A stretch of 64,000 bases of DNA from an uncultured Lachnospiraceae bacterium. Its GTDB lineage: Bacteria > Bacillota > Clostridia > Lachnospirales > Lachnospiraceae. The stretch covers positions 62,001-126,000 of the forward strand of contig CAMNOU010000006.1 in assembly GCA_946546945.1 (NCBI GenBank), in the 5' to 3' direction. Under the pieces are notes generated by a model, which saw nothing but the letters and a program-made list of their open reading frames with translations, was not told the origin of the DNA and did not search any database. Below are positions 1 to 64,000 of this stretch, piece by piece. The position numbers and the translations under genes are program-made. Numbering within the stretch: position 1 is the stretch's first letter; the number at the start of each line of letters is the position of its first letter.

Positions 1-55
1 AACAGCCGGTGCACCGTTCGGAATATAAGTATACGGAATGATAAAATTTATCCAT
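1..55 (-). CDS. 5' end of a probable Fe-S protein (hydrogenase-like C-terminal domain family), cut by the window edge
   Basis: Only the first 18 codons are visible, reading MDKFYHSVYLYSERCTGC. The C-T-G-C at residues 15-18 looks like the start of a CxxCxxC [4Fe-4S] ferredoxin motif. In clostridial genomes a DRTGG protein and an RsbW-like ATPase are often followed by a protein with an N-terminal ferredoxin domain and a domain like the C-terminal part of [FeFe]-hydrogenase; the opening residues and the position fit that family. A TGAGG ribosome binding site lies about 8 bases before the ATG. It is the third gene of the minus-strand operon. The identity rests on context plus a very short stretch, so it is tentative. 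Confidence 0.5.
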   Translation of the reverse strand, partial: MDKFYHSVYLYSERCTGC

Positions 56-111
56 AATAAAACCTCAGTGCCGTGTAAGGAGAGAACCTTCGCGCGGCAT
101 GATTGTGTATG

Positions 112-531
112 CTAGAAATTGATGGTCATGGTCACGGTCGTGCCGACATTTAATTCGGTGTCGATCAGAATCTCATCGGTCGCCTTTTTCATGTTCGGCA
201 GTCCCATCCCGGCTCCGAAACCGAGACTGTTGACCTCGTGATTAGCCGTGGAAAAACCTTCCTGCATGGCTTTGTCAATATCCGGAATGCCCGGACCGAC
301 ATCCTTGAGTACCATAAGGATCTTATCCGGGTAGATATCGACATCGATCACTCCGCCGTTGGCATGGATCACCATGTTGATCTCTCCCTCGTAAATAGCG
401 ATGGAGCATCTGCGGATAATATCAGGCGGAAGGTTCATCTGCTTGAGTTTCTGCTTGAGCTTGCTGCTTGCTTCTCCGGCCCGGGAGAAGTCGGATGCAT
501 CAATCTCATACTGGTAATGAATGCTGTTCAT
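112..531 (-). CDS. ATP-binding protein, RsbW-like anti-sigma factor family (GHKL ATPase)
   Basis: A stand-alone 139-residue GHKL ATPase domain of the kind found in serine-kinase anti-sigma factors. The three ATP-binding motifs are visible: an N-box with E, N and H in IYEGEINMVIHANGG, a G1 box DVGPGIPD, and a G2 box GAGMGLPNMKK. There is no membrane segment or sensor domain. The ATG at 531 is chosen because it follows the stop codon of the DRTGG gene by one base, which implies translational coupling. Its target is unknown. The hydrogenase context suggests a role in sensing redox state or hydrogen, which is inference. Confidence 0.85.
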   Translation of the reverse strand: MNSIHYQYEIDASDFSRAGEASSKLKQKLKQMNLPPDIIRRCSIAIYEGEINMVIHANGGVIDVDIYPDKILMVLKDVGPGIPDIDKAMQEGFSTANHEVNSLGFGAGMGLPNMKKATDEILIDTELNVGTTVTMTINF

Positions 532-532
532 G

Positions 533-868
533 TCAGAAGCCTCCTTCCTTATATAAAATACCGCATGCTTCAAACATGCGCAGATCTGATTGAATCACAT
601 AGATGCCGCACTCTTCAGCCAGTTCAAGCATTTCCGGCGAGGGGGTCTTGCCGCGGATAAAGGCAATACAGACGATATCCATCATCTCCGCTGTGCGGAT
701 CACCTGCGGGTTGGTAAGTCCGGTCAGAAGAAGCGCGTCCTTTTTAATAAAAGCGAGGACATCGCTCATCATATCGGAACCGCAGATCGAGATGATCTGT
801 TTGTCCAGGTCAATGGATTCAGACAGGACGCGGGCGTCCAGCAGATCAATTACGTTTTTGATTGTCAT
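533..868 (-). CDS. DRTGG domain protein
   Basis: A 111-residue protein that is essentially one DRTGG domain, with GSDMMSDVL near residue 30 and LLLTGLTNPQVIRTAEMMD near residues 47-65. DRTGG domains also occur in CBS-DRTGG proteins and some phosphotransacetylases and are thought to bind small ligands; no enzymatic function is established for the stand-alone form. The ATG at 868 is preferred over an in-frame TTG at 886 because that TTG lies inside the GGAGG ribosome binding site. It is the first gene of the minus-strand operon, downstream of a good promoter at 931-959. Such genes recur beside HymABC-type hydrogenases in Clostridia. Confidence 0.85.
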   Translation of the reverse strand: MTIKNVIDLLDARVLSESIDLDKQIISICGSDMMSDVLAFIKKDALLLTGLTNPQVIRTAEMMDIVCIAFIRGKTPSPEMLELAEECGIYVIQSDLRMFEACGILYKEGGF

Positions 869-930
869 AGTGTAGAATGCCTCCAATTTTCTTCCTATTA
901 TTTATCCGTTTGTGAACAAATTCTGAGGTT

Positions 931-959
931 AGTATACCACATACATTGGGCATATTCAA
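931..959 (-). promoter_or_regulatory. Predicted sigma-A promoter of the DRTGG operon
   Basis: Read on the minus strand: -35 TTGAAT, a 17-base spacer, and -10 TATACT with a TG one base upstream (extended -10). It lies about 63 bases before the DRTGG start and points away from the hydrogenase operon. Confidence 0.7.
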
Positions 960-1065
960 CAAAAACGGTTCGAATAATGCATTAATTTATTATGATGTTT
1001 GTGATATTAACCAAACCTAACTCGGGGTTTGATAAAAACATGACAAGAATAGGGCTATATTTTTG

Positions 1066-1094
1066 TTGAAAAGTATGCAATATGATGCTAAGAT
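1066..1094 (+). promoter_or_regulatory. Predicted sigma-A promoter of the hydrogenase operon
   Basis: -35 TTGAAA, 17-base spacer, -10 TAAGAT, about 50 bases before the first hydrogenase gene. Between this and the divergent promoter lie imperfect dyads (998-1015 and 1013-1030) that could bind a redox regulator. Confidence 0.6.
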
Positions 1095-1146
1095 AACATT
1101 ATGTAGTGTGGTATGAGAAAAGCACTAGGTTATAGGAGGGATAATT

Positions 1147-1638
1147 TTGGATAATTCAAATCGAGTTCCGTTCAACGGGACACCGCAGCAGAAAGAACAG
1201 CTGCTGGAAGTTATCAGAGAACTTCGAGACACAAAAGGGGCTTTGATGCCGATTATGCAGAAAGCCCAGGACATTTATGGATATCTTCCATATGAAGTCC
1301 AGAAGATCATTTCCGATGAGATGGAAGTCCCGCTGGAGAAGATCTACGGTGTAGCAACATTCTATTCCATGTTCACACTGTTCCCCAAGGGAGAATATCA
1401 GATTTCCGTCTGTCTTGGAACGGCATGCTATGTCAAGGGCTCAGGCAATATCTTCAGCAAACTGACAGAGAAGCTGGGGATCGAGAGCGGACAGTGTACA
1501 ACAGACGGCAAGTTCTCATTAGATGCATGCCGCTGCATCGGCGCATGCGGACTTGCTCCGGTCATGATGATCAATGATGATGTATATGGGCGGCTGACTC
1601 CGGATGAGCTGGACGGCATCCTGGCAAAATACAACTGA
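1147..1638 (+). CDS. hymA: NuoE-like [2Fe-2S] subunit of electron-bifurcating [FeFe]-hydrogenase
   Basis: A thioredoxin-like [2Fe-2S] protein of 163 residues, the NuoE/HydC-type subunit of the trimeric NAD-linked hydrogenase. The cluster ligands are C89-x4-C94 and C130-x3-C134. The start is TTG at 1147, placed six bases after a strong GGAGGG site; no ATG is better placed. The stop codon overlaps the next ATG by one base (TGATG), so translation is probably coupled. Together with HymB and HymC it is expected to link H2 formation to oxidation of NADH and reduced ferredoxin in the cytoplasm. Confidence 0.93.
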   Translation: MDNSNRVPFNGTPQQKEQLLEVIRELRDTKGALMPIMQKAQDIYGYLPYEVQKIISDEMEVPLEKIYGVATFYSMFTLFPKGEYQISVCLGTACYVKGSGNIFSKLTEKLGIESGQCTTDGKFSLDACRCIGACGLAPVMMINDDVYGRLTPDELDGILAKYN

Positions 1639-2186
1639 TGCTTACGGAGATATCACTAAACGTTCTGGATATTGCTCAGAATTCCATCTCTGCCGACGCT
1701 TCTCTGATCACCATTCTTGTGGAGACTCTGTCGAAAGAGCATCTGCTGAAGGTGCAGATCAGGGATAACGGACGCGGGATGACGAAAGAGGTCGTCAATT
1801 CTGTCATCGATCCTTTTTTTACGACCAGGACGACGCGCAGCGTGGGGCTTGGAGTGCCGTTCTTCAAACAGGCGGCGGAGTGTACAGAGGGAACATTTGA
1901 CCTGGAATCCATGCCCGGAGAGGGGACCGATATTCAGGCAGTCTTTCACACGGACCACATCGACTGCATGCCGCTGGGAGATATCAATTCGACGATTCAT
2001 TCTCTTATTACGATGAATACCGCGATCGATTTTTATTACGAGCGGAAAGTGGATGAGAAATCTTTTGTGCTGGATACCAGAGAGGTCCGGCAGATGCTGG
2101 GAGGAATTCCCTTTGATGTCCCCGATGTGTCGCTTTTTCTGAAAAATTATCTGGAGGAAAACGAAGCTGAATTATTAAATGCGTAA
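1638..2186 (+). CDS. Histidine-kinase-like ATPase domain protein in the hydrogenase operon
   Basis: A 182-residue protein whose first ~115 residues form a GHKL ATPase domain: N-box DIAQNSISADAS, G1 DNGRGM, F-box DPFFTTR, G2 box with VGLGVPFF. It lacks a phospho-accepting histidine domain and membrane segments. The C-terminal ~65 residues are of unknown function. The start overlaps the stop of hymA. It sits between the NuoE-like and NuoF-like subunits, as in other clostridial hydrogenase operons, and is more likely regulatory than part of the enzyme, although its substrate has not been established. Confidence 0.85.
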   Translation: MLTEISLNVLDIAQNSISADASLITILVETLSKEHLLKVQIRDNGRGMTKEVVNSVIDPFFTTRTTRSVGLGVPFFKQAAECTEGTFDLESMPGEGTDIQAVFHTDHIDCMPLGDINSTIHSLITMNTAIDFYYERKVDEKSFVLDTREVRQMLGGIPFDVPDVSLFLKNYLEENEAELLNA

Positions 2187-2231
2187 GAGTAGTAAGCAGA
2201 ACAGTTGCTGCTATTTTTGGAGGAATTTGAC

Positions 2232-2603
2232 ATGAAATCATTGGAAGAATTAAAAGCAATCAGAGAGAAAATGCAGGGCCAGGTCGGCATGCGCGGAAGT
2301 GATGACAACATGATCCGTGTCGTAGTGGGGATGGCTACCTGCGGTATTGCGAGCGGAGCGCGCCCTGTACTGAATTATCTGGTGAACGGGGTTCAGGAGA
2401 AGAACCTGAAAAACGTTGCTGTGACACAGACAGGCTGTATCGGTCTGTGCCAGTTTGAGCCCATTGTGGAGGTATATGAGCCCGGCAAGGAAAAAATTAC
2501 ATATGTTAAGGTGAACGAAGAAAAGGCAAAAGATATCCTTCTTCAGCACCTGATCAAGGGAAATGTTATAGAAGAGTATCTTCTTCACCAGGAAAATAAT
2601 TAA
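2232..2603 (+). CDS. Thioredoxin-like [2Fe-2S] ferredoxin domain protein
   Basis: A 123-residue thioredoxin-fold ferredoxin resembling the N-terminal domain of HymB. The C-terminal ligand pair is C69-x3-C73. The N-terminal pair is incomplete: C37 is present, but the position five residues later is Gly (C-G-I-A-S-G), so only three of four usual ligands are visible. The ATG at 2232 follows a GGAGGA site by eight bases and is preferred over an in-frame start at 2205. Its stop overlaps an ATG of the next reading frame. It probably relays electrons or senses redox state next to the hydrogenase. Confidence 0.85.
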   Translation: MKSLEELKAIREKMQGQVGMRGSDDNMIRVVVGMATCGIASGARPVLNYLVNGVQEKNLKNVAVTQTGCIGLCQFEPIVEVYEPGKEKITYVKVNEEKAKDILLQHLIKGNVIEEYLLHQENN

Positions 2604-2620
2604 TGGAGGGTTTTGCGAAT

Positions 2621-4411
2621 ATGATTCGTTCACATGTATTAGTCTGCGGAGGAACAGGCTGTACTTCATCCGGAAGTGCACAGATCCTTCAGACTTTAAA
2701 AGATGAGTTAAAAAACTGCAAACTTGAAGATGAGGTTGCTGTTGTTCAGACCGGATGCCACGGACTGTGCGCAGAGGGCCCCGTTATGATTGTTTATCCG
2801 GACGCGATCTTTTATGCGCGGGTTACGCCGGAGGATGTTCCGGAAATCGTTACGGAACATCTGCTGAAGGGTCGTGTTGTTGAGCGTCTGCTTTACCGTG
2901 AGCAGAAAGAGCCGGAAGGAATCACTTCCCTGAACAAGACAGTTTTTTATAAGAAACAGCATAGAATCGCGCTCAGGAACTGCGGTGTCATCAACCCGGA
3001 GAACATCGATGAGTACATCGGAACCGGCGGCTATGAGGCACTCGGCAGGGTTCTGACACAGATGACGCCGGATGAAGTAATCCAGACCCTGCTCGACAGC
3101 GGTTTGAGAGGACGCGGAGGCGCAGGATTCCCGACCGGACTGAAATGGAAGTTCGCTTCCGGAAACCGCGGGAATATCCAGAAATATGTCTGTTGTAATG
3201 CGGACGAGGGCGATCCGGGAGCATTCATGGACCGTTCCGTCTTAGAGGGCGATCCCCATGTAGTACTTGAGGCAATGGCGATTGCCGGCTATGCAATCGG
3301 CTCGAACCAGGGATATATCTATGTCCGCGCAGAGTACCCCATCGCAGTAAAACGTCTGAATATTGCGATCGGACAGGCCAGAGAATACGGCCTCCTGGGC
3401 AAAGATATCTTCGGAACCGGATTTGATTTTGACATCGAGCTTCGCCTTGGTGCTGGCGCGTTCGTATGCGGCGAGGAGACTGCTCTGATGACTTCCATTG
3501 AAGGAAACCGGGGTGAGCCCCGCCCGAGACCTCCTTTCCCGGCAGTCAAGGGTCTGTTCGCGAAGCCTACGATCCTGAATAACGTTGAGACCTGGGCAAA
3601 TATTCCCCAGATCATTATCAACGGACCGGAATGGTTCGCTTCCATGGGTACCGAAAAGTCCAAGGGAACGAAGGTATTTGCCCTCGGCGGCAAGATCAAC
3701 AATACCGGACTTGTGGAGATTCCCATGGGTACGCCCCTGCGCACCGTCATCGAGGAGATCGGCGGAGGAATCCCCAACGGCAAGAAGTTCAAGGCTGCCC
3801 AGACCGGAGGACCTTCCGGCGGATGTATTCCGGCAGAACACTTTGATATCCCCATCGATTATGATAACCTGATCAGCATCGGTTCCATGATGGGTTCCGG
3901 CGGTATGATCGTTATGGATGAAGACAACTGTATGGTTGATATCGCAAAATTCTTCCTGCAGTTTACGGTAGATGAGTCCTGCGGTAAATGTACGCCCTGC
4001 CGTGTCGGCACAAAGCGTCTTCTGGAGATTCTTGAGAAGATCACAGACGGCAGAGGAACTCTCGAGGATCTTGAAAAGGCACAGGAACTGTGTGCGTATA
4101 TTAAAGAGAATGCTCAGTGCGGACTGGGCCAGACGGCACCGAACCCGGTTCTTTCCACCATGCGTTATTTCCATGACGAATATGTGGAGCACGTAGTGAA
4201 CAAGAGATGTCCTGCGGGTGTCTGCAAGGATCTCATCAACTACAAGATTGATCCCGAGAAATGTAAGGGCTGTACGCTCTGCGCCCGCAACTGTCCGGCT
4301 GACGCAATTACAGGCGAGGTGAAACAGCCGCATGTTATTGATATTGCCAAGTGCGTGAAATGCGGAACCTGTATGGACCACTGCCGATTCGGCGCGATCT
4401 ACAAAGAGTAA
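2621..4411 (+). CDS. hymB: NuoF-like NADH/FMN-binding subunit of electron-bifurcating [FeFe]-hydrogenase
   Basis: A 596-residue flavoprotein subunit. Domain order: an N-terminal thioredoxin-like [2Fe-2S] domain (CGGTGC and TGCHGLC), the NuoF core with the glycine-rich NADH/FMN-binding stretch GRGGAGFPTG near residue 163, the NuoF [4Fe-4S] motif ESCGKCTPCRVG, and a C-terminal 2x[4Fe-4S] ferredoxin domain (CKGCTLCARNCP and CVKCGTCMDHC). The ATG at 2621 is chosen because GGAGGG lies ten bases before it; an upstream ATG at 2603 overlaps the site itself. In HydABC enzymes this subunit is the NADH site and carries the FMN implicated in electron bifurcation. Confidence 0.95.
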   Translation: MIRSHVLVCGGTGCTSSGSAQILQTLKDELKNCKLEDEVAVVQTGCHGLCAEGPVMIVYPDAIFYARVTPEDVPEIVTEHLLKGRVVERLLYREQKEPEGITSLNKTVFYKKQHRIALRNCGVINPENIDEYIGTGGYEALGRVLTQMTPDEVIQTLLDSGLRGRGGAGFPTGLKWKFASGNRGNIQKYVCCNADEGDPGAFMDRSVLEGDPHVVLEAMAIAGYAIGSNQGYIYVRAEYPIAVKRLNIAIGQAREYGLLGKDIFGTGFDFDIELRLGAGAFVCGEETALMTSIEGNRGEPRPRPPFPAVKGLFAKPTILNNVETWANIPQIIINGPEWFASMGTEKSKGTKVFALGGKINNTGLVEIPMGTPLRTVIEEIGGGIPNGKKFKAAQTGGPSGGCIPAEHFDIPIDYDNLISIGSMMGSGGMIVMDEDNCMVDIAKFFLQFTVDESCGKCTPCRVGTKRLLEILEKITDGRGTLEDLEKAQELCAYIKENAQCGLGQTAPNPVLSTMRYFHDEYVEHVVNKRCPAGVCKDLINYKIDPEKCKGCTLCARNCPADAITGEVKQPHVIDIAKCVKCGTCMDHCRFGAIYKE

Positions 4412-4425
4412 TGGAGGTATCAGTC

Positions 4426-6177
4426 ATGGAATATGTTAATATCAAAATAAATGGTGTTGAGATCTCTGCTCCGGCAGGATCTACAATTCTGGAAGCGGCA
4501 CGTCTTGCAAACATTGAGATACCGACATTATGTTATCTGAAAGATATCAATGAGATCGGTGCCTGCAGAATGTGCGTGGTTGAAGTAAAAGGGGCAAGAT
4601 CTCTGGTGACCGCCTGTGTCTATCCGATCAACGAAGGGATGGAAGTATGGACGAATACGCCGAAGGTTATTTCCTCCAGAAAGAAGACGCTGCAGCTCCT
4701 TCTTTCCAACCACGACAGAAAGTGCCTGTCCTGTGTAAGAAGCGGCAAATGTGAACTTCAGACACTCTGCCACGACTATAAGATTGATGATGAATGTATG
4801 TATGAGGGAGAGAGACAGCATTTTGAACTGGATACATCTGCAGCCCACATGGTACGTGACAACAATAAATGTATCCTCTGCAGAAGATGTACAGCTGTCT
4901 GCGAGAAAGTACAGGGAATCGGTGTAATCGGACCCAATGAGCGCGGATTCCGCACCTATATCGGTTCTCCGTTCGATATGGGACTGGGTGAGACAAGCTG
5001 CGTATCCTGCGGACAGTGTATCACAGCCTGTCCGGTTGGAGCGATTTATGAGAAGGATAATACCGAGGAAGTATTTGCGGCAATCGCTGATCCGGATAAG
5101 TATGTTGTTGTACAGCCGGCTCCGTCTGTAAGAGCAGGACTCGGAGAAATGTTCGGTTATCCGATCGGTACTGATGTAGAAGGAAAACTGGCCGCTGCTT
5201 TAAGAAGACTTGGATTTGACAAAGTATTCGATACCAACTTCAGTGCTGACCTGACCATCATGGAGGAAGCGCACGAGTTTATTGACAGAGTATCCAATGG
5301 AGGAAAGCTCCCGCTGATCACATCCTGCTCACCGGGTTGGATCAAATACTGCGAGCACTATTTCCCGGATATGACAGAGAATCTGTCCAGCTGCAAGTCT
5401 CCTCAGCAGATGTTCGGCGCAATCGCAAAATCCTACTATGCAGAGAAGATGGGTATTCCGAAGGAAAAAATGGTCGTTGTCAGCGTAATGCCGTGTACCG
5501 CCAAGAAGTTTGAGATCGGCAGAGATGATCAGGCAGCGAATGGCGTTCCGGATGTGGATATCGCGCTCACGACCAGAGAGCTCGGCCGCATGATCGACCG
5601 CGCAGGCATTAAGTTCGAAACCCTTCCGGATGAAGAGTTCGACAAGCCGTTAGGACTTGGTACCGGAGCTGCCGTTATCTTCGGCGCGACCGGCGGTGTT
5701 ATGGAAGCAGCGCTCCGTACAGCTGTTGAGACGCTGACAGGCGAAGAACTGCCCAGCGTTGACTTCACAGATGTCCGCGGTACCAGGGGAATCAAGGAAG
5801 CTGTCTACAATGTAGCCGGTATGGAAGTGAAAGTTGCAGTTGCGTCCGGACTCGGAAATGCCCGTGAGCTGTTAAAGAAAGTGCAGTCCGGTGAGGCGGA
5901 TTACCACTTCATCGAGATCATGGGATGCCCCGGAGGCTGCGTAAACGGCGGCGGACAGCCGCAGCAGCCCGGATATATCCGCAACACCGTTGATATCCGT
6001 GCAAAACGTGCAGAAGTTCTCTACAACATTGATAAGAACAATCCGATCCGTAAGTCTCATGAGAACCCGGCAATCATCGAACTGTATGATACCTATCTCG
6101 GAAAACCGGGCAGCCACAGAGCACACGAATTGCTGCACACCACATATGTGAAACGTGTTATTAATGCAGATCTGTAG
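4426..6177 (+). CDS. hymC: Catalytic subunit of [FeFe]-hydrogenase
   Basis: A 583-residue [FeFe]-hydrogenase large subunit. The N-terminus has a plant-type [2Fe-2S] domain (cysteines in CYLKDINEIGACRMC), a His/Cys-type [4Fe-4S] segment (HDRKCLSCVRSGKCELQTLC) and two [4Fe-4S] motifs (CILCRRCTAVC, CVSCGQCITACP). All three H-cluster signatures are present: TSCSPGW near residue 299, MPCTAKK near 355 and CPGGCVNGGGQP near 500. The ATG at 4426 follows GGAGG by eight bases. It is the last gene of the operon, before a strong terminator. The maturation genes hydE, hydF and hydG are not in this window. Confidence 0.96.
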   Translation: MEYVNIKINGVEISAPAGSTILEAARLANIEIPTLCYLKDINEIGACRMCVVEVKGARSLVTACVYPINEGMEVWTNTPKVISSRKKTLQLLLSNHDRKCLSCVRSGKCELQTLCHDYKIDDECMYEGERQHFELDTSAAHMVRDNNKCILCRRCTAVCEKVQGIGVIGPNERGFRTYIGSPFDMGLGETSCVSCGQCITACPVGAIYEKDNTEEVFAAIADPDKYVVVQPAPSVRAGLGEMFGYPIGTDVEGKLAAALRRLGFDKVFDTNFSADLTIMEEAHEFIDRVSNGGKLPLITSCSPGWIKYCEHYFPDMTENLSSCKSPQQMFGAIAKSYYAEKMGIPKEKMVVVSVMPCTAKKFEIGRDDQAANGVPDVDIALTTRELGRMIDRAGIKFETLPDEEFDKPLGLGTGAAVIFGATGGVMEAALRTAVETLTGEELPSVDFTDVRGTRGIKEAVYNVAGMEVKVAVASGLGNARELLKKVQSGEADYHFIEIMGCPGGCVNGGGQPQQPGYIRNTVDIRAKRAEVLYNIDKNNPIRKSHENPAIIELYDTYLGKPGSHRAHELLHTTYVKRVINADL

Positions 6178-6197
6178 AAAGAGCTGCTGTGTGAAAA

Positions 6198-6227
6198 GGA
6201 CCGCTGTGAAAACAGCGGTCCTTTTTT
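6198..6227 (+). terminator. Rho-independent terminator of the hydrogenase operon
   Basis: Perfect 10-bp stem GGACCGCTGT / ACAGCGGTCC with a GAAA tetraloop, followed by six T residues. Confidence 0.95.
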
Positions 6228-6237
6228 GACATTTTTA

Positions 6238-6267
6238 TTGTATTCATCTTAGAAGTAATGGTATAAT
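6238..6267 (+). promoter_or_regulatory. Predicted sigma-A promoter of the miaB operon
   Basis: -35 TTGTAT, 18-base spacer, -10 TATAAT with an upstream TG (extended -10). It begins just after the hydrogenase terminator and lies 33 bases before miaB. Confidence 0.7.
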
Positions 6268-6300
6268 ACTTATTTAAGTACGAAAGGTGAAGAATAAAAT

Positions 6301-7779
6301 ATGCAAAAAGAACTTGATTATACCAGTCCGGACATTGAAATGCGGATTCTCGAGGCCTCTCATCTGGAGGTGCCTCCCGCGGATGAACCGGACAGACAGT
6401 ATTATTATATAGCAAAAGCAAGAGAGATTATTAAAGAAAAGGCGAAAGAAGCAGGGCGTCCACTTCTTTTTTATTCCAAATGTTTCGGATGTCAGATGAA
6501 TGCGAAGGATTCTGAAAAACTCAGCGGCATCCTTCATGCGGTCGGATACGCGGAAGCCGGACGGGAGGAAGATGCCGATTTTGTCATCTACAATACCTGT
6601 ACTGTCAGGGAGAATGCCAACAATAAAGTATACGGCAGACTGGGATACCTGAACGGATTCAAACAGAAAAACCCGAATATGATCATTGCGCTGTGCGGCT
6701 GCATGATGCAGGAGGAGAAGGTCGTAGCAAAAATCCGTCAGAGCTACCGGTTTGTGGATCTGATTTTCGGAACACACAATATATTTAAGTTTGCAGAGCT
6801 GATTGTAAAGACGTTCGAACAGCAGGGCATGGTTGTTGACATCTGGGAAGGAACCAGCCAGGTGGTCGAGCATCTGCCCATCGAGCGGAAGTACCGTTTC
6901 AAGAGCGGTGTAAATATTATGTTCGGCTGCAACAATTTCTGCAGTTACTGCATTGTGCCCTATGTGCGGGGACGTGAGCGGAGCCGGGAACCGGAGGAGA
7001 TCATTCGCGAGATCAAAGACTGTGTGGCGGACGGCGTCATCGAGATCATGCTGCTCGGTCAGAATGTCAATTCTTACGGGAAGACGCTGGAACATCCAAT
7101 CACCTTCGCGCAGCTGCTGAAGCAGATTACGCAGATCGAAGGGCTGGAGCGGATCCGCTTCATGACCTCGCATCCGAAGGATCTTTCGGATGAACTGATC
7201 GCCGTCATGGCCGGCTCGGAGAAAATCTGCAGACACCTGCACCTCCCGCTGCAGTCGGGAAGCAGCCGGCTCCTGAAACAGATGAACCGTCATTATACGA
7301 AGGAACAGTATCTGGAGCTCGTAGATAAGATCCGTGCAGCCGTGCCGGATATTGCGCTTACGACAGACATCATCGTGGGATTTCCGGGGGAGACCGAAGA
7401 GGATTTTGAGGAAACGATGGATGTAGTCAGAAGAGTCGGCTTTGACAGCGCGTTTACCTTCATCTATTCCAAACGGACCGGCACGCCGGCCGCATCCATG
7501 GAAGATCAGGTGCCGGAGGATGTGATCAGGCAGAGATTTGACCGCCTGTTAAAGGCGGTACAGGAGATTGCCTCCCAAAAAGCGGAACTCCTGACCGGAG
7601 AGGTACAGGATGTTCTGGTGGAAACGATCAATCATCAGGATAAAGAATATGTGACCGGACGTCTGAGCAACAACAGTGTCGTCCATCTGAAGGGTGATGA
7701 AAGCCTGATCGGCAGGATCCTTCCGGTGAGACTGGATGAGTGCCGTGGTTTTTATTACTACGGAAGCGTGGCAGAATAG
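6301..7779 (+). CDS. miaB: tRNA-2-methylthio-N6-dimethylallyladenosine synthase (MiaB)
   Basis: A radical-SAM methylthiotransferase of 492 residues that adds the 2-methylthio group to N6-isopentenyl-A37 of tRNAs reading UNN codons. The N-terminal UPF0004 domain has its three cluster cysteines in FGCQMN, NTCTVR and CGCMMQ. The radical SAM cluster motif is CNNFCSYC near residues 210-217, followed by VPYVRGRERSR. A TRAM domain occupies the C-terminus. The N-terminal extension of about 50 residues before the UPF0004 domain is typical of clostridial MiaB. The next gene starts immediately after the stop. Confidence 0.96.
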   Translation: MQKELDYTSPDIEMRILEASHLEVPPADEPDRQYYYIAKAREIIKEKAKEAGRPLLFYSKCFGCQMNAKDSEKLSGILHAVGYAEAGREEDADFVIYNTCTVRENANNKVYGRLGYLNGFKQKNPNMIIALCGCMMQEEKVVAKIRQSYRFVDLIFGTHNIFKFAELIVKTFEQQGMVVDIWEGTSQVVEHLPIERKYRFKSGVNIMFGCNNFCSYCIVPYVRGRERSREPEEIIREIKDCVADGVIEIMLLGQNVNSYGKTLEHPITFAQLLKQITQIEGLERIRFMTSHPKDLSDELIAVMAGSEKICRHLHLPLQSGSSRLLKQMNRHYTKEQYLELVDKIRAAVPDIALTTDIIVGFPGETEEDFEETMDVVRRVGFDSAFTFIYSKRTGTPAASMEDQVPEDVIRQRFDRLLKAVQEIASQKAELLTGEVQDVLVETINHQDKEYVTGRLSNNSVVHLKGDESLIGRILPVRLDECRGFYYYGSVAE

Positions 7780-8163
7780 ATGAAATGGAAAAACAGAAAA
7801 AAGGACCTTCTGGTCCTGGTCATTCTGGCGGCAGCCATCATCGGTGTCTGGCTGGGATTCCGGGCCGGCAGCCGGGGAACGGCTTCCATGGTCAGAGTGA
7901 CCGTTGACGGAAAAGAATTCGGGTCTTACAGCCTGTCCGAAGACGGGGAGATTCCGATCAGTAACGGCAACAAAGTGACGAATACACTTGTAATCAAAGA
8001 TGGGAAGGCAGACATGATCGAAGCTGACTGCCCGGATAAACTTTGTGTGCATCAGAAAGCGATTTCTGCGAAGGGCGAGATGATCGTCTGCCTGCCGAAC
8101 AAGGTGGTGGCGGAAGTGGTATCCTCGGAAGAAGAAGCCGGGTTTGATACGATCGCGAAATAA
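7780..8163 (+). CDS. NusG domain II-containing membrane-anchored protein
   Basis: A 127-residue protein with one N-terminal hydrophobic segment (LLVLVILAAAIIGVWLGF, about residues 10-27) followed by an extracytoplasmic NusG domain II-like region containing ADCPDKLCVHQ and VCLPNKVV. The ATG abuts the miaB stop with no gap, so it is translationally coupled. Proteins of this family are common in Clostridia but have no assigned function; in some species they lie beside FMN-binding and Rnf-like genes. Here the neighbours are miaB and ruvA. Confidence 0.85.
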   Translation: MKWKNRKKDLLVLVILAAAIIGVWLGFRAGSRGTASMVRVTVDGKEFGSYSLSEDGEIPISNGNKVTNTLVIKDGKADMIEADCPDKLCVHQKAISAKGEMIVCLPNKVVAEVVSSEEEAGFDTIAK

Positions 8164-8175
8164 AACGGAGTTTTT

Positions 8176-8784
8176 ATGTATTCATATATTAAAGGAACAT
8201 TGGAAGAAGTCAGAGAGGATCTGATTGTCATAGAGAATAACGGGATCGGGTATAACATATACGTACCTGCCCGGTTTCTGGATGAACTGCCCCGGAAGGG
8301 AAGTATGCTGAAAATTCATACGTATCTGCACGTGAGAGAGGATGCCATGCTGCTGTTCGGGTTCCCCTCTGAGGATGAGCTGCAGATGTTCAAACTGCTG
8401 ATCAATGTCACGGGCATCGGCCCGAAAGGAGGACTGGGAATCCTGTCTTTCCTGTCGCCGAACGATATCCGGTTTGCTGTTGTCAGCGAAGACGTCAAAA
8501 CGATCTGCAGGGCTCCCGGAATCGGGAAAAAGACGGCGCAGCGGCTGATCATTGAACTGAAGGACAAGGTTCATCTGGAGGAAGTGATCGGGGAAACGGC
8601 AGACATATCGGGTGCGGATATTTCCCTGAACAATACGGTCAGAAAAGAAGCCGCGGAAGCGCTGACTGCGCTCGGATACAGCTCCGCAGAGGCTGCGAAG
8701 GTCTTATCCGGCATAGACATTACCGAAGATACGGATGTGGAGACGGTGTTGAAGGCGGCGCTGAAAAATCTTTCGTTTTTATAA
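8176..8784 (+). CDS. ruvA: Holliday junction branch migration protein RuvA
   Basis: A 202-residue RuvA, which binds the four-way junction as a tetramer and loads RuvB. It has the N-terminal OB fold (MYSYIKGTLEEV), the two helix-hairpin-helix motifs (LLINVTGIGPKGGLGIL and ICRAPGIGKKTAQRLIIELKDK), and a C-terminal domain III (EALTALGYSSAEAAKVL) that contacts RuvB. ruvB follows after 33 bases. No ruvC is present, as expected for Firmicutes, which use RecU instead. Confidence 0.97.
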   Translation: MYSYIKGTLEEVREDLIVIENNGIGYNIYVPARFLDELPRKGSMLKIHTYLHVREDAMLLFGFPSEDELQMFKLLINVTGIGPKGGLGILSFLSPNDIRFAVVSEDVKTICRAPGIGKKTAQRLIIELKDKVHLEEVIGETADISGADISLNNTVRKEAAEALTALGYSSAEAAKVLSGIDITEDTDVETVLKAALKNLSFL

Positions 8785-8817
8785 AGTTTTACCGCGAAGA
8801 AGGAGAAGGTTGTTTTC

Positions 8818-9816
8818 ATGCAGAAACGTGTAATATCGACACAGATTCAGGAAGAAGATATAAAAACAGAACCCAGTCTGCGGCCGATGACTCTGGATGA
8901 GTATATTGGACAGGAAAAGATCAAGAGCATGCTCCGGGTCTATATCGAGGCTGCCATGCTGCGGAAAGAGCCGCTGGATCATGTGCTCTTTTACGGCCCG
9001 CCGGGACTGGGAAAGACAACGCTTTCCGGGATCATAGCCAATGAGATGGGCGTGCATATGAAGGTGACCTCCGGACCTGCCATCGCGAAGCCCGGAGAAA
9101 TGGCGTCTATCCTAAGCAATCTTTCCGAAAACGATATTCTTTTTGTGGATGAGATCCACAGACTGAACCGCCAGGTAGAGGAGGTCCTTTATCCGGCGAT
9201 GGAGGATTACGCAATCGACATCATGATCGGCAAGGGAGCTTCGGCCAGATCGATCCGTCTCGATCTGCCGAGATTCACGCTGGTGGGCGCGACGACCCGG
9301 GCCGGCCTGCTTTCCGCACCCCTTCGCGACCGGTTTGGCGTGATTTCACATCTTGAGTTCTACGAAATCGGAGAGCTGAAGACGATTATTATGCAATCCG
9401 CCAAAAAGCTCGGGGTCGAAATCGACGAGGAAGGCGCTCTCGAGCTGGCGAGCCGCTCCAGAGGGACGCCGCGTCTGGCAAACCGTCTGTTAAAACGGGT
9501 CCGTGATTTTGCTCAGGTCAAATACGACGGCATCATTACAAAAGATGTGGCAGCCTTTGCGCTGAATCTGCTGGAAGTGGATACCTGCGGACTGGACAAA
9601 AATGACCGGATGATCCTGATGACGATCATTCAGAAATTCGGCGGCGGACCGGTGGGGCTGGATACACTGGCGGCCTCCATCGGAGAGGATGCGGGAACCA
9701 TTGAGGATGTTTACGAACCCTATCTGGTCAAGAACGGGTTTTTAAACCGGACCCCGAAGGGGAGAGTGGCAGCTGCGGAGGCCTACCGGCATTTCGGACT
9801 GCCGGTGCCGGAATAA
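8818..9816 (+). CDS. ruvB: Holliday junction branch migration DNA helicase RuvB
   Basis: A 332-residue AAA+ motor that drives branch migration with RuvA. Walker [10 protein letters not shown], Walker [10 protein letters not shown], the sensor/arginine finger stretch [18 protein letters not shown] and the C-terminal winged helix ([18 protein letters not shown]) are all visible. An AAGGAGAAGG site precedes the ATG. A copy of the structured intergenic repeat begins ten bases after the stop. Confidence 0.97.
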
Positions 9817-9826
9817 AGCATACATT

Positions 9827-9947
9827 CAAGTCTCGCTCGCGAGACTTGGCGCGGAATTCGGGTCAGCGTCAGCTGACATCTTCCAAACCGAATCCCGGCG
9901 CATCCTCGCGGAGCGTTTATCCCGGTGGGGGTCTCTCACACTGAGAT
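9827..9947 (+). repeat. Structured intergenic repeat, copy 1
   Basis: Copy 1 of a five-member family. Helix H1 is CAAGTCTCGC/GCGAGACTTG (9827-9848). Helix H2 has an outer stem around ATTCGG/CCGAAT with an inner hairpin GTCAGC-GTCA-GCTGAC (9862-9877). A conserved block ATCCTCGCGGAGC follows, then helix H3 (9919-9927 with 9939-9947). It fills the ruvB-zapA gap and ends about seven bases before the zapA ribosome binding site. Confidence 0.85.
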
Positions 9948-9965
9948 GAGAAAGGAGCACGAGCT

Positions 9966-10301
9966 ATGGAACAAAAGAACAGTATACAGGTAGTCATCGG
10001 AGGAAAGATTCTGACCATGAGCGGATCTGAGGATGAGATGCATATTCAGAGAGTGGCCGCCTGTGTGAACCGAAAACTTCAGGAAATGGAAGAGACAAAT
10101 GTATACCGTTCTCTTCCGACGGATTTAAAACCGCTTCTGATCGAGTTGAATATTGCGGAGGATCTGATCGAGGCCCAGGATACGATTGCCATGCTTGAGA
10201 GCGATCTGAAGATGAAGGAGAATGAGCTGGCTGAGGTGAAGCAGCGGCTTGTCGAGACAGAGATGAAGCTGGACCGGCTGGAAGGACGTAAAAAACGATG
10301 A
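9966..10301 (+). CDS. zapA: Cell division protein ZapA
   Basis: A 111-residue ZapA-like protein that binds FtsZ and promotes Z-ring bundling. The N-terminal globular part reads KNSIQVVIGGKILTMSGSEDE and the C-terminal half is a charged coiled coil (about residues 60-108) rich in E, K and L. An AAAGGAG site lies just after repeat copy 1. The gene overlaps the following U32 family gene by four bases (ATGA), implying coupling. That pairing is common in Lachnospiraceae. Confidence 0.85.
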   Translation: MEQKNSIQVVIGGKILTMSGSEDEMHIQRVAACVNRKLQEMEETNVYRSLPTDLKPLLIELNIAEDLIEAQDTIAMLESDLKMKENELAEVKQRLVETEMKLDRLEGRKKR

Positions 10302-12553
10302 AACATGAATTACTCGCGCCGGCCGGATCTCTGGATATCTGCAAAGCGGTGATCCGTGCCGGTGCAGATGCCGTCTATCTGGGAGGAGAAAAATACGGCG
10401 CCAGGGCTTTTGCCAGGAATTTTGACGAGGCGGAAGTCCTTCAGGCTCTGGATTATGCACATTTGCGGGACCGGAAAATATTTCTGACGGTGAATACACT
10501 TTTGAAAAACCTGGAGACAGGGAAGGAATTGTATGATTATCTGAAACCTTTCTACAGGAATGGATTGGACGCCATTATCGTACAGGATTATGGCGTATTT
10601 CAATTTGCGCGAAAATACTTTCCTGAACTTCCGGTGCATATCAGCACACAGATGTCCGTTTCCGGAGTATACGGAGCGCGCTTTCTTCAGGAACAGGGCG
10701 CATCCCGTATCGTAACAGCCAGAGAACTGTCTCTGGATGAAATCAGGGCGATTTATCAGGAGACGGGAATCGAGATCGAAAGTTTCATACATGGCGCACT
10801 GTGTTACTGTTATTCCGGACAATGTCTGATGAGCAGTATGCTGGGCGGAAGGAGCGGAAACCGGGGGCGGTGCGCCCAGCCCTGCCGTCTGGCCTATGAA
10901 GTGTGTGATGCAGATGGACGAATCTATCACAAAAAAGAAAAATATCCGCTCAGCCCGAAGGATCTGTGTACCCTGGATCTGATTCCGAAACTGTGTGAAG
11001 CCGGAATCTATTCTTTCAAGATTGAAGGACGGATGAAATCTCTGGAATATGCGGCGGGAGTCACCTCTGTGTACCGGGATTATCTGGACCGTTATGAAAC
11101 GGATGCAGAACATTATCAGACGGATCCGGAGGATCTGCAGTATCTGCTCTCTTTAGGGAACCGGAACGGATTCACCCGCGGATACTATGAGATGAGAAAC
11201 GGTCCGTCCATGATCACACGGACGGAATCTTCGCACACAAGCGGACAGGCAAAGGATGTGTTTCGCGGCGTGACCGGGGAAAAACTGCCGGTCCATGCAA
11301 AAGCCGTCATTCATCAGGGGGAGCCGATGAGCCTGACGCTCTCTTATAAAACAGACCGTGTGTGTGTGACCGGTGAAGAGGTCCAGACTGCCGAGAGTCA
11401 TCCTCTGGAGGAAGCGGAGGCGCGGAAGCGGCTTTCAAAAACCGGAGAGACTTCCTGGCTGATGGCCGAACTGGAGATCGATCTTCAGGGAGCCTGTTTT
11501 GTGCCTGTGAAACATCTGAATGAGCTTCGAAGAAACGGATTTGAGGCCCTGGAACGCAAACTGCTGAAGGGGCATGAAAGGATGATCCCGGAAGCGGATC
11601 CGGAGGAATTCCATCTGTTTACAGACGGCGAGCCGTCTTCGGCAGAGGTGAAAACAAAGACGGTTCCTTCCGCTTTGTCTGCGGGGGAAGGGGAGGCGCC
11701 TTGCCTGGATGTCTTTGTCTCAACGCCGGATCAGTTAAGGGAAGTCCTCAAATATTCCTGGGTCCGCCGGATCTCTCTGGACTGCGCGTCCCGGGAGCCC
11801 AAACAGCTGCAGCAGCAAAGAGAGCAGATTCACGCTGCGGATAAGGAAGCGGCTTTTTGCTTCCCGTATGTATTCCGGGCAGATACTGCAGAAAGGTTCC
11901 GGACAGAAGCGTACAAAGAGGTGTTAAAAACGTTTGACCGGTTATGGGTCAGAAGTTATGACAGCCTCGGGTTCGCGCTCGCAGAACTGGGCGTGCGCCC
12001 GGAACAGATCGGTCTGGATTACGGTCTGTATGTATATTCTGTGCAGGCCCTGGAGGCATTTCAGATTGCGGGATTAGAGCAGTATACCGCTTCTCTGGAG
12101 CTGAACAGGAAGGAGCTCCGGCATATGCCGAACAGCAAAGCGGAGTTTATCCTGTACGGATACACGCCTCTGATGATTTCGGCACAGTGCGTATACAAAA
12201 ACTATGACCGGTGCAGAAAAGAGATGCCGGAGCAGTCCGGGAAACGCAGATCTGACCGGCCGGCACTCTATCTGAAAGACCGGTATTTTAAGCAATTCTT
12301 AATAAAAGAAAACTGTAAAGACTGTTATAATATCATCTATAACAGCCAGCCCCTGTATCTGTTTCATCAGGCAGATGTCATCCGAAAGCTGGGATTCGGA
12401 TCCGTGAGAATCGCATTGACAACGGAAAACGAATCGGAAATCAAAGGACGCCTGCAGGATTACAGGCACGTTTTTCTCGAAGGGAGAACGGTGAAAGCGC
12501 CATCTGAAAAAGACAGTTTTACGAATGGCCACTTCAACAGAGGCGTCGATTAA
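10298..12553 (+). CDS. Peptidase U32 family protein with C-terminal DUF3656-type extension
   Basis: A 751-residue U32 protein. The family signature is at residues ~160-195: IESFIHGALCYCYSGQC and RGRCAQPCR, whose cysteines probably bind an Fe-S cluster as in the RNA hydroxylases RlhA and TrhP. The first ~400 residues are the U32 TIM-barrel region; the rest is the long extension typical of the RlhA-like class. Despite the peptidase name, members with this arrangement hydroxylate 23S rRNA or tRNA bases; which applies here cannot be told from sequence alone. It overlaps zapA upstream. Confidence 0.85.
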   Translation: MKHELLAPAGSLDICKAVIRAGADAVYLGGEKYGARAFARNFDEAEVLQALDYAHLRDRKIFLTVNTLLKNLETGKELYDYLKPFYRNGLDAIIVQDYGVFQFARKYFPELPVHISTQMSVSGVYGARFLQEQGASRIVTARELSLDEIRAIYQETGIEIESFIHGALCYCYSGQCLMSSMLGGRSGNRGRCAQPCRLAYEVCDADGRIYHKKEKYPLSPKDLCTLDLIPKLCEAGIYSFKIEGRMKSLEYAAGVTSVYRDYLDRYETDAEHYQTDPEDLQYLLSLGNRNGFTRGYYEMRNGPSMITRTESSHTSGQAKDVFRGVTGEKLPVHAKAVIHQGEPMSLTLSYKTDRVCVTGEEVQTAESHPLEEAEARKRLSKTGETSWLMAELEIDLQGACFVPVKHLNELRRNGFEALERKLLKGHERMIPEADPEEFHLFTDGEPSSAEVKTKTVPSALSAGEGEAPCLDVFVSTPDQLREVLKYSWVRRISLDCASREPKQLQQQREQIHAADKEAAFCFPYVFRADTAERFRTEAYKEVLKTFDRLWVRSYDSLGFALAELGVRPEQIGLDYGLYVYSVQALEAFQIAGLEQYTASLELNRKELRHMPNSKAEFILYGYTPLMISAQCVYKNYDRCRKEMPEQSGKRRSDRPALYLKDRYFKQFLIKENCKDCYNIIYNSQPLYLFHQADVIRKLGFGSVRIALTTENESEIKGRLQDYRHVFLEGRTVKAPSEKDSFTNGHFNRGVD

Positions 12554-12566
12554 TGAGGGTTATTTC

Positions 12567-14051
12567 ATGCTGCATTTAATCACAGAATTATCGAAATATG
12601 TCATGATCATTCTGCTGGTCATTTATACCTACTACAGTTTTGCTGTGCTCGGGGTGAAGAGAGAGGACAGGCAGAAGCGCATGTACAAAAGTCAGATTAC
12701 ATGTATGCTTCTGCTGCATCTGGATGCGTTCATGGTCATCTTTGCCGTGAAACAGGAACTGAAGATCCTGATCTTTTACGGAGCCCAGATCCTGTTTATT
12801 CTCTTTTTGTACTTTATTTATAAAGTCATCTACAAAAAGGCTGCCCAGCTGGTCGTGAACCACATGGTTATGCTGATGCTGATCGGCTTTATCATACTGA
12901 CGAGGCTGGGAATCGACAGTGCGATCCGCCAGTTTGAAATCGCGGTGGCGGCGAGTGTCATCTCGATTTTCATACCGCAGCTGGTCAGGAAGTTTTATTA
13001 TCTGCGTAAGTTTACCTGGCTCTACGCGGCCATTGGTATTCTTGCGCTGGGAGCGGTCTTTGCGCTGGGACAGATCACAAAGGGAGCGCACCTGTCCTTT
13101 ACGGTGGCCGGCATCACATGGCAGCCATCGGAATTTGTCAAGATCATTTTTGTGTTTTTTGTTGCCTGCATGCTCTATCAGGCCACAGATTTCCGGCAGG
13201 TTCTGATCACGACGGCGGCGGCAGCCGTTCATGTGCTGATTCTCGTGATCTCTACAGACCTGGGCGCTGCGCTGATCTTTTTTGTGACCTATATTGTCAT
13301 GCTCTATGTGGCGACAAGGAAACCGCTCTATTTTCTGGGCGGGCTCGGGGTCGGAGCCATTGCCGCCGTGACGGCCTCAAAGCTCTTTTCCCATGTCCGG
13401 GTCCGCGTGAATGCATGGATCGACCCGTTTGCCAATATCAATGGCGGAGGCTGGCAGGTGGCGCAGTCCCTGTTCGCGCTGGGAACAGGCAGCTGGTTCG
13501 GACTGGGACTTTACCAGGGACTCCCTGAAAAAATACCGGTCGGGAAATCTGATTTTGTTTTTTCGGCGATTGCAGAGGAAATGGGGGAGATCTTCGGGAT
13601 CTGCATTATTCTGATCTGCCTCAGCTGTTTTTTGATGTTCCTGAACATTGCGATGCAGATCAGGGACCGTTTCTACAAGCTGATCGCGCTCGGACTCGGA
13701 TGTGTTTACGGCACGCAGGTCTTTTTGAACATAGGCGGCGTGATCAAATGCATCCCTTCCACGGGCGTAACGCTGCCGCTTGTCAGCTATGGCGGAAGTT
13801 CCATTTTTTGTACACTCATAATGTTTGCGATTATTCAGGGACTGTATATTTTGAAGCAGGATGAAGGAGAGCACGATGAACAGAAGGAATTTGGACGGCG
13901 AGTACGGGAAGAAAAGAACCCGTCAGGAGAATACCGTACAAAAGAGAAAAACAGACGGCCCGGGCAGCCGCAAAGGCCGCAGCCGGACGTTCCCGGAAAG
14001 AAGCGCAGATCCGGATTTGACCGGGAGGAAGACATCGAGGAAATCTGGTAG
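12567..14051 (+). CDS. FtsW/RodA/SpoVE family peptidoglycan glycosyltransferase (SEDS)
   Basis: A 494-residue polytopic SEDS protein with about ten membrane segments. Conserved SEDS features include WQPSEFVKI, the region INGGGWQVAQSLFALGTGSWFG, PVGKSDFVFSAIAEEMG and GVTLPLVSYGGSS. It polymerises glycan strands together with a class B PBP. The ATG at 12567 follows TGAGGG by seven bases. The final ~60 residues are a charged, low-complexity tail that is read out of frame with the N-terminus of the following PBP gene. Whether it serves division, elongation or sporulation cannot be decided here. Confidence 0.93.
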   Translation: MLHLITELSKYVMIILLVIYTYYSFAVLGVKREDRQKRMYKSQITCMLLLHLDAFMVIFAVKQELKILIFYGAQILFILFLYFIYKVIYKKAAQLVVNHMVMLMLIGFIILTRLGIDSAIRQFEIAVAASVISIFIPQLVRKFYYLRKFTWLYAAIGILALGAVFALGQITKGAHLSFTVAGITWQPSEFVKIIFVFFVACMLYQATDFRQVLITTAAAAVHVLILVISTDLGAALIFFVTYIVMLYVATRKPLYFLGGLGVGAIAAVTASKLFSHVRVRVNAWIDPFANINGGGWQVAQSLFALGTGSWFGLGLYQGLPEKIPVGKSDFVFSAIAEEMGEIFGICIILICLSCFLMFLNIAMQIRDRFYKLIALGLGCVYGTQVFLNIGGVIKCIPSTGVTLPLVSYGGSSIFCTLIMFAIIQGLYILKQDEGEHDEQKEFGRRVREEKNPSGEYRTKEKNRRPGQPQRPQPDVPGKKRRSGFDREEDIEEIW

Positions 14052-15447
14052 AAACCTGGAATTCCTGATTATTACGTATGTCTTTCTGGCACTGTTTCTG
14101 ATCATGATCGTTTATCTGGTCTGGTTTCAGATTTTCCGGAGCGACACTGTCATCAACAGCACTTACAATTCCAGGCTCGATCTCTATGCGGAACGGGTCG
14201 TGCGGGGAGATATCATTTCCGGAGACGGAGTCGTGCTTGCCTCTACGGATGTGCATGAGGACGGAACAGAGACCAGGTCGTATCCCTACGGAAGGATGTT
14301 CGCGCATGTTGTCGGATATTCCAATAACGGGAAGGGCGGACTGGAATCCCAGTACAATTTCCAGATGCTGCGTTCCCATTCTTTCCTTCTGACACAGATC
14401 TATAATGATCTGACGGACAGGAAAAATGCGGGAGACTCACTGGTAACGACACTGGATTATGATGTCCAGGAGGCGGCCTATCATGCGCTCGGAGACCGGG
14501 ACGGAGCAGTGGTCGTTCTGGAAGCGAAAACAGGAAAGGTGCTGGCGCTGGTCTCCAAACCGGATTTTGATCCGAACACGCTGGCCGAAAAATGGGAGTC
14601 TGTCGTCAGCGATTCCTCGAGCAGTGTCCTTCTGAACAGAGTGACACAGGGGCTTTATCCTCCGGGATCGACGTTTAAGATATTCACGACACTGGAATAT
14701 GTACATGAGAATCCTTCCTTCCGGGATTATTCGTTTCAGTGTGAGGGAGAGGTCACGGTAGAGGACAGCAGCATCCACTGTTATCACAATAATGTTCACG
14801 GACAGGAAGACCTGAAGGCATCTTTTGCCAATTCATGCAATACGTCCTACGCGACCATCGGGCTGACGCTGGATATCAGCCGGTTTCATGATCTTTTGAA
14901 GGAGATGATGTTCGGACAGACCCTGCCCGGCAATCTGTCCGCCACAAAAAGCCGCTTCACGCTTTCGGCGGAGGATGGTACGGGAAAAATCATGCAGACG
15001 GCCATCGGACAGGGAGATACGCTCGTATCCCCGCTGCATATGGCCATGGTGGCGGCAGCCATCGATAATCAGGGAGTCGTCAAGGTACCGTATCTGGTGG
15101 ATCATGTAGAAAATGACAATGGGAATACCGTGCGCAGATACCATTCCTCAGATTATAAGACCATTCTTTCGGAGTCAGATGCACAGCTGATGCGGGAATA
15201 CATGGATAGCGTCGTGGATTCCGGCACCGCCCGCAAGCTCAGCGGACAGAGTTATCATGCGGCAGGAAAGACCGGATCCGCGGAATATGACAGCAGCGGG
15301 AACAGCCACGGCTGGTTTGTCGGATACGGCTCCAAGGAAGGCTACGAGGATATTGCGATTGCGGTTATTGTTGAGGGCGGAGGATCCGGCAGTGAGTCGG
15401 CAGTACCGGTCGCGAAGTCCGTGTTTGATATTTATTTCAATCAGTAA
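13876..15447 (+). CDS. Class B penicillin-binding protein (peptidoglycan transpeptidase)
   Basis: A 523-residue transpeptidase partner of the preceding SEDS protein. A basic cytoplasmic N-terminus of ~55 residues is followed by one membrane segment (FLIITYVFLALFLIMIVYLVW), a dimerisation domain, and the penicillin-binding domain with PGSTFKI (active Ser near residue 265), SCN in FANSCNTSY and AGKTGSAE. The ATG at 13876 is chosen for its AAGGAG site seven bases upstream. This start lies 176 bases inside the ftsW-like gene, in another frame; no suitable later start exists before the membrane segment. Confidence 0.93.
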   Translation: MNRRNLDGEYGKKRTRQENTVQKRKTDGPGSRKGRSRTFPERSADPDLTGRKTSRKSGRNLEFLIITYVFLALFLIMIVYLVWFQIFRSDTVINSTYNSRLDLYAERVVRGDIISGDGVVLASTDVHEDGTETRSYPYGRMFAHVVGYSNNGKGGLESQYNFQMLRSHSFLLTQIYNDLTDRKNAGDSLVTTLDYDVQEAAYHALGDRDGAVVVLEAKTGKVLALVSKPDFDPNTLAEKWESVVSDSSSSVLLNRVTQGLYPPGSTFKIFTTLEYVHENPSFRDYSFQCEGEVTVEDSSIHCYHNNVHGQEDLKASFANSCNTSYATIGLTLDISRFHDLLKEMMFGQTLPGNLSATKSRFTLSAEDGTGKIMQTAIGQGDTLVSPLHMAMVAAAIDNQGVVKVPYLVDHVENDNGNTVRRYHSSDYKTILSESDAQLMREYMDSVVDSGTARKLSGQSYHAAGKTGSAEYDSSGNSHGWFVGYGSKEGYEDIAIAVIVEGGGSGSESAVPVAKSVFDIYFNQ

Positions 15448-15482
15448 CTTTAATATTTTCAGCGGAAGAGTCATATTTCTTC

Positions 15483-15511
15483 TTGCAAGTTCTACCTGCT
15501 TCGCTTATACT
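15483..15511 (+). promoter_or_regulatory. Predicted sigma-A promoter of the Nudix gene
   Basis: -35 TTGCAA, 17-base spacer, -10 TATACT; 37 bases before the TTG start of the Nudix gene. Confidence 0.7.
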
Positions 15512-15548
15512 AGAAATAGTTTGAAACCACATCAAGGAGGGATTGCAT

Positions 15549-16001
15549 TTGATAGAAGCAACCAGTTGTGGTGGTGTGGTTATATTCCGTGGAAAGATTT
15601 TGCTGTTATACAAGAATTATCGCAACAAGTACGAAGGATGGGTCCTGCCGAAAGGAACAGTAGAACCCGGCGAGGAGTATAAGGATACTGCCGCAAGAGA
15701 AGTAAAAGAAGAGACTGGAGTGGATGCCCAGATCATCAAATATGTCGGAAAGAGTCAGTATTCCTTTACTGTACCCGAGGATACTGTTAAAAAACAGGTC
15801 CACTGGTATCTGATGATGTCGGACAGCTACTACAGCAAACCGCAGAGGGAAGAGTTTTTTGTAGACTCCGGATATTATAAATATCACGAAGCCTACCATC
15901 TGCTGAAATTTGCAAATGAAAAGCAGATATTGGAGAAGGCATATCATGAATATCTGGATCTGAAAAGGAGCAATCTCTGGGGGAACAGTAAATATTATTA
16001 A
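15549..16001 (+). CDS. Nudix hydrolase
   Basis: A 150-residue Nudix hydrolase with a perfect Nudix box (G-x5-E-x7-REVKEETGV) within GTVEPGEEYKDTAAREVKEE, about residues 37-59, which binds the divalent metal and cleaves a nucleoside diphosphate linked to X. The compact form and ending resemble the AP4A hydrolase/MutT-like group; the substrate is not predictable. The start is probably TTG at 15549, seven bases after AAGGAGGG; a TTG six bases upstream is less well spaced. It appears to be a single-gene transcript, with its own promoter and terminator. Confidence 0.9.
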   Translation: MIEATSCGGVVIFRGKILLLYKNYRNKYEGWVLPKGTVEPGEEYKDTAAREVKEETGVDAQIIKYVGKSQYSFTVPEDTVKKQVHWYLMMSDSYYSKPQREEFFVDSGYYKYHEAYHLLKFANEKQILEKAYHEYLDLKRSNLWGNSKYY

Positions 16002-16008
16002 GGTTGAC

Positions 16009-16040
16009 GGGATTCCTCTTTTTTGAGAAATCCCTTTTTT
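16009..16040 (+). terminator. Rho-independent terminator after the Nudix gene
   Basis: Stem GGGATTCCTC / GAGAAATCCC (one mismatch) with a T-rich loop, followed by six T residues. It sits exactly where helix H3 of the intergenic repeat lies in other copies. Confidence 0.8.
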
Positions 16041-16043
16041 GTG

Positions 16044-16141
16044 ATATACGCTCCGCTAAGGATGCGCAGGGATTCGGATTGGAATTATGTCCGCTTAAGC
16101 GGACCCGAATTCCGCACCAATACTCGCAAGAGCGAGTATTG
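16044..16141 (-). repeat. Structured intergenic repeat, copy 2 (reverse orientation, no H3)
   Basis: Read on the minus strand, H1 is CAATACTCGC/GCGAGTATTG and the inner hairpin of H2 is GTCCGCTTAAGCGGAC. Both differ from copy 1 by changes on both sides of the stem, so pairing is kept. The conserved block reads ATCCTTAGCGGAGC. Helix H3 is absent and the Nudix terminator occupies its place. The H1 end lies ten bases before the ribosome binding site of the next gene. Confidence 0.8.
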
Positions 16142-16167
16142 AACAGAAAAAAGGGGGCATACTTTCT

Positions 16168-16482
16168 ATGGTTTGGTATGATCAGATGTTTCTGGGCAGG
16201 AGATGCCGCCGCAGAGCGAATCTGATAAAATATCAGATAATGAACAGAGAAAAGCATGATCTTGTCTATCTGGTCGTGCTGGCGCAGAGGGAACATGCCC
16301 TGCTGGATATTATTCCCAGTGTGTTTCTTTTGCAGGACGCCTATCCGACAGACGGGATGCACATTGTAGGAATGGGCGGTTCGAAGGAAGAGGCACTGGG
16401 GCTTGTGCAGGATATGATCAGAGAGGTGTATGAGGCAGACGGAAGCCTGGATGTTTATGCATATATGCAAAAATACAGGTAA
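16168..16482 (+). CDS. Conserved hypothetical protein (104 aa)
   Basis: I do not recognise the family. The protein begins MVWYDQMFLGRRCRRRANLI, has no membrane segment or signal peptide, and ends with an amphipathic helix-rich segment (KEEALGLVQDMIREVYEADG). The middle part (LVYLVVLAQREHALLDIIPSVFLLQ) suggests an alpha/beta fold. An AAGGGGG site lies ten bases before the ATG. It is followed after 11 bases by the DUF2953 gene and then gerW, so it probably belongs to a sporulation or envelope related operon, which is inference. Confidence 0.7.
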   Translation: MVWYDQMFLGRRCRRRANLIKYQIMNREKHDLVYLVVLAQREHALLDIIPSVFLLQDAYPTDGMHIVGMGGSKEEALGLVQDMIREVYEADGSLDVYAYMQKYR

Positions 16483-16493
16483 AGGGGTATGCT

Positions 16494-17399
16494 ATGATCA
16501 TTGTATTATCCATACTGAAGATTGCCGGAATCCTGCTTTTGATTCTGGCGTGTGTTCTGGCTCTGATTCTGTTTATGCCGGTGGTCTACGAGGTGAACGC
16601 TGATCTGGACCGCAGACAGTTCCGGGCAGAGATCCACTGGCTGTTCAGGCTGCTTCGGTTTCATTTTTCATTTCAGAAAAAAGCAAAAGCGGTTCTTTCC
16701 GTTCTGTGGTTTTCTGTAGATTTTACGGATTCGCAGAGAAAACGGAAGCGGGAGCAGAAAAAAGCAAAGAAGAATGCCCGGAAATATGCAAAAAGAAAGA
16801 GAAAAGCACTCCGGAAACGGAGAAAAAACGGGGGCGGATCCGGGGAGCGTGCAGATCTGCAGGAATCTGCTGGTGCTGCAGTACAGTCAGACAGCGCAGT
16901 ACAGACGGACAGCACAGTACAGACGGACAGCGCAGTACAGTCGGACGGTACTGTATATACAGAACCGCACCGGGACAGGAAGACGGAAGAGGAAGAAAAA
17001 AGCCGGTCTGCCGGGAAAATATCTGCCGGGGCAAAAAAAGCGGCTGCGATGATTTCCCTTGCCCGTCAATACGATCTCGCCGGAAGCGCGGGGCCGCCAC
17101 TGCTGGCTTTTCTGAGACAGATACGTCCCAGGGTGTTAAAGGGACGCGTGCTGTACGGACTGGAAGACCCGGCAAATACGGGATATATTACCGGGGCGCT
17201 GGCAGCGATTCCTTTTTTATATGAGTTTGATCTGGTCCTCGTTCCGGATTTTGAGACAGATGAGAATGAGATCAGCGGAACAGTGTTTGTGAAGGGTCAT
17301 TTGCTTTTGATCCACGCCGTGGTCCTTGTGATCCGGCTGCTCAGACAGAAAAATATACGTGCTTTTATCGGCGCATGGAAGAAAGCAGGAGGTTTATAA
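16494..17399 (+). CDS. DUF2953 domain-containing membrane protein
   Basis: A 301-residue protein with one N-terminal membrane segment (residues ~5-25), a very basic linker (RKRKREQKKAKKNARKYAKR and onwards, ~residues 80-115), an imperfect six-residue repeat (AVQSDS/AVQTDS, ~residues 129-152), and a C-terminal DUF2953 region (TGYITGALAAIPFLYEFDLVLVPDFE). DUF2953 proteins stand directly upstream of gerW/ytfJ in many spore formers, as here, which points to a role in sporulation or germination; the biochemical function is unknown. Confidence 0.85.
   Translation: MIIVLSILKIAGILLLILACVLALILFMPVVYEVNADLDRRQFRAEIHWLFRLLRFHFSFQKKAKAVLSVLWFSVDFTDSQRKRKREQKKAKKNARKYAKRKRKALRKRRKNGGGSGERADLQESAGAAVQSDSAVQTDSTVQTDSAVQSDGTVYTEPHRDRKTEEEEKSRSAGKISAGAKKAAAMISLARQYDLAGSAGPPLLAFLRQIRPRVLKGRVLYGLEDPANTGYITGALAAIPFLYEFDLVLVPDFETDENEISGTVFVKGHLLLIHAVVLVIRLLRQKNIRAFIGAWKKAGGL
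16878..16949 (+). repeat. Four tandem 18-bp units within the DUF2953 gene
   Basis: Four consecutive units close to GCAGTACAGACGGACAGC, differing at one to several positions. They keep the reading frame and encode AVQSDS, AVQTDS, TVQTDS and AVQSDG in the linker. Repeat number could vary by slippage. Confidence 0.85.
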
Positions 17400-17403
17400 G
17401 AAT

Positions 17404-17847
17404 ATGGCGGAAAATAACAGTACATTTCAGATGACAGTAGATTCTCTGATGAAAGGAATGGACGGCTTTGTTTCCTCAAAGACTGTCGTAGGAGATGCCA
17501 TTCACATCGGCGACACGATCATTTTGCCGCTGGTGGACGTCTCATTCGGAATGGGCGCAGGAGCATTTATCGGTGAGAAGAAAAAGAACAGTGCCGGCGG
17601 TATCGGCGGGAAAATCTCCCCGAACGCGGTTCTTGTGATCCGGGACGGCGTGACAAGAATGGTCAGCGTCAAGAACCAGGACGGGATTTCGAAACTGCTG
17701 GACATGATTCCGGATTTTGTCGACCGGTTCATGCAAAAACAGGAAGATAAGAGAAATCCGGAAAGAGCAGCTGAGCGGGCTGCGGCAAAAGAGGAAGCGG
17801 CGAAAGACCTGAAGAACAAATTAAATATGGAGACGGAGGAAGCTTAA
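17404..17847 (+). CDS. GerW family sporulation protein (YtfJ-like)
   Basis: A 147-residue GerW/YtfJ family protein, linked in Bacillus to spore formation and germination. The conserved glycine-rich core is visible: IHIGDTIILPLVDVSFGMGAG, GGIGGKISPNAVLVI and KLLDMIPDFVDRFM. The C-terminal ~30 residues are an Ala/Glu/Lys-rich helix. The ATG at 17404 follows AGGAGG at 17387-17392. It lies four bases after the DUF2953 stop. Its presence is the clearest hint in the window that the organism forms spores. Confidence 0.88.
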   Translation: MAENNSTFQMTVDSLMKGMDGFVSSKTVVGDAIHIGDTIILPLVDVSFGMGAGAFIGEKKKNSAGGIGGKISPNAVLVIRDGVTRMVSVKNQDGISKLLDMIPDFVDRFMQKQEDKRNPERAAERAAAKEEAAKDLKNKLNMETEEA

Positions 17848-17925
17848 AAGAAAAGTCTTCCGAAGAAGCGGCGCGGGAATCGTTCCCTCTCTTTGTGCAT
17901 AGAATGTACGGAGGAGGGCGATTTT

Positions 17926-18081
17926 ATGCCGGATCGAAATCTGAGAGAATTGATTGGATTTATCATGTTCTGGGTCGGAACAGGGATTCTTCTGAATCAG
18001 CTGATGCCGGGCCGCCTGTTTGCATTTCTGACAGCGGCAGGGTTTTTACTGGGCGGGTATTCCATGTTCTCCCGCAGATAA
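17926..18081 (+). CDS. Small two-helix membrane protein
   Basis: A 51-residue protein with two hydrophobic segments (LIGFIMFWVGTGILLNQL and LFAFLTAAGFLLGGYSMF) and a short basic C-terminus (SRR). The ATG is preceded by a strong GGAGGAGGG site. Small proteins of this kind often follow gerW in Lachnospiraceae; no function is known. It is followed by a bidirectional terminator. Confidence 0.75.
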   Translation: MPDRNLRELIGFIMFWVGTGILLNQLMPGRLFAFLTAAGFLLGGYSMFSRR

Positions 18082-18123
18082 CAGCCTGACCTGCGCTGAA
18101 TCAGAAAACATTCGGCCTGAACG

Positions 18124-18155
18124 AAAAAAAAGAGTTCGCATGCGAACTCTTTTTA
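18124..18155. terminator. Bidirectional terminator between the small membrane protein and rpmB
   Basis: Perfect palindrome GAGTTCGC-AT-GCGAACTC flanked by A residues on the left and T residues on the right, so it can terminate transcription from both converging sides. Confidence 0.9.
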
Positions 18156-18170
18156 TTACGGGGGAACCCC

Positions 18171-18356
18171 TTATGCTCTTTCAACTTTATTGGATCTCAG
18201 ACAAGAAGTACAAACGTATAAAGACTTGGGAGTACCATTAACATTGCATTTTACTTTTTTAATGTTAGATTTCCACATTCTATTTGATCTTCTATGAGAA
18301 TGGCTCACGTTGCATCCAAAATGAGCACCTTTTCCACAAACACTACACTTTGCCAT
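18171..18356 (-). CDS. rpmB: 50S ribosomal protein L28
   Basis: A 61-residue L28 of the zinc-binding (C+) type, with CSVCGKG near the N-terminus and CTSC near the C-terminus. The conserved stretch SHSHRRSNRMWKSNIKKVKC is present. The start at 18356 follows an AGGAGGT site; a start six codons upstream would include the site. It is monocistronic, with its own promoter and a shared terminator. Confidence 0.97.
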   Translation of the reverse strand: MAKCSVCGKGAHFGCNVSHSHRRSNRMWKSNIKKVKCNVNGTPKSLYVCTSCLRSNKVERA

Positions 18357-18415
18357 GACTGCACCTCCTATCATTTACTAAGTTACAATATCATTTGTAG
18401 ACTCACAACAAAAGT

Positions 18416-18444
18416 ATTCTATCAGAATCAGCTTGTAATTGCAA
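18416..18444 (-). promoter_or_regulatory. Predicted sigma-A promoter of rpmB
   Basis: On the minus strand: -35 TTGCAA, 17-base spacer, -10 TAGAAT, about 60 bases before the rpmB start. Confidence 0.65.
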
Positions 18445-18568
18445 CAACTATTTAAAAAAAATCAGGAAAAATTGTGAATTCACTATTCCTTTTTGCAGGA
18501 AATATGGTTATAATATTAAAAGTATGTGAGAATATAAGAAATTAGCGTATAGAAGACGGAGGTTAATT

Positions 18569-18928
18569 ATGAGAGGACAGATAGAGAATTCTCTCGGGAC
18601 GATCCTGATCGATTCCGAGGTGGTTGCAACTTATGCAGGTTCTGTAGCAGTTGAATGCTTTGGTATTGTCGGTATGGCTGCGGTGAATATGAAAGATGGC
18701 CTTGTGAAGCTGCTGAAAAGAGACTACCTGCATCATGGAATCTCTGTTCTGATTGAAGACAATGACAAGATCACGCTGGATTTTCATGTGATTGTTTCCT
18801 ATGGTGTAAGTATTGCGACCGTTGCTGACAATCTGATGAGCACGGTAAAATACAAAGTCGAGGAATTCACCGGCATGAAGATAGAGAAGATCAATATCTT
18901 TGTTGAAGGTGTCAGAGTCATTGATTAA
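18569..18928 (+). CDS. Asp23/Gls24 family envelope stress response protein
   Basis: A 119-residue Asp23/Gls24 protein (YloU-like), with typical features GTILIDSEVVATYAGSVAVE, LDFHVIVSYGVSI and a C-terminal KINIFVEGV. Firmicute members are linked to the cell envelope and stress. The gene is directly followed by a FakA/YloV-like gene and, after that, recG, the same order as yloU-yloV-recG in Bacillus. A TATAAT at 18509-18514 may be its -10 box, but I found no convincing -35. Confidence 0.92.
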   Translation: MRGQIENSLGTILIDSEVVATYAGSVAVECFGIVGMAAVNMKDGLVKLLKRDYLHHGISVLIEDNDKITLDFHVIVSYGVSIATVADNLMSTVKYKVEEFTGMKIEKINIFVEGVRVID

Positions 18929-18941
18929 GGAGGAGAAAAGA

Positions 18942-20639
18942 GTGGATATACAGACTATCGATGCCGTGCTTCTTGCGAAGATGTTTCTCGGAGGCGCGAA
19001 AAATCTGGATGCGAAAAAAGAGTGGATTAATGAATTGAACGTCTTTCCCGTGCCGGACGGTGATACGGGTACGAATATGAGCATGACGATCCTCTCTGCG
19101 GCAAGAGAAGTGAGCGCGGTTCAGCCGCCGGTCATGAAGGATCTTGCCAAAGCGATCTCATCCGGATCTCTTCGCGGCGCGAGAGGAAATTCCGGGGTCA
19201 TCCTGTCACAGCTGTTCCGCGGATTTACCAAGGTGATCACGAATTATGACCAGCTGGACAAGCTGATTTTGTGTGAGGCCTTTCAGAAGGCGGTGGAGAC
19301 GGCTTACAAAGCAGTTATGAAGCCGAAAGAGGGCACGATCCTTACGGTTGCAAAGGGAGCTGCGGATAAGGCACTTGATCTTGCCTGCGATGATGAATAT
19401 TCGCTGAAGGATTATATCGCCGCTATCGTGGAGGAAGCGGAACGCGTCCTTGCTCTTACACCGGAGATGCTGCCGGTTCTGAAGCAGGCCGGCGTCGTAG
19501 ATTCCGGCGGACAGGGACTTCTCCAGGTGCTGAAGGGAGCACAGGATGTGTTCCTCGGCAAAGAGATCGATTATACACTGGAAGCAGTACAGCAGCCTTC
19601 CGGCATTGTAAAGATTTCAGCGGAAACGGAGGAGGAGATCCGTTTCGGTTATTGTACAGAGTTCATCATTGTGCTGAATCAGAGCCTTTCGGAAGAGGAG
19701 GAGCATGATTACAGAGTTTTCCTGAATTCTATGGGAGATTCCATCGTGCTGGTGGCAGATGATGAGATCGTAAAGACGCATGTACATACCAATGATCCGG
19801 GACTTGTCCTTCAGAAAGCATTGTCCTACGGTTCTCTGAGCCGTATCAAGATTGACAACATGCGTGAGGAGCATCAGGAGAAACTGATCAAGGATGCCGC
19901 CAAACTTGCGAAGGAGCAGGCAGAGGAAGAAGCAAGAAAAGAGCAGGAAAGAGCGGGGCAGGATGCAGGAATCGAACCGAAAGAGATGGGATTCATTGCC
20001 GTTTCAATCGGAGACGGGATCAATGAGGTCTTTAAGGGACTGGGCGTGGATTATCTGATCGAAGGCGGCCAGACCATGAATCCCAGTACGGAGGACATGC
20101 TGAATGCGATCGATAAAGTGAATGCGAAAACGATCTTTATCTTCCCGAATAATAAAAATATCATTCTCGCCGCAAACCAGGCGGCCTCTTTGTCCGAAGA
20201 CAAGGAGATTATCGTGATCCCCACCAAGACGGTGCCGCAGGGAATTACAGCCATGATCAATTATGTTCCGGAGGCAGGTGTTGAGAACAATAAGAACACC
20301 ATGCTGGAGCTGATCGACACGGTAAAGACCGGTCAGGTGACCTACGCGGTGCGGGATACCGTGATCGATGATAAGGAAATCAAAGAGGGCGACTATATGG
20401 GAATCGGCGACAGCAGTATCCTGTCTGTGGGAAAGGATATGGATGCGGTCGTCAAGGACATGACAGCCCGGCTCGTAGATGAAGAATCTTCCTTTATCTG
20501 CCTGTATTATGGCGAGGACATTGATCAGGAAACAGCAGAAACACTCGGCGGTTATTTCGAGGAACAGTATCCGGACTGCGAGATAGAGGTTCAGCATGGA
20601 GGACAGCCGATTTACTATTACATCATATCGGTAGAGTAG
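18942..20639 (+). CDS. DAK2 domain protein, fatty acid kinase FakA-like (YloV family)
   Basis: A 565-residue protein with an N-terminal DAK2 nucleotide-binding domain and a C-terminal DAK1-like/DegV-interacting region. Conserved motifs are VFPVPDGDTGTNMSMT and SLRGARGNSGVILSQLFRG, the Asp and Gly residues of which bind Mg-ATP, and KTHVHTNDPG. In FakAB systems FakA phosphorylates fatty acids held by DegV-like FakB; no fakB is visible here. The start is GTG at 18942, six bases after AAGGAGGAG. An Ala/Glu/Lys-rich linker lies near residues 325-345. Confidence 0.92.
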   Translation: MDIQTIDAVLLAKMFLGGAKNLDAKKEWINELNVFPVPDGDTGTNMSMTILSAAREVSAVQPPVMKDLAKAISSGSLRGARGNSGVILSQLFRGFTKVITNYDQLDKLILCEAFQKAVETAYKAVMKPKEGTILTVAKGAADKALDLACDDEYSLKDYIAAIVEEAERVLALTPEMLPVLKQAGVVDSGGQGLLQVLKGAQDVFLGKEIDYTLEAVQQPSGIVKISAETEEEIRFGYCTEFIIVLNQSLSEEEEHDYRVFLNSMGDSIVLVADDEIVKTHVHTNDPGLVLQKALSYGSLSRIKIDNMREEHQEKLIKDAAKLAKEQAEEEARKEQERAGQDAGIEPKEMGFIAVSIGDGINEVFKGLGVDYLIEGGQTMNPSTEDMLNAIDKVNAKTIFIFPNNKNIILAANQAASLSEDKEIIVIPTKTVPQGITAMINYVPEAGVENNKNTMLELIDTVKTGQVTYAVRDTVIDDKEIKEGDYMGIGDSSILSVGKDMDAVVKDMTARLVDEESSFICLYYGEDIDQETAETLGGYFEEQYPDCEIEVQHGGQPIYYYIISVE

Positions 20640-20691
20640 GGAGTGCCCTGTCTGCACAGACAGACGGCTGCCGGTGATTTTGGAGAGAAAG

Positions 20692-22749
20692 ATGAATCTG
20701 GATTCCCCGATTAAATCAATCAAAGGAATCGGTCCGAAAACAGAACAGTTATTTGCCGCTGCAGGAGTATACACCGTAGGTGATATACTCCTGTATTTTC
20801 CAAGAGACTATGAACGGTATCCGGAGATCTGCGGCGTTGACGGAATCGTGGAGGACCGGAAAAACGCTATTTTTGTTCGGACGCAGAGAGCCCCTTCCCT
20901 GAATGCGCGCTCACGGATGCAGACAGCTGTTCTGGATGTGGCCGGGGAAGAGAAGAAGATGAGGATTCTTTGGTTCAGAAGTCCGTATATACGATCCGTT
21001 GTTAAACCACAGGAAAGCTATGTCTTTGTCGGAAAGGTGACCAGAAAGCAGGATATTTATTATATGGAGCAGCCGGAAGTCATGTCTTTGGAGAAATACC
21101 GGGAGATTCAGAAGACCCTTCAGCCTGTCTACCCGCTGACGAAGGGGCTGACGAATAACCTGGTCAGGAAAACCGTGATGACGGCGATCCGGGAGCAGGA
21201 TCTGGAAATGGAGTATCTGCCGGAGGATGTCCGCGCGCGCAATCATCTGAGCGAATACAATTTTGCGCTGGCAAATATTCATATGCCTGCGGATGAGCAA
21301 AGCTGTATTGCCGCCCGGAACCGCTTCGTATTTGATGAATTCTTCTTCTTTATACTGGCGATGCAGATGACAAAGGATTCCTCCGCAGTCCTGCCCAACC
21401 GCTGGAGGTTGGGGTCCATGGACTTTGTGCATTCGCTGACGGAAAAGCTTCCCTACCGGCTGACGGATGCGCAGGAGAGGACGCTGAAACAGGTGCTTGA
21501 GGATCTGCGGAGCGATACGCTGATGCAGCGCCTGATTCAGGGGGATGTCGGCTCCGGCAAGACGATCATCGCCTTTCTGGCGATGCTTGACTGCGCAAGC
21601 AGCGGATATCAGTCTGCCATGATGGCGCCGACGGATGTGCTGGCCAGACAGCATTACCAGAAGATGAAAAAACTCTGTGAGGATTTTGACCTGCATTTTC
21701 CTGTTGTGCTCCTTACCGGGTCGCTTGGCGCGAGAGAAAGGCGTGAGGCCTATGAACGGATCGCCCGGGAACCGGCGGCCCTGATCATCGGTACCCATGC
21801 CCTGATCCAGGAAAAAGTAAATTACCGGGATCTTGCGCTTGTGATCACAGACGAGCAGCACCGGTTCGGGGTCAAACAAAGAGAATCCTTCTTTTTTAAG
21901 GGCGGTCAGCCGCATATTATGGTCATGAGTGCCACACCGATCCCCAGAACACTGGCAATTATCCTATATGGCGATCTGGATATTTCCGTGATCGATGAGG
22001 TCCCCGCACAGAGAAAAGCGATCAAAAACTGTGTGGTAGATACGTCCAGCCGACAGGCGGCTTACCGCTTTATGGAAAAACAGATCCGGCAGGGACATCA
22101 GGTCTATATCATCTGTCCGCTTGTGGAAGCCTCCGAACACGCGGAGGGAGAGAATGTCCTGGAATATTCGGAACGGCTGCGGGAAATATTCCCGGCGGAC
22201 ATCGTGATCGGCTGTCTTCACGGGAAGATGAAACCGGAAGAGAAAAACCGTGTCATGGAGGATTTCCTGGACAACCGGATCCAGATCCTGGTCTCAACGA
22301 CCGTGGTCGAGGTGGGCGTGGATGTGCCGAACGCGACCGCGATCATGATTGAGAACGCGGAACGCTACGGTCTTGCGCAGCTTCATCAGCTGCGCGGACG
22401 TGTGGGGCGCTCGGATCACCAGTCTTACTGTATTCTCATGCAGGGGAAGGAACAGAAGACAAAGAACAGGCGGCTGGAAATCCTGAACAGTTCCAATGAC
22501 GGCTTTTATATTGCGGGCGAGGATCTGAAGCTTCGCGGCCCCGGAGACTTTTTCGGCATCCGGCAGAGCGGAGATTTCCAGTTCCGCCTGGCCGATATTT
22601 ATCAGGATGCGGATCTTTTAAGCCGCGCATCGTATGAAGTCTCTGTACTGATGAAAGAAGATCCGAAGCTTGCCGGCAAAGAACATCAGGCACTGAAAAA
22701 CAGGCTGAAAAGTCTTTCCGGAAGCGGATATTCTCTTCTAAATCTGTAA
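20692..22749 (+). CDS. recG: ATP-dependent DNA helicase RecG
   Basis: A 685-residue RecG, which reverses stalled replication forks and processes branched DNA. An N-terminal wedge/OB domain (KSIKGIGPKTEQLFAAAGV) precedes the superfamily 2 motor with Walker A GDVGSGKT, DEQH in ITDEQHRFGVKQR, motif III MSATPIPRTLA and motif VI QLRGRVGRSDHQSYC. The ATG at 20692 follows TGGAGAG by six bases. It is the third gene of the gls24-fakA-recG unit. Confidence 0.97.
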   Translation: MNLDSPIKSIKGIGPKTEQLFAAAGVYTVGDILLYFPRDYERYPEICGVDGIVEDRKNAIFVRTQRAPSLNARSRMQTAVLDVAGEEKKMRILWFRSPYIRSVVKPQESYVFVGKVTRKQDIYYMEQPEVMSLEKYREIQKTLQPVYPLTKGLTNNLVRKTVMTAIREQDLEMEYLPEDVRARNHLSEYNFALANIHMPADEQSCIAARNRFVFDEFFFFILAMQMTKDSSAVLPNRWRLGSMDFVHSLTEKLPYRLTDAQERTLKQVLEDLRSDTLMQRLIQGDVGSGKTIIAFLAMLDCASSGYQSAMMAPTDVLARQHYQKMKKLCEDFDLHFPVVLLTGSLGARERREAYERIAREPAALIIGTHALIQEKVNYRDLALVITDEQHRFGVKQRESFFFKGGQPHIMVMSATPIPRTLAIILYGDLDISVIDEVPAQRKAIKNCVVDTSSRQAAYRFMEKQIRQGHQVYIICPLVEASEHAEGENVLEYSERLREIFPADIVIGCLHGKMKPEEKNRVMEDFLDNRIQILVSTTVVEVGVDVPNATAIMIENAERYGLAQLHQLRGRVGRSDHQSYCILMQGKEQKTKNRRLEILNSSNDGFYIAGEDLKLRGPGDFFGIRQSGDFQFRLADIYQDADLLSRASYEVSVLMKEDPKLAGKEHQALKNRLKSLSGSGYSLLNL

Positions 22750-22757
22750 AAAGCCGG

Positions 22758-22786
22758 TTGGCAGCAGGTAAAAATGGGAGTATAAT
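22758..22786 (+). promoter_or_regulatory. Predicted sigma-A promoter of pncB
   Basis: -35 TTGGCA, 17-base spacer, perfect -10 TATAAT, about 90 bases before the pncB start. Confidence 0.75.
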
Positions 22787-22876
22787 GGGGAACAGGCAGG
22801 CTTAAACAACAGCCGGAACAGGCTGAACACCAGTAAAAAACAGGAGGAAACGCCGCATCGCCGGCGAAAAAAAATT

Positions 22877-24340
22877 ATGAGATCATCAAATCTGACACTG
22901 TTAACGGATCTGTATGAACTGACAATGATGCAGGGCTACTATAAGTCCGGCAATAAGGAAAAAGTGGTGTTTGATGCATTCTACCGCGAGAATCCGTGCG
23001 GAGGCGGCTATGCCATTTCCTGTGGACTGGATCAGGTGATTGAGTATATCAAAAACCTGCAGTTTTCCACTGACGACATTCGCTATCTGCGCAGTCTGAA
23101 TATGTTTGACGAGGATTTTCTGGAATACTTAAGCACGTTCCGGTTTTCGGGCAGCGTTTACGCGATCCCCGAAGGTACTGTTATTTTCCCGAGAGAGCCG
23201 ATCGTAAAGGTCATTGCCCCGATCATGGAGGCGCAGCTGGTAGAGACGGCTATTTTAAATATTATTAATCATCAGAGCCTGATCGCTACGAAAGCATCCC
23301 GTGTCTGCTATGCGGCACAGAATGACGGCGTGATGGAATTCGGGCTTCGCCGCGCACAGGGACCGGACGCCGGGATCCTGGGAGCCCGTGCCAGTGTGAT
23401 CGGCGGCTGCAGCGGTACATCCAATGTTCTGGCAGGTCAGGTTTTCAATGTTCCGGTGAAAGGAACACATGCCCACAGCTGGATCATGAGCTTCCCGGAT
23501 GAATATACCGCATTTAAGACATATGCAGAGCTTTATCCGGAAGCCTGCATTCTTCTGATCGATACCTATGATACATTAAAGTCCGGACTGCCGAACGCAA
23601 TCCGGGTGTTCAAAGAGATGCGTGAGTCCGGCAGGGAGTTTAAGAATTTCGGGATCCGCATGGACAGCGGCGACCTCGCTTATCTTTCCAAGAAAGTGCG
23701 CAAGATGCTGGATGAGGCGGGATTCCCGGAAGCAATTATCTCTGCATCGAACGACCTGGACGAATATCTGATCGAAACTTTGAAGTCACAGGGAGCGAAG
23801 ATCACCTCCTGGGGCGTCGGGACCAGCATGATCACGTCCAGAGACTGCCCGGCCTTCGGCGGTGTTTATAAGCTGGCAGCGATTCAGAATGAAGAAGGAA
23901 AATTTGTTCCCAAGATCAAACTTTCGGAAAACACCGAAAAGGTGACAAACCCCGGAAACAAAGAGGTCTACCGGATCTATGACAAAGCTACCGGAAAGAT
24001 CCGCGCGGATCTGATCTGCCTGGAAGAGGAAAGTTTTGATCCGGAGGAAGATATGGTCCTGTTTGATCCGAATGAGACCTGGAAACGGACACGGATTTAC
24101 GGCGGCACTTATACGATGAGAAAACTGCTCGAGCAGGTTTTCGATGAAGGCAAGTGTGTCTATACCTCACCGAATGTCATGGATATCCGCGATATCTGCC
24201 GGAAAGAGAAGGAGACTCTCTGGGAGGAAAACAAGCGTTTTGTCAATCCGGCAAAGGTCTATGTGGATCTTTCGGACCAGCTGTATGCGCTGAAGCAGAA
24301 GGTGTTCAATGAACTCAGCTCAGTAAAATACAATGGATAA
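22877..24340 (+). CDS. pncB: Nicotinate phosphoribosyltransferase
   Basis: A 487-residue NAPRTase of the Firmicute type, which converts nicotinate and PRPP to nicotinate mononucleotide for NAD salvage. Landmarks include LTDLYELTMMQGYY at the N-terminus, the catalytic-histidine region GTHAHSWIMSFPDE and the substrate-binding region GIRMDSGDLAYLSKKVRKML. The opening MRSSNLTLLTDLYELT is as expected. It has its own promoter and is followed by the ileS promoter and leader, so it is probably monocistronic. Confidence 0.96.
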   Translation: MRSSNLTLLTDLYELTMMQGYYKSGNKEKVVFDAFYRENPCGGGYAISCGLDQVIEYIKNLQFSTDDIRYLRSLNMFDEDFLEYLSTFRFSGSVYAIPEGTVIFPREPIVKVIAPIMEAQLVETAILNIINHQSLIATKASRVCYAAQNDGVMEFGLRRAQGPDAGILGARASVIGGCSGTSNVLAGQVFNVPVKGTHAHSWIMSFPDEYTAFKTYAELYPEACILLIDTYDTLKSGLPNAIRVFKEMRESGREFKNFGIRMDSGDLAYLSKKVRKMLDEAGFPEAIISASNDLDEYLIETLKSQGAKITSWGVGTSMITSRDCPAFGGVYKLAAIQNEEGKFVPKIKLSENTEKVTNPGNKEVYRIYDKATGKIRADLICLEEESFDPEEDMVLFDPNETWKRTRIYGGTYTMRKLLEQVFDEGKCVYTSPNVMDIRDICRKEKETLWEENKRFVNPAKVYVDLSDQLYALKQKVFNELSSVKYNG

Positions 24341-24367
24341 AACATGGATTTTTTTTCATAAATATTG

Positions 24368-24396
24368 TTGACAATGAAAGAAAATCTCATTATAAT
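24368..24396 (+). promoter_or_regulatory. Sigma-A promoter of ileS (consensus)
   Basis: A perfect consensus: -35 TTGACA, 17-base spacer, -10 TATAAT. It precedes the T-box leader. Confidence 0.92.
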
Positions 24397-24419
24397 GCAA
24401 TTGTTTATTTAAAAATATT

Positions 24420-24720
24420 AAAGAGACTGCATCGTGGTCGATGAAGCGGTCCCTGAATATTGTAAGAGACGCAGACGAAGACAGTACACTTAAAGCAGAA
24501 CGTGACAGCGAGCCGGGATGGTGGAAGCCGGTATCAGTATGCTGAGTGGAAGATCACTTCCGAGTTTCGGTCCTGAACACGGCATTATCCGGAGTAAGGA
24601 TCGACGGATTTCCACCGTTACAGGGAAAATGTATCGGACCTGTCAGGGGTCCCGTACGTCGAACAGGTGGTTAATGAAAGTATAAGGCTCTCATCCTTTT
24701 CGGATGAGAGCTTTTGTTTT
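24420..24720 (+). promoter_or_regulatory. T-box leader controlling ileS (isoleucine tRNA sensing)
   Basis: Stem I is recognised by the AG-bulge and distal-loop region AGCGAGCCGGGATGGTGGA and the segment GGAAGATCACTTCCGAG, in which ATC at 24553-24555 is the likely isoleucine specifier. The later segment GACGGATTTCCACCGTTA is typical of the T-box stem III region. The T-box element is only partly conserved: GGTGGT at 24666-24671, giving the UGGU that pairs with the tRNA acceptor end, but not the usual ACCGCG that follows. A terminator (24687-24711, stem GCTCTCATCC/GGATGAGAGC) with TTTTGTTTT follows. Uncharged tRNA-Ile should favour read-through. Confidence 0.85.
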
Positions 24721-24740
24721 ACGATAGAAAGGAGATTGTT

Positions 24741-27700
24741 ATGTACGAAAAAGTTTCAACGAATATGAATTTCGTTGAGCGTGAAAAAAAGGTAGAAGCT
24801 TTCTGGCGTGAAAATGATATTTTCCGTAAAAGCATGGAAAACCGGAAAGACTGTGAGACTTATACATTCTATGACGGCCCGCCTACCGCAAACGGGAAAC
24901 CGCATATCGGTCATGTGCTGACCCGTGTTATCAAGGATATGATCCCGAGATACCAGACGATGAAAGGGAAGATGGTTCCCCGGAAGGCCGGATGGGATAC
25001 GCACGGTCTGCCCGTGGAGCTCGAGGTTGAGAAACTGCTGGGCTTAAACGGAAAAGAGCAGATTGAAGAATACGGCATGGAGCCCTTCATTAAAAAATGT
25101 AAGGAATCTGTGTGGAAATATAAAGGAATGTGGGAGGATTTTTCCGGAACAGTTGGCTACTGGGCCGATATGGACAATCCTTATGTAACTTACGATGACG
25201 ATTATATCGAATCGGAATGGTGGGCGCTGAATGGGATCTGGAAAAAGGGACTCCTATACAAGGGATTCAAAATTGTTCCCTATTGCCCGCGCTGCGGCAC
25301 GCCTCTGTCCACGGCGGAGGTTTCACAGGGCTATAAGACGGTCAAAGAGCGTTCTGCCATCGTCCGGTTTAAGGCTGCCGGGGAAGACGCGTACTTCCTG
25401 GCATGGACGACCACGCCCTGGACACTTCCCAGCAACGTTGCTCTCTGCGTGAATCCGGAAGAAGCCTATGTGAAGGTGAAATGCGCGGACGGATATACCT
25501 ATTATATGGCGCAGGCGCTTCTGGATCAGGTCCTCGGAAAGTTTGCCGATGAGGAGGAAGGCCGCAAGGCTTATGAAGTTCTGGAGACCTATACAGGAAA
25601 GGATCTGGAATACAAAGCATATGAGCCTTTGTTCCCCTGGGCAGCGGAAGTGGCTGACAAGCAGAATAAAAAAGGCTTTTTCATCACCTGTGATACCTAT
25701 GTAACCATGTCCGACGGTACCGGTATTGTTCATATCGCTCCTGCGTTCGGTGAAGACGATGCCAGTGTCGGACGCAAATATGATCTTCCCTTTGTGCAGT
25801 TCGTAGACGGCAAGGGCGAGATGACGAAAGAAACGGCTTACGCGGGCGTATTTGTGAAAAAAGCAGATCCCATGATCATTCGCGATCTGGAGGAGCAGGG
25901 CAAACTTTTTGATGCTCCTAAATTTGAACATGAATACCCGCACTGCTGGCGCTGTGATACGCCGCTGATCTACTATGCGAGAGAATCGTGGTATATCCGG
26001 GAAACAGCGGTCAGGGATGATCTCATCCGCAACAACAACACCGTCAACTGGATCCCGGAGTCCATCGGCAAAGGAAGATTCGGAAACTGGCTGGAGAATA
26101 TCCAGGACTGGGCGATTTCCCGCAACCGCTACTGGGGAACTCCTTTAAATATCTGGGAGTGTGAATGCGGACATCAGGAATCGATCGGAAGCCGGGCCGA
26201 GCTGGCAGAAAAGAGCGGCAATCCGAAGGCGGCAGAGGTTGAGCTGCATCGTCCGTATATTGATGAAGTTACGATCAAGTGCCCGTGCTGCGGCAAGGAT
26301 ATGCACCGTGTACCGGAGGTGATTGACTGCTGGTTCGATTCCGGAGCAATGCCGTTTGCGCAGCATCATTATCCGTTCGAAAACAGGGAAGTATTTGAAA
26401 AACAGTTCCCCGCGCAGTTTATCTCCGAGGCAGTCGATCAGACGAGAGGATGGTTCCACTCTCTGATGGCGGAATCAACACTGCTGTTCAACCGCGCGCC
26501 CTATGAGAATGTAATCGTGCTGGGACATGTCCAGGATGAGAATGGGCAGAAGATGAGCAAATCCAAGGGAAATGCCGTTGATCCGTTTGAGGCGCTGGAA
26601 ACGTATGGCGCGGACGCGATCCGCTGGTATTTCTATATCAATTCCGCACCGTGGCTTCCGAACCGGTTCCATGGAAAAGCGGTTCAGGAGGGACAGCGCA
26701 AATTCATGGGCACCCTCTGGAATACGTATGCATTTTTCGTGCTGTATGCGAATATAGACGAGTTTGACGCCACACAATACAAGCTGGAGTATGAGAAGCT
26801 GTCTGTCATGGATAAGTGGCTCCTGTCCAGACTGAATTCGGTTGTAAAGGCCGTAGATTATGATCTGGGCAATTACCGCATCCCGGAAGCAGCCAGACAG
26901 CTGCAGGAGTTCGTGGATGATATGAGCAACTGGTATGTCCGCCGCGGGCGTGAACGCTACTGGGCAAAGGGAATGGAGCAGGATAAGATCAATGCCTATA
27001 TGACCCTTTACACGGCCCTGGTAACGATCAGCAAGACGGCTGCTCCCATGGTTCCTTTCATGACAGAGGATATCTACCGCAATCTGGTCTGCAGCATCGA
27101 TAAAGACGCGCCGCAGAGCATTCATCTGTGCGATTTTCCGCAGGCAGATGAGAGCATGATCGATCCGGATCTCGAGAAAAACATGGATGAGGTCCTCAAG
27201 ATCGTTGTTCTCGGACGCGCAGCCAGAAATTCGGCAAATATCAAGAACCGTCAGCCGATCAGAGAAATGCTGGTTTCCGCGCAGAAGGAGCTTCCGGAGT
27301 ATTTCACAAATATCATCGAAGAGGAACTGAATGTCAAGAAAGTAACCTTCTGTGAGGATGTAAGTGAATATACCAGCTATGAGTTCAAGCCGCAGTTAAG
27401 AACGGTCGGACCGAAGTACGGAAAATTCCTTGGAAAGATCAAAGAGGCACTGGCGAACATCGACGGCGCGGCTGCATATGCCGAGCTGAAGAAGAACGGA
27501 TCGATCACGCTTTCGGAAGTGAGCGAAGAGATTGTGCTGACCGAAGAGGATCTGCTGATCTCTGTCGCGCAGACAGAAGGATACGCGATCGAAAGCGGCA
27601 ATGACATTACCGTTGTTCTTGACACGCATCTGACCCCGGAACTGATCGAGGAAGGTCTGGTACGTGAAATCATAAGCAAGGTGCAGACCATGCGCAAGGA

Positions 27701-27914
27701 GGCCGGATTCGAAGTGATGGATCATATCCGGATCACCTATCAGGCGGACGAAGAGATCCGCGGGATCTTTGATACGCATGAAGCGGAGATCCGAAAGGAT
27801 GTTCTTGCGGAATGTATCGTACCGGAACAGCCGGAGGGCTATCAGAAGAACTGGAATATCAACGGACATAAAGTGGAGTTAGGAGTGGAAAAATATGCAG
27901 AATATTCTATTTGA
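24741..27914 (+). CDS. ileS: Isoleucyl-tRNA synthetase
   Basis: A 1057-residue class Ia synthetase. The HIGH motif is in PTANGKPHIGHVL near residue 55, the CP1 editing domain contains WTTTPWTLPSNVAL, and the KMSKS motif is in NGQKMSKSKGNAVDPFE near residue 600. Its length and the RVPEVIDCWFDSGAMPFAQ signature fit the eukaryote-like IleS type found in many Clostridia. The ATG at 24741 follows AAAGGAG. Expression is governed by the T-box leader upstream. The 3' end overlaps glgP by 20 bases. Confidence 0.97.
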   Translation: MYEKVSTNMNFVEREKKVEAFWRENDIFRKSMENRKDCETYTFYDGPPTANGKPHIGHVLTRVIKDMIPRYQTMKGKMVPRKAGWDTHGLPVELEVEKLLGLNGKEQIEEYGMEPFIKKCKESVWKYKGMWEDFSGTVGYWADMDNPYVTYDDDYIESEWWALNGIWKKGLLYKGFKIVPYCPRCGTPLSTAEVSQGYKTVKERSAIVRFKAAGEDAYFLAWTTTPWTLPSNVALCVNPEEAYVKVKCADGYTYYMAQALLDQVLGKFADEEEGRKAYEVLETYTGKDLEYKAYEPLFPWAAEVADKQNKKGFFITCDTYVTMSDGTGIVHIAPAFGEDDASVGRKYDLPFVQFVDGKGEMTKETAYAGVFVKKADPMIIRDLEEQGKLFDAPKFEHEYPHCWRCDTPLIYYARESWYIRETAVRDDLIRNNNTVNWIPESIGKGRFGNWLENIQDWAISRNRYWGTPLNIWECECGHQESIGSRAELAEKSGNPKAAEVELHRPYIDEVTIKCPCCGKDMHRVPEVIDCWFDSGAMPFAQHHYPFENREVFEKQFPAQFISEAVDQTRGWFHSLMAESTLLFNRAPYENVIVLGHVQDENGQKMSKSKGNAVDPFEALETYGADAIRWYFYINSAPWLPNRFHGKAVQEGQRKFMGTLWNTYAFFVLYANIDEFDATQYKLEYEKLSVMDKWLLSRLNSVVKAVDYDLGNYRIPEAARQLQEFVDDMSNWYVRRGRERYWAKGMEQDKINAYMTLYTALVTISKTAAPMVPFMTEDIYRNLVCSIDKDAPQSIHLCDFPQADESMIDPDLEKNMDEVLKIVVLGRAARNSANIKNRQPIREMLVSAQKELPEYFTNIIEEELNVKKVTFCEDVSEYTSYEFKPQLRTVGPKYGKFLGKIKEALANIDGAAAYAELKKNGSITLSEVSEEIVLTEEDLLISVAQTEGYAIESGNDITVVLDTHLTPELIEEGLVREIISKVQTMRKEAGFEVMDHIRITYQADEEIRGIFDTHEAEIRKDVLAECIVPEQPEGYQKNWNINGHKVELGVEKYAEYSI

Positions 27915-30363
27915 TAAAGAAGCGTTCAAAAACAGTGTGAAGAATTATGTCAGGACACTGTACCGGAAAAAATTATCCGAGGCAACAGAGCAGGAAGTGT
28001 ACCAGGCAGTTTCGTACACCGTGAAGGATGTGATTATCGATCAGTGGCTTGCGACGCAGCACACCTTCGACAAAGAGGATCCGAAAATGGTCTACTATAT
28101 GTCCATGGAATTCCTGATGGGACGCGCGCTGGGCAACGACCTGATCAGCCTGACTGCCTACAGCCAGGTGAAAGAGGCGTTATCGGAGCTGAATATCAAT
28201 CTGGATATGATTGAAGATCAGGAGCCGGATCCGGCGCTCGGAAACGGTGGTCTGGGACGTCTCGCCGCCTGTTTTATGGACTCGCTGGCAACGCTCGGCT
28301 ATGCGGCCTACGGATGCGGGATCCGTTACCGCTATGGTATGTTCAAGCAGAAAATCGAGAACGGCTATCAGGTAGAGAAGCCGGATAACTGGCTGAAAAA
28401 CGGCTATCCTTTTGAACTGCGCAGACCCGAGCACACATTTACGGTGAAATTCGGCGGCTATATCCGTTCAGAGGCACTGGGCAACGGAAATACCAGATTT
28501 ATTCAGGAAAATTATCAGGAAGTCAGAGCAGTCCCTTATGATCTGCCCATCGTTGGTTACAATAACAATGTAGTCAACACCCTGATGATCTGGGATGCGG
28601 AGCCTGTCAATGAGTTCCAGCTGGATTCCTTTGACAAAGGGGATTACCGCAAGGCTGTGGAGCAGGAAAATCTGGCCCGCAATCTTGTAGAAGTGCTTTA
28701 TCCGAATGATAATCATATCCAGGGAAAAGAGCTGCGCCTGAAACAGCAGTATTTCTTTGTATCTGCATCGGTACAGCGCGCGGTTGCCCGGTATAAAAAA
28801 TATCACCCGGACATCCGGAAACTTTATGAAAAAGTCGTGATCCAGATGAATGATACACATCCGACCGTTGCGGTTGCCGAGCTGATGCGTATCCTGATGG
28901 ATGAGGAAGGACTCGGATGGGATGAAGCATGGGAAGTAACTACGAAAACCTGTGCGTACACAAACCACACGATCATGGCGGAGGCGCTTGAGAAGTGGCC
29001 GATCGAGATTTTCTCCCGCCTGCTTCCCCGTATCTATCAGATTGTGGAAGAGATCAACCGGAGATTCCTGCTTGAGATCGAAAAGCATTTTCCCGGAGAC
29101 TATGCACGCCGTGACCGGATGGCGATCATCCACAACGGTCAGGTCAAGATGGCACACCTTGCGATCGCGGCCGGCTTTTCGGTCAATGGGGTAGCCAGAC
29201 TCCATACGGAAATCCTGAAGAATCAGGAACTGAAGGACTTTTACGAGCTCTTCCCTGAAAAATTCAACAACAAAACCAACGGAATCACACAGCGCCGCTT
29301 CCTTTATCACGGAAATCCGCTGCTTGCCGAGTGGGTGACCGATAAGATCGGAGACGGCTGGGTGACCGACTTAAGCGAGATGAAGAAGCTGGAAGTCTAT
29401 GCGAATGATACAAAGGCACAGCAGGAGTTCATGAACATCAAATATAAGAACAAGCTGCGTCTCGCCAAATATATCCATGATCATAACGGCATTGATGTGG
29501 ATCCGAGATCCATCTTTGATGTGCAGGTCAAACGTCTGCATGAGTATAAGCGTCAGCTGATGAATATCCTTCATGTTATGTACCTGTACAATAAGATCAA
29601 GGAACATCCGGAGATGGAGTTCTATCCGAGGACATTTATTTTCGGCGCAAAGGCAGCAGCCGGATATGAGATTGCCAAAATGACGATCAAGCTGATCAAT
29701 TCCGTAGCCGATGTGATCAATAATGACAAGAGCATCAACGGAAAGCTGAAAGTAGTCTTTATCGAGGATTACAAAGTATCTAATGCCGAGTGGATCTTTG
29801 CGGCAGCGGATGTATCAGAGCAGATCTCCACAGCCAGCAAGGAAGCTTCCGGAACAGGAAATATGAAGTTCATGCTGAACGGAGCGGTAACCATCGGCAC
29901 CATGGACGGCGCGAACGTTGAGATGGCGGAAGAGCTTGGAGAGGAAAACATGTTTATCTTCGGTATGAGCTCGGATGAAGTAATCGCGCACGAAAAGAAC
30001 GGGGATTACAACCCGATGGATATTTTCAATGAGGATCAGGATATCAGACAGGTCCTGATGCAGCTGATCAACGGCTTTTACTCACCGGATGATACAGAGA
30101 GATTCCGCAAACTTTATAATTCCCTCCTGAACAGAGAGAACACACAGCGTGCGGACACCTACTTCTGCCTGAAGGATTTCCGTTCCTATGCGGATGCACA
30201 TGAGCGTGTGGAGAAAGCATATAAGGATGAGGCCGGCTGGGCGAAGATGGCGATGCTGCAGGTGGCGCGTGTCGGAAAATTCTCTTCTGACAGAACTATT
30301 CAGGAATATGTGGATGATATCTGGAAACTGGATAAAATCAAAGTTGAACTGGAAGAAGAATAA
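27895..30363 (+). CDS. glgP: Glycogen/starch/alpha-glucan phosphorylase
   Basis: An 822-residue GT35 phosphorylase that releases glucose-1-phosphate from alpha-1,4-glucan. The pyridoxal phosphate lysine is in EASGTGNMKFMLNG near residue 655, and other signatures are EDQEPDPALGNGGLGRLAACF and VIQMNDTHPT. The ATG lies 20 bases inside ileS with a GGAGTGG site in the ileS coding region, so it may be translationally coupled and subject to the same T-box control. A terminator follows the stop. Confidence 0.96.
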   Translation: MQNILFDKEAFKNSVKNYVRTLYRKKLSEATEQEVYQAVSYTVKDVIIDQWLATQHTFDKEDPKMVYYMSMEFLMGRALGNDLISLTAYSQVKEALSELNINLDMIEDQEPDPALGNGGLGRLAACFMDSLATLGYAAYGCGIRYRYGMFKQKIENGYQVEKPDNWLKNGYPFELRRPEHTFTVKFGGYIRSEALGNGNTRFIQENYQEVRAVPYDLPIVGYNNNVVNTLMIWDAEPVNEFQLDSFDKGDYRKAVEQENLARNLVEVLYPNDNHIQGKELRLKQQYFFVSASVQRAVARYKKYHPDIRKLYEKVVIQMNDTHPTVAVAELMRILMDEEGLGWDEAWEVTTKTCAYTNHTIMAEALEKWPIEIFSRLLPRIYQIVEEINRRFLLEIEKHFPGDYARRDRMAIIHNGQVKMAHLAIAAGFSVNGVARLHTEILKNQELKDFYELFPEKFNNKTNGITQRRFLYHGNPLLAEWVTDKIGDGWVTDLSEMKKLEVYANDTKAQQEFMNIKYKNKLRLAKYIHDHNGIDVDPRSIFDVQVKRLHEYKRQLMNILHVMYLYNKIKEHPEMEFYPRTFIFGAKAAAGYEIAKMTIKLINSVADVINNDKSINGKLKVVFIEDYKVSNAEWIFAAADVSEQISTASKEASGTGNMKFMLNGAVTIGTMDGANVEMAEELGEENMFIFGMSSDEVIAHEKNGDYNPMDIFNEDQDIRQVLMQLINGFYSPDDTERFRKLYNSLLNRENTQRADTYFCLKDFRSYADAHERVEKAYKDEAGWAKMAMLQVARVGKFSSDRTIQEYVDDIWKLDKIKVELEEE

Positions 30364-30391
30364 AATAATGCGGGGATTCCCGCGAACATAA

Positions 30392-30428
30392 AAAGACGGC
30401 AGAGAACGGATGGCTCTCTGCCGTCTTT
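30392..30428. terminator. Bidirectional terminator between glgP and the CPBP protease
   Basis: Perfect 14-bp stem AAAGACGGCAGAGA / TCTCTGCCGTCTTT around a nine-base loop, with A and T runs on the two sides; the flanking genes converge. Confidence 0.9.
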
Positions 30429-30463
30429 ATTCGGATTCGTTTTTTTTAGGATTGCCGCCCGGA

Positions 30464-31366
30464 TCAGTCCATCGGGGAGTGCTGCCGGAAACGGTCATCG
30501 TCCTCTTCCGGTGTTCTGGGACGCCGTGTTTTTACCGGACGGAAATCGGTGTAGAACAGCCATACTGCGAAGATGGTCAGCGCGACACCTGCTCCGGTGG
30601 CCAGATAAAGATTCAGGCCGACAGTGAAATCAATCAGATCGGAATATAAGGTTCCGATGACGTTGAAAATAATATGCGCGGGGATCGAGTACTTGATGCC
30701 CCTGCCTCTGTGGCAGACAAAGCCGAGGAACAGTCCCATCACAAAGGCGTAAATGCCCTGTACCATATTCATGTGCACGAGCCCGAACAGGAAAGCCTGC
30801 CAGATGTTCGCGAACCAGAACGGAAGGGCATAGCGCGCGTAGCGGAAGACCAGGCCCCGGAATACGATCTCCTCGACAATGGGGGCGAGGATGACAGAGT
30901 ACAGGATCAGAATCACCGAGGGCTCGGCATAGCCGGCCGTATCCAGCAGCTTCTCATAGGATTCCATCCATCCCGGCTGCAGGGAGGAGACGATCCGGAC
31001 GACCAGATTGGTCACGTACTGCAGGCCGAATCCCAAAAAGAAGATGGCAAGAACGGTATGGAAAGAGAACCCTGTCGGATAGTTCTTCTTCTTCCTTCCG
31101 GAAAACGGCATGACAAAAACACGCTGATACCAGAAGGTAAAAACGATCAGGGCAAGGATTCCGTAAATAAAATTGGACGTCTGTGTAAAGAATGTATCAG
31201 AAGAGGCAGCTACCGCAGCCTCCATTATGCCGGTGATGCCGCCGCCCAGTGAATCCATGTGCCGTATGATATATATGATCTCCATCGGGATCGTCGCAAT
31301 CAGTGTCAGAAGAAGGACGACCAGGAATGGAAGAATGCTTTTAAAAAAGGAACCGACCTTTTGCAT
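30464..31366 (-). CDS. CPBP family intramembrane glutamic endopeptidase
   Basis: A 300-residue polytopic membrane protein with eight or so hydrophobic segments and the three CPBP (Abi/CAAX-like) motifs: EEIVFRG, FLFGLVHMN and HIIFN, whose E, R, H and N form the active site. The C-terminal tail is acidic and hydrophilic (TPEEDDDRFRQHSPMD). GGAGGTTAT precedes the ATG. Bacterial members have been linked to bacteriocin immunity, prenyl-protein processing and signalling; the substrate here is unknown. It stands alone between convergent glgP and divergent dgt. Confidence 0.88.
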   Translation of the reverse strand: MQKVGSFFKSILPFLVVLLLTLIATIPMEIIYIIRHMDSLGGGITGIMEAAVAASSDTFFTQTSNFIYGILALIVFTFWYQRVFVMPFSGRKKKNYPTGFSFHTVLAIFFLGFGLQYVTNLVVRIVSSLQPGWMESYEKLLDTAGYAEPSVILILYSVILAPIVEEIVFRGLVFRYARYALPFWFANIWQAFLFGLVHMNMVQGIYAFVMGLFLGFVCHRGRGIKYSIPAHIIFNVIGTLYSDLIDFTVGLNLYLATGAGVALTIFAVWLFYTDFRPVKTRRPRTPEEDDDRFRQHSPMD

Positions 31367-31408
31367 GATAACCTCCGTAATACCAAAAGAATTCCGTCAA
31401 GTACCCTT

Positions 31409-31437
31409 ATTTTAGTTGTATTTTTGATGTTTGTCTA
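31409..31437 (-). promoter_or_regulatory. Possible sigma-A promoter of the CPBP protease gene
   Basis: On the minus strand: -35 TAGACA, 17-base spacer, -10 TAAAAT, about 45 bases before the start. The region is A/T-rich, so chance matches are possible. Confidence 0.4.
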
Positions 31438-31545
31438 CATTTTTTCACAAATCTTAATAACTAAAAAAGGATATCTGCGGTTTTTGCAGAAATAATAATA
31501 TAGAAGTTCCTTTTAGTATGTCTTTTTATTCGAAAGGATTCGGCT

Positions 31546-32553
31546 ATGACCATTCGAGAACAGCTGGAATTGCGGGAAAGAGAATATTTAAGCCCGTTTG
31601 CCGCTTTGAGCGAGAACTCAAGGGGCAGAGAGATCCCGGAACCGGAGTGTGATATCCGTCCGGTTTTTCAAAGAGACCGGGATCGGATCCTGCACTGCAA
31701 ATCTTTTCGCAGACTGAAGCATAAGACACAGGTATTTTTGTCTCCGATGGGGGATCACTACCGGACCCGGCTGACCCATGTCCTGGAAGTTTCCCAGAAT
31801 GCCCGCACGATCGCGAAGGCTCTCCGCCTGAACGAAGAGCTGGTGGAAGCGATTGCGCTCGGACATGATCTGGGACACACGCCGTTCGGACATGCCGGGG
31901 AGAGGGTGATGAACCGGATGTGTGCGGACGGATTCAGCCACAATGTGCAGGGCGTCCGTATTGTAGAAAAACTGGAAAAGGACGGTACAGGACTGAATCT
32001 GACCTGGGAAGTCCGTGACGGGATCCTGAATCATAAGACCAGCGGAAACCCCGCGACACTGGAGGGGAAGATCGTGCGTCTGTCTGACAAGATCGCCTAT
32101 ATCAATCATGATATTGATGATGCGATCCGGGCCCATGTGCTGCGGGAAGAGGACATCCCCGAGGAGTACAGAAAGATACTCGGTTATTCGACCAGGGAGC
32201 GGCTGAATACGCTGATCCATGACATTATCCGAAACAGCGAGCATCAGAACGCGATCCGCATGTCGGACGAGATCGGCGGGGCCATGCATGATCTGAGGAC
32301 CTTTATGTTTCAGAATGTCTATACGAACCCGGTGGCAAAGGGGGAGGAGAAAAAGGCGGAAGAGATGCTGGAGCGTCTTTTTGAATACTATCTGGAGCAC
32401 CTCGAACTGCTTCCGCAGATGAATCTGCGCATGCTGGAGGAGGGAGAAGCCCCGGACAGAGTGGTATGTGACTATATCGCGGGTATGACAGATCCATATG
32501 CCGTGGCAAAATATAACGAATATTTCCTGCCGAAACAATGGCAGGTCTACTAA
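31546..32553 (+). CDS. dgt: Deoxyguanosinetriphosphate triphosphohydrolase-like protein
   Basis: A 335-residue HD-domain dNTPase. The HD motifs are in THVLEVSQNARTIAKAL and GHDLGHTPFGHAGE, and the active-site neighbourhood continues with LNHKTSGNP and LSDKIAYINHDIDDAI. Length and sequence fit the short Firmicute/Thermus type rather than the long enterobacterial Dgt. It is followed after 18 bases by dnaG, the order seen in many Clostridia (dgt-dnaG-rpoD). Confidence 0.94.
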   Translation: MTIREQLELREREYLSPFAALSENSRGREIPEPECDIRPVFQRDRDRILHCKSFRRLKHKTQVFLSPMGDHYRTRLTHVLEVSQNARTIAKALRLNEELVEAIALGHDLGHTPFGHAGERVMNRMCADGFSHNVQGVRIVEKLEKDGTGLNLTWEVRDGILNHKTSGNPATLEGKIVRLSDKIAYINHDIDDAIRAHVLREEDIPEEYRKILGYSTRERLNTLIHDIIRNSEHQNAIRMSDEIGGAMHDLRTFMFQNVYTNPVAKGEEKKAEEMLERLFEYYLEHLELLPQMNLRMLEEGEAPDRVVCDYIAGMTDPYAVAKYNEYFLPKQWQVY

Positions 32554-32571
32554 ATCAGAACAGGAGAGAAC

Positions 32572-34353
32572 ATGGCTTTTTATTCAGAGGAACTGATTGA
32601 GGAAGTCCGCTCGCGCAATGATATCGTGGATGTGATCTCCGGCTATGTGCGTCTGCAGAAAAAAGGGAATACCTATTTCGGACTATGCCCTTTTCATAAT
32701 GAGAAGACTCCTTCCTTTTCGGTCTCCGGAGCAAAACAGATGTATTACTGCTTTGGCTGCGGCGCAGGGGGGAATGTCCTTACCTTTGTGATGCAGTATG
32801 AGAATTTCACGTTCCAGGAAGCGATGCAGTCTCTGGCAGACCGCGCCGGCATTGAACTTCCCAAACAGGAAATGAATGCCGCGCAGAGGCAGAGGGCGGA
32901 TAAGCGGGCAAAGCTTCTTGAGATCAATAAAGAAGCGGCGAAATATTATTATCATCTGCTTCGAAGTCCGCGGGGAAAGCGCGCGCTGGAGTACTTTCAG
33001 AAGCGGGAACTGACGCCGGAGACGATCCGGCATTTCGGGCTGGGGTATTCGGATAAGTACAGTAATGATCTGTACCGGTATCTGAAGGAAAAAGGTTATC
33101 CGGACGAGCTTCTGAAAGAGAGCGGACTGGTAACGATCGATGAGAAACGGGGCGGTTATGACAAGTTCTGGAACCGGGCCATGTTTCCGATCATGGATGC
33201 GAATAACCGGGTGATCGGATTCGGCGGCCGGGTGATGGGCGAGGGCGAGCCGAAGTACCTGAATTCCCCCGAAACAATGATTTTTGATAAGAGCAGAAAT
33301 CTGTACGGGCTGAATTTTGCGAGAGCATCGAAGCGGCCGGGCATTCTGCTCTGTGAAGGATATATGGATGTCATTGCGCTGCATCAGGCGGGATTTGACA
33401 ATGCTGTCGCATCCCTCGGGACTGCGTTTACGATCGGACATGCAAACCTTCTGAAGCGCTATACGGAAGAGGTCTTTCTGACCTTTGACAGTGACGGCGC
33501 AGGACTGAGAGCGGCGCTGCGGGCGCTTCCGATCCTTAAGGAAGCCGGACTGACGGCCAAAGTGATCGACATGAGACCGCACAAGGATCCGGATGAATTC
33601 ATAAAGGCGCTCGGACCGGAGGAATATCAGAAGCGGATCGATTCCGCCGAGAACAGCTTTCTGTTTGAAATACGGATGCTGCAGAGAGATTATGACCTGA
33701 ATGATCCGGAGAGCAAGACAGCATTCTTCCGGCAGGTCGCGGAACGCATCCTCCAGTTTGAAGAAGTGCTGGAAAGGGAAAACTATATTGAGGCTGTCGC
33801 AAGACAGTATCAGATCGGATTTGAGCAGCTGCGTTCCATGGTGAACAGACAGGGAGCCAGAGGCGGCATCGCGAGGGAGAAGAAGCCTCTGAAAACCGGT
33901 ATCCATGAGAACAGGAAAAAAGAAGACGGCATGAAAAAGTCACAAAGGCTGATGCTGACCTGGCTGATCGAAAACCCGGCCCTTTTTGAGGATATCAGGG
34001 ATGTGATCGGCCCGGAGGATTTTACGGAAGATATTTATGCGGATGTGGCCAGACTTCTCTTTGAACAGTACAGGAACGGCGAAATCAATCCGGCCAGAAT
34101 CATCAGCATGTTCGATGATGAAGAAAAACAAAGGGAAGCAGCTGAGCTTTTCCATGCGAGAATTGAATCAGTGGACACAAAGCAGGATCGCGAAAAGGCA
34201 TTGAGGGAAACGATACTCAGAATCAGGCAGAACAGCCTTGATTACCATACAAAGCATCTGGACCCCACCGACATCGCCAGTCTTCAGAGAGTCGTTGAAG
34301 AACGGAAGAAACTCGCGGAGCTGGCGAAGAGGACGACTTTTACGCATATTTGA
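32572..34353 (+). CDS. dnaG: DNA primase
   Basis: A 593-residue primase. The N-terminal CHC2 zinc finger is visible ([11 protein letters not shown] then [11 protein letters not shown]), followed by the catalytic core and the TOPRIM domain with [16 protein letters not shown] and [10 protein letters not shown], and a C-terminal helicase-binding domain. It makes the RNA primers at the replication fork. The stop overlaps a TTG in the rpoD frame, and rpoD's own ATG lies 20 bases further on. Confidence 0.97.
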
Positions 34354-34373
34354 TACATGAAAGGAAAAAGAAC

Positions 34374-35636
34374 ATGGCAGAAAAAAACGACCAGACAATC
34401 ATTGAAAACCAGGAGATCCACATGGAGCAGTTCAAAAAGAAGATGCAGGAGCTCCTTGATATCGCAAGAAAAAAGAAAAATATGCTGGAGTATCAGGAAA
34501 TCAGCGATAATTTCAAGGACTTCAATCTGAATTCCGAACAGATCGAGAATGTCCTTGAGTTCCTGGAGAATAATCATGTGGATGTGCTCCGCATCGCTGA
34601 CGATGATGACATCCTGATTGAAGAGGATATTGACACCGATACGGAGGCAGACGTGGATCTGGAGAAGATCGATCTCTCTGTGCCGGACGGCGTCAGTATT
34701 GAGGATCCGGTGCGGATGTATCTGAAAGAAATCGGAAAGGTCCCGCTGCTTACTGCGGAGGAAGAGATCAATCTTGCGCAGCATATGGAGGACGGGGCGT
34801 TAGCCGCTGAAAAAATCGAAATCTTAAATGGTCGTTTGCAGGAGGCTTCCGGGGAAGAAGCGGAGGAACTCAGAGAAGAGATAAAGGAACAGCAGAAAAT
34901 CGCGGATAAAGGCGCGGAGGCAAAGAAGAGTCTGGCCGAAGCCAATCTGCGTCTTGTCGTCAGTATTGCAAAGCGCTATGTTGGAAGGGGAATGCTCTTC
35001 CTTGATCTGATCCAGGAGGGCAATCTGGGACTGATTAAAGCGGTCGAGAAATTTGATTACAGAAAAGGCTATAAGTTCAGTACGTATGCGACCTGGTGGA
35101 TCCGCCAGGCAATCACGAGAGCGATTGCCGATCAGGCCCGCACGATCCGTATTCCGGTGCATATGGTAGAGACCATCAACAAACTGATCCGTGTCTCCAG
35201 ACAGCTCCTTCAGGAGCTGGGCCGTGAGCCGCTTCCGGAAGAGATCTCAGAGGAGATGAATATGCCGGTAGACCGCGTAAGAGAGATTCTGAAAATCTCG
35301 CAGGAACCGGTATCGCTGGAAACCCCGATCGGCGAGGAGGAGGACAGCCATCTTGGTGATTTTATTCAGGACGACAATGTACCGGTGCCGGCAGATGCTG
35401 CCGCATTCACCCTGCTGAAGGAGCAGCTGGTGGAGGTACTGGGGACCCTGACCGAACGGGAGCAGAAAGTACTCCGTCTGCGTTTCGGACTGGACGACGG
35501 CCGTGCGCGCACACTGGAAGAAGTCGGTAAGGAATTCAATGTCACCAGAGAGAGAATCCGTCAGATCGAGGCGAAAGCCCTGCGGAAGCTCCGCCATCCC
35601 AGCCGCAGCCGCAAGCTGAAGGATTATCTTGACTGA
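34374..35636 (+). CDS. rpoD: RNA polymerase primary sigma factor SigA/RpoD
   Basis: A 420-residue sigma-70. Region 1.1 is short; region 1.2 has [21 protein letters not shown], regions 2.1-2.4 include [40 protein letters not shown] and [17 protein letters not shown], and region 4.2 has [17 protein letters not shown]. The promoters described in this window all fit recognition by this sigma. The ATG at 34374 follows AAAGGAAAAAG. Its TGA shares a base with the next ATG. Confidence 0.98.
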
Positions 35637-38065
35637 TGATGGAGAACAGACTGTCAAAGCGCATGGAGGCGCTGGCCCGGCTTGTTTCTGCGGGAGCGCG
35701 TCTTGCGGATATCGGGACGGATCACGGATACATACCGATCTGGCTGTGCCGGCAGGGAATCATCCCGTCCGCGATTGCAATGGATATCAACGCCGGTCCT
35801 CTGAAGACCGCAGAAGAGCATATCCGGGAGAGCGGACTGACAGACCGGATCGAAACACGGCTTTCTGACGGACTGGAAAAACTGAATGCGAAAGAAGCAG
35901 ACTCTGTCCTGATCGCAGGGATGGGCGGCGGACTGATCCGCAGGATTCTGAGGGATGGTTCCGGTTCTCTGGAGGGGATCAGAGAGCTGATCCTCCAGCC
36001 GCAGTCAGAAATTGCCCTCACACGCCGGTTCCTGCGGGAGAACGGGTGGCGGATCACTAAGGAAGATATGGTCCTGGAAGACGGGAAATATTATCCGATG
36101 ATGAAAGCGGTCCCCCGGCATGAAAAGGATCCGGATGAGGAATCCCGGACAGAGCAGGCACTGGCAGATGCCTTTGGCCCTGTCCTGCTGGCAGAAAAGC
36201 ATCCGGTACTGCTTGACTGGCTCGAACGGGAGCGTATGGTTACCGACGGCATCCTCGCACGGCTGAAAGAGGAAATCGAGAAGAGGAACCGTCAGGAAGA
36301 GACTTTCCCTGATCAGGGAATGGCCCGTCTGAGACAACGGCGGGAAGAAATGACGCAGAAAAGGAAACTGCTGGGACAGGCGCTGGAGCGAATGAGAGGA
36401 AATGAAAATATGGAAATAACACTGTCGATTTGCGGGGAAGAACGGAAATATCCGGAGAATATCACCTTTCAGGAGATCGCCCGGGAGTATCAACCCCGTT
36501 ATAAAGATGATATCGTACTGGTGCATTATCAGAACCACATCCGGGAACTGCATGCGAAACCCGGCGCCGCCGGAACGGTGGATTTTATTACGACCGCACA
36601 GAATGCGGGCAGGAGTACATACAGAAGAAGCCTGACACTGCTGATGGAAGCGGCGGCAAATGAACTGTTCACAGATAAGGCCGTGGTTGTACAGCATTCC
36701 ATCGGAAAGGGATATTATTGTGAATTCCGCCGGAACGGAAGCTTTGTGCATGTCGATCCTTCGGATATCCTGGCGCTGAAAACGAAGATGGAAGAACTTG
36801 CCGGCCGCGATCTGCCGGTCCTGAAACATGAAATGCGGACGCTGGACGCCATCCGCTATTTTGAGAAGGAAGGTCTTCCGGACAAGGCGAAACTCCTGAG
36901 ATACCGCCGGAGTTCCCGTATGAATGTGTATGAACTCAATGGATATATTGATTATTATTACGGCTATATGGTCCCCTCTACCGGCTACATCAAATACTTT
37001 GATCTGCTTCCCTATAAGAACGGCTTCATGCTGATCTTCCCGGGGAGTGACACCCGGGAGGCTGCGGCCTTCCGCCCTCTTGACAAACTGTTTCAGATCA
37101 TTGATGATTCTGCTGCCTGGGGAGAGAGCATGGGTGTACGGACCGTCGGGGAGCTGAACAATGCAATCGCAAACGGACGGATGCAGGAACTGATTCTGGT
37201 ACAGGAATCCTGGATGGAACAGAAAATCGGCGATATCGCGGAAATGATCGCACAGGATCCCAAAAAGAAAATCATCCTGATCGCCGGCCCTTCCTCTTCG
37301 GGAAAAACGACTTTTTCCCACCGCCTGAGCATTCAGCTGACGGCACAGGGGCTCAAACCGCATCCGATCGCGATGGATGACTTCTATGTGAACCGGGAAG
37401 ATACGCCGCTTGACGAGAACGGGAATTATGATTTTGAGTGTCTGGAGGCCGTGGATGTCGCCCTGTTCAATCAGTGCATGAATGATCTTCTGGAGGGAAA
37501 GGAAGTCGTTCTGCCCGTGTTTAATTTTAAGACAGGGCACCGGGAGTTCCGCCAGAGGCCTCTGAAACTGAATGCAGAAGATGTGCTTGTCATTGAAGGA
37601 ATTCACGGGCTGAATGAAAAACTTTCCAGCAGTCTTCCGAAGGAGACCAAATTCAAAATATATGTCAGTGCGCTTACGCAGCTCAATATCGACACACACA
37701 ATAATCTGGCCACAACAGACTGCAGACTGCTCCGGCGCATTGTCCGGGACGCGAGAACAAGGAATACATCGGCAAGAGAGACCCTGGCCCGTTGGGATTC
37801 CGTCCGCAGAGGAGAAGAGAAAAATATCTTTCCTTATCAGGAAGAAGCGGATGTTATGTTCAATTCAGCCTTGATTTATGAGCTGGCTGTGTTAAAATGT
37901 TATGCAGAGCCGCTTCTGTTCGCCATTGAAGAAGGGTGTCCCGAGTACGATGAGGCAAAGCGGCTGCTGAAGTTCCTTGATTATTTCATCCCGGTTCCGG
38001 GAGATGATATCGCCCTGACTTCCGTTCTGCGGGAGTTCATCGGCGGAGGAATTTTCCACATATAA
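35636..38065 (+). CDS. Fused tRNA (adenine-22-N1)-methyltransferase TrmK and uridine-kinase-like nucleoside kinase
   Basis: An uninterrupted 809-codon frame joins two proteins that are usually separate. Residues 1-~235 are TrmK, which methylates A22 of tRNA: SAM-binding LADIGTDHGYIPI near 24-34 and IAGMGGGLI near 93-101. Residues ~259-809 match the stand-alone clostridial nucleoside kinase: a TGS-like segment (ITLSICGEERKYPENITFQE), a threonyl-tRNA-synthetase-like second domain, and a uridine-kinase P-loop GPSSSGKTT near 551. An internal ATG at 36410 (codon 259) with AGAGGA nine bases upstream could also start the kinase alone. The frame begins on the last base of the rpoD stop. Confidence 0.9.
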   Translation: MMENRLSKRMEALARLVSAGARLADIGTDHGYIPIWLCRQGIIPSAIAMDINAGPLKTAEEHIRESGLTDRIETRLSDGLEKLNAKEADSVLIAGMGGGLIRRILRDGSGSLEGIRELILQPQSEIALTRRFLRENGWRITKEDMVLEDGKYYPMMKAVPRHEKDPDEESRTEQALADAFGPVLLAEKHPVLLDWLERERMVTDGILARLKEEIEKRNRQEETFPDQGMARLRQRREEMTQKRKLLGQALERMRGNENMEITLSICGEERKYPENITFQEIAREYQPRYKDDIVLVHYQNHIRELHAKPGAAGTVDFITTAQNAGRSTYRRSLTLLMEAAANELFTDKAVVVQHSIGKGYYCEFRRNGSFVHVDPSDILALKTKMEELAGRDLPVLKHEMRTLDAIRYFEKEGLPDKAKLLRYRRSSRMNVYELNGYIDYYYGYMVPSTGYIKYFDLLPYKNGFMLIFPGSDTREAAAFRPLDKLFQIIDDSAAWGESMGVRTVGELNNAIANGRMQELILVQESWMEQKIGDIAEMIAQDPKKKIILIAGPSSSGKTTFSHRLSIQLTAQGLKPHPIAMDDFYVNREDTPLDENGNYDFECLEAVDVALFNQCMNDLLEGKEVVLPVFNFKTGHREFRQRPLKLNAEDVLVIEGIHGLNEKLSSSLPKETKFKIYVSALTQLNIDTHNNLATTDCRLLRRIVRDARTRNTSARETLARWDSVRRGEEKNIFPYQEEADVMFNSALIYELAVLKCYAEPLLFAIEEGCPEYDEAKRLLKFLDYFIPVPGDDIALTSVLREFIGGGIFHI

Positions 38066-38190
38066 CTCAGAAGGGGATGTCCCCCTCCTGAGTTATATGC
38101 TCCGCGAGGATGTGCAGAGATTCGGAGAGGAAGATGACGGCTAAGGCCGTCCCGAATCTCGCACCAAGTCTCGCAGGAGCGAGACTTGAA
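38062..38190 (-). repeat. Structured intergenic repeat, copy 3 (reverse orientation)
   Basis: Read on the minus strand: H1 CAAGTCTCGC/GCGAGACTTG (38165-38188), H2 outer stem GTGC-GAGATTCGG with CCGAATCTC-T-GCAC, inner hairpin GACGGC-CTTA-GCCGTC, conserved block ATCCTCGCGGAGC, and H3 (38062-38070 with 38088-38096). Several base pairs differ from copy 5 on both strands at once. The TAA stop of the TrmK-kinase gene lies inside H3, and the H1 end abuts the first helix of RNase P RNA. Confidence 0.85.
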
Positions 38191-38537
38191 CTGAGTAAAA
38201 CAGGTGATCGCGGCTGCATGTGTCGAAAGACCGCAGGTGAGGAAAGTCCGGGCTTCACAGGGCAGGATGCCGGATAACGTCCGGCGGAGGCGACTCCAGG
38301 GAAAGTGCAACAGAAATATACCGCATGATCTGATCATGTAAGGGTGGAATGGCAGTGCAAGAGACTACCGCCCGTCCGGTAACGGACGGGGCAGCTGTAA
38401 ACCCCATTCGAAGCAAGACCGAAGCAAAGCTATGACGTGGCCCGCCAGCTTTAGGTAGGTCGCTAGAGACAGCCGGCAACGGCTGTACCAGATAGATGAT
38501 CACCCAACGACATAACCCGGCTTATCGTTTTGCTCAG
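38191..38537 (+). ncRNA. rnpB: RNase P RNA
   Basis: The catalytic RNA of RNase P, which removes 5' leaders from tRNA precursors. The conserved 5' region GAGGAAAGTCCGGGCTTCAC, the CAGGATGCCGGATAACGTCC region, AGGGAAAGTGCAACAGAAA, and the 3' conserved ACATAACCCGGCTTATCG are present in order. The ends pair as helix P1 (CTGAGTAAAAC at 38191 with GTTTTGCTCAG at 38527-38537). I see no convincing promoter directly upstream; repeat copy 3 sits flush with P1. A terminator follows at once. Confidence 0.96.
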
Positions 38538-38545
38538 TAAAAAAA

Positions 38546-38568
38546 GCGCCAGTACTGGCGCTTTTTTA
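38546..38568 (+). terminator. Rho-independent terminator of rnpB
   Basis: Palindromic stem GCGCCAGTACTGGCGC preceded by A residues and followed by six or more T residues. Confidence 0.93.
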
Positions 38569-38622
38569 CGTTAGCTGACTTTTATTCAAATCTAAAAAGT
38601 TTCTTAAAAGAATGCAGAATTG

Positions 38623-38651
38623 TTGACAGTGATTTTCGCAAAATGTACAGT
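38623..38651 (+). promoter_or_regulatory. Predicted sigma-A promoter of the zinc-ribbon gene
   Basis: -35 TTGACA, 17-base spacer, -10 TACAGT; 49 bases before the start codon. Confidence 0.55.
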
Positions 38652-38700
38652 ATATCTAATGGCTGATGTCAGGTGCCATCAGAAAGGAAACGCACACTTT

Positions 38701-39084
38701 ATGCAGAATCGATTTAATCAGTTTATGTATGGACGCTATGGGAATGATCAGTTGAACCGTTTTGTTTCAGTAGCCGCGCTGGTTGTGATTATTATCAACC
38801 TTTTTGTGCGGATCCGGCTGCTGTCGGTCATTGCGCTTTTGCTGCTTCTGATCGTTTATCTCAGAATGTTTTCCCGCAATATAGAGAAGCGGGCGGCCGA
38901 GAACCGTGTTTTCTTAAGACTGACTGACCGTTTCCGGCGCAGAATAGTTTTCCGGGATCAGAATAAAAACTATCGTTTTTTTGTCTGCCCTTCCTGCAGA
39001 CAGAAGGTACGCGTGCCCAGAGGGAAGGGGAAAATCGAGATAACCTGCCCGAGATGCCGCCATTCCTTTATCAAGAGAACCTAG
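38701..39084 (+). CDS. Membrane protein with C-terminal zinc ribbon
   Basis: A 127-residue protein with two adjacent membrane segments (about residues 21-36 and 39-54), a basic linker, and a C-terminal zinc ribbon formed by C96-x2-C99 and C116-x2-C119. The ATG at 38701 follows AGAAAGGAAA by ten bases; an upstream in-frame start at 38620 overlaps the promoter and is rejected. It is the first gene of a three-gene unit with the DUF5685 and DnaJ-like genes. The function is unknown. Confidence 0.82.
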   Translation: MQNRFNQFMYGRYGNDQLNRFVSVAALVVIIINLFVRIRLLSVIALLLLLIVYLRMFSRNIEKRAAENRVFLRLTDRFRRRIVFRDQNKNYRFFVCPSCRQKVRVPRGKGKIEITCPRCRHSFIKRT

Positions 39085-39097
39085 TAGGAGGCACTCC

Positions 39098-39961
39098 GTG
39101 TTTGGATATATTTATATCAACCAGAAGGAATTAAGTGAAGAGGGGAAAAAGGAGTATCAGTCGTATTACTGCGGTCTCTGCCAGGTATTGCGCAGAAATT
39201 TCGGCGTGAAAGGGCAGATGCTCTTAAATTATGACATGACATTTCTGGTTATTCTCCTGACGGGACTGTATGAGCTCACAAACAGGGAGGTTCAGTTTGT
39301 CTGCCCGCTTCATCCGGGACGGAAAAAACTTGCTTATGTCAATGAGGCGACCCGGTACGCCTCGGATATGAATGTTCTGCTGTCCTATCATAATCTTATG
39401 GATGACTGGAAAGATGACAGGAATTATCCCAAATATGCAGCCTCGCTGATGCTGAAGCGGGATTACGGGGGCGTCAGCCGGAAATATCCCCGCCAGACGC
39501 GTGCTGTGGAAAATTATATGCGGCAGCTGAATATGCTGGAGAAAAAGCGGGAAGTGAATATCGACGCGATCTCCGGTCTGACCGGAGAGATGCTGGGAGA
39601 GATTTTTGCCTGGAAGGATGATCTGTGGACGGAGGAACTGCATTGCCTTGGTTTCTATATGGGCAAGTTCATTTATCTGATGGATGCCTATGAAGATCTG
39701 GAAAAGGACAAAAAGAAGAATGAATATAATCCGTTTGAAGACCTTCAGAAAAAAAATCCGGAGGACTATGAGACACTCAGCAGACTGCTTCTGACCAGTA
39801 TGATGGCCGAATGCGCGAAGTCTTTTGAACGGCTGCCGATCCTTCTGCATGCGGATATCATCCGCAATATCCTGTATTCCGGCGTGTGGTCGCGCTATGA
39901 GTATCTTCAGGCAAAAAAGAACAGAAAGCGGAGGCATTCGAAAGTTGAGAAACCCGTATGA
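39098..39961 (+). CDS. DUF5685 family protein
   Basis: A 287-residue, mostly helical protein. The family motif YCGLC is at residues 24-28. Two Asp-rich stretches, LMDDWKDD (D103, D104, D107, D108) and DAYEDLEKD (D197, D201), are spaced like the metal-binding DxxxD motifs of squalene/phytoene-synthase-type enzymes; that resemblance is my inference, not a known assignment. The start is GTG at 39098, six bases after TAGGAGG. The last codons overlap the start of the DnaJ-like gene by 17 bases. Confidence 0.8.
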
Positions 39962-40589
39962 TGTTCTCGGCATTACGCCGGGGGCTACAGATGAAGAAAT
40001 AAAAAAGGCCTATCGGAACCTGAGCCGCAAATATCACCCCGATTCCAATGTGAACAGTGCGCATCCGGAAATTGCGGAGGAGAAGTTCAAAGAAGTCCAG
40101 CAGGCGTATAACCAGATCATGAAAGAGAAGCAGCAGGGCTACGGATACAGCAGTTATCAGCAGCAGGGCTACGGATACAGCAGTTATCAGCAGCAGAGTT
40201 ATCAGTACAGAGATTATGGACAGAATGAGTCTTCCGCCATGCAGGCTGCCGCGAATTATATTAACAGCGGCTATTTTCAGGAGGCGCTGAATGCCCTGGA
40301 TGGCGTGCCCTATGCGCAGCGCACGGCCCGCTGGTATTATTTCAGTGCAGCAGCCAATCAGGGGGCCGGCAATAATATCCGGGCAATGGAGCAGATCCGC
40401 AGAGCCGTGGAAATGGAGCCGGGCAATATGGAATACCGGCAGTTTCTGCAGAATCTGGAGTTTAGCGGGATCTGGTATCAGAACATGGGATCTTCTTATC
40501 AGAGGCCGTTCTCCGGTCAGACAGGCATGTGCCTGACGCTGTGCTGTGTTGCATCCATGTTCGGCGGATGCTGTTTCAGGCCGTTTTAA
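39945..40589 (+). CDS. DnaJ-like protein with Gln/Tyr-rich repeats
   Basis: A 214-residue J-domain protein. The J domain occupies residues ~3-65 with the HPD motif at 31-33, so it should stimulate an Hsp70 ATPase. It is followed by a Q/G/Y/S-rich segment built from a 10-residue repeat ([10 protein letters not shown]), a helical region resembling tetratricopeptide repeats ([20 protein letters not shown] to [11 protein letters not shown]), and a hydrophobic Cys-rich C-terminus ([16 protein letters not shown]). The likely start is TTG at 39945, ten bases after GGAGG, within the end of the DUF5685 gene. The stop overlaps the stop of the convergent gene. Confidence 0.82.
40131..40205 (+). repeat. 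Tandem 30-bp repeat in the DnaJ-like gene
   Basis: Two identical 30-bp units (40131-40160 and 40161-40190) followed by a shorter diverged third. They encode [10 protein letters not shown] twice, then QQSYQ. Confidence 0.93.
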
Positions 40590-42094
40590 AAGGACTTTTT
40601 CAGACCCTTCTGCTGCGGTGCTTTTCCCTGCAGGATGGTCAGCAGTTCTTCAAAAACAGGCTCATTCCGGCAGACGATCAGGGCCAGACCGGTCTTTGCC
40701 CGGTTGAGTCCCTGAAACAGATTACGGACTGCGCTGTATCCGGTGTTATCCGGGAGAGACGAACGAAGATAGGTATCTTCATCGTAATAGAAACCGCTGT
40801 CCATGACCATAACCACTTTATTGAATTCTTTGCAGTCTGCTTCGGATACGTCGATCTGAAGGTATTCGCTGACTGCATTATTTTTCTGCCCCGCCTGATA
40901 GATGTAGGTATATCCGCCGGCGGCATAGTTCCTCAGAAGAACACACAGTTCCTCTTCGTTATTTGCATAGTTGACGGTCACACCGGTATAGTCCAGTTTG
41001 TAAACAAATTCCGCGGGATGGACAAGAGCCTGAATAAAAGAGGAGAGCTCGCCGTTGATCCGGATCCGGTTGGTCAGCCGGTAAGCAGTATAGCCGGGAA
41101 GACGGCTGATGCAGCGGATGACCTCTTTGTTCATTTCCAGTTCGGAAATCATTTCCTCAAAATCATAGGAGAAGATCAACGGGGCCCCGGAAGCTTTGGC
41201 ATAGGAGACAACGGCATCCAAATGTTCCCGGGAGATTCTGTGCGCTTCGTCGACCAGCACGGCCGCGTATGCATGGCCGGTCAGGGCGCCGGTCTCGCTC
41301 TCGCGGTAAAAATCAATCCGCTTCAGACGCTCGTTCAGCTGATCAAATTCCTCCGGAACAAACCCGCAGTGCAAAAGACAGATCTGTCTGCCCGTCGAAA
41401 GCTTCATGGCAATGTCATACAGAAGAAGCGATTTCCCGGTTCCGGGCAATCCGGTGAATCCCTGAAAGCAGAATCCCTCTTCTCTGATTTTCTTTAAAAT
41501 CCGCCGCTCAATATCTCTTTGCTGCGAGGTGAGAAAATATTCCTTCTGTAAAAACCGGTCCGGGTCAGACAGAGGGGAAATGATAAAATTCTCCGCGCGG
41601 AACAGATTCTCAACGTCCTCCTCGTAACAATCCGTCTGCTTTTTCAGATCCGCGCACAGATATTTCCAGTCGGTATCGATGATTTTTCCGCTTCCGGTCA
41701 GCCGTACCAGACGTTCCATACTGCTGATATACGTGTAGGAGCGCATAGTCTTTCCCAGAGAGGCCAGATAGTAGCGGTTCTGCTTCAGCTGCTTCAGGAT
41801 GCTTTCGTCCGGGACAGGTTCGCTTTTCAGTTCAATATTGATGACGGTCTCACGCCCGATCCGGAGCAGATCAAATTCCTTGCCCAGCCGCGGGATCTGA
41901 AAAGAGTAGTAAAACAATAACTGTTCCGCGTCTTCCATATGTTCCCGGAGATGTCCGGCAAAGGATTTCAGGCTTTCCGTTTCCCAGGTCTTGATACCAA
42001 GGAAATGCTTCCTCGCCGACATCTGTCGTTCCAGACGCTGCAGGTTTTCTGTTTTCTGTATTCTTGTCAACGCATAGATATTGATTGGTTTCAT
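40586..42094 (-). CDS. Nuclease-helicase: PD-(D/E)xK-like domain fused to DUF2075/Schlafen-type helicase
   Basis: A 502-residue protein. The N-terminal ~150 residues contain D75 and E88-x-K90 (EFDLLRIG then INIELKSE), the spacing of a PD-(D/E)xK nuclease core. The rest is a DUF2075-type superfamily 1 ATPase: Walker A GLPGTGKS at ~215-222, Walker [10 protein letters not shown] at ~282, and the C-terminal [11 protein letters not shown] and [19 protein letters not shown] typical of SF1 motifs. The ATG at 42094 has AAAGGA about nine bases upstream; a start nine codons earlier has GGAGG only four bases away. It has its own promoter. Its role is unknown; DNA repair or phage defence are possible. 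Confidence 0.82.
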
Positions 42095-42158
42095 CAGCCT
42101 GTTCCTTTCCGTATCCGGCATGGAGCCTCCGGACTTCTGTCTGGAGAGCGCTTTTATG

Positions 42159-42184
42159 TCATAGGGAATAGCGATTTCCTATGA
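42159..42184. promoter_or_regulatory. 26-bp dyad at the transcription start of the nuclease-helicase gene
   Basis: Near-perfect inverted repeat with arms TCATAGG and CCTATGA and inner AAT/ATT pairing. It begins about nine bases downstream of the -10 box, near the expected +1. It could be an operator or a 5' hairpin in the mRNA. Confidence 0.6.
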
Positions 42185-42192
42185 TATAAAAA

Positions 42193-42222
42193 ATTATAGC
42201 TTTTGGAAAAGGAGGCTGTCAA
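42193..42222 (-). promoter_or_regulatory. Strong sigma-A promoter of the nuclease-helicase gene
   Basis: On the minus strand: consensus -35 TTGACA, 18-base spacer, consensus -10 TATAAT; about 100 bases before the start codon. Confidence 0.85.
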
Positions 42223-42279
42223 GGGCGGTTAAAGTGTGCTATCATGCAAGAGACTGTATTTGCAGCATGAAGGATAATT

Positions 42280-42400
42280 CAAATCTCGCTCGCGAGACCT
42301 GGCGCTGGATTCGGGTCAGCGTCAGCTGACATCTTCCAAACCGAATCCATGCGCATCCTCGCGGAGCGTTTATCTCAGTGGGGGTCTCTCACACTGAGAT
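42280..42400 (+). repeat. Structured intergenic repeat, copy 4
   Basis: Nearly identical to copy 1 across its length. H1 (CAAATCTCGC with GCGAGACCTG) has two mismatches, so this copy seems to be decaying at that end. The inner hairpin GTCAGC/GCTGAC and H3 (ATCTCAGTG/CACTGAGAT) are intact. It ends about ten bases before the aroK ribosome binding site. Confidence 0.85.
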
Positions 42401-42420
42401 GAGAACAACAGGAGACAGTG

Positions 42421-42927
42421 ATGAAAAAAGAAAATATTATTCTGATCGGAATGCCCGGGGCCGGCAAAAGTACGGTAGGCGTCGTGCTGGCAAAAATGCT
42501 GGGCTTTCATTTTATGGATTCTGATCTGGTCATTCAGGAGCAGACCGGAAAACTGTTATATCAGCTGATCGACAGCTGCGGGCTGGACGGGTTCCGCCAG
42601 ATTGAAAACGATGTCAACAGATCCCTGGATCTGCATCATACCGTGCTTGCCACAGGAGGAAGTGCGGTCTACGGAAAAGAGGCGATGGAACATCTGGCGC
42701 AGATCGGCCGTATTGTTTATCTGAAGCTTTCCTGTGCATCGATTGAAGAGCGGCTCGGAGATCTGCACACCAGGGGAGTCGCCATGAAGCCGGGACAGTC
42801 ACTGGCCAGTCTGTACCAGGAGAGAAAACCGCTCTATGAAAAGTATGCGGATATCACGATCGACTGTGATGAGTGCAGTCTGCGGGAAGTCGCAGGGAAG
42901 ATCTTTGCGTGTGTGGCGGATTCCTGA
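42421..42927 (+). CDS. aroK: Shikimate kinase
   Basis: A 168-residue shikimate kinase, which phosphorylates shikimate in the aromatic amino acid pathway. Walker A GMPGAGKST is at residues ~11-19, the shikimate-binding Asp is in FMDSDLVIQ, and the glycine pair is in LATGGSAVY. The LID region appears as RGVAMKPGQSL, lacking some usual arginines. The ATG at 42421 follows AGGAGA by five bases. aroC lies 2.5 kb downstream on the other strand. Confidence 0.88.
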   Translation: MKKENIILIGMPGAGKSTVGVVLAKMLGFHFMDSDLVIQEQTGKLLYQLIDSCGLDGFRQIENDVNRSLDLHHTVLATGGSAVYGKEAMEHLAQIGRIVYLKLSCASIEERLGDLHTRGVAMKPGQSLASLYQERKPLYEKYADITIDCDECSLREVAGKIFACVADS

Positions 42928-42942
42928 ACACTTCGCAGGAAA

Positions 42943-42977
42943 AGGAAGGAAACGGGAAAAAGGAAGGAAACGGGAAA
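42943..42977 (+). repeat. Duplicated 18-bp purine-rich unit before the helicase start
   Basis: Two copies of AGGAAGGAAACGGGAAA (17 identical bases, period 18) lie between the aroK stop and the GTG start of the helicase. Each contains a GGAAGGA Shine-Dalgarno-like core. Confidence 0.8.
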
Positions 42978-45413
42978 GTGGAAAAAATAGCACACGAAAA
43001 CAGAGAGCAGGAGCCGGAAATCATTGAACCCGGCAGGATCCGTATCTCTGTGCGGAATCTGGTGGAGTTTGTTTTCCGTTCCGGCGATATCGACAATCGT
43101 GTCGGAAAGGGCGTCCAGAAGGAAGCCATGCTGGAGGGAAGCCGCATGCACCGCAGGATCCAGAGCGGCATGGGGGCGGACTACCGGGCAGAGGTATCCC
43201 TGAAGCATGAGGTGCTGATGGGACATTATATGCTTTCCATCGAAGGTCGGGCAGACGGAATCTTCAGGGAACAGGCTGCCAAAGACACGGCGGAAGACCT
43301 GTTTTACATCGATGAGATTAAATGTATGTATACCGATGTGACGCGTTTTGAAAAGCCGCTGGATGTCCATCTGGCGCAGGCAAAATGCTATGCGTATATC
43401 TATGCTGTGCAGAATGCGCAGCAGCAGATGGGCGTGCAGATCACCTACTGCGATCTCGATACCAGGGAGATCCGGCGCTTTCGGGAAATCCTTTCCCTGG
43501 AAGAACTGTCTGTATGGTTCGCCCGGATGATGGATTCCTATAAAAAATGGACCGACTTTCAGTATGAGTGGAATCTGATCCGGAGGGATTCGATCAAAAT
43601 GCTGGAGTTCCCGTTCCCGTACCGACAGGGCCAGAAAAAACTGGCCGCCGATGTCTACCGTACGATCGCCAGGGAAAAAATCCTGTTTCTGCAGGCGCCG
43701 ACCGGAACGGGGAAAACACTTGCCGCGCTCTTCCCGGCCGTCAAGGCTGTCGGTGAGGGACTGGCGGAAAAGATTTTCTATCTGACCGCGAAAACGATCA
43801 CGAGGACCGTCGCGAAGGATGCCGCGGACCTGCTCAAGACACGCGGTTACCGGGGAAAGGTACTGACGATCACAGCAAAGGAAAAGCTTTGTCCGTGTGA
43901 GACCATGGAGTGCAATCCGCAGCACTGCCCGGTTGCGAAAGGACATTTTGACAGAGTCAATGACGCCGTGTATGAACTGATCACGGCGGAGGATGACTTT
44001 ACGAGGGAACGGCTCCTTTCCCATGCAGAAAAATATCAGGTGTGCCCCTTTGAAATGGCGCTGGATGTTTCCCTCTGGTCGGATCTTATTATCTGTGATT
44101 ATAATTATGTCTTCGATCCGAATGTCTATCTCAAACGGTTTTTCGCGGAGGGCATCCGGGGAGACTACCTGTTCCTGATCGATGAGGCCCACAACCTGGT
44201 GGAGAGGGGGAGGAGTATGTACAGCGCGGTGCTGGTCAAGGAAGATTTGCTGGCCATGAAACGCGTGATGAAGAATTACAGCAGAAAAATCGCGTCTGCT
44301 CTGGACAAATGCAACCGGCAGATGCTGGAATGGAAGCGGAAATGTGAAAAGTATACGGTACACGAAAACATGGGCAGCTTCGCCTTTTCCGTGATGCGGC
44401 TGGCGGGACTGCTGGATACCTTTCTGCAGAACCGGACTGATTTCCCGGAACGGGAAGAGGTCACAGATTTTTATCTGAAGCTTCGGCATTTCATGAACAT
44501 GTTTGACCGCATGGATGAGAACTATGTGGTCTACACCGATTTTGATGAGCAGAACAATTTCTGTCTGCACCTGTACTGCGTCAATCCGGCCGTCAATCTG
44601 CAGGAGTGCCTGGACAGGGGGAAAAGCGCCGTTTTCTTTTCGGCGACCCTGCTGCCGGTCACGTATTATAAAAATCTGCTGAGCGCGCGCCAGGACAATT
44701 ATGCGGTATACGCCAGGACGTCCTTCGATCAAAACCGGAGATTCCTATTCGTGGCAAAGGATGTCAGCAGCCTGTATACCAGAAGAAATGAGACGGAGTT
44801 TCACAAGATCGCAAACTATATCCGGACAGCGGCGGAGTCAAAACGGGGAAACTATATTGCTTTTTTCCCTTCTTATCGTTTCATGGAGGATGTATACGAA
44901 TGTTTTCAGGCCGGTCAGGAAGGGGATTCCATTGACAGCATCATCCAGAGCAGCAGTATGAACGAAACCCAGAGAGAGGATTTCCTGAATGAGTTTACCG
45001 GAGACCGGGAAAAATCTCTGGTAGCATTCTGTGTTCTGGGCGGTATCTTCTCGGAAGGGATCGACCTGAAAAATGACCGGCTGATCGGGGCGCTGATCGT
45101 CGGGACAGGTCTGCCGCAGATCTGCAGCGAAAGAGAAATATTGAAGGAATTCTATGCCGGCGAGGGAGAAAAGACCGGAAGGAATGAGGGATTTGAATAT
45201 GCCTATCAGTATCCGGGCATGAATAAGGTGCTTCAGGCGGCAGGCCGGGTGATCCGCACCGCTTCTGACTGCGGCGTGATCGGCCTGCTGGATGAACGTT
45301 TCCTGCGCAGAGATTATCAGAGCCTGTTCCCGAGAGAGTGGGCGGATTACCGGGCAGTCTCCTTCGGACAGCTTTCCGGGGAACTGGAAAAATTCTGGAA
45401 GCAGTGGGAATAG
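42978..45413 (+). CDS. XPD/DinG-type DNA helicase with N-terminal RecB-like nuclease domain
   Basis: An 811-residue protein. The N-terminus carries a PD-(D/E)xK nuclease core of the RecB/Cas4 type: GRADGIF (~91), IDEIKC (~112) and Q-x3-Y in QAKCYAY. The helicase follows with Walker A APTGTGKT (~240), a cysteine cluster C-x-C-x4-C-x4-C (~305-318) that should hold a [4Fe-4S] cluster as in XPD, DEAH in LIDEAHNLVE (~400) and motif VI QAAGRVIRT. The GTG at 42978 is chosen for the adjacent Shine-Dalgarno-like repeats; in-frame starts further upstream overlap aroK. It probably acts in DNA repair. Confidence 0.88.
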   Translation: MEKIAHENREQEPEIIEPGRIRISVRNLVEFVFRSGDIDNRVGKGVQKEAMLEGSRMHRRIQSGMGADYRAEVSLKHEVLMGHYMLSIEGRADGIFREQAAKDTAEDLFYIDEIKCMYTDVTRFEKPLDVHLAQAKCYAYIYAVQNAQQQMGVQITYCDLDTREIRRFREILSLEELSVWFARMMDSYKKWTDFQYEWNLIRRDSIKMLEFPFPYRQGQKKLAADVYRTIAREKILFLQAPTGTGKTLAALFPAVKAVGEGLAEKIFYLTAKTITRTVAKDAADLLKTRGYRGKVLTITAKEKLCPCETMECNPQHCPVAKGHFDRVNDAVYELITAEDDFTRERLLSHAEKYQVCPFEMALDVSLWSDLIICDYNYVFDPNVYLKRFFAEGIRGDYLFLIDEAHNLVERGRSMYSAVLVKEDLLAMKRVMKNYSRKIASALDKCNRQMLEWKRKCEKYTVHENMGSFAFSVMRLAGLLDTFLQNRTDFPEREEVTDFYLKLRHFMNMFDRMDENYVVYTDFDEQNNFCLHLYCVNPAVNLQECLDRGKSAVFFSATLLPVTYYKNLLSARQDNYAVYARTSFDQNRRFLFVAKDVSSLYTRRNETEFHKIANYIRTAAESKRGNYIAFFPSYRFMEDVYECFQAGQEGDSIDSIIQSSSMNETQREDFLNEFTGDREKSLVAFCVLGGIFSEGIDLKNDRLIGALIVGTGLPQICSEREILKEFYAGEGEKTGRNEGFEYAYQYPGMNKVLQAAGRVIRTASDCGVIGLLDERFLRRDYQSLFPREWADYRAVSFGQLSGELEKFWKQWE

Positions 45414-45419
45414 CATCCG

Positions 45420-46520
45420 TCATTTGTAGAACTGAAGGATGGAATCAAGCTTAGCGGACATATTGACCAGGAGGGCGTCCAGAATCACCAGAGCGGCCAT
45501 GGATTCGACCACGACGACCGCGCGCGGGACAATGACCGGATCATGCCGGCCTTTGATCTGAATATCAACGGGTGAGCCGTCTTTGCGTACGGTGTGCTGT
45601 GTGCGGGCGATCGAGGGCGTGGGCTTGACGGCGGCGCGGAAAATGATCTGCGATCCGTCGCTCATGCCGCCGAGGATCCCGCCTGCGTGATTGGTCTGCT
45701 TTTGAATGGTTCCGGAGGCATCACAGGTAAAGGCATCGTTGTTTTCCGAGCCTTTTTTTTCGGCGGCCTGAAATCCGGATCCGATCTCAAACCCCTTGAC
45801 CGCACCGATGGAAAAGACGGCTTTTGCCAGATTGGCATCCAGTTTTTCAAAGACGGGATCGCCGATGCCGGCAGGCATGCCGTCGATGACGCATTCGATG
45901 ACGCCGCCGGACGAATCCTGCCCGGACATGCACTGCTCCAGATAGAGCTGTGCCTCCAGGGCAGCCCCGGCATCCGGCATGTACAGAGGGTTCTGCCGGA
46001 TCTGACCGGCGTCAAAGCGTTCCGGAGATATTTCAACGGGACCGATGGAGCGGGTATATGTACACAGACGGATGCCCATCTGATGAAGGATCTTTGCGGC
46101 GATGGAGCCGGCGGCGACTCTGCCGATCGTCTCTCTGCCGGAGGAACGCCCTCCGCCGCGGTAATCGCGGAATCCGTATTTGGCGTCAAAGGTATAATCT
46201 GCGTGTCCCGGCCGGTAAAAGGAAGCGATTTCGCTGTAGTCCGCGGATTTCTGATTCTCATTCCGCACGATCAGGGAGATCGGTGTGCCGGTCGTTTTCC
46301 CTTCAAAGACGCCGGAGAGGATCTCTACACGGTCGCTTTCCCGGCGGGGCGTGGAAAATCCGGACTGACCGGGCTTTCTGCGGTCGAGGTAAGCCTGAAT
46401 GTCACTTTCTTCAAGCGAAAGCCCCGCAGGGCAGCCGTCGATGACAACGCCAATGCCCTTCCCATGGGATTCTCCCCATGTTGTAATTTTGAAAATGGTA
46501 CCGAAACCGGAGCCGGCCAT
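45420..46520 (-). CDS. aroC: Chorismate synthase
   Basis: A 366-residue chorismate synthase, the FMN-dependent last step of the shikimate pathway (EPSP to chorismate). Signatures include WGESHGKGIGVVIDGCPAG at the N-terminus, RPGHADYTF, GGGRSSGRETIGRVAAG, and IKGRHDPVIVPRAVVVVESM near the C-terminus. AGGAGG precedes the ATG. It converges with the helicase gene; the two stop codons are only six bases apart with no terminator between them. Confidence 0.97.
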   Translation of the reverse strand: MAGSGFGTIFKITTWGESHGKGIGVVIDGCPAGLSLEESDIQAYLDRRKPGQSGFSTPRRESDRVEILSGVFEGKTTGTPISLIVRNENQKSADYSEIASFYRPGHADYTFDAKYGFRDYRGGGRSSGRETIGRVAAGSIAAKILHQMGIRLCTYTRSIGPVEISPERFDAGQIRQNPLYMPDAGAALEAQLYLEQCMSGQDSSGGVIECVIDGMPAGIGDPVFEKLDANLAKAVFSIGAVKGFEIGSGFQAAEKKGSENNDAFTCDASGTIQKQTNHAGGILGGMSDGSQIIFRAAVKPTPSIARTQHTVRKDGSPVDIQIKGRHDPVIVPRAVVVVESMAALVILDALLVNMSAKLDSILQFYK

Positions 46521-46566
46521 GCTGTATCCTCCTGTGTATCTGTGATTTTAAGTAGAATTCTTTTTT

Positions 46567-46595
46567 ATTATATGATAAACTTGGCACGAAAGCAA
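46567..46595 (-). promoter_or_regulatory. Predicted sigma-A promoter of aroC
   Basis: On the minus strand: -35 TTGCTT, 17-base spacer, consensus -10 TATAAT, about 47 bases before the aroC start. Confidence 0.7.
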
Positions 46596-46618
46596 TGTGA
46601 AGATAAGGAGTAAGATGG

Positions 46619-47761
46619 ATGTATAAACTGATAAAACAAGATGGACGCGCAAAGCGCGGGGAGCTGATTACCGTCCACGGAACGGTGCAGACGCCGGTCT
46701 TTATGAATGTGGGAACGGCGGCCGCGATCAAGGGAGCGGTATCCACAGAGGATCTCAAACAGATCGGAGCGCAGGTGCAGCTGTCCAATACCTATCATCT
46801 TCATGTGCGGCCCGGCGACCGGCTGATCAAAGAGCTGGGGGGACTGCACAAGTTTATGGTGTGGGACAGACCGATCCTGACCGATTCCGGCGGATTCCAG
46901 GTGTTTTCTCTCGCTAAACTGAGAAAGATCAAAGAAGAAGGCGTGCATTTCCATTCTCATGTGGACGGGAGAAAAATTTTCATGGGACCGGAGGAAAGCA
47001 TGCAGATCCAGTCCAATCTGGGCTCGACGATTGCCATGGCCTTTGATGAATGTCCGCCTGCTCTGGCAGACAAAAGCTATGTGCAGCCTTCCGTAGACCG
47101 CACCACCAGATGGCTGGAAAGGTGCAGGACCGAAATGAAAAGGCTGAATCAGCTGGAGGATACGATCAACAAAAACCAGCTCCTGTTTGGCATTAACCAG
47201 GGAGCAATCTATGATGATATCCGGATCGATCACGCGAAACGCATCCGTGAGATGGATCTGGATGGGTATGCTCTCGGAGGGCTTGCGGTCGGAGAAAGCC
47301 ATGAAGAAATGTATCATATTCTGGATGTGACAGTCCCTTATCTGCCCGCGGACAAGCCGACCTATCTGATGGGAGTTGGCACACCGGCCAACATCCTGGA
47401 AGCGGTCGACCGGGGAGTGGACTTTTTTGACTGTGTGTACCCCAGCAGAAACGGCAGGCACGGCCATGTTTATACCGGTCACGGGAAACTCAATCTCTTC
47501 AATCAGAAATATGAGAAGGACCAGAGGCCGATCGAAGAGGGCTGCGGATGTCCGGCCTGTCAGAAGTACAGCCGCGCCTATATCCGCCATCTGCTGAAGG
47601 CGAAAGAGATGCTCGGCATGCGCTTCTGTGTTCTGCATAATCTGTACTTCTACAATCACCTGATGGAAGAGATCAGAGGCGCGATCGAGGAGGGAAGATA
47701 TCACAGCTTCAAGGAAGAAAAGCTGTATCAGATGAAACAGGAAAGAATTCACGCCGAATGA
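46619..47761 (+). CDS. tgt: Queuine/preQ1 tRNA-guanine transglycosylase
   Basis: A 380-residue TGT that exchanges G34 of GUN-anticodon tRNAs for preQ1. The active-site region DSGGFQVFSL, the catalytic Asp region DCVYPSRNGRHG and the zinc site C-x-C-x2-C in GCGCPACQKYSRAYIRHL are present. AAGGAG lies eight bases before the ATG. It is followed by yajC, an order shared with many bacteria, though a separate promoter precedes yajC here. Confidence 0.97.
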   Translation: MYKLIKQDGRAKRGELITVHGTVQTPVFMNVGTAAAIKGAVSTEDLKQIGAQVQLSNTYHLHVRPGDRLIKELGGLHKFMVWDRPILTDSGGFQVFSLAKLRKIKEEGVHFHSHVDGRKIFMGPEESMQIQSNLGSTIAMAFDECPPALADKSYVQPSVDRTTRWLERCRTEMKRLNQLEDTINKNQLLFGINQGAIYDDIRIDHAKRIREMDLDGYALGGLAVGESHEEMYHILDVTVPYLPADKPTYLMGVGTPANILEAVDRGVDFFDCVYPSRNGRHGHVYTGHGKLNLFNQKYEKDQRPIEEGCGCPACQKYSRAYIRHLLKAKEMLGMRFCVLHNLYFYNHLMEEIRGAIEEGRYHSFKEEKLYQMKQERIHAE

Positions 47762-47772
47762 GAATAAAAGAC

Positions 47773-47801
47773 TTGAATTCACAGTTGTTATTGTGTAGAA
47801 T
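47773..47801 (+). promoter_or_regulatory. Predicted sigma-A promoter of yajC
   Basis: -35 TTGAAT, 17-base spacer, -10 TAGAAT; 67 bases before the yajC start. Confidence 0.6.
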
Positions 47802-47868
47802 ATAAAAGATATTTAAGACCGTTCAGCGAGTTTCGGGATCGTCTTTAAAAAAACAGGAGGAAAGAGAT

Positions 47869-48183
47869 ATGTACGTATTGAATAGTCTGGGAGCAGGCGG
47901 CGGCAGCATGAGCATCATCATCTGGGTCGTTATTCTGGTCGTTTTCATGTTCTTCTTCATGATCAGACCGCAGCGGAAAGAACAGGCCAGAAAGAATGAA
48001 ATGCTTGCGAAGATGGAGGTTGGCGATACTGTTCTGACAACGACAGGCTTCTATGGGACACTGATCGATATTGATGATGACATCGTAGTGGTAGAGTTCG
48101 GAAACAATAAGAACTGCCGGATTCCCATGCAGCGTTCCGCAATCGCACAGATTGAAAAGGCAGATGAAGGAACAGAAGAATAA
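47869..48183 (+). CDS. yajC: Preprotein translocase subunit YajC
   Basis: A 104-residue YajC, accessory to the Sec translocon with SecDF. One membrane segment (SIIIWVVILVVFMFFFMI, ~12-29) is followed by the conserved IRPQRKEQARKNEMLAKMEVGDTVLTTTGFYG. The short C-terminus is acidic. CAGGAGGAAAG precedes the ATG. secD and secF are not in the window. Confidence 0.95.
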   Translation: MYVLNSLGAGGGSMSIIIWVVILVVFMFFFMIRPQRKEQARKNEMLAKMEVGDTVLTTTGFYGTLIDIDDDIVVVEFGNNKNCRIPMQRSAIAQIEKADEGTEE

Positions 48184-48253
48184 GATCCGCCGCGAGCCCT
48201 GAATAATTATAAGGGGCTGCGTATAAAGACGAACAGTCATATGCGATTTTCAG

Positions 48254-48294
48254 GGGCATGTGAAGTATGACGAGATACTTCACGTGCCCTTTTT
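48254..48294 (+). terminator. Rho-independent terminator after yajC
   Basis: A 15-bp stem GGGCATGTGAAGTAT / ATACTTCACGTGCCC (one G-T pair) with a six-base loop, followed by five T residues. Confidence 0.9.
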
Positions 48295-48353
48295 GTACGG
48301 GCAGGAAAAGGAATCCGCAAAGTCGGGCTGCAGGGTTTCTTGAAATTTACCAC

Positions 48354-48382
48354 TTGAAATGCATAAAAAATTATACTATTAT
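48354..48382 (+). promoter_or_regulatory. Predicted sigma-A promoter of the leuB-ilvD-ilvB genes
   Basis: -35 TTGAAA, 17-base spacer, -10 TATTAT, 34 bases before leuB. There is no room for a T-box or peptide attenuator between promoter and gene. Confidence 0.6.
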
Positions 48383-48415
48383 GATGTAATGAGTGTAAAT
48401 GAGAGGAGTGAAATG

Positions 48416-49528
48416 ATGAAATTTCATGTTGGTGTGATTGCCGGAGACGGTATTGGACCGGAGATCGTCGCGGAGGCACAGAAGGTGCTGGACTGTGTGG
48501 GCGCTCAGTCCGGACACGAATTTGTCTATGAGGATATCCTGATGGGCGGATGCTCCATCGATGCCATCGGTGTTCCGCTTTCGGATCATGCAATTGAACA
48601 GGCCAAAAGCGCGGACGCAGTGCTGATGGGCTCGATCGGAGGAAATACAAGCACTTCAGCCTGGTATAAGCTCCCGCCCGAACTCCGCCCGGAAGCCGGC
48701 CTTCTGAAACTGAGAAAGGCGCTGAACCTTTTTGCGAACTTAAGGCCCGCCTGCCTGTACGCAGAACTGAAGGAAGCCTGCCCGCTGCGTGATGACATCA
48801 TACAGGACGGTTTCGATATGATGATCATGCGCGAACTGACGGGAGGACTGTATTTCGGGACGCATAAGACAGAAGAAAAGGATGGAGTCCTGACGGCACT
48901 GGATACGCTTTCCTATAATGAAAAGGAGATCCGCCGGATCGCGGTCAGAGCTTTTGATATCGCCATGAAGAGAAGAAAAAAGGTGACCAGTGTGGACAAG
49001 GCGAATGTCCTGGATTCCTCACGGCTCTGGAGAAAGATCGTTGAGGAGGTCGCAAAAGACTATCCTGAGGTTGCCTATGAACATATGCTGGTGGACAATG
49101 CAGCCATGCAGCTGGTAAAGGATCCGAGGCAGTTCGATGTCATCCTGACCGAGAACATGTTCGGAGATATTCTCTCCGATGAGGCCAGCATGGTGACCGG
49201 ATCCATCGGGATGCTTTCTTCGGCCAGCCTGAATGATACGAAGTTCGGTCTTTATGAACCGAGCGGCGGCTCCGCGCCGGATATCGCGGGCAAGGGAATC
49301 GCGAATCCGATTGCGACGATTCTTTCCGCGGCAATGATGCTGCGCTATTCCTTTGATCTCGACCGGGAAGCGGACGCGATTGAAGAAGCAGTCAGACAGG
49401 TGCTGAAGGACAATTACAGAACGATCGATATCATGCCCCGAAGCGATGAGGAAAAGGCAATGGTCGAGCAGGTCGGAACATCCCGCATGGGAAACCTGAT
49501 CTGTGAGAGGATCCGGATCGCCAGATAA
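48416..49528 (+). CDS. leuB: 3-isopropylmalate dehydrogenase
   Basis: A 370-residue decarboxylating dehydrogenase of leucine biosynthesis. Landmarks are VIAGDGIGPEIV, LLKLRKALNLFANLRPA, the substrate-binding REL TGG (MREL then TGGLYFG), DKANVLDSSRLWRK, the metal-binding MFGDILSDEAS and the NAD site EPSGGSAPDIAGKGIANPIA. The ATG at 48416 is seven bases after AGGAG; one three bases earlier is too close. leuA, leuC and leuD are absent from this window. Confidence 0.95.
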   Translation: MKFHVGVIAGDGIGPEIVAEAQKVLDCVGAQSGHEFVYEDILMGGCSIDAIGVPLSDHAIEQAKSADAVLMGSIGGNTSTSAWYKLPPELRPEAGLLKLRKALNLFANLRPACLYAELKEACPLRDDIIQDGFDMMIMRELTGGLYFGTHKTEEKDGVLTALDTLSYNEKEIRRIAVRAFDIAMKRRKKVTSVDKANVLDSSRLWRKIVEEVAKDYPEVAYEHMLVDNAAMQLVKDPRQFDVILTENMFGDILSDEASMVTGSIGMLSSASLNDTKFGLYEPSGGSAPDIAGKGIANPIATILSAAMMLRYSFDLDREADAIEEAVRQVLKDNYRTIDIMPRSDEEKAMVEQVGTSRMGNLICERIRIAR

Positions 49529-49613
49529 GATATCCCCCTCTGTGATTTTAAGAATAAGCTGAAAAACAGCCGACGATAGAATTGAAAAAGAACTCAAGAA
49601 GGAGAAAATGACT

Positions 49614-51278
49614 ATGAGAAGTGACAACGCGAAAACAGGTATGCAGCAGGCACCCCACAGATCGTTATTCAACGCACTTGGAATGACCAGAGAAGAGCTT
49701 GAGAGACCGCTTGTCGGAATCGTATGTTCCTATAATGAGATCGTTCCGGGTCATATGCATCTGGATAAACTGGCGGAAGCTGCAAAACTCGGAGTTGCCA
49801 TGGCAGGCGGAACACCGGTCATGTTCCCGGCGATCGCCGTATGCGACGGTATTGCCATGGGACATGTTGGTATGAAATATTCCCTGGTGACCCGTGATCT
49901 GATTGCAGATTCTACAGAATGTATGGCGATGGCGCATCAGTTTGATGCACTCGTTATGATCCCGAACTGCGACAAGAATGTTCCGGGACTTTTGATGGCG
50001 GCAGCCAGACTGAACATCCCGACCGTTTTCGTCAGCGGCGGCCCGATGCTGGCTGGACATGTAAAAGGACAGAAGAGAAGTCTCTCTTCCATGTTCGAGG
50101 CAGTCGGCTCTTATGAGGCGGGACTGATGAGCGCAGACGATGTAGAGAATTTTGAGCGGAATGTATGCCCGACCTGCGGCTCCTGTTCCGGTATGTATAC
50201 AGCAAACTCCATGAACTGCCTGACCGAATCTCTCGGTATGGGACTTCCCGGCAACGGAACGATCCCGGCGCCGTATTCTGCAAGAATTCAGCTTGCAAAG
50301 CATGCCGGCATGGCGGTCATGGATCTTTACAGAAAGAATATCCGCCCTCTGGATATCATGACAGAGGACGCGTTCATGAATGCGCTGACCATGGATATGG
50401 CACTCGGCTGCTCTACCAACTCCATGCTTCATCTTCCGGCAATCGCCCATGAGGCAGGAATCCATATTGATCTGGACATTGCCAATGCGATGAGCGAGAA
50501 GACACCGAACCTGTGCCATCTGGCTCCGGCAGGCCCTACCTATATGGAAGATCTGAATGAGGCGGGCGGCATCAGTGCCGTTATGACAGAGCTTGACAAG
50601 CTCGGACTGCTCCACACCGACTGTATGACCGTTACCGGCAAGACGATTGCCGAGAACATCAAGGGTGCGGTCAACAGAAATCCGGAAGTCATCCGTCCGA
50701 TTGACAATCCGTACAGTAAAACAGGCGGAATCGCCGTACTGAAAGGAAATCTTGCACCGGATTCCGGTGTTGTAAAGCGCTCCGCAGTCGCACCGGAAAT
50801 GATGGTTCACGAAGGACCGGCGCGTGTATTTGACTGTGAAGAAGATGCGATCGCTGCCATCAAAGGCGGCAAAATCGTCGAGGGTGATGTAGTCGTTATC
50901 CGCTATGAGGGACCGAAGGGCGGCCCGGGAATGCGCGAGATGCTGAACCCTACCTCCGCGATTGTGGGAATGGGTCTCGGTTCTACCGTGGCGCTGATCA
51001 CAGACGGGCGGTTCTCCGGCGCGTCCAGAGGCGCGGCCATCGGACATGTTTCCCCGGAGGCGGCCGTAGGCGGCCCGATCGCGCTGGTCGAGGATGGAGA
51101 TATCATCAAGATCAATATTCCCGCCAACACGCTGGATGTGGATATCAGCGACGAAGAGATGGCAGCCAGAAAGGCAAAATGGCAGCCGAAGATGAAGGAA
51201 GTGACCGGTTATCTGAAACGTTATCAGAGCCTGGTTACATCCGGAAATACGGGAGCTATTTTAAAAATCAACGAATAG
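49614..51278 (+). CDS. ilvD: Dihydroxy-acid dehydratase
   Basis: A 554-residue Fe-S dehydratase common to valine, leucine and isoleucine synthesis. Cluster ligands lie in [13 protein letters not shown] and [36 protein letters not shown] and [20 protein letters not shown] are the other signatures. The ATG at 49614 is nine bases after AAGGAG; an ATG two codons earlier is only three bases from it. It follows leuB by 85 bases and precedes ilvB by 23. Confidence 0.97.
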
Positions 51279-51301
51279 TTTAAAATGAGGAACCAGAAGA
51301 A

Positions 51302-52987
51302 ATGCAGTTAACAGGGGCTCAAATTGTTATAGAATGTTTAAAAGAACAGGGTGTCGATACGGTGTTCGGTTATCCGGGAGGCGCCATTCTGAATGTCTAT
51401 GATGAATTATACAAACACAGCGCAGAGATCCGCCACATCCTTACCTCTCATGAGCAGGGCGCATCTCATGCGGCGGACGGATATGCGCGTTCGACAGGCA
51501 GAGTCGGCGTATGCTTTGCGACATCCGGACCCGGCGCTACAAATCTTGTGACCGGTATTGCGACGGCCTATATGGATTCCGTTCCGCTTGTTGCCATCAC
51601 CTGCAATGTGGGCGTTTCCCTTCTGGGGAAAGACAGTTTTCAGGAAGTGGATATTACCGGTATCACGACCCCGATCACAAAGCATAATTTTATTGTAAAA
51701 GATGTGGAAAACTTAGCGTCGGTCATTCGGCGCGCTTTCCGCATTGCGCAGACCGGCAGGCCCGGTCCTGTCCTGGTGGATATCCCGAAAGATGTGACCG
51801 CTGCAAAGACGGAATATGTTCCCGAACCGATTCCTCCCGTACAGCGTCTGTCTGACCGGATCACAGAGGAGGACCTGGCTGTTGCGGCAGACATGATCCG
51901 GAACTGCGAAAAGCCTTATATTTTTGTGGGCGGCGGAGCAGTCATTTCCGACGCGAACAGAGAACTGGCCGAGTTTGTTGAAAAAGTAGACGCTCCCGTG
52001 TGTGATTCCCTGATGGGAAAGGGAGCATTTGACGGAACAGACCCGCGCTATACCGGCATGCTTGGCATGCACGGCACAAAAGTATCCAATTTCGGAGTAA
52101 GCAAATGTGATCTTCTGATTGCTGTGGGCGTGCGTTTCAGTGACCGTGTCATCGGAGACGCAAACCGTTTCGCGCAGAATGCAAAGATCCTGCAGTTTGA
52201 CGTGGATCCGGCAGAGATCAATAAAAATATCCAGACGGATGCCAGCGTTACGGGAGATGTCCGCGAGATCCTGACGGCCCTGAATCAGAGGCTGCAGCCG
52301 ATGGACCATTCCGAATGGATGCGTCAGATCGCAGAAGCGAAAGAGAAATATCCGATGCGCTATTCGGAGCCGGGACTGACCGGACCGTTTATCATGGAGG
52401 AGCTCTACCGGCAGACCGGCGGCGACGCGATTATCGTCACGGAAGTCGGACAGCACCAGATGTGGGCCGCGCAGTATTTTCAATACAAACATCCGCGTAC
52501 ATTTCTGTCATCCGGCGGACTCGGAACGATGGGGTACGGACTGGGCGCCGCAATCGGCGCACAGGTAGCGAATCCCGAAAAACAGGTGATCAATATTGCC
52601 GGGGACGGCTGTTTCCGGATGAATATGAATGAGATCCTGACGGCAGTGCGGCAGAAGCTCCCGCTGATTCAGATTGTTGTGAACAACAGCGTTCTGGGCA
52701 TGGTGCATCAGTGGCAGCAGCTGTTTTATGAAAAAAGATATTCGCATACGGTCTTTCATGACGGAGCGGATTTTGTGAAGCTTGCCGAGGCCATGGGAGC
52801 TGTGGGCCTGCGTGCTTCCTCCAGGGAAGAATTCGCATCCTGCCTGAAAACGGCTCTTGCATCCGGGACGCCTGTGCTGATCGACTGTATTGTCGGCAGT
52901 AACGATAACGTGTGGCCGATGGTCGCACCGGGAGCTCCGATCAGCGAAGCATTTGATAAGCAGGATCTGGAGTCTTCCGTACATTAA
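51302..52987 (+). CDS. ilvB: Acetolactate synthase large (catalytic) subunit
   Basis: A 561-residue thiamine diphosphate enzyme. The catalytic Glu is in SHEQGASHAADGYARSTG, the FAD-binding middle domain contains PVCDSLMGKGAFDG, and the ThDP motif is GDGCFRMNMNEILTAVRQ. It makes acetolactate or acetohydroxybutyrate. No small regulatory subunit (ilvN/ilvH) follows; the next gene is serC, so the partner must be elsewhere or absent. Confidence 0.96.
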   Translation: MQLTGAQIVIECLKEQGVDTVFGYPGGAILNVYDELYKHSAEIRHILTSHEQGASHAADGYARSTGRVGVCFATSGPGATNLVTGIATAYMDSVPLVAITCNVGVSLLGKDSFQEVDITGITTPITKHNFIVKDVENLASVIRRAFRIAQTGRPGPVLVDIPKDVTAAKTEYVPEPIPPVQRLSDRITEEDLAVAADMIRNCEKPYIFVGGGAVISDANRELAEFVEKVDAPVCDSLMGKGAFDGTDPRYTGMLGMHGTKVSNFGVSKCDLLIAVGVRFSDRVIGDANRFAQNAKILQFDVDPAEINKNIQTDASVTGDVREILTALNQRLQPMDHSEWMRQIAEAKEKYPMRYSEPGLTGPFIMEELYRQTGGDAIIVTEVGQHQMWAAQYFQYKHPRTFLSSGGLGTMGYGLGAAIGAQVANPEKQVINIAGDGCFRMNMNEILTAVRQKLPLIQIVVNNSVLGMVHQWQQLFYEKRYSHTVFHDGADFVKLAEAMGAVGLRASSREEFASCLKTALASGTPVLIDCIVGSNDNVWPMVAPGAPISEAFDKQDLESSVH

Positions 52988-53008
52988 TCTTGTATATACA
53001 GTCTGTTT

Positions 53009-53083
53009 CCTCCTGCGCATCAGCGGGAGGGGGCGGAATGTATTTTATAAATTTCAAAGACCGGCATTATGTGTGGATGCCGG
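53009..53083 (+). promoter_or_regulatory. Two hairpins in the ilvB-serC gap
   Basis: The first is CCTCCTGC/GCGGGAGG (53009-53030) without a following T-run, so it is not a classical terminator. The second is CCGGCAT/ATGCCGG (53061-53083) with a nine-base loop and ends seven bases before the serC AGGAGG site. They may influence serC expression. Confidence 0.4.
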
Positions 53084-53101
53084 ACGATTAGGAGGGTAAA
53101 A

Positions 53102-54184
53102 ATGAGCAGAGTTTATAATTTCTCAGCCGGACCGGCCGTGCTGCCGGTAGAAGTGCTCAAAGAAGCACAGGAAGAGATGCTGGACTACCGCGGATGCGGC
53201 ATGTCTGTGATGGAGATGAGTCATCGCTCTTCCATGTTCCAGGAGATCATCGATGAGGCGGAGGCAGACCTTCGTGAACTGATGGGAATCCCGGATAATT
53301 ACAAAGTATTATTCTTACAGGGGGGCGCGTCCCTTCATTTCGCGACGATCCCCATGAACCTGATGAAAAACGGCGTAGCCGATTATATCATTACCGGTCA
53401 GTGGGCAAAGAAAGCATGGCAGGAAGCATGCAAATACGGAAAGGCAAACAAGATTGCTTCTTCCGAAGACAAGACATTTTCCTATATTCCGGATTGTTCA
53501 GATCTGCCGGTTTCCGAGGACGCAGACTATGTTTATATCTGCCAGAACAATACCATTTACGGTACCGAATATCATACACTGCCCAATACAAAGGGCAAGA
53601 TCCTGGTCGCTGATGTTTCTTCTGATTTCCTTTCCGGCCCAATCGATGTTGAAAAATACGGCGTGATCTACGGCGGCGTTCAGAAGAATATCGGACCTTC
53701 CGGCGTACAGATCATCATTATCCGTGAGGATCTTCTGCGCGATGATCTTCCGGAGTATGTTCCGACCATGATGAATCTCAAACTGATGGCAGAAAAGAAA
53801 TCTCTGTACAATACACCGCCGTGCTATGGTATTTATATCTGCGGCAAGGTCTTCAAATGGATCAAGAACCTGGGCGGACTTGAGGCGATGAAGGCGCGCA
53901 ATGAAAAGAAAGCTGCTATCCTGTATGACTTCCTTGACAACAGCAAGCTGTTTAAGGGAACCGTAAGAAAGGAAGACCGCTCTCTGATGAACGTTCCGTT
54001 CGTGATCGGAGACAAGGATATGGAAGCAAAATTTGTCAAAGAGGCAAAGGAAGCCGGACTGGAGAATCTGAAGGGTCACAGAACCGTCGGCGGTATGCGC
54101 GCATCCATCTACAATGCGATGCCGATGGAAGGCGTTGAGGCACTGGTTGCCTTTATGAAGAAATTTGAAGAAGAAAACGCTTAA
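53102..54184 (+). CDS. serC: Phosphoserine aminotransferase
   Basis: A 360-residue class V PLP aminotransferase that converts 3-phosphohydroxypyruvate to phosphoserine. It opens with VYNFSAGPAVLPVEVLKEAQ; the PLP lysine is in YGGVQKNIGPSGV, and the C-terminal HRTVGGMRASIYNAMP is diagnostic. The ATG follows TAGGAGGG. serA follows after 23 bases. Confidence 0.96.
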   Translation: MSRVYNFSAGPAVLPVEVLKEAQEEMLDYRGCGMSVMEMSHRSSMFQEIIDEAEADLRELMGIPDNYKVLFLQGGASLHFATIPMNLMKNGVADYIITGQWAKKAWQEACKYGKANKIASSEDKTFSYIPDCSDLPVSEDADYVYICQNNTIYGTEYHTLPNTKGKILVADVSSDFLSGPIDVEKYGVIYGGVQKNIGPSGVQIIIIREDLLRDDLPEYVPTMMNLKLMAEKKSLYNTPPCYGIYICGKVFKWIKNLGGLEAMKARNEKKAAILYDFLDNSKLFKGTVRKEDRSLMNVPFVIGDKDMEAKFVKEAKEAGLENLKGHRTVGGMRASIYNAMPMEGVEALVAFMKKFEEENA

Positions 54185-54207
54185 TCAGGAAAAGAGGTCA
54201 GATAATA

Positions 54208-55368
54208 ATGAAGTATACATGCTTAAATCCGATTGCCGCGTGCGGCCTGGAGCTGTTCCCGGATAGATATGAAAAAACAGACGATTTCGCGGATGCCGAC
54301 GTTGCCCTTGTACGCAGCGCCGCCATGCATGAGATGGAGCTTCCGGAAGGATTGCTGGCAATCGCGCGGGCAGGCGCGGGCGTCAACAATATTCCGCTTG
54401 AAAAATGTGCGCAGAAGGGAATCGTTGTATTCAATACGCCCGGTGCAAACGCAAACGGCGTAAAAGAGCTTGTCCTTGCCGGCATGCTTCTGGCAAGCCG
54501 CGACATCACGGGCGGAATCAGCTGGGTCAGCGAAAATAAGGACGACGAGGGAATTGCGAAGGCGGCAGAAAAAGCAAAGAAGGCTTTTGCAGGAACAGAG
54601 ATCAAGGGGAAAACACTCGGGGTCATCGGCCTTGGCGCAATCGGTGTCCTGGTGGCCAATGCAGCGGTTTCTCTGGGAATGAATGTTCTCGGATTTGATC
54701 CGTATCTGTCTGTCAATTCCGCATGGAATGTTTCTACGAAAGTAAAACATGTGCTGTCGGTAGAGGAAATTTACAGTGCGTGTGATTTTATCACAATCCA
54801 TGTACCGCTTCTCGAATCCACAAAAGGAATGATCAGCAAAGAAGCGATCGCTTCCATGAAGGATGGCGTCATTGTCCTGAACTTTGCCCGCGACACTCTG
54901 GTAGATGAAGCGGCCATGGTCGAGGCACTTGAGGCAGGCAAGGTCCGCAAATATGTTGTTGACTTCCCGAATTCGACAACTGCTGGCGCAAAGAACTGTA
55001 TTGTGATCCCGCATCTGGGAGCGTCCACGGAAGAGTCCGAAGACAACTGTGCCGTTATGGCGGTCAATGAACTGATCGACTATGTTGAAAACGGAAATAT
55101 TGCGCACTCTGTCAATTATCCTGACTGCAGCATGGGTGTCTGCACGGCAGTGAGCCGTATTGCACTCGTTCACAAAAACGTGAAAAACACGATCAGTCAG
55201 TATACGTCCGTTCTGGGCGACGCAGGAATCAATATTTCTGATATGACCAACAAGAGCAGAGGCGACTATGCTTACTCTCTGATCGATCTGGATACTCCGG
55301 CGACAGCGGAACTGGTTGAAAAACTTTCCGCGATCGATGGGATGCTGAAAGTGCGTATCGTGAAATAA
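54208..55368 (+). CDS. serA: D-3-phosphoglycerate dehydrogenase
   Basis: A 386-residue enzyme catalysing the first step of serine synthesis. The NAD-binding loop is GLGAIGVLVANAAVSLG, catalytic Arg/His regions are NIPLEKCAQKG with NFARD and PHLGASTEESEDNC, and a C-terminal ACT domain (VLGDAGINISDMTNKSRGDYAYSLIDLD) suggests serine feedback control. serC and DUF1015 genes flank it. Confidence 0.95.
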   Translation: MKYTCLNPIAACGLELFPDRYEKTDDFADADVALVRSAAMHEMELPEGLLAIARAGAGVNNIPLEKCAQKGIVVFNTPGANANGVKELVLAGMLLASRDITGGISWVSENKDDEGIAKAAEKAKKAFAGTEIKGKTLGVIGLGAIGVLVANAAVSLGMNVLGFDPYLSVNSAWNVSTKVKHVLSVEEIYSACDFITIHVPLLESTKGMISKEAIASMKDGVIVLNFARDTLVDEAAMVEALEAGKVRKYVVDFPNSTTAGAKNCIVIPHLGASTEESEDNCAVMAVNELIDYVENGNIAHSVNYPDCSMGVCTAVSRIALVHKNVKNTISQYTSVLGDAGINISDMTNKSRGDYAYSLIDLDTPATAELVEKLSAIDGMLKVRIVK

Positions 55369-55380
55369 CATGCTGTCAGA

Positions 55381-55427
55381 AAGAGTGTGTCAGGAACCGT
55401 AAAATGGTCTGCGGCACACTCTTTTTT
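55381..55427 (+). terminator. Rho-independent terminator after serA
   Basis: An 11-bp stem AAGAGTGTGTC / GGCACACTCTT with a large loop, followed by six T residues. Repeat copy 5 starts at once. Confidence 0.8.
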
Positions 55428-55550
55428 ATCTCAGTGTGAGAAGACCCCCCACTGAGATAAACGCTCCGCGAGGATGCGCAGGAATTCGGTTTGGAAGATG
55501 TCAGCTGACGCTGACCCGAATTCCGCGCCAAGTCTCGCGAGCGAGACTTG
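55428..55550 (-). repeat. Structured intergenic repeat, copy 5 (reverse orientation)
   Basis: The best-formed copy. On the minus strand: H1 CAAGTCTCGC-TC-GCGAGACTTG, outer H2 stem GCGCGGAATTCGG with CCGAATTCC-T-GCGC (13 pairs, one bulged T), inner hairpin GTCAGC-GTCA-GCTGAC, block ATCCTCGCGGAGC, and H3 ATCTCAGTG/CACTGAGAT. It lies between the serA terminator and the DUF1015 ribosome binding site. Confidence 0.87.
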
Positions 55551-55583
55551 AAGAATAAAGAGAACAAAAAAGGAGACAAAGAC

Positions 55584-56822
55584 ATGGCTGATATAAGACC
55601 GTTTGCCGGCATACGTCCATCGAAACAAAAGGCTGCCCGGATCGCCGCCCTGCCATATGATGTATACAGCCGCAGCGAGGCGAAGGAAGAAGTGGAGAGG
55701 GAGCCGGAATCTTTTCTGAAGATCGACCGCGCCGAGACACAGTTTGACGATTCTGTTGACACGTATGCTCCGGAGGTCTACCGGAGGGCACATGATACGC
55801 TCTGGGCGCTGGTGGAGAATAAGACGTTCATAGAGGACAGCCGGGCCTGCTATTATCTTTATGAACTGACGATGGACGGCAGAACGCAGACGGGGATCGT
55901 TGCCACGGCCTCCATTGATGATTATCAGTCCGGCGTCATCAAGAAACACGAAAATACAAGAGCGGAAAAAGAAAAAGACCGCATCTGCCATGTGGATATC
56001 TGCAATGCGCAGACCGGGCCGATCTTTCTGGCTTACCGCCAGGACCCGGAAATCAGCAGGATTACGGACCTGACCAAAGAAAACCAGCCAGAGTATGATT
56101 TCACGTCTCCGGACGGGGTGACGCACCGGGTGTGGGTCATCACAGACCCGGAGAGAATCAGCCGGATTCAATCTGCTTTCGGAAAGATCGGACAGATCTA
56201 TATCGCGGACGGGCATCACCGCTGCGCCTCTGCCGTGAAAGTCGGATTAAAGAGGAGGGAAGAACATCCGGATTATGACGGAACGGAAGAATTCAACTAT
56301 TTTCTTTCTGTACTGTTTCCGGATGACGAACTGTGCATTATGGATTATAACCGTGTTGTCAGAGATCTCGGCGGCATGACGGAAGCCGCTTTTTTAGAGA
56401 AAATGAAGACCATTTTTGATGTGGAGCCGCTCGGGAGCGCAGGGAGAAGACCACAGGAAAAGGGCACTTTTTCCATGTATCTTGCGGATCAGTGGTACAC
56501 CTGTACCATCCGCAGCGGGGATCGTTCGGATGATCCGGTCAAAGGACTGGACGTGTCGCTTCTTCAGGATCTGCTTCTGGATCCTGTGCTTGGGATCAAA
56601 GATCCCAAGACGGATAAAAGGATTGATTTTGTGGGCGGCATCCGCGGGATGGATGAGCTGGAGCGCAGATGTCATCTGGATGCGAAGGCAGCGTTCGCAA
56701 TGTACCCGACATCAATCGGTGAACTGTTTGCTGTCGCCGACGCGGGACTCTTAATGCCGCCGAAATCGACCTGGTTTGAACCAAAACTCAGGAGCGGCCT
56801 GTTCATTCACGCCTTGTCCTGA
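55584..56822 (+). CDS. DUF1015 domain-containing protein
   Basis: A 412-residue DUF1015 family protein. Family landmarks are the N-terminal IRPFAGIRPSKQKAARIAALPYDVYS, KHENTRAEKEKDR and the IADGHHRCASA segment, which looks like an active site with His and Arg residues. No activity is established. It commonly accompanies serC and serA in Firmicutes and archaea, as here, which suggests a link with serine or phosphoserine metabolism (inference). AAAGGAG precedes the ATG at 55584. Confidence 0.9.
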   Translation: MADIRPFAGIRPSKQKAARIAALPYDVYSRSEAKEEVEREPESFLKIDRAETQFDDSVDTYAPEVYRRAHDTLWALVENKTFIEDSRACYYLYELTMDGRTQTGIVATASIDDYQSGVIKKHENTRAEKEKDRICHVDICNAQTGPIFLAYRQDPEISRITDLTKENQPEYDFTSPDGVTHRVWVITDPERISRIQSAFGKIGQIYIADGHHRCASAVKVGLKRREEHPDYDGTEEFNYFLSVLFPDDELCIMDYNRVVRDLGGMTEAAFLEKMKTIFDVEPLGSAGRRPQEKGTFSMYLADQWYTCTIRSGDRSDDPVKGLDVSLLQDLLLDPVLGIKDPKTDKRIDFVGGIRGMDELERRCHLDAKAAFAMYPTSIGELFAVADAGLLMPPKSTWFEPKLRSGLFIHALS

Positions 56823-56836
56823 GAACGGAGGAGATT

Positions 56837-57751
56837 ATGATTTTTACACTGGCAGGTTTACTTTTAACACAGAACACAGCAGAGATCATTCAGGAGACAG
56901 TCTCCGAGAATATCGGGTTCTTCAGTCTGGATCATCTGGCGCAGTATGCCAGGGATTCCGTGCCAACGGTTCTGGATTTTCTGATGAAGGTGATTATCGC
57001 AATTATCGTCCTGCTGGTCGGAAGAAAACTTATCCATGTCTTCCGGAAGGCTTTCCGCAAGTTTATGGAAAAGCGGGACTGGGACGTTGGCGTACGCCAG
57101 TTTTTTGACCATCTGGTCTATGTGGCGCTTCATTTTCTGCTCATTATGATCGTGCTCAGCAAGTTCGGGATCACGGCGAGCACAGTCATCGCTCTGATCG
57201 GGTCTGCCGGGCTGTCTGTCGGGCTGGCGCTGCAGGGCTCCCTCTCAAATTTCGCGGGAGGAGTTCTGATCCTGCTGCTCAAACCATTTAAGGTCGGCGA
57301 TTACATCAAAGAAGACCACAGCGGAAACGAAGGATTTGTCACATCGATCCAGCTTTTCTACACAAAGCTGCGCACCTACGACAACAAGATCGTGATTTTG
57401 CCGAATGGAACCCTCTCGAACGGAAGCCTGACAAACTACACGCAGATGGATAAACGGGGAGTCGATATCACGGTCGGAATCTCCTATCATGCGGATCTGC
57501 GGAAGGCAAAAGAGGTGATCCGCCGTATCATCGATGAGGAAGAAAAACGCCTGCCGGATGAAAATCACATGATCTATGTCAGCGATCTGGCGGACAGTTC
57601 CGTGGATCTCGGCATCCGTGTCTGGGTGAAGACAGAGGACTACTGGGAAGTGAAATGGCGGCTGACAGAAAACATCAAATATGCACTGGATGAGAATGGT
57701 ATAGAGATCCCGTTCCCGCAGGTTACGGTCTCTTATGAGAAGACTGAGTAA
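56837..57751 (+). CDS. Small-conductance mechanosensitive channel (MscS family)
   Basis: A 304-residue MscS homologue. After a short N-terminal helix come three membrane segments (VIIAIIVLLVGRKLI, LVYVALHFLLIMIVL, and the pore-lining ALIGSAGLSVGLALQGSLSNFAGG), then the beta domain (PFKVGDYI) and the cytoplasmic vestibule. It opens under membrane tension to release solutes during osmotic downshift. The ATG follows GGAGGAG, 14 bases after the DUF1015 stop. Confidence 0.94.
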   Translation: MIFTLAGLLLTQNTAEIIQETVSENIGFFSLDHLAQYARDSVPTVLDFLMKVIIAIIVLLVGRKLIHVFRKAFRKFMEKRDWDVGVRQFFDHLVYVALHFLLIMIVLSKFGITASTVIALIGSAGLSVGLALQGSLSNFAGGVLILLLKPFKVGDYIKEDHSGNEGFVTSIQLFYTKLRTYDNKIVILPNGTLSNGSLTNYTQMDKRGVDITVGISYHADLRKAKEVIRRIIDEEEKRLPDENHMIYVSDLADSSVDLGIRVWVKTEDYWEVKWRLTENIKYALDENGIEIPFPQVTVSYEKTE

Positions 57752-57816
57752 CTACGCATAAATAGCACAGAAGAAAGCATATTCGCTTAATAAAAAAATA
57801 TCAAACTCCTCTGTAA

Positions 57817-57845
57817 TTGACAAATGTGCAAGTTTATGGTACTTT
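57817..57845 (+). promoter_or_regulatory. Predicted sigma-A promoter of the cold-shock gene
   Basis: -35 TTGACA, 17-base spacer, -10 TACTTT with TG one base upstream; a 50-base leader runs to the start codon. Confidence 0.7.
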
Positions 57846-57897
57846 AAATACTAAATTATTACCATTATGTGCGAGTATTTCATTAGGAGGAAAATTT

Positions 57898-58101
57898 ATG
57901 CAGCAGGGGACAGTAAAATGGTTTAATGCCAAAAAGGGATACGGCTTTATCTCGGATGAAAAGGGAAATGATATTTTTGTTCATTTTTCAGCCATAGATA
58001 TGGACGGATTTAAGGAACTTAAGGAAAATGAGGTCGTTGAATTTGATGTTGTAATCGGAGACAATGGCCGTGAGCAGGCCGTACATGTGAGACGCGTCTG
58101 A
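57898..58101 (+). CDS. csp: Cold-shock protein (CspA family)
   Basis: A 67-residue single-stranded nucleic acid binding OB-fold protein. RNP1 KGYGFIS and RNP2 DIFVHF are intact, after the typical opening [12 protein letters not shown]. The ATG at 57898 follows AGGAGGAAAATTT; an in-frame start 27 codons upstream lies in the promoter. It has its own promoter and terminator. Confidence 0.97.
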
Positions 58102-58134
58102 TCAATGATTTCATGATGTAAAGAAGTGAAACCA

Positions 58135-58165
58135 GGGCTGCCTTGAAAAAGGCAGCCCGTTTTTT
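58135..58165 (+). terminator. Rho-independent terminator after the cold-shock gene
   Basis: Perfect 10-bp stem GGGCTGCCTT / AAGGCAGCCC with a GAAA loop, then G and six T residues. Confidence 0.93.
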
Positions 58166-58181
58166 CAGGAGGTATAAAAAT

Positions 58182-61127
58182 TTGAATTTTAATGCGAAGA
58201 ATGTCGGTGCTTACGAACTGAAACAGGACAGACCGCTGGAGGACATCCATTCAGAGGGTCTTTATCTGGTCCATAAGAAAAGCGGTGCGAAAGTGGTTGT
58301 TATATCCAATGAAGACGAGAACAAGGTTTTCTACATCGGGTTCCGTACTCCTCCCAGGGACAGTACAGGGGTGGCGCATATTATTGAACATACTGTTTTA
58401 TGCGGAAGTGACAAGTTCCCGGTAAAGGAGCCCTTTATCGAACTTCTCAAGGGTTCTATGAACACATTCCTGAATGCCATGACGTACCCCGACAAAACGG
58501 TTTATCCGGTGGCCAGCTGCAATGACAGAGATTTCCAGAACCTGATGGATGTCTATATGGATGCCGTGCTGAATCCGAATATTTACAAAGAGAAAAATAT
58601 TTTCCGGCAGGAAGGCTGGCATTATGAGCTGAATGCAAGGGAGGACGACCTGAAGATCAACGGAGTAGTCTACAATGAGATGAAGGGAGCATTCTCTTCT
58701 GCGGACAGTGTGCTGGAACGGGAGATCCTGAATTCTCTTTATCCGGATACTACCTACAAAAATGAATCCGGAGGAGACCCGGATGTGATTCCGCAGCTGA
58801 CCTATGAAGATTATCTGGATTTCCACCGCACCTATTATCATCCGTCCAACTCCTATATTTATCTGTACGGAAATATGGATATCGAGGAGAAGCTGAACTG
58901 GCTGGATCAGGAATACCTCTGCCATTACGACCGGCTGGAAGTGGACTCCGCGATCCCTCTTCAGAAGCCGTTCGGGGCACCGGTGGAAGTGGAGCGCTTT
59001 TATTCGGTTTCCAGCGCGGAGAGTGAGGATAACCGCTCGTACCTGTCCTATAACTGCTCCATCGGAACCAATCTGGATCCGAAGCAGTATCTGGCTTTTC
59101 AGGTCCTGGATTATGCCCTGCTCAGCAGTCAGGGAGCGCCGGTGAAACAGGCGCTGCTGGATGCCGGCATCGGGGATGATATCTACGGCGGATATGACAG
59201 CGGGGTTTTCCAGCCCTACTACTCGATCATTGCCAAAAACACCAATGCAGACGAGCAGGAGCGGTTCTGCAAGGTGATCCGCGATACACTGGAAAGTCAG
59301 GTCAGAAACGGCCTGGATCAGAAAACACTCCTTGCGGCAATCAACGGATCCGAATTCCGTTTCCGGGAAGCTGATTTCGGCAGATTCCCGAAAGGGCTGA
59401 TGTTCGGTCTGCAGCTGCTCGACAGCTGGCTGTATGCAGACGACCAGGCCTTTCTGCATCTGGATGAGCTGAAAATATTTGAAGAATTGAGAAATGAGAT
59501 TCCGACAGGATATTTTGAGGAGCTGATCACCAGATATCTGCTGGACAATACCCATGTGTCTCTGGTGCGTATCCTTCCGAAAAAGGGTCTGAACGCCAGA
59601 AAGGAACAGCTTCTGCAGGAAAAACTGAATGCATACCGGGACTCCCTGGATACAGAGGAGCTCGATCGGATCATCCGGGAGACAAAGGAGCTGGCGGCCT
59701 ATCAGGAAGCGCCTTCATCGAAAGAGGATCTGGACAAGATCCCGCTGCTTTCCAGAGAGGATATGAAAAAACAGTCTGATCCGTACAGCAACATAGAGGC
59801 GGACATCCAAGACGTTCGTTTCCTCCGCCATGATTATGAGACGAACGGAATCGTCTACCTGGACTATCTTTTCGATATCAGACATATTGAGGAAGACAAG
59901 ATCCCCTATGTCGCGATCCTGAATCTGCTGCTCGGACGTTTGGACACCCGGGATTATTCCTATTCCGATCTGACCAATGAGATTCATCTGTATACCGGAG
60001 GAGTCAGCACAGAGACCAATGTCTTTACCCCGGCAGAGGACGAACAGAATTATAAGGTGAAGTTCGAAGTGCGCATGCGTACCCTGGAGGCCAACCTGCA
60101 AAAGACCATGGAGCTTGCCAGAAGCATGATGCTTCATACGCTCTTTACCGATGACAAGCGGATTTTTGAGATCCTTGCACAGACAAAATCAAGAATGCAG
60201 TCAGAGCTCAGTGAGTCCGGAAACAGCGTGGCGGCTTCCAGAGCATTGTCTTATTATTCCGCCGTATCCAGAGTGGGAGATCTGCTGCACGGGATCGGAG
60301 TCTTCCGGGTGCTGGAAGGACTGGTCTCTGATTTTGAAAACCGCAAAGAGGAGCTGAAAGAACTGCTGAAAGACCTGCTTTCGCAGATCCTTCAGAAATC
60401 CAATCTCCTAGTGAGCTATACCGGAAGTGAAAAGGCTTTTGCAGAGCTGACAGAACATGCCGGCCTGATCACGGACGGCCTGTATCCGGATACAAAGAAA
60501 ACAGAGGCTGCGATCACACTACCTTCTGTAGTCAATGAGGGATTCATGGATGCATCGCAGATCCAGTATGTTGCCATGGCCGGCAGCTTCAAAAAGAAAG
60601 GGTTTGCTTATAACGGCGCTCTTCGCGTTTTCCGGACGATCATGAATTATGAATATCTGTGGCAGAATGTACGTGTAAGAGGGGGCGCCTACGGATGCGG
60701 CTGCAATGCATCCAGGACCGGTGATATTTATTTCAGTTCCTACCGGGATCCGAATCTGAAGCAGACGATGGAAGTCTACCGGAAGGCAGCTGACTATCTG
60801 CGCGCATTCGATGTGGATGACCGGGATATGACCCGTTATGTGATCGGCACGTTCAGCGAGATGGATGCTCCCCTGACTCCTGTTTCACGGGGAAGACGCA
60901 GCCTTCAGGCAGTCCTGACCGGGCTGACCTATGAGATGATCCAGAAGGAAAGGCAGGATGTGTTAAAGGCAGATCAGGAAAGTATCCGCGCGCTGGCAGA
61001 TCTGCTTGCGGCGGCAATGGAGGATGCTTACGTCTGCGCCATCGGAAACGAAGAAAAGATCAAACAGGAATCGGACGTATTTGCACATCTGGAGCATCTG
61101 GTACAATCTCCGCAGGAAAAATCCTGA
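58182..61127 (+). CDS. M16C family zinc metallopeptidase (insulinase/presequence protease type)
   Basis: A 981-residue M16C protease. The inverted zinc motif HxxEH is in AHIIEHTVLCGS near residue 66, with the third ligand Glu about 75 residues later in the VYNEMKGAFSS region. Two homologous halves form a chamber that degrades peptides. There is no signal peptide, so it is probably cytoplasmic. The start is TTG at 58182, nine bases after CAGGAGG; an ATG or other start further upstream falls in the csp terminator. era follows after 21 bases. Confidence 0.93.
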   Translation: MNFNAKNVGAYELKQDRPLEDIHSEGLYLVHKKSGAKVVVISNEDENKVFYIGFRTPPRDSTGVAHIIEHTVLCGSDKFPVKEPFIELLKGSMNTFLNAMTYPDKTVYPVASCNDRDFQNLMDVYMDAVLNPNIYKEKNIFRQEGWHYELNAREDDLKINGVVYNEMKGAFSSADSVLEREILNSLYPDTTYKNESGGDPDVIPQLTYEDYLDFHRTYYHPSNSYIYLYGNMDIEEKLNWLDQEYLCHYDRLEVDSAIPLQKPFGAPVEVERFYSVSSAESEDNRSYLSYNCSIGTNLDPKQYLAFQVLDYALLSSQGAPVKQALLDAGIGDDIYGGYDSGVFQPYYSIIAKNTNADEQERFCKVIRDTLESQVRNGLDQKTLLAAINGSEFRFREADFGRFPKGLMFGLQLLDSWLYADDQAFLHLDELKIFEELRNEIPTGYFEELITRYLLDNTHVSLVRILPKKGLNARKEQLLQEKLNAYRDSLDTEELDRIIRETKELAAYQEAPSSKEDLDKIPLLSREDMKKQSDPYSNIEADIQDVRFLRHDYETNGIVYLDYLFDIRHIEEDKIPYVAILNLLLGRLDTRDYSYSDLTNEIHLYTGGVSTETNVFTPAEDEQNYKVKFEVRMRTLEANLQKTMELARSMMLHTLFTDDKRIFEILAQTKSRMQSELSESGNSVAASRALSYYSAVSRVGDLLHGIGVFRVLEGLVSDFENRKEELKELLKDLLSQILQKSNLLVSYTGSEKAFAELTEHAGLITDGLYPDTKKTEAAITLPSVVNEGFMDASQIQYVAMAGSFKKKGFAYNGALRVFRTIMNYEYLWQNVRVRGGAYGCGCNASRTGDIYFSSYRDPNLKQTMEVYRKAADYLRAFDVDDRDMTRYVIGTFSEMDAPLTPVSRGRRSLQAVLTGLTYEMIQKERQDVLKADQESIRALADLLAAAMEDAYVCAIGNEEKIKQESDVFAHLEHLVQSPQEKS

Positions 61128-61148
61128 GGAACGATGTAAGGAGGAACT

Positions 61149-62057
61149 ATGAACGCAGATTTTAAATCCGGATTTGTGACACTGATCGGGAGGCCGAATG
61201 TCGGGAAATCGACACTGATGAACCGCATCATCGGGCAGAAGATCGCGATTACTTCGAAGAAGCCGCAGACGACCCGGAACCGGATCCAGACGGTTTATAC
61301 AGACATGGACCGCGGACAGATCGTATTTCTGGACACGCCGGGGATCCATAAAGCCAAAAATAAGCTCGGCGAATATATGGTCAGTGTGGCAGAGCATACG
61401 CTGAAAGATGTAGATGTCATCCTGTGGCTTGTGGAACCTACGAATTTTGTCGGCGCCGGGGAACGGCATATTGCGGAGCAGTTAAAGCACGCGGGCGTGC
61501 CGGTCCTGCTGGTGATCAACAAGACGGACACGGTGAAAAAGGAAGAGATCCTGACCTTTATAGACACATACCGGCGGATTTATGATTTTGACGAGATCAT
61601 CCCGGCTTCTGCCCTGAGGGGAGACAATACCGATACGGTCATCGATATGATCTTTAAATATCTTCCGTACGGACCGATGTTTTATGATGAAGACACGGTC
61701 ACAGACCAGCCGGAACGCCAGATCGCAGCGGAACTGATCCGCGAAAAGGCACTGCGGATGCTGGAGGAGGAAATCCCTCACGGGATCGCCGTGACGATTG
61801 AGTCGATGAAGGAAAGAAAGAACAGCGGGATCACCGACATAGAGGCTGTCATCATCTGTGAACGCGAGTCCCATAAGGGGATCATCATCGGAAAAGGCGG
61901 ATCAATGCTGAAAAAAATCGGCAGCAGTGCGCGTACCGATATAGAAAAACTTCTGGACAGAAAGGTCAATCTGAAGCTCTGGGTGAAGGTCCGCAAAGGC
62001 TGGCGGGACAGTGATGTGCAGATGAAAAATTTTGGATATAATCCGAAAGATGTATAA
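61149..62057 (+). CDS. era: GTPase Era
   Basis: A 302-residue GTPase that binds 16S rRNA and helps 30S assembly. G1 GRPNVGKST, G3 DTPGIHKAKN and G4 NKTD are visible, followed by a C-terminal KH domain (IIGKGGSMLKKIGSSARTDIE). AAGGAGG precedes the ATG. A YqzL-like gene and recO follow, the order found in Bacillus and Clostridia. Confidence 0.97.
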   Translation: MNADFKSGFVTLIGRPNVGKSTLMNRIIGQKIAITSKKPQTTRNRIQTVYTDMDRGQIVFLDTPGIHKAKNKLGEYMVSVAEHTLKDVDVILWLVEPTNFVGAGERHIAEQLKHAGVPVLLVINKTDTVKKEEILTFIDTYRRIYDFDEIIPASALRGDNTDTVIDMIFKYLPYGPMFYDEDTVTDQPERQIAAELIREKALRMLEEEIPHGIAVTIESMKERKNSGITDIEAVIICERESHKGIIIGKGGSMLKKIGSSARTDIEKLLDRKVNLKLWVKVRKGWRDSDVQMKNFGYNPKDV

Positions 62058-62120
62058 GGCTTTTTTGAGTGCATAACCTAAAATCAGGAAAAACAGAATA
62101 TCCGGATGGAGGAATGCACG

Positions 62121-62312
62121 ATGAAAGAGAAAGAGTGGACTTGCTTTGAAAAGAGCGGGAAGGTTTCTGATTATCTGATGTATGTGAAGAACAGCGCCGG
62201 AACGCGGACCGCTTTAACAGAAATAAAATCAGAAAGATGTGATGCGCAGGATGGGACAGACATGTATTCTAACCGGGATGATTCTCAGTTCCGCCCCGGC
62301 GGGAGAGTATGA
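62121..62312 (+). CDS. YqzL-like small protein
   Basis: A 63-residue protein whose first ~25 residues (KEWTCFEKSGKVSDYLMY) match the YqzL family, and which lies between era and recO as YqzL does. The function is unknown. The ATG at 62121 follows GGAGG by nine bases. The C-terminal ~24 residues are read in a different frame over the start of recO; they may have no selective constraint. Confidence 0.75.
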   Translation: MKEKEWTCFEKSGKVSDYLMYVKNSAGTRTALTEIKSERCDAQDGTDMYSNRDDSQFRPGGRV

Positions 62313-63003
62313 CAAGAGAATCACGCTGCTGACACTGGAACGGGGAAAAGTCACCGCCTTTGCGAGAGGAGCCAGGAGACCGAAAAGCTCCATGCAGGCG
62401 GCGACGAATCTGTTCTGCTTTGGAAAATTCGAGGCCTATGAGGGCCGGGATGCCTATACGGTGGTAAAGGCAGATATTGATAATTATTTCCGCGAGCTGA
62501 CACTGGATCTGGAGCTGACTTCTTACGGCTGTTATTTTCTGGAACTCGCTGACTATTTTACACAATACCACAGTGACGGCAGGGCACAGCTGAAACTGCT
62601 GTATCAGACACTGCGCGCTCTGAGCGTCAAGTCCCTGGATCATAAGCTGGTAAGGGTCATCTATGAGTGGAAGACACTGGCTTACTATGGTGTCGCTCCG
62701 AATGTATTCTCCTGCGTCAGCTGCGGCAGCAGAAAAAACCTGCATTATTTCCTGACGCCGCAGAGGGGGATGATCTGCGGGGACTGCCATGAGAAAAGGC
62801 CGGGAGGCTATTATCTGAATGAAGCCGCTCTCTATGCGCTTCAGTACATCATTGATTCGCCGGTGGAAAAACTCTATACATTTACCGTGACCACGGAGGT
62901 CTATGAAATGATCAGCCGCATCGTGCGGACATACCTCAAACTGTATGTGGAACGGGAATTGAAGACGGAGGTCTTTCTGGAATCACTTATTCAGGAAGAA
63001 TGA
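62242..63003 (+). CDS. recO: DNA repair protein RecO
   Basis: A 253-residue RecO, which anneals single strands and loads RecA with RecR. The N-terminal OB fold (TGMILSSAPAGEYDKRITLLT, then KVTAFARGARRPKS) precedes a helical domain and a zinc site with CVSCGSR and CGDCH. The ATG at 62242 is used with only a weak upstream AGAAAG, and it lies 71 bases inside the YqzL-like gene, so reinitiation or coupling is likely. Confidence 0.93.
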   Translation: MRRMGQTCILTGMILSSAPAGEYDKRITLLTLERGKVTAFARGARRPKSSMQAATNLFCFGKFEAYEGRDAYTVVKADIDNYFRELTLDLELTSYGCYFLELADYFTQYHSDGRAQLKLLYQTLRALSVKSLDHKLVRVIYEWKTLAYYGVAPNVFSCVSCGSRKNLHYFLTPQRGMICGDCHEKRPGGYYLNEAALYALQYIIDSPVEKLYTFTVTTEVYEMISRIVRTYLKLYVERELKTEVFLESLIQEE

Positions 63004-63014
63004 ATAAAAATGTA

Positions 63015-63043
63015 TTGAGATTGGCGGAAAATTGATATATAAT
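63015..63043 (+). promoter_or_regulatory. Predicted sigma-A promoter of the lipoprotein gene
   Basis: -35 TTGAGA, 17-base spacer, consensus -10 TATAAT, 44 bases before the start. Confidence 0.75.
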
Positions 63044-63087
63044 ATTTCTTACTTGCTTGTTTGTCGGACTTCACAGGGAGGATACGT

Positions 63088-63735
63088 ATGAGAAAAAAAG
63101 TGGCAGGTATTGTGGCATGTCTTTCAGCCTGCGGCATTCTGCTTGCGGCATGTGGAGATGTGAATGTCACTGAAAATACGATTGAATTAAAAAAAGACGG
63201 TAAGATAACGGAATATACAATCGAAGACTTTTCGCAGAGTTACTACGACGCTGAAGAGCTGAACACTTATATCCAGAATACGGTGGACACTTACCGGGAG
63301 TCTCATGAAGGAAGTGTAAGGATCACACGCGCAGAGGTTCAGGAGCAGAAGGCCTATCTGACGATGAAGTATGACAGCGCCGCCACCTACAGCGATTTCA
63401 GCCGGCGGGACTGCTTCTGGGGAACCGTTGCGGAGGCGCAGGCTGCCGGGTATGATCTGGATATGGATTACATTCAGGTCAGCCGGGAGGAAGCTGCGGG
63501 AAGCAGTTCTGTGAGTGAAGGCCGGATCCAATCCGTGATCCCCTTTCAGGATGTACAGACGGATGAAGAGATGAAGGTCTTTCTCATAAAGGAGAGCGTC
63601 AGCGTGATCGTACCGGGTACGATCCAGTACGTTTCGGCGGATGGTACAAAGGTGACAGGCACCAATACCGTATCCGTCAGCACGGATGAAGAAGCGGCAG
63701 ATGACAATCAGATGATCTGCGTCTTATATAAATAA
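63088..63735 (+). CDS. Predicted lipoprotein of unknown function
   Basis: A 215-residue exported lipoprotein. The N-terminal signal (MRKKVAGIVACLSACGILLA) ends in the lipobox LAAC with the acylated Cys at residue 22. The mature part is polar and acidic, with an Ala/Ser-rich middle and no family I can name. The ATG at 63088 follows GGGAGGATA. It has its own promoter and precedes the glycyl-tRNA synthetase gene. Confidence 0.82.
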   Translation: MRKKVAGIVACLSACGILLAACGDVNVTENTIELKKDGKITEYTIEDFSQSYYDAEELNTYIQNTVDTYRESHEGSVRITRAEVQEQKAYLTMKYDSAATYSDFSRRDCFWGTVAEAQAAGYDLDMDYIQVSREEAAGSSSVSEGRIQSVIPFQDVQTDEEMKVFLIKESVSVIVPGTIQYVSADGTKVTGTNTVSVSTDEEAADDNQMICVLYK

Positions 63736-63754
63736 ACAGGGAGATTGATGTTTT

Positions 63755-64000
63755 ATGGAAAAAACAATGGAAAAAATTGTTGCATTGGCAAAATCCAGAG
63801 GATTCGTTTATCCCGGATCTGAAATCTACGGAGGCCTGGCAAACACCTGGGATTACGGAAATCTCGGGGTCGAGCTGAAGAACAATGTGAAAAAAGCATG
63901 GTGGCAGAAATTCATTCAGGAAAGTCCGTATAATGTGGGCGTAGACTGTGCGATTCTGATGAATCCGCAGACCTGGGTGGCTTCCGGACATCTCGGAGGG
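63755..64000 (+). CDS. glyS: Glycyl-tRNA synthetase, 5' part (cut by the window end)
   Basis: The first 82 codons of a class II glycyl-tRNA synthetase of the homodimeric type: [40 protein letters not shown] and [10 protein letters not shown] are the known N-terminal and motif 1 region sequences. The ATG at 63755 follows GGGAG by 11 bases; an ATG seven bases upstream is out of frame. No T-box leader is seen in the 19-base gap after the lipoprotein gene. Confidence 0.93.

Follow-up and report, generated by a model that had tools for sequence, protein, structure and literature searches.

Short gene-free repeats of Lachnospiraceae as probable single-strand transposable elements with putative DNA guides to their targets

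Palindrome-associated transposable elements (PATEs) are known from Haloquadratum (PMC3119063), and in the transposon IS608 the left end pairs with the target in the register A+16:T-3 and A+17:T-4 (PMC5934647), the same register as that of the left-end guide described below. The repeats analyzed here, five copies of which lie in the window (the whole 64-kb stretch of Lachnospiraceae DNA under analysis), fit the published definition of PATEs as given in the text of PMC3119063 compared. They are, with good probability, non-autonomous elements of the IS200/IS605 kind, comparable to PATEs and moved as single strands by an HUH Y1 transposase. The literature searched yielded no description of the family; thousands of microbiome RNA candidates were reported in PMC8040213, and the supplement to that paper may contain it.

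Read with hairpin H1 first (strand A; the complement, strand B, reads H3 first), the five copies are found where the sequence-only reading had placed them, on the plus strand at 9827 and 42280 and on the minus strand at 16044, 38062 and 55428, and the stems it quoted are present in the sequence. The architecture it took to be common to all is whole in four copies, the copy at 16044 being without H3. On strand B the order is target, H3 or a long left end, core, H2 and H1, and the limits given here for the window copies exclude the target. Copy 1, a short form of 121 nt recognized by sequence and covariance-model match (9825..9945, plus strand), lies between ruvB and zapA (neighbors assigned by Pfam) next to the target CTCAT (strand B, 9946-9950); the fold places its right-end hairpin H1 at 9827..9848 (plus strand), with covariation at 10/10 pairs. 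Copy 2 (about 16042..16143, minus strand; sequence and model match) has lost H3 and the left end and adjoins a hairpin followed by six T. Copy 3 (125 nt, 38066..38190, minus strand; sequence, ORF list and Rfam) has the stop codon of ORF 35636-38065 directly before it and RNase P RNA (Rfam) 2 nt beyond it, and therefore may separate rnpB from its promoter. Its inner foot TTATATG is complementary to the flank CATATAA at 7/7 positions, and its target includes the stop codon TAA of the same ORF (window 38060-38192). Copy 4, a short form of 121 nt (42278..42398, plus strand; model match, flanks and Pfam), is located upstream of a shikimate kinase gene (Pfam), also with the target CTCAT. In copy 5, a short form of 123 nt (55430..55552, minus strand; sequence and Pfam), the target TTTAT lies outside the element at 55425..55429 (plus strand), pairs with the inner foot ATAAA and lies in the T-run belonging to a terminator-like hairpin; a DUF1015 gene (Pfam) follows.

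Noticed as five copies, the family extends through the genome and to its relatives. Well above chance expectation, the 2.77 Mb draft genome of the window gave 75 matches to a covariance model of the five (E<=0.01; 150 of 590 first-look candidates were scored), and blastn gave 50 matches at E<=0.01. With the threshold at E<=0.001 the model matched 25 of 61 genomes, all from one bacterial family: the window's own, 16 of the 19 other species from its genus and 8 of the 17 further genomes from the family. It matched none of 24 genomes from other families of the order. A 22-base core pattern occurs in at least 120 stretches of GTDB genomes; among the matches listed, most titles name Lachnospiraceae, Butyrivibrio, Lachnospira, Eubacterium, Agathobacter and similar taxa, and some only Clostridiales or Sarcina. 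Lachnospira multipara, the one name looked up, belongs to the Lachnospiraceae. Elements of the type seen in genome G030 are nearly identical over long stretches in several named genera (loci L217, L219, L241, L242, L245 and others), a similarity that suggests transfer between genera. Carriage by phages was considered and rejected, the core pattern occurring in one of 2.9 million viral contigs and two long-form patterns in none.

The paired changes seen to preserve the fold in the window recur across the family. In a 91-row alignment (88 distinct rows), which is fitted to the model and leans towards structure, 43 of 46 pairs are changed on both sides. Its rows are matches from 88 chosen sources (87 loci and the window), many of them picked by the core pattern, and 59 of the 91 stay less than 85% identical to each other. 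Over the 91 rows 95.3% of cells pair, compared with 69.0% when partners are shuffled and 32-50% when they are slid. The conserved core (GCATCCTCGCGGAGCG in copy 1, 9900..9915, plus strand) shows its main base in 19-22 of 22 rows per column, except at two degenerate columns, in rows found by the model alone, which itself contains the core, so that the search also selects for it; neighboring H2 columns vary. Of the proposed compensation in H3, the paired changes are present, and part of it is guide-target pairing, since the inner guide is complementary to the target flank. G.T wobbles outnumber A.C across species (GT 84, AC 28; 59 rows) and among single changes within genomes (GT 42, AC 27). By helix, the bias points to strand B for H1 and to strand A for H2, in both cases on single pairs. 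As an indicator of the folded strand the wobble was set aside: a model built on the other strand turns the H3 lean around, and in counts by cluster the signals of H1 and H2 are dominated by a single pair. Strong covariation in intergenic repeats of bacteria may have its source in the transposition of folded DNA, and to some extent in the choice of target, instead of in a functional RNA.

The elements are 121-190 nt long, too short for a transposase, and carry neither tnpA nor tnpB. The two ends read CTCAG and CTTGAA and do not form inverted repeats, and the hairpins H3 and H1 lie near them. A 25-codon open frame seen by eye in one copy was discarded, as it is not kept in other copies. Long forms, about 54 nt longer (175 versus 121 nt in G000), occur in many copies in genomes G000, G003, G009, G029 and G030 and contain a second hairpin, for example CCCCCACTTCTTAAGTGGCGGG, inside H3. 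The sequence of the short form suggests a deletion between GTGGG repeats, and short forms would be elements that lost an inner part of the long left end and continue to spread; some fragments retain the ends only. The later tabulations of copies use a core-anchored pattern, an early loose pattern having given 64 rows that included chance matches. A diverged subfamily with a TTTCCTATGATA-type H3 (L082 and L064; G000 C1, about 163.6 kb) shares its genome with the main type, and similar elements found in other genera have A-runs at their ends, followed by terminator-like hairpins. At L177 (G019 C56) a main-type body is joined to a different H3 of TTTTTTGTTTGCAA type, suggesting an exchange of left ends. 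Two further copies (L098 and L099; G000 C5, about 92.2 kb, and C19, about 44.5 kb) have an extra ~50-65 nt at the same place between H1 and H2.

The elements are mobile: they insert next to a short, AT-rich target already present and do not duplicate it. The proposal of a mobile element is borne out by copy number, by empty sites, by insertion into Y1 tnpA genes and by tandem re-insertion. Empty sites were sought by joined flanks at 30 sites and comparators crossing the junction were read for 11, weaker matches being fetched only in part; the comparator fetched for L168 does not cross the junction. Twelve sites have an element-free comparator across the junction, nine of them readable and three unreadable (L014, L163, L200). 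The cleanest is an IS605 of G068 that contains the element, compared with its counterpart in G019 that does not (L207): a 123-nt insertion separates them, 159 of 160 flank bases are identical with none gained or lost, and the target TTATAT pre-exists. At L415 and L417 (G068 C67 and C65), which are two copies of one IS605, the element sits at the tnpA 3' end as though it travelled with the transposon. Target duplication is likewise absent at eight more sites (L165, L164, L170, L116, L166, L169, L161, L198), where the junction with the best comparator is clean, give or take one base (n=8 comparators each for L164 and L198; one of two clean for L169; a weak comparator of only 71% identity for L170). 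The last two target bases of the comparators are AT at seven of these eight sites, L161 being the exception, and at the G019 site. At target position -3 comparator and occupied site differ at L165 and L164 (G versus C), at L166 (C versus T) and at L198 (C in 6/8 comparators versus T), and the L161 comparator differs at -2. Either the sites with -3 mismatches have diverged or insertion shifts that base towards the guide.

Open frames are avoided as landing places: 15 of 92 copies lie in one, compared with 284 among 445 positions drawn at random. A Y1 tnpA gene of G000 is interrupted by a copy within the HIHL motif, and judged from that motif TTCAT would lie in the gene. In six pairs the copies are within 330 nt of each other. 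Four of these pairs adjoin head to tail (L120, L291, L304, L306), two of them with a partial upstream copy and three without an A-run target between the copies, and the close pairs L193 and L242 have spacers. At L178 re-insertion has occurred at an existing left end. A strong hairpin lies just upstream of 19 of the 92 copies, compared with 7 downstream and 5 and 7 far away; the preference for terminators is only suggestive, because mean energies upstream and far away are alike (p 0.34). The flanks of L198 and L164 belong to two further dispersed repeats, unrelated to this family and present many times in G009, G012 and G019, here serving as landing sites. At the L171 site (G012 C271:15391-15614) about 80 extra bases stand between matching flanks, perhaps another insertion.

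The main type on strand B begins CTCAG and is directly preceded by TTTAT, TTCAT or TTTAA. Statistically, the inner foot of H3 is complementary to the target, and a guide in the left end covaries with target position -3, so far as can be judged from aligned copies. With the H3 stem located in 222 elements without looking at the flank, the five bases of the inner foot are the full complement of the five target bases in 145 and match at four of five in 37. The mean match is 4.32, compared with 3.07 and 0.6% full matches in a control that set each flank against the differing inner foot of another element. Inner foot ATAAA goes with TTTAT in 58/97 copies and with TTCAT in 16, TTAAA with TTTAA in 36/42, TAAAA with TTTTA in 8/9 and ATATA with TATAT in 4/5; AAAAA goes with TTTTT in 36/47, these 47 A-only feet being of low complexity. 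Rare inner feet fit worse, with exact matches in 0/3 for AAAAG, 1/3 for ACAAA, 0/2 for AAATG and 1/2 for CAAAA. Since the five bases are complementary to the target, the guide-target duplex would continue the H3 stem.

The second guide precedes the C-run of an IS605-like left-end hairpin, was readable in 76 of 136 rows and fits target -3 in 69 of the 76 (target:guide T:A 49, C:G 20, T:G 6, A:A 1, C:A 0). Because copies are related, the p-values of this test overstate independence, and the coexistence of guide types in one genome is the better argument. Both left-end guide types occur together in G000 (19/21 fit) and in G009 (13/14 fit), and in G003 two inner feet coexist, with exact matches in 9/10 copies. 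Natural genomes thus show how a tiny gene-free hairpin element of gut bacteria appears to pick its target. Many natural guide-target pairs are available (TTTAT, TTTAA, TTTTT, TTTTA, TATAT), and the target-choice rule of a single-strand transposon can therefore be read from genomes and tested.

The putative link to the ends of IS605 lies in the left end. The left end of the IS605 at L386, just before tnpA, scores 38 when aligned with the G009 long form, where 300 shuffles reached 24 at best, and 31 when aligned with the long form of G030, where they reached 20; if the end is placed there, it follows TTTAA as in G030. Eight of 18 left-end comparisons with IS605 beat all shuffles and ten did not. 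As a right end, H1 is unlike the IS605 right ends seen; no core-H2-H1 right end was found among 41 tnpA loci, and the single locus with a core near tnpA (1/41) is an insertion into tnpA itself. Y1 tnpA is present at E<=1e-20 in 89 of 250 genomes of the family, and 6 of 14 tnpA-bearing genomes tested also contain the element. In genomes G003, G006 and G030, which have 35, 23 and 29 model matches, respectively, no Y1_Tnp was detected at E<=1e-3. The sequence-only reading had advised looking for a transposase associated with the repeat; tblastn with three TnpA and three TnpB queries found neither gene in or beside the elements at L113-L200 and L214-L333, and none sharing the right end was found. 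Y1 genes of ten mostly high-copy genomes were considered as partners and set aside, the complete ones read having other ends. A Y1 TnpA acting in trans would bind the folded ends on single-stranded DNA and excise the element, and reinsertion would follow at a target chosen by the guide. We entertain, with considerable reserve, a broader and doubtful possibility, that these are family-wide DNA-guided elements in which ends and five-base guides are exchanged around a working core and bulged stem (an RNA or folded-DNA scaffold), each exchange retargeting the element, and whose enzyme need not be the host IS605 TnpA.

Three other explanations bear on the same evidence. The repeats might be a structured RNA with a regulatory or guide role, dispersed by transposition of some kind, with the fold kept for the RNA. 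The covariation of H2 speaks for it, together with a near-invariant core shared by elements that otherwise differ, as does the H2 wobble, which leans under models of either strand to strand A, opposite the putative active strand; most of this lean comes from one pair, and with the strand-B model it does not reach significance when counted by cluster. Nor do Rfam scans of the window and of one copy match the element. At gathering scores the window contained RNase P RNA only, and a scan of the 55.4 kb copy by itself brought four matches at chance level, well under their gathering scores, in keeping with the earlier impression that this is not a named family. An omega-RNA origin of the core, prompted by GCGAGGAT after three tnpB genes, was rejected: in the regions after 17 tnpB genes, where omega RNA sites lie, 0/51 alignments beat shuffles and one tied. 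We consider the RNA explanation unlikely.

Short, gene-free and present in many near-identical copies, the repeats also resemble a classical MITE, the kind of element that a DDE transposase mobilizes by recognizing terminal inverted repeats. This reading is disfavored, and very improbable, given ends that are not inverted repeats, nine readable empty sites without target duplication and a target chosen by complementarity. The many intergenic palindromes, for which an HUH enzyme is plausible, would equally suit REP sequences proper, served by a domesticated TnpA-REP. REPs are stated in PMC6006769 to be 21-65 nt, compared with 121-190 nt here; the GT[AG]G-type tetranucleotide placed 5' of the hairpin in that definition was absent from the copies read, whose hairpin feet have no GTAG-type motif, and no tnpA was found by tblastn beside the copies in L113-L200 and L214-L333. 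We give this identity almost no credence. The IS200-type link of the REP/MITE-like element proposed from sequence is retained, the IS200/IS605 kind being the best fit, and both REP proper and classical MITE are dropped from that description.

In the preferred reading, as non-autonomous elements of the IS200/IS605 kind, the repeats can be compared with three described groups. With REPs and their TnpA-REP they share many-copy intergenic palindromes linked to Y1 HUH enzymes (PMC8266576, PMC6006769), differing in their greater length, in having no GTAG-type tetranucleotide and in having no tnpA beside the copies examined. Like PATEs they are too short for a transposase, have no terminal inverted repeats and make no target duplication, and some hosts have no intact Y1 gene (PMC3119063). 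Palindromes near the ends of PATEs are related to IS605-type transposons, a relation seen here at the left end in 8/18 comparisons, with no match found for the right end. Unlike what is reported in the text of PMC3119063 compared, the repeats have a conserved core and the H2 stem between their ends, and their target complements the inner foot of the left hairpin, with several guide types. It is because of this inner-foot guide and the conserved interior (core and H2) that the elements are set apart within the palindrome-associated kind. With IS608 and the IS200/IS605 family they share insertion 3' of a short retained target, end hairpins, and guide bases by the left-end hairpin that pair with target -3 and -4 (PMC5934647, PMC6006769), whereas the elements here contain no genes and the right-end hairpin H1 reaches the cleavage point. 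Finally, the five-base guide lies here at the 3' foot of the hairpin, where pairing occurs naturally, whereas in IS608, in the sources compared, pairing at that place is an addition made by design.
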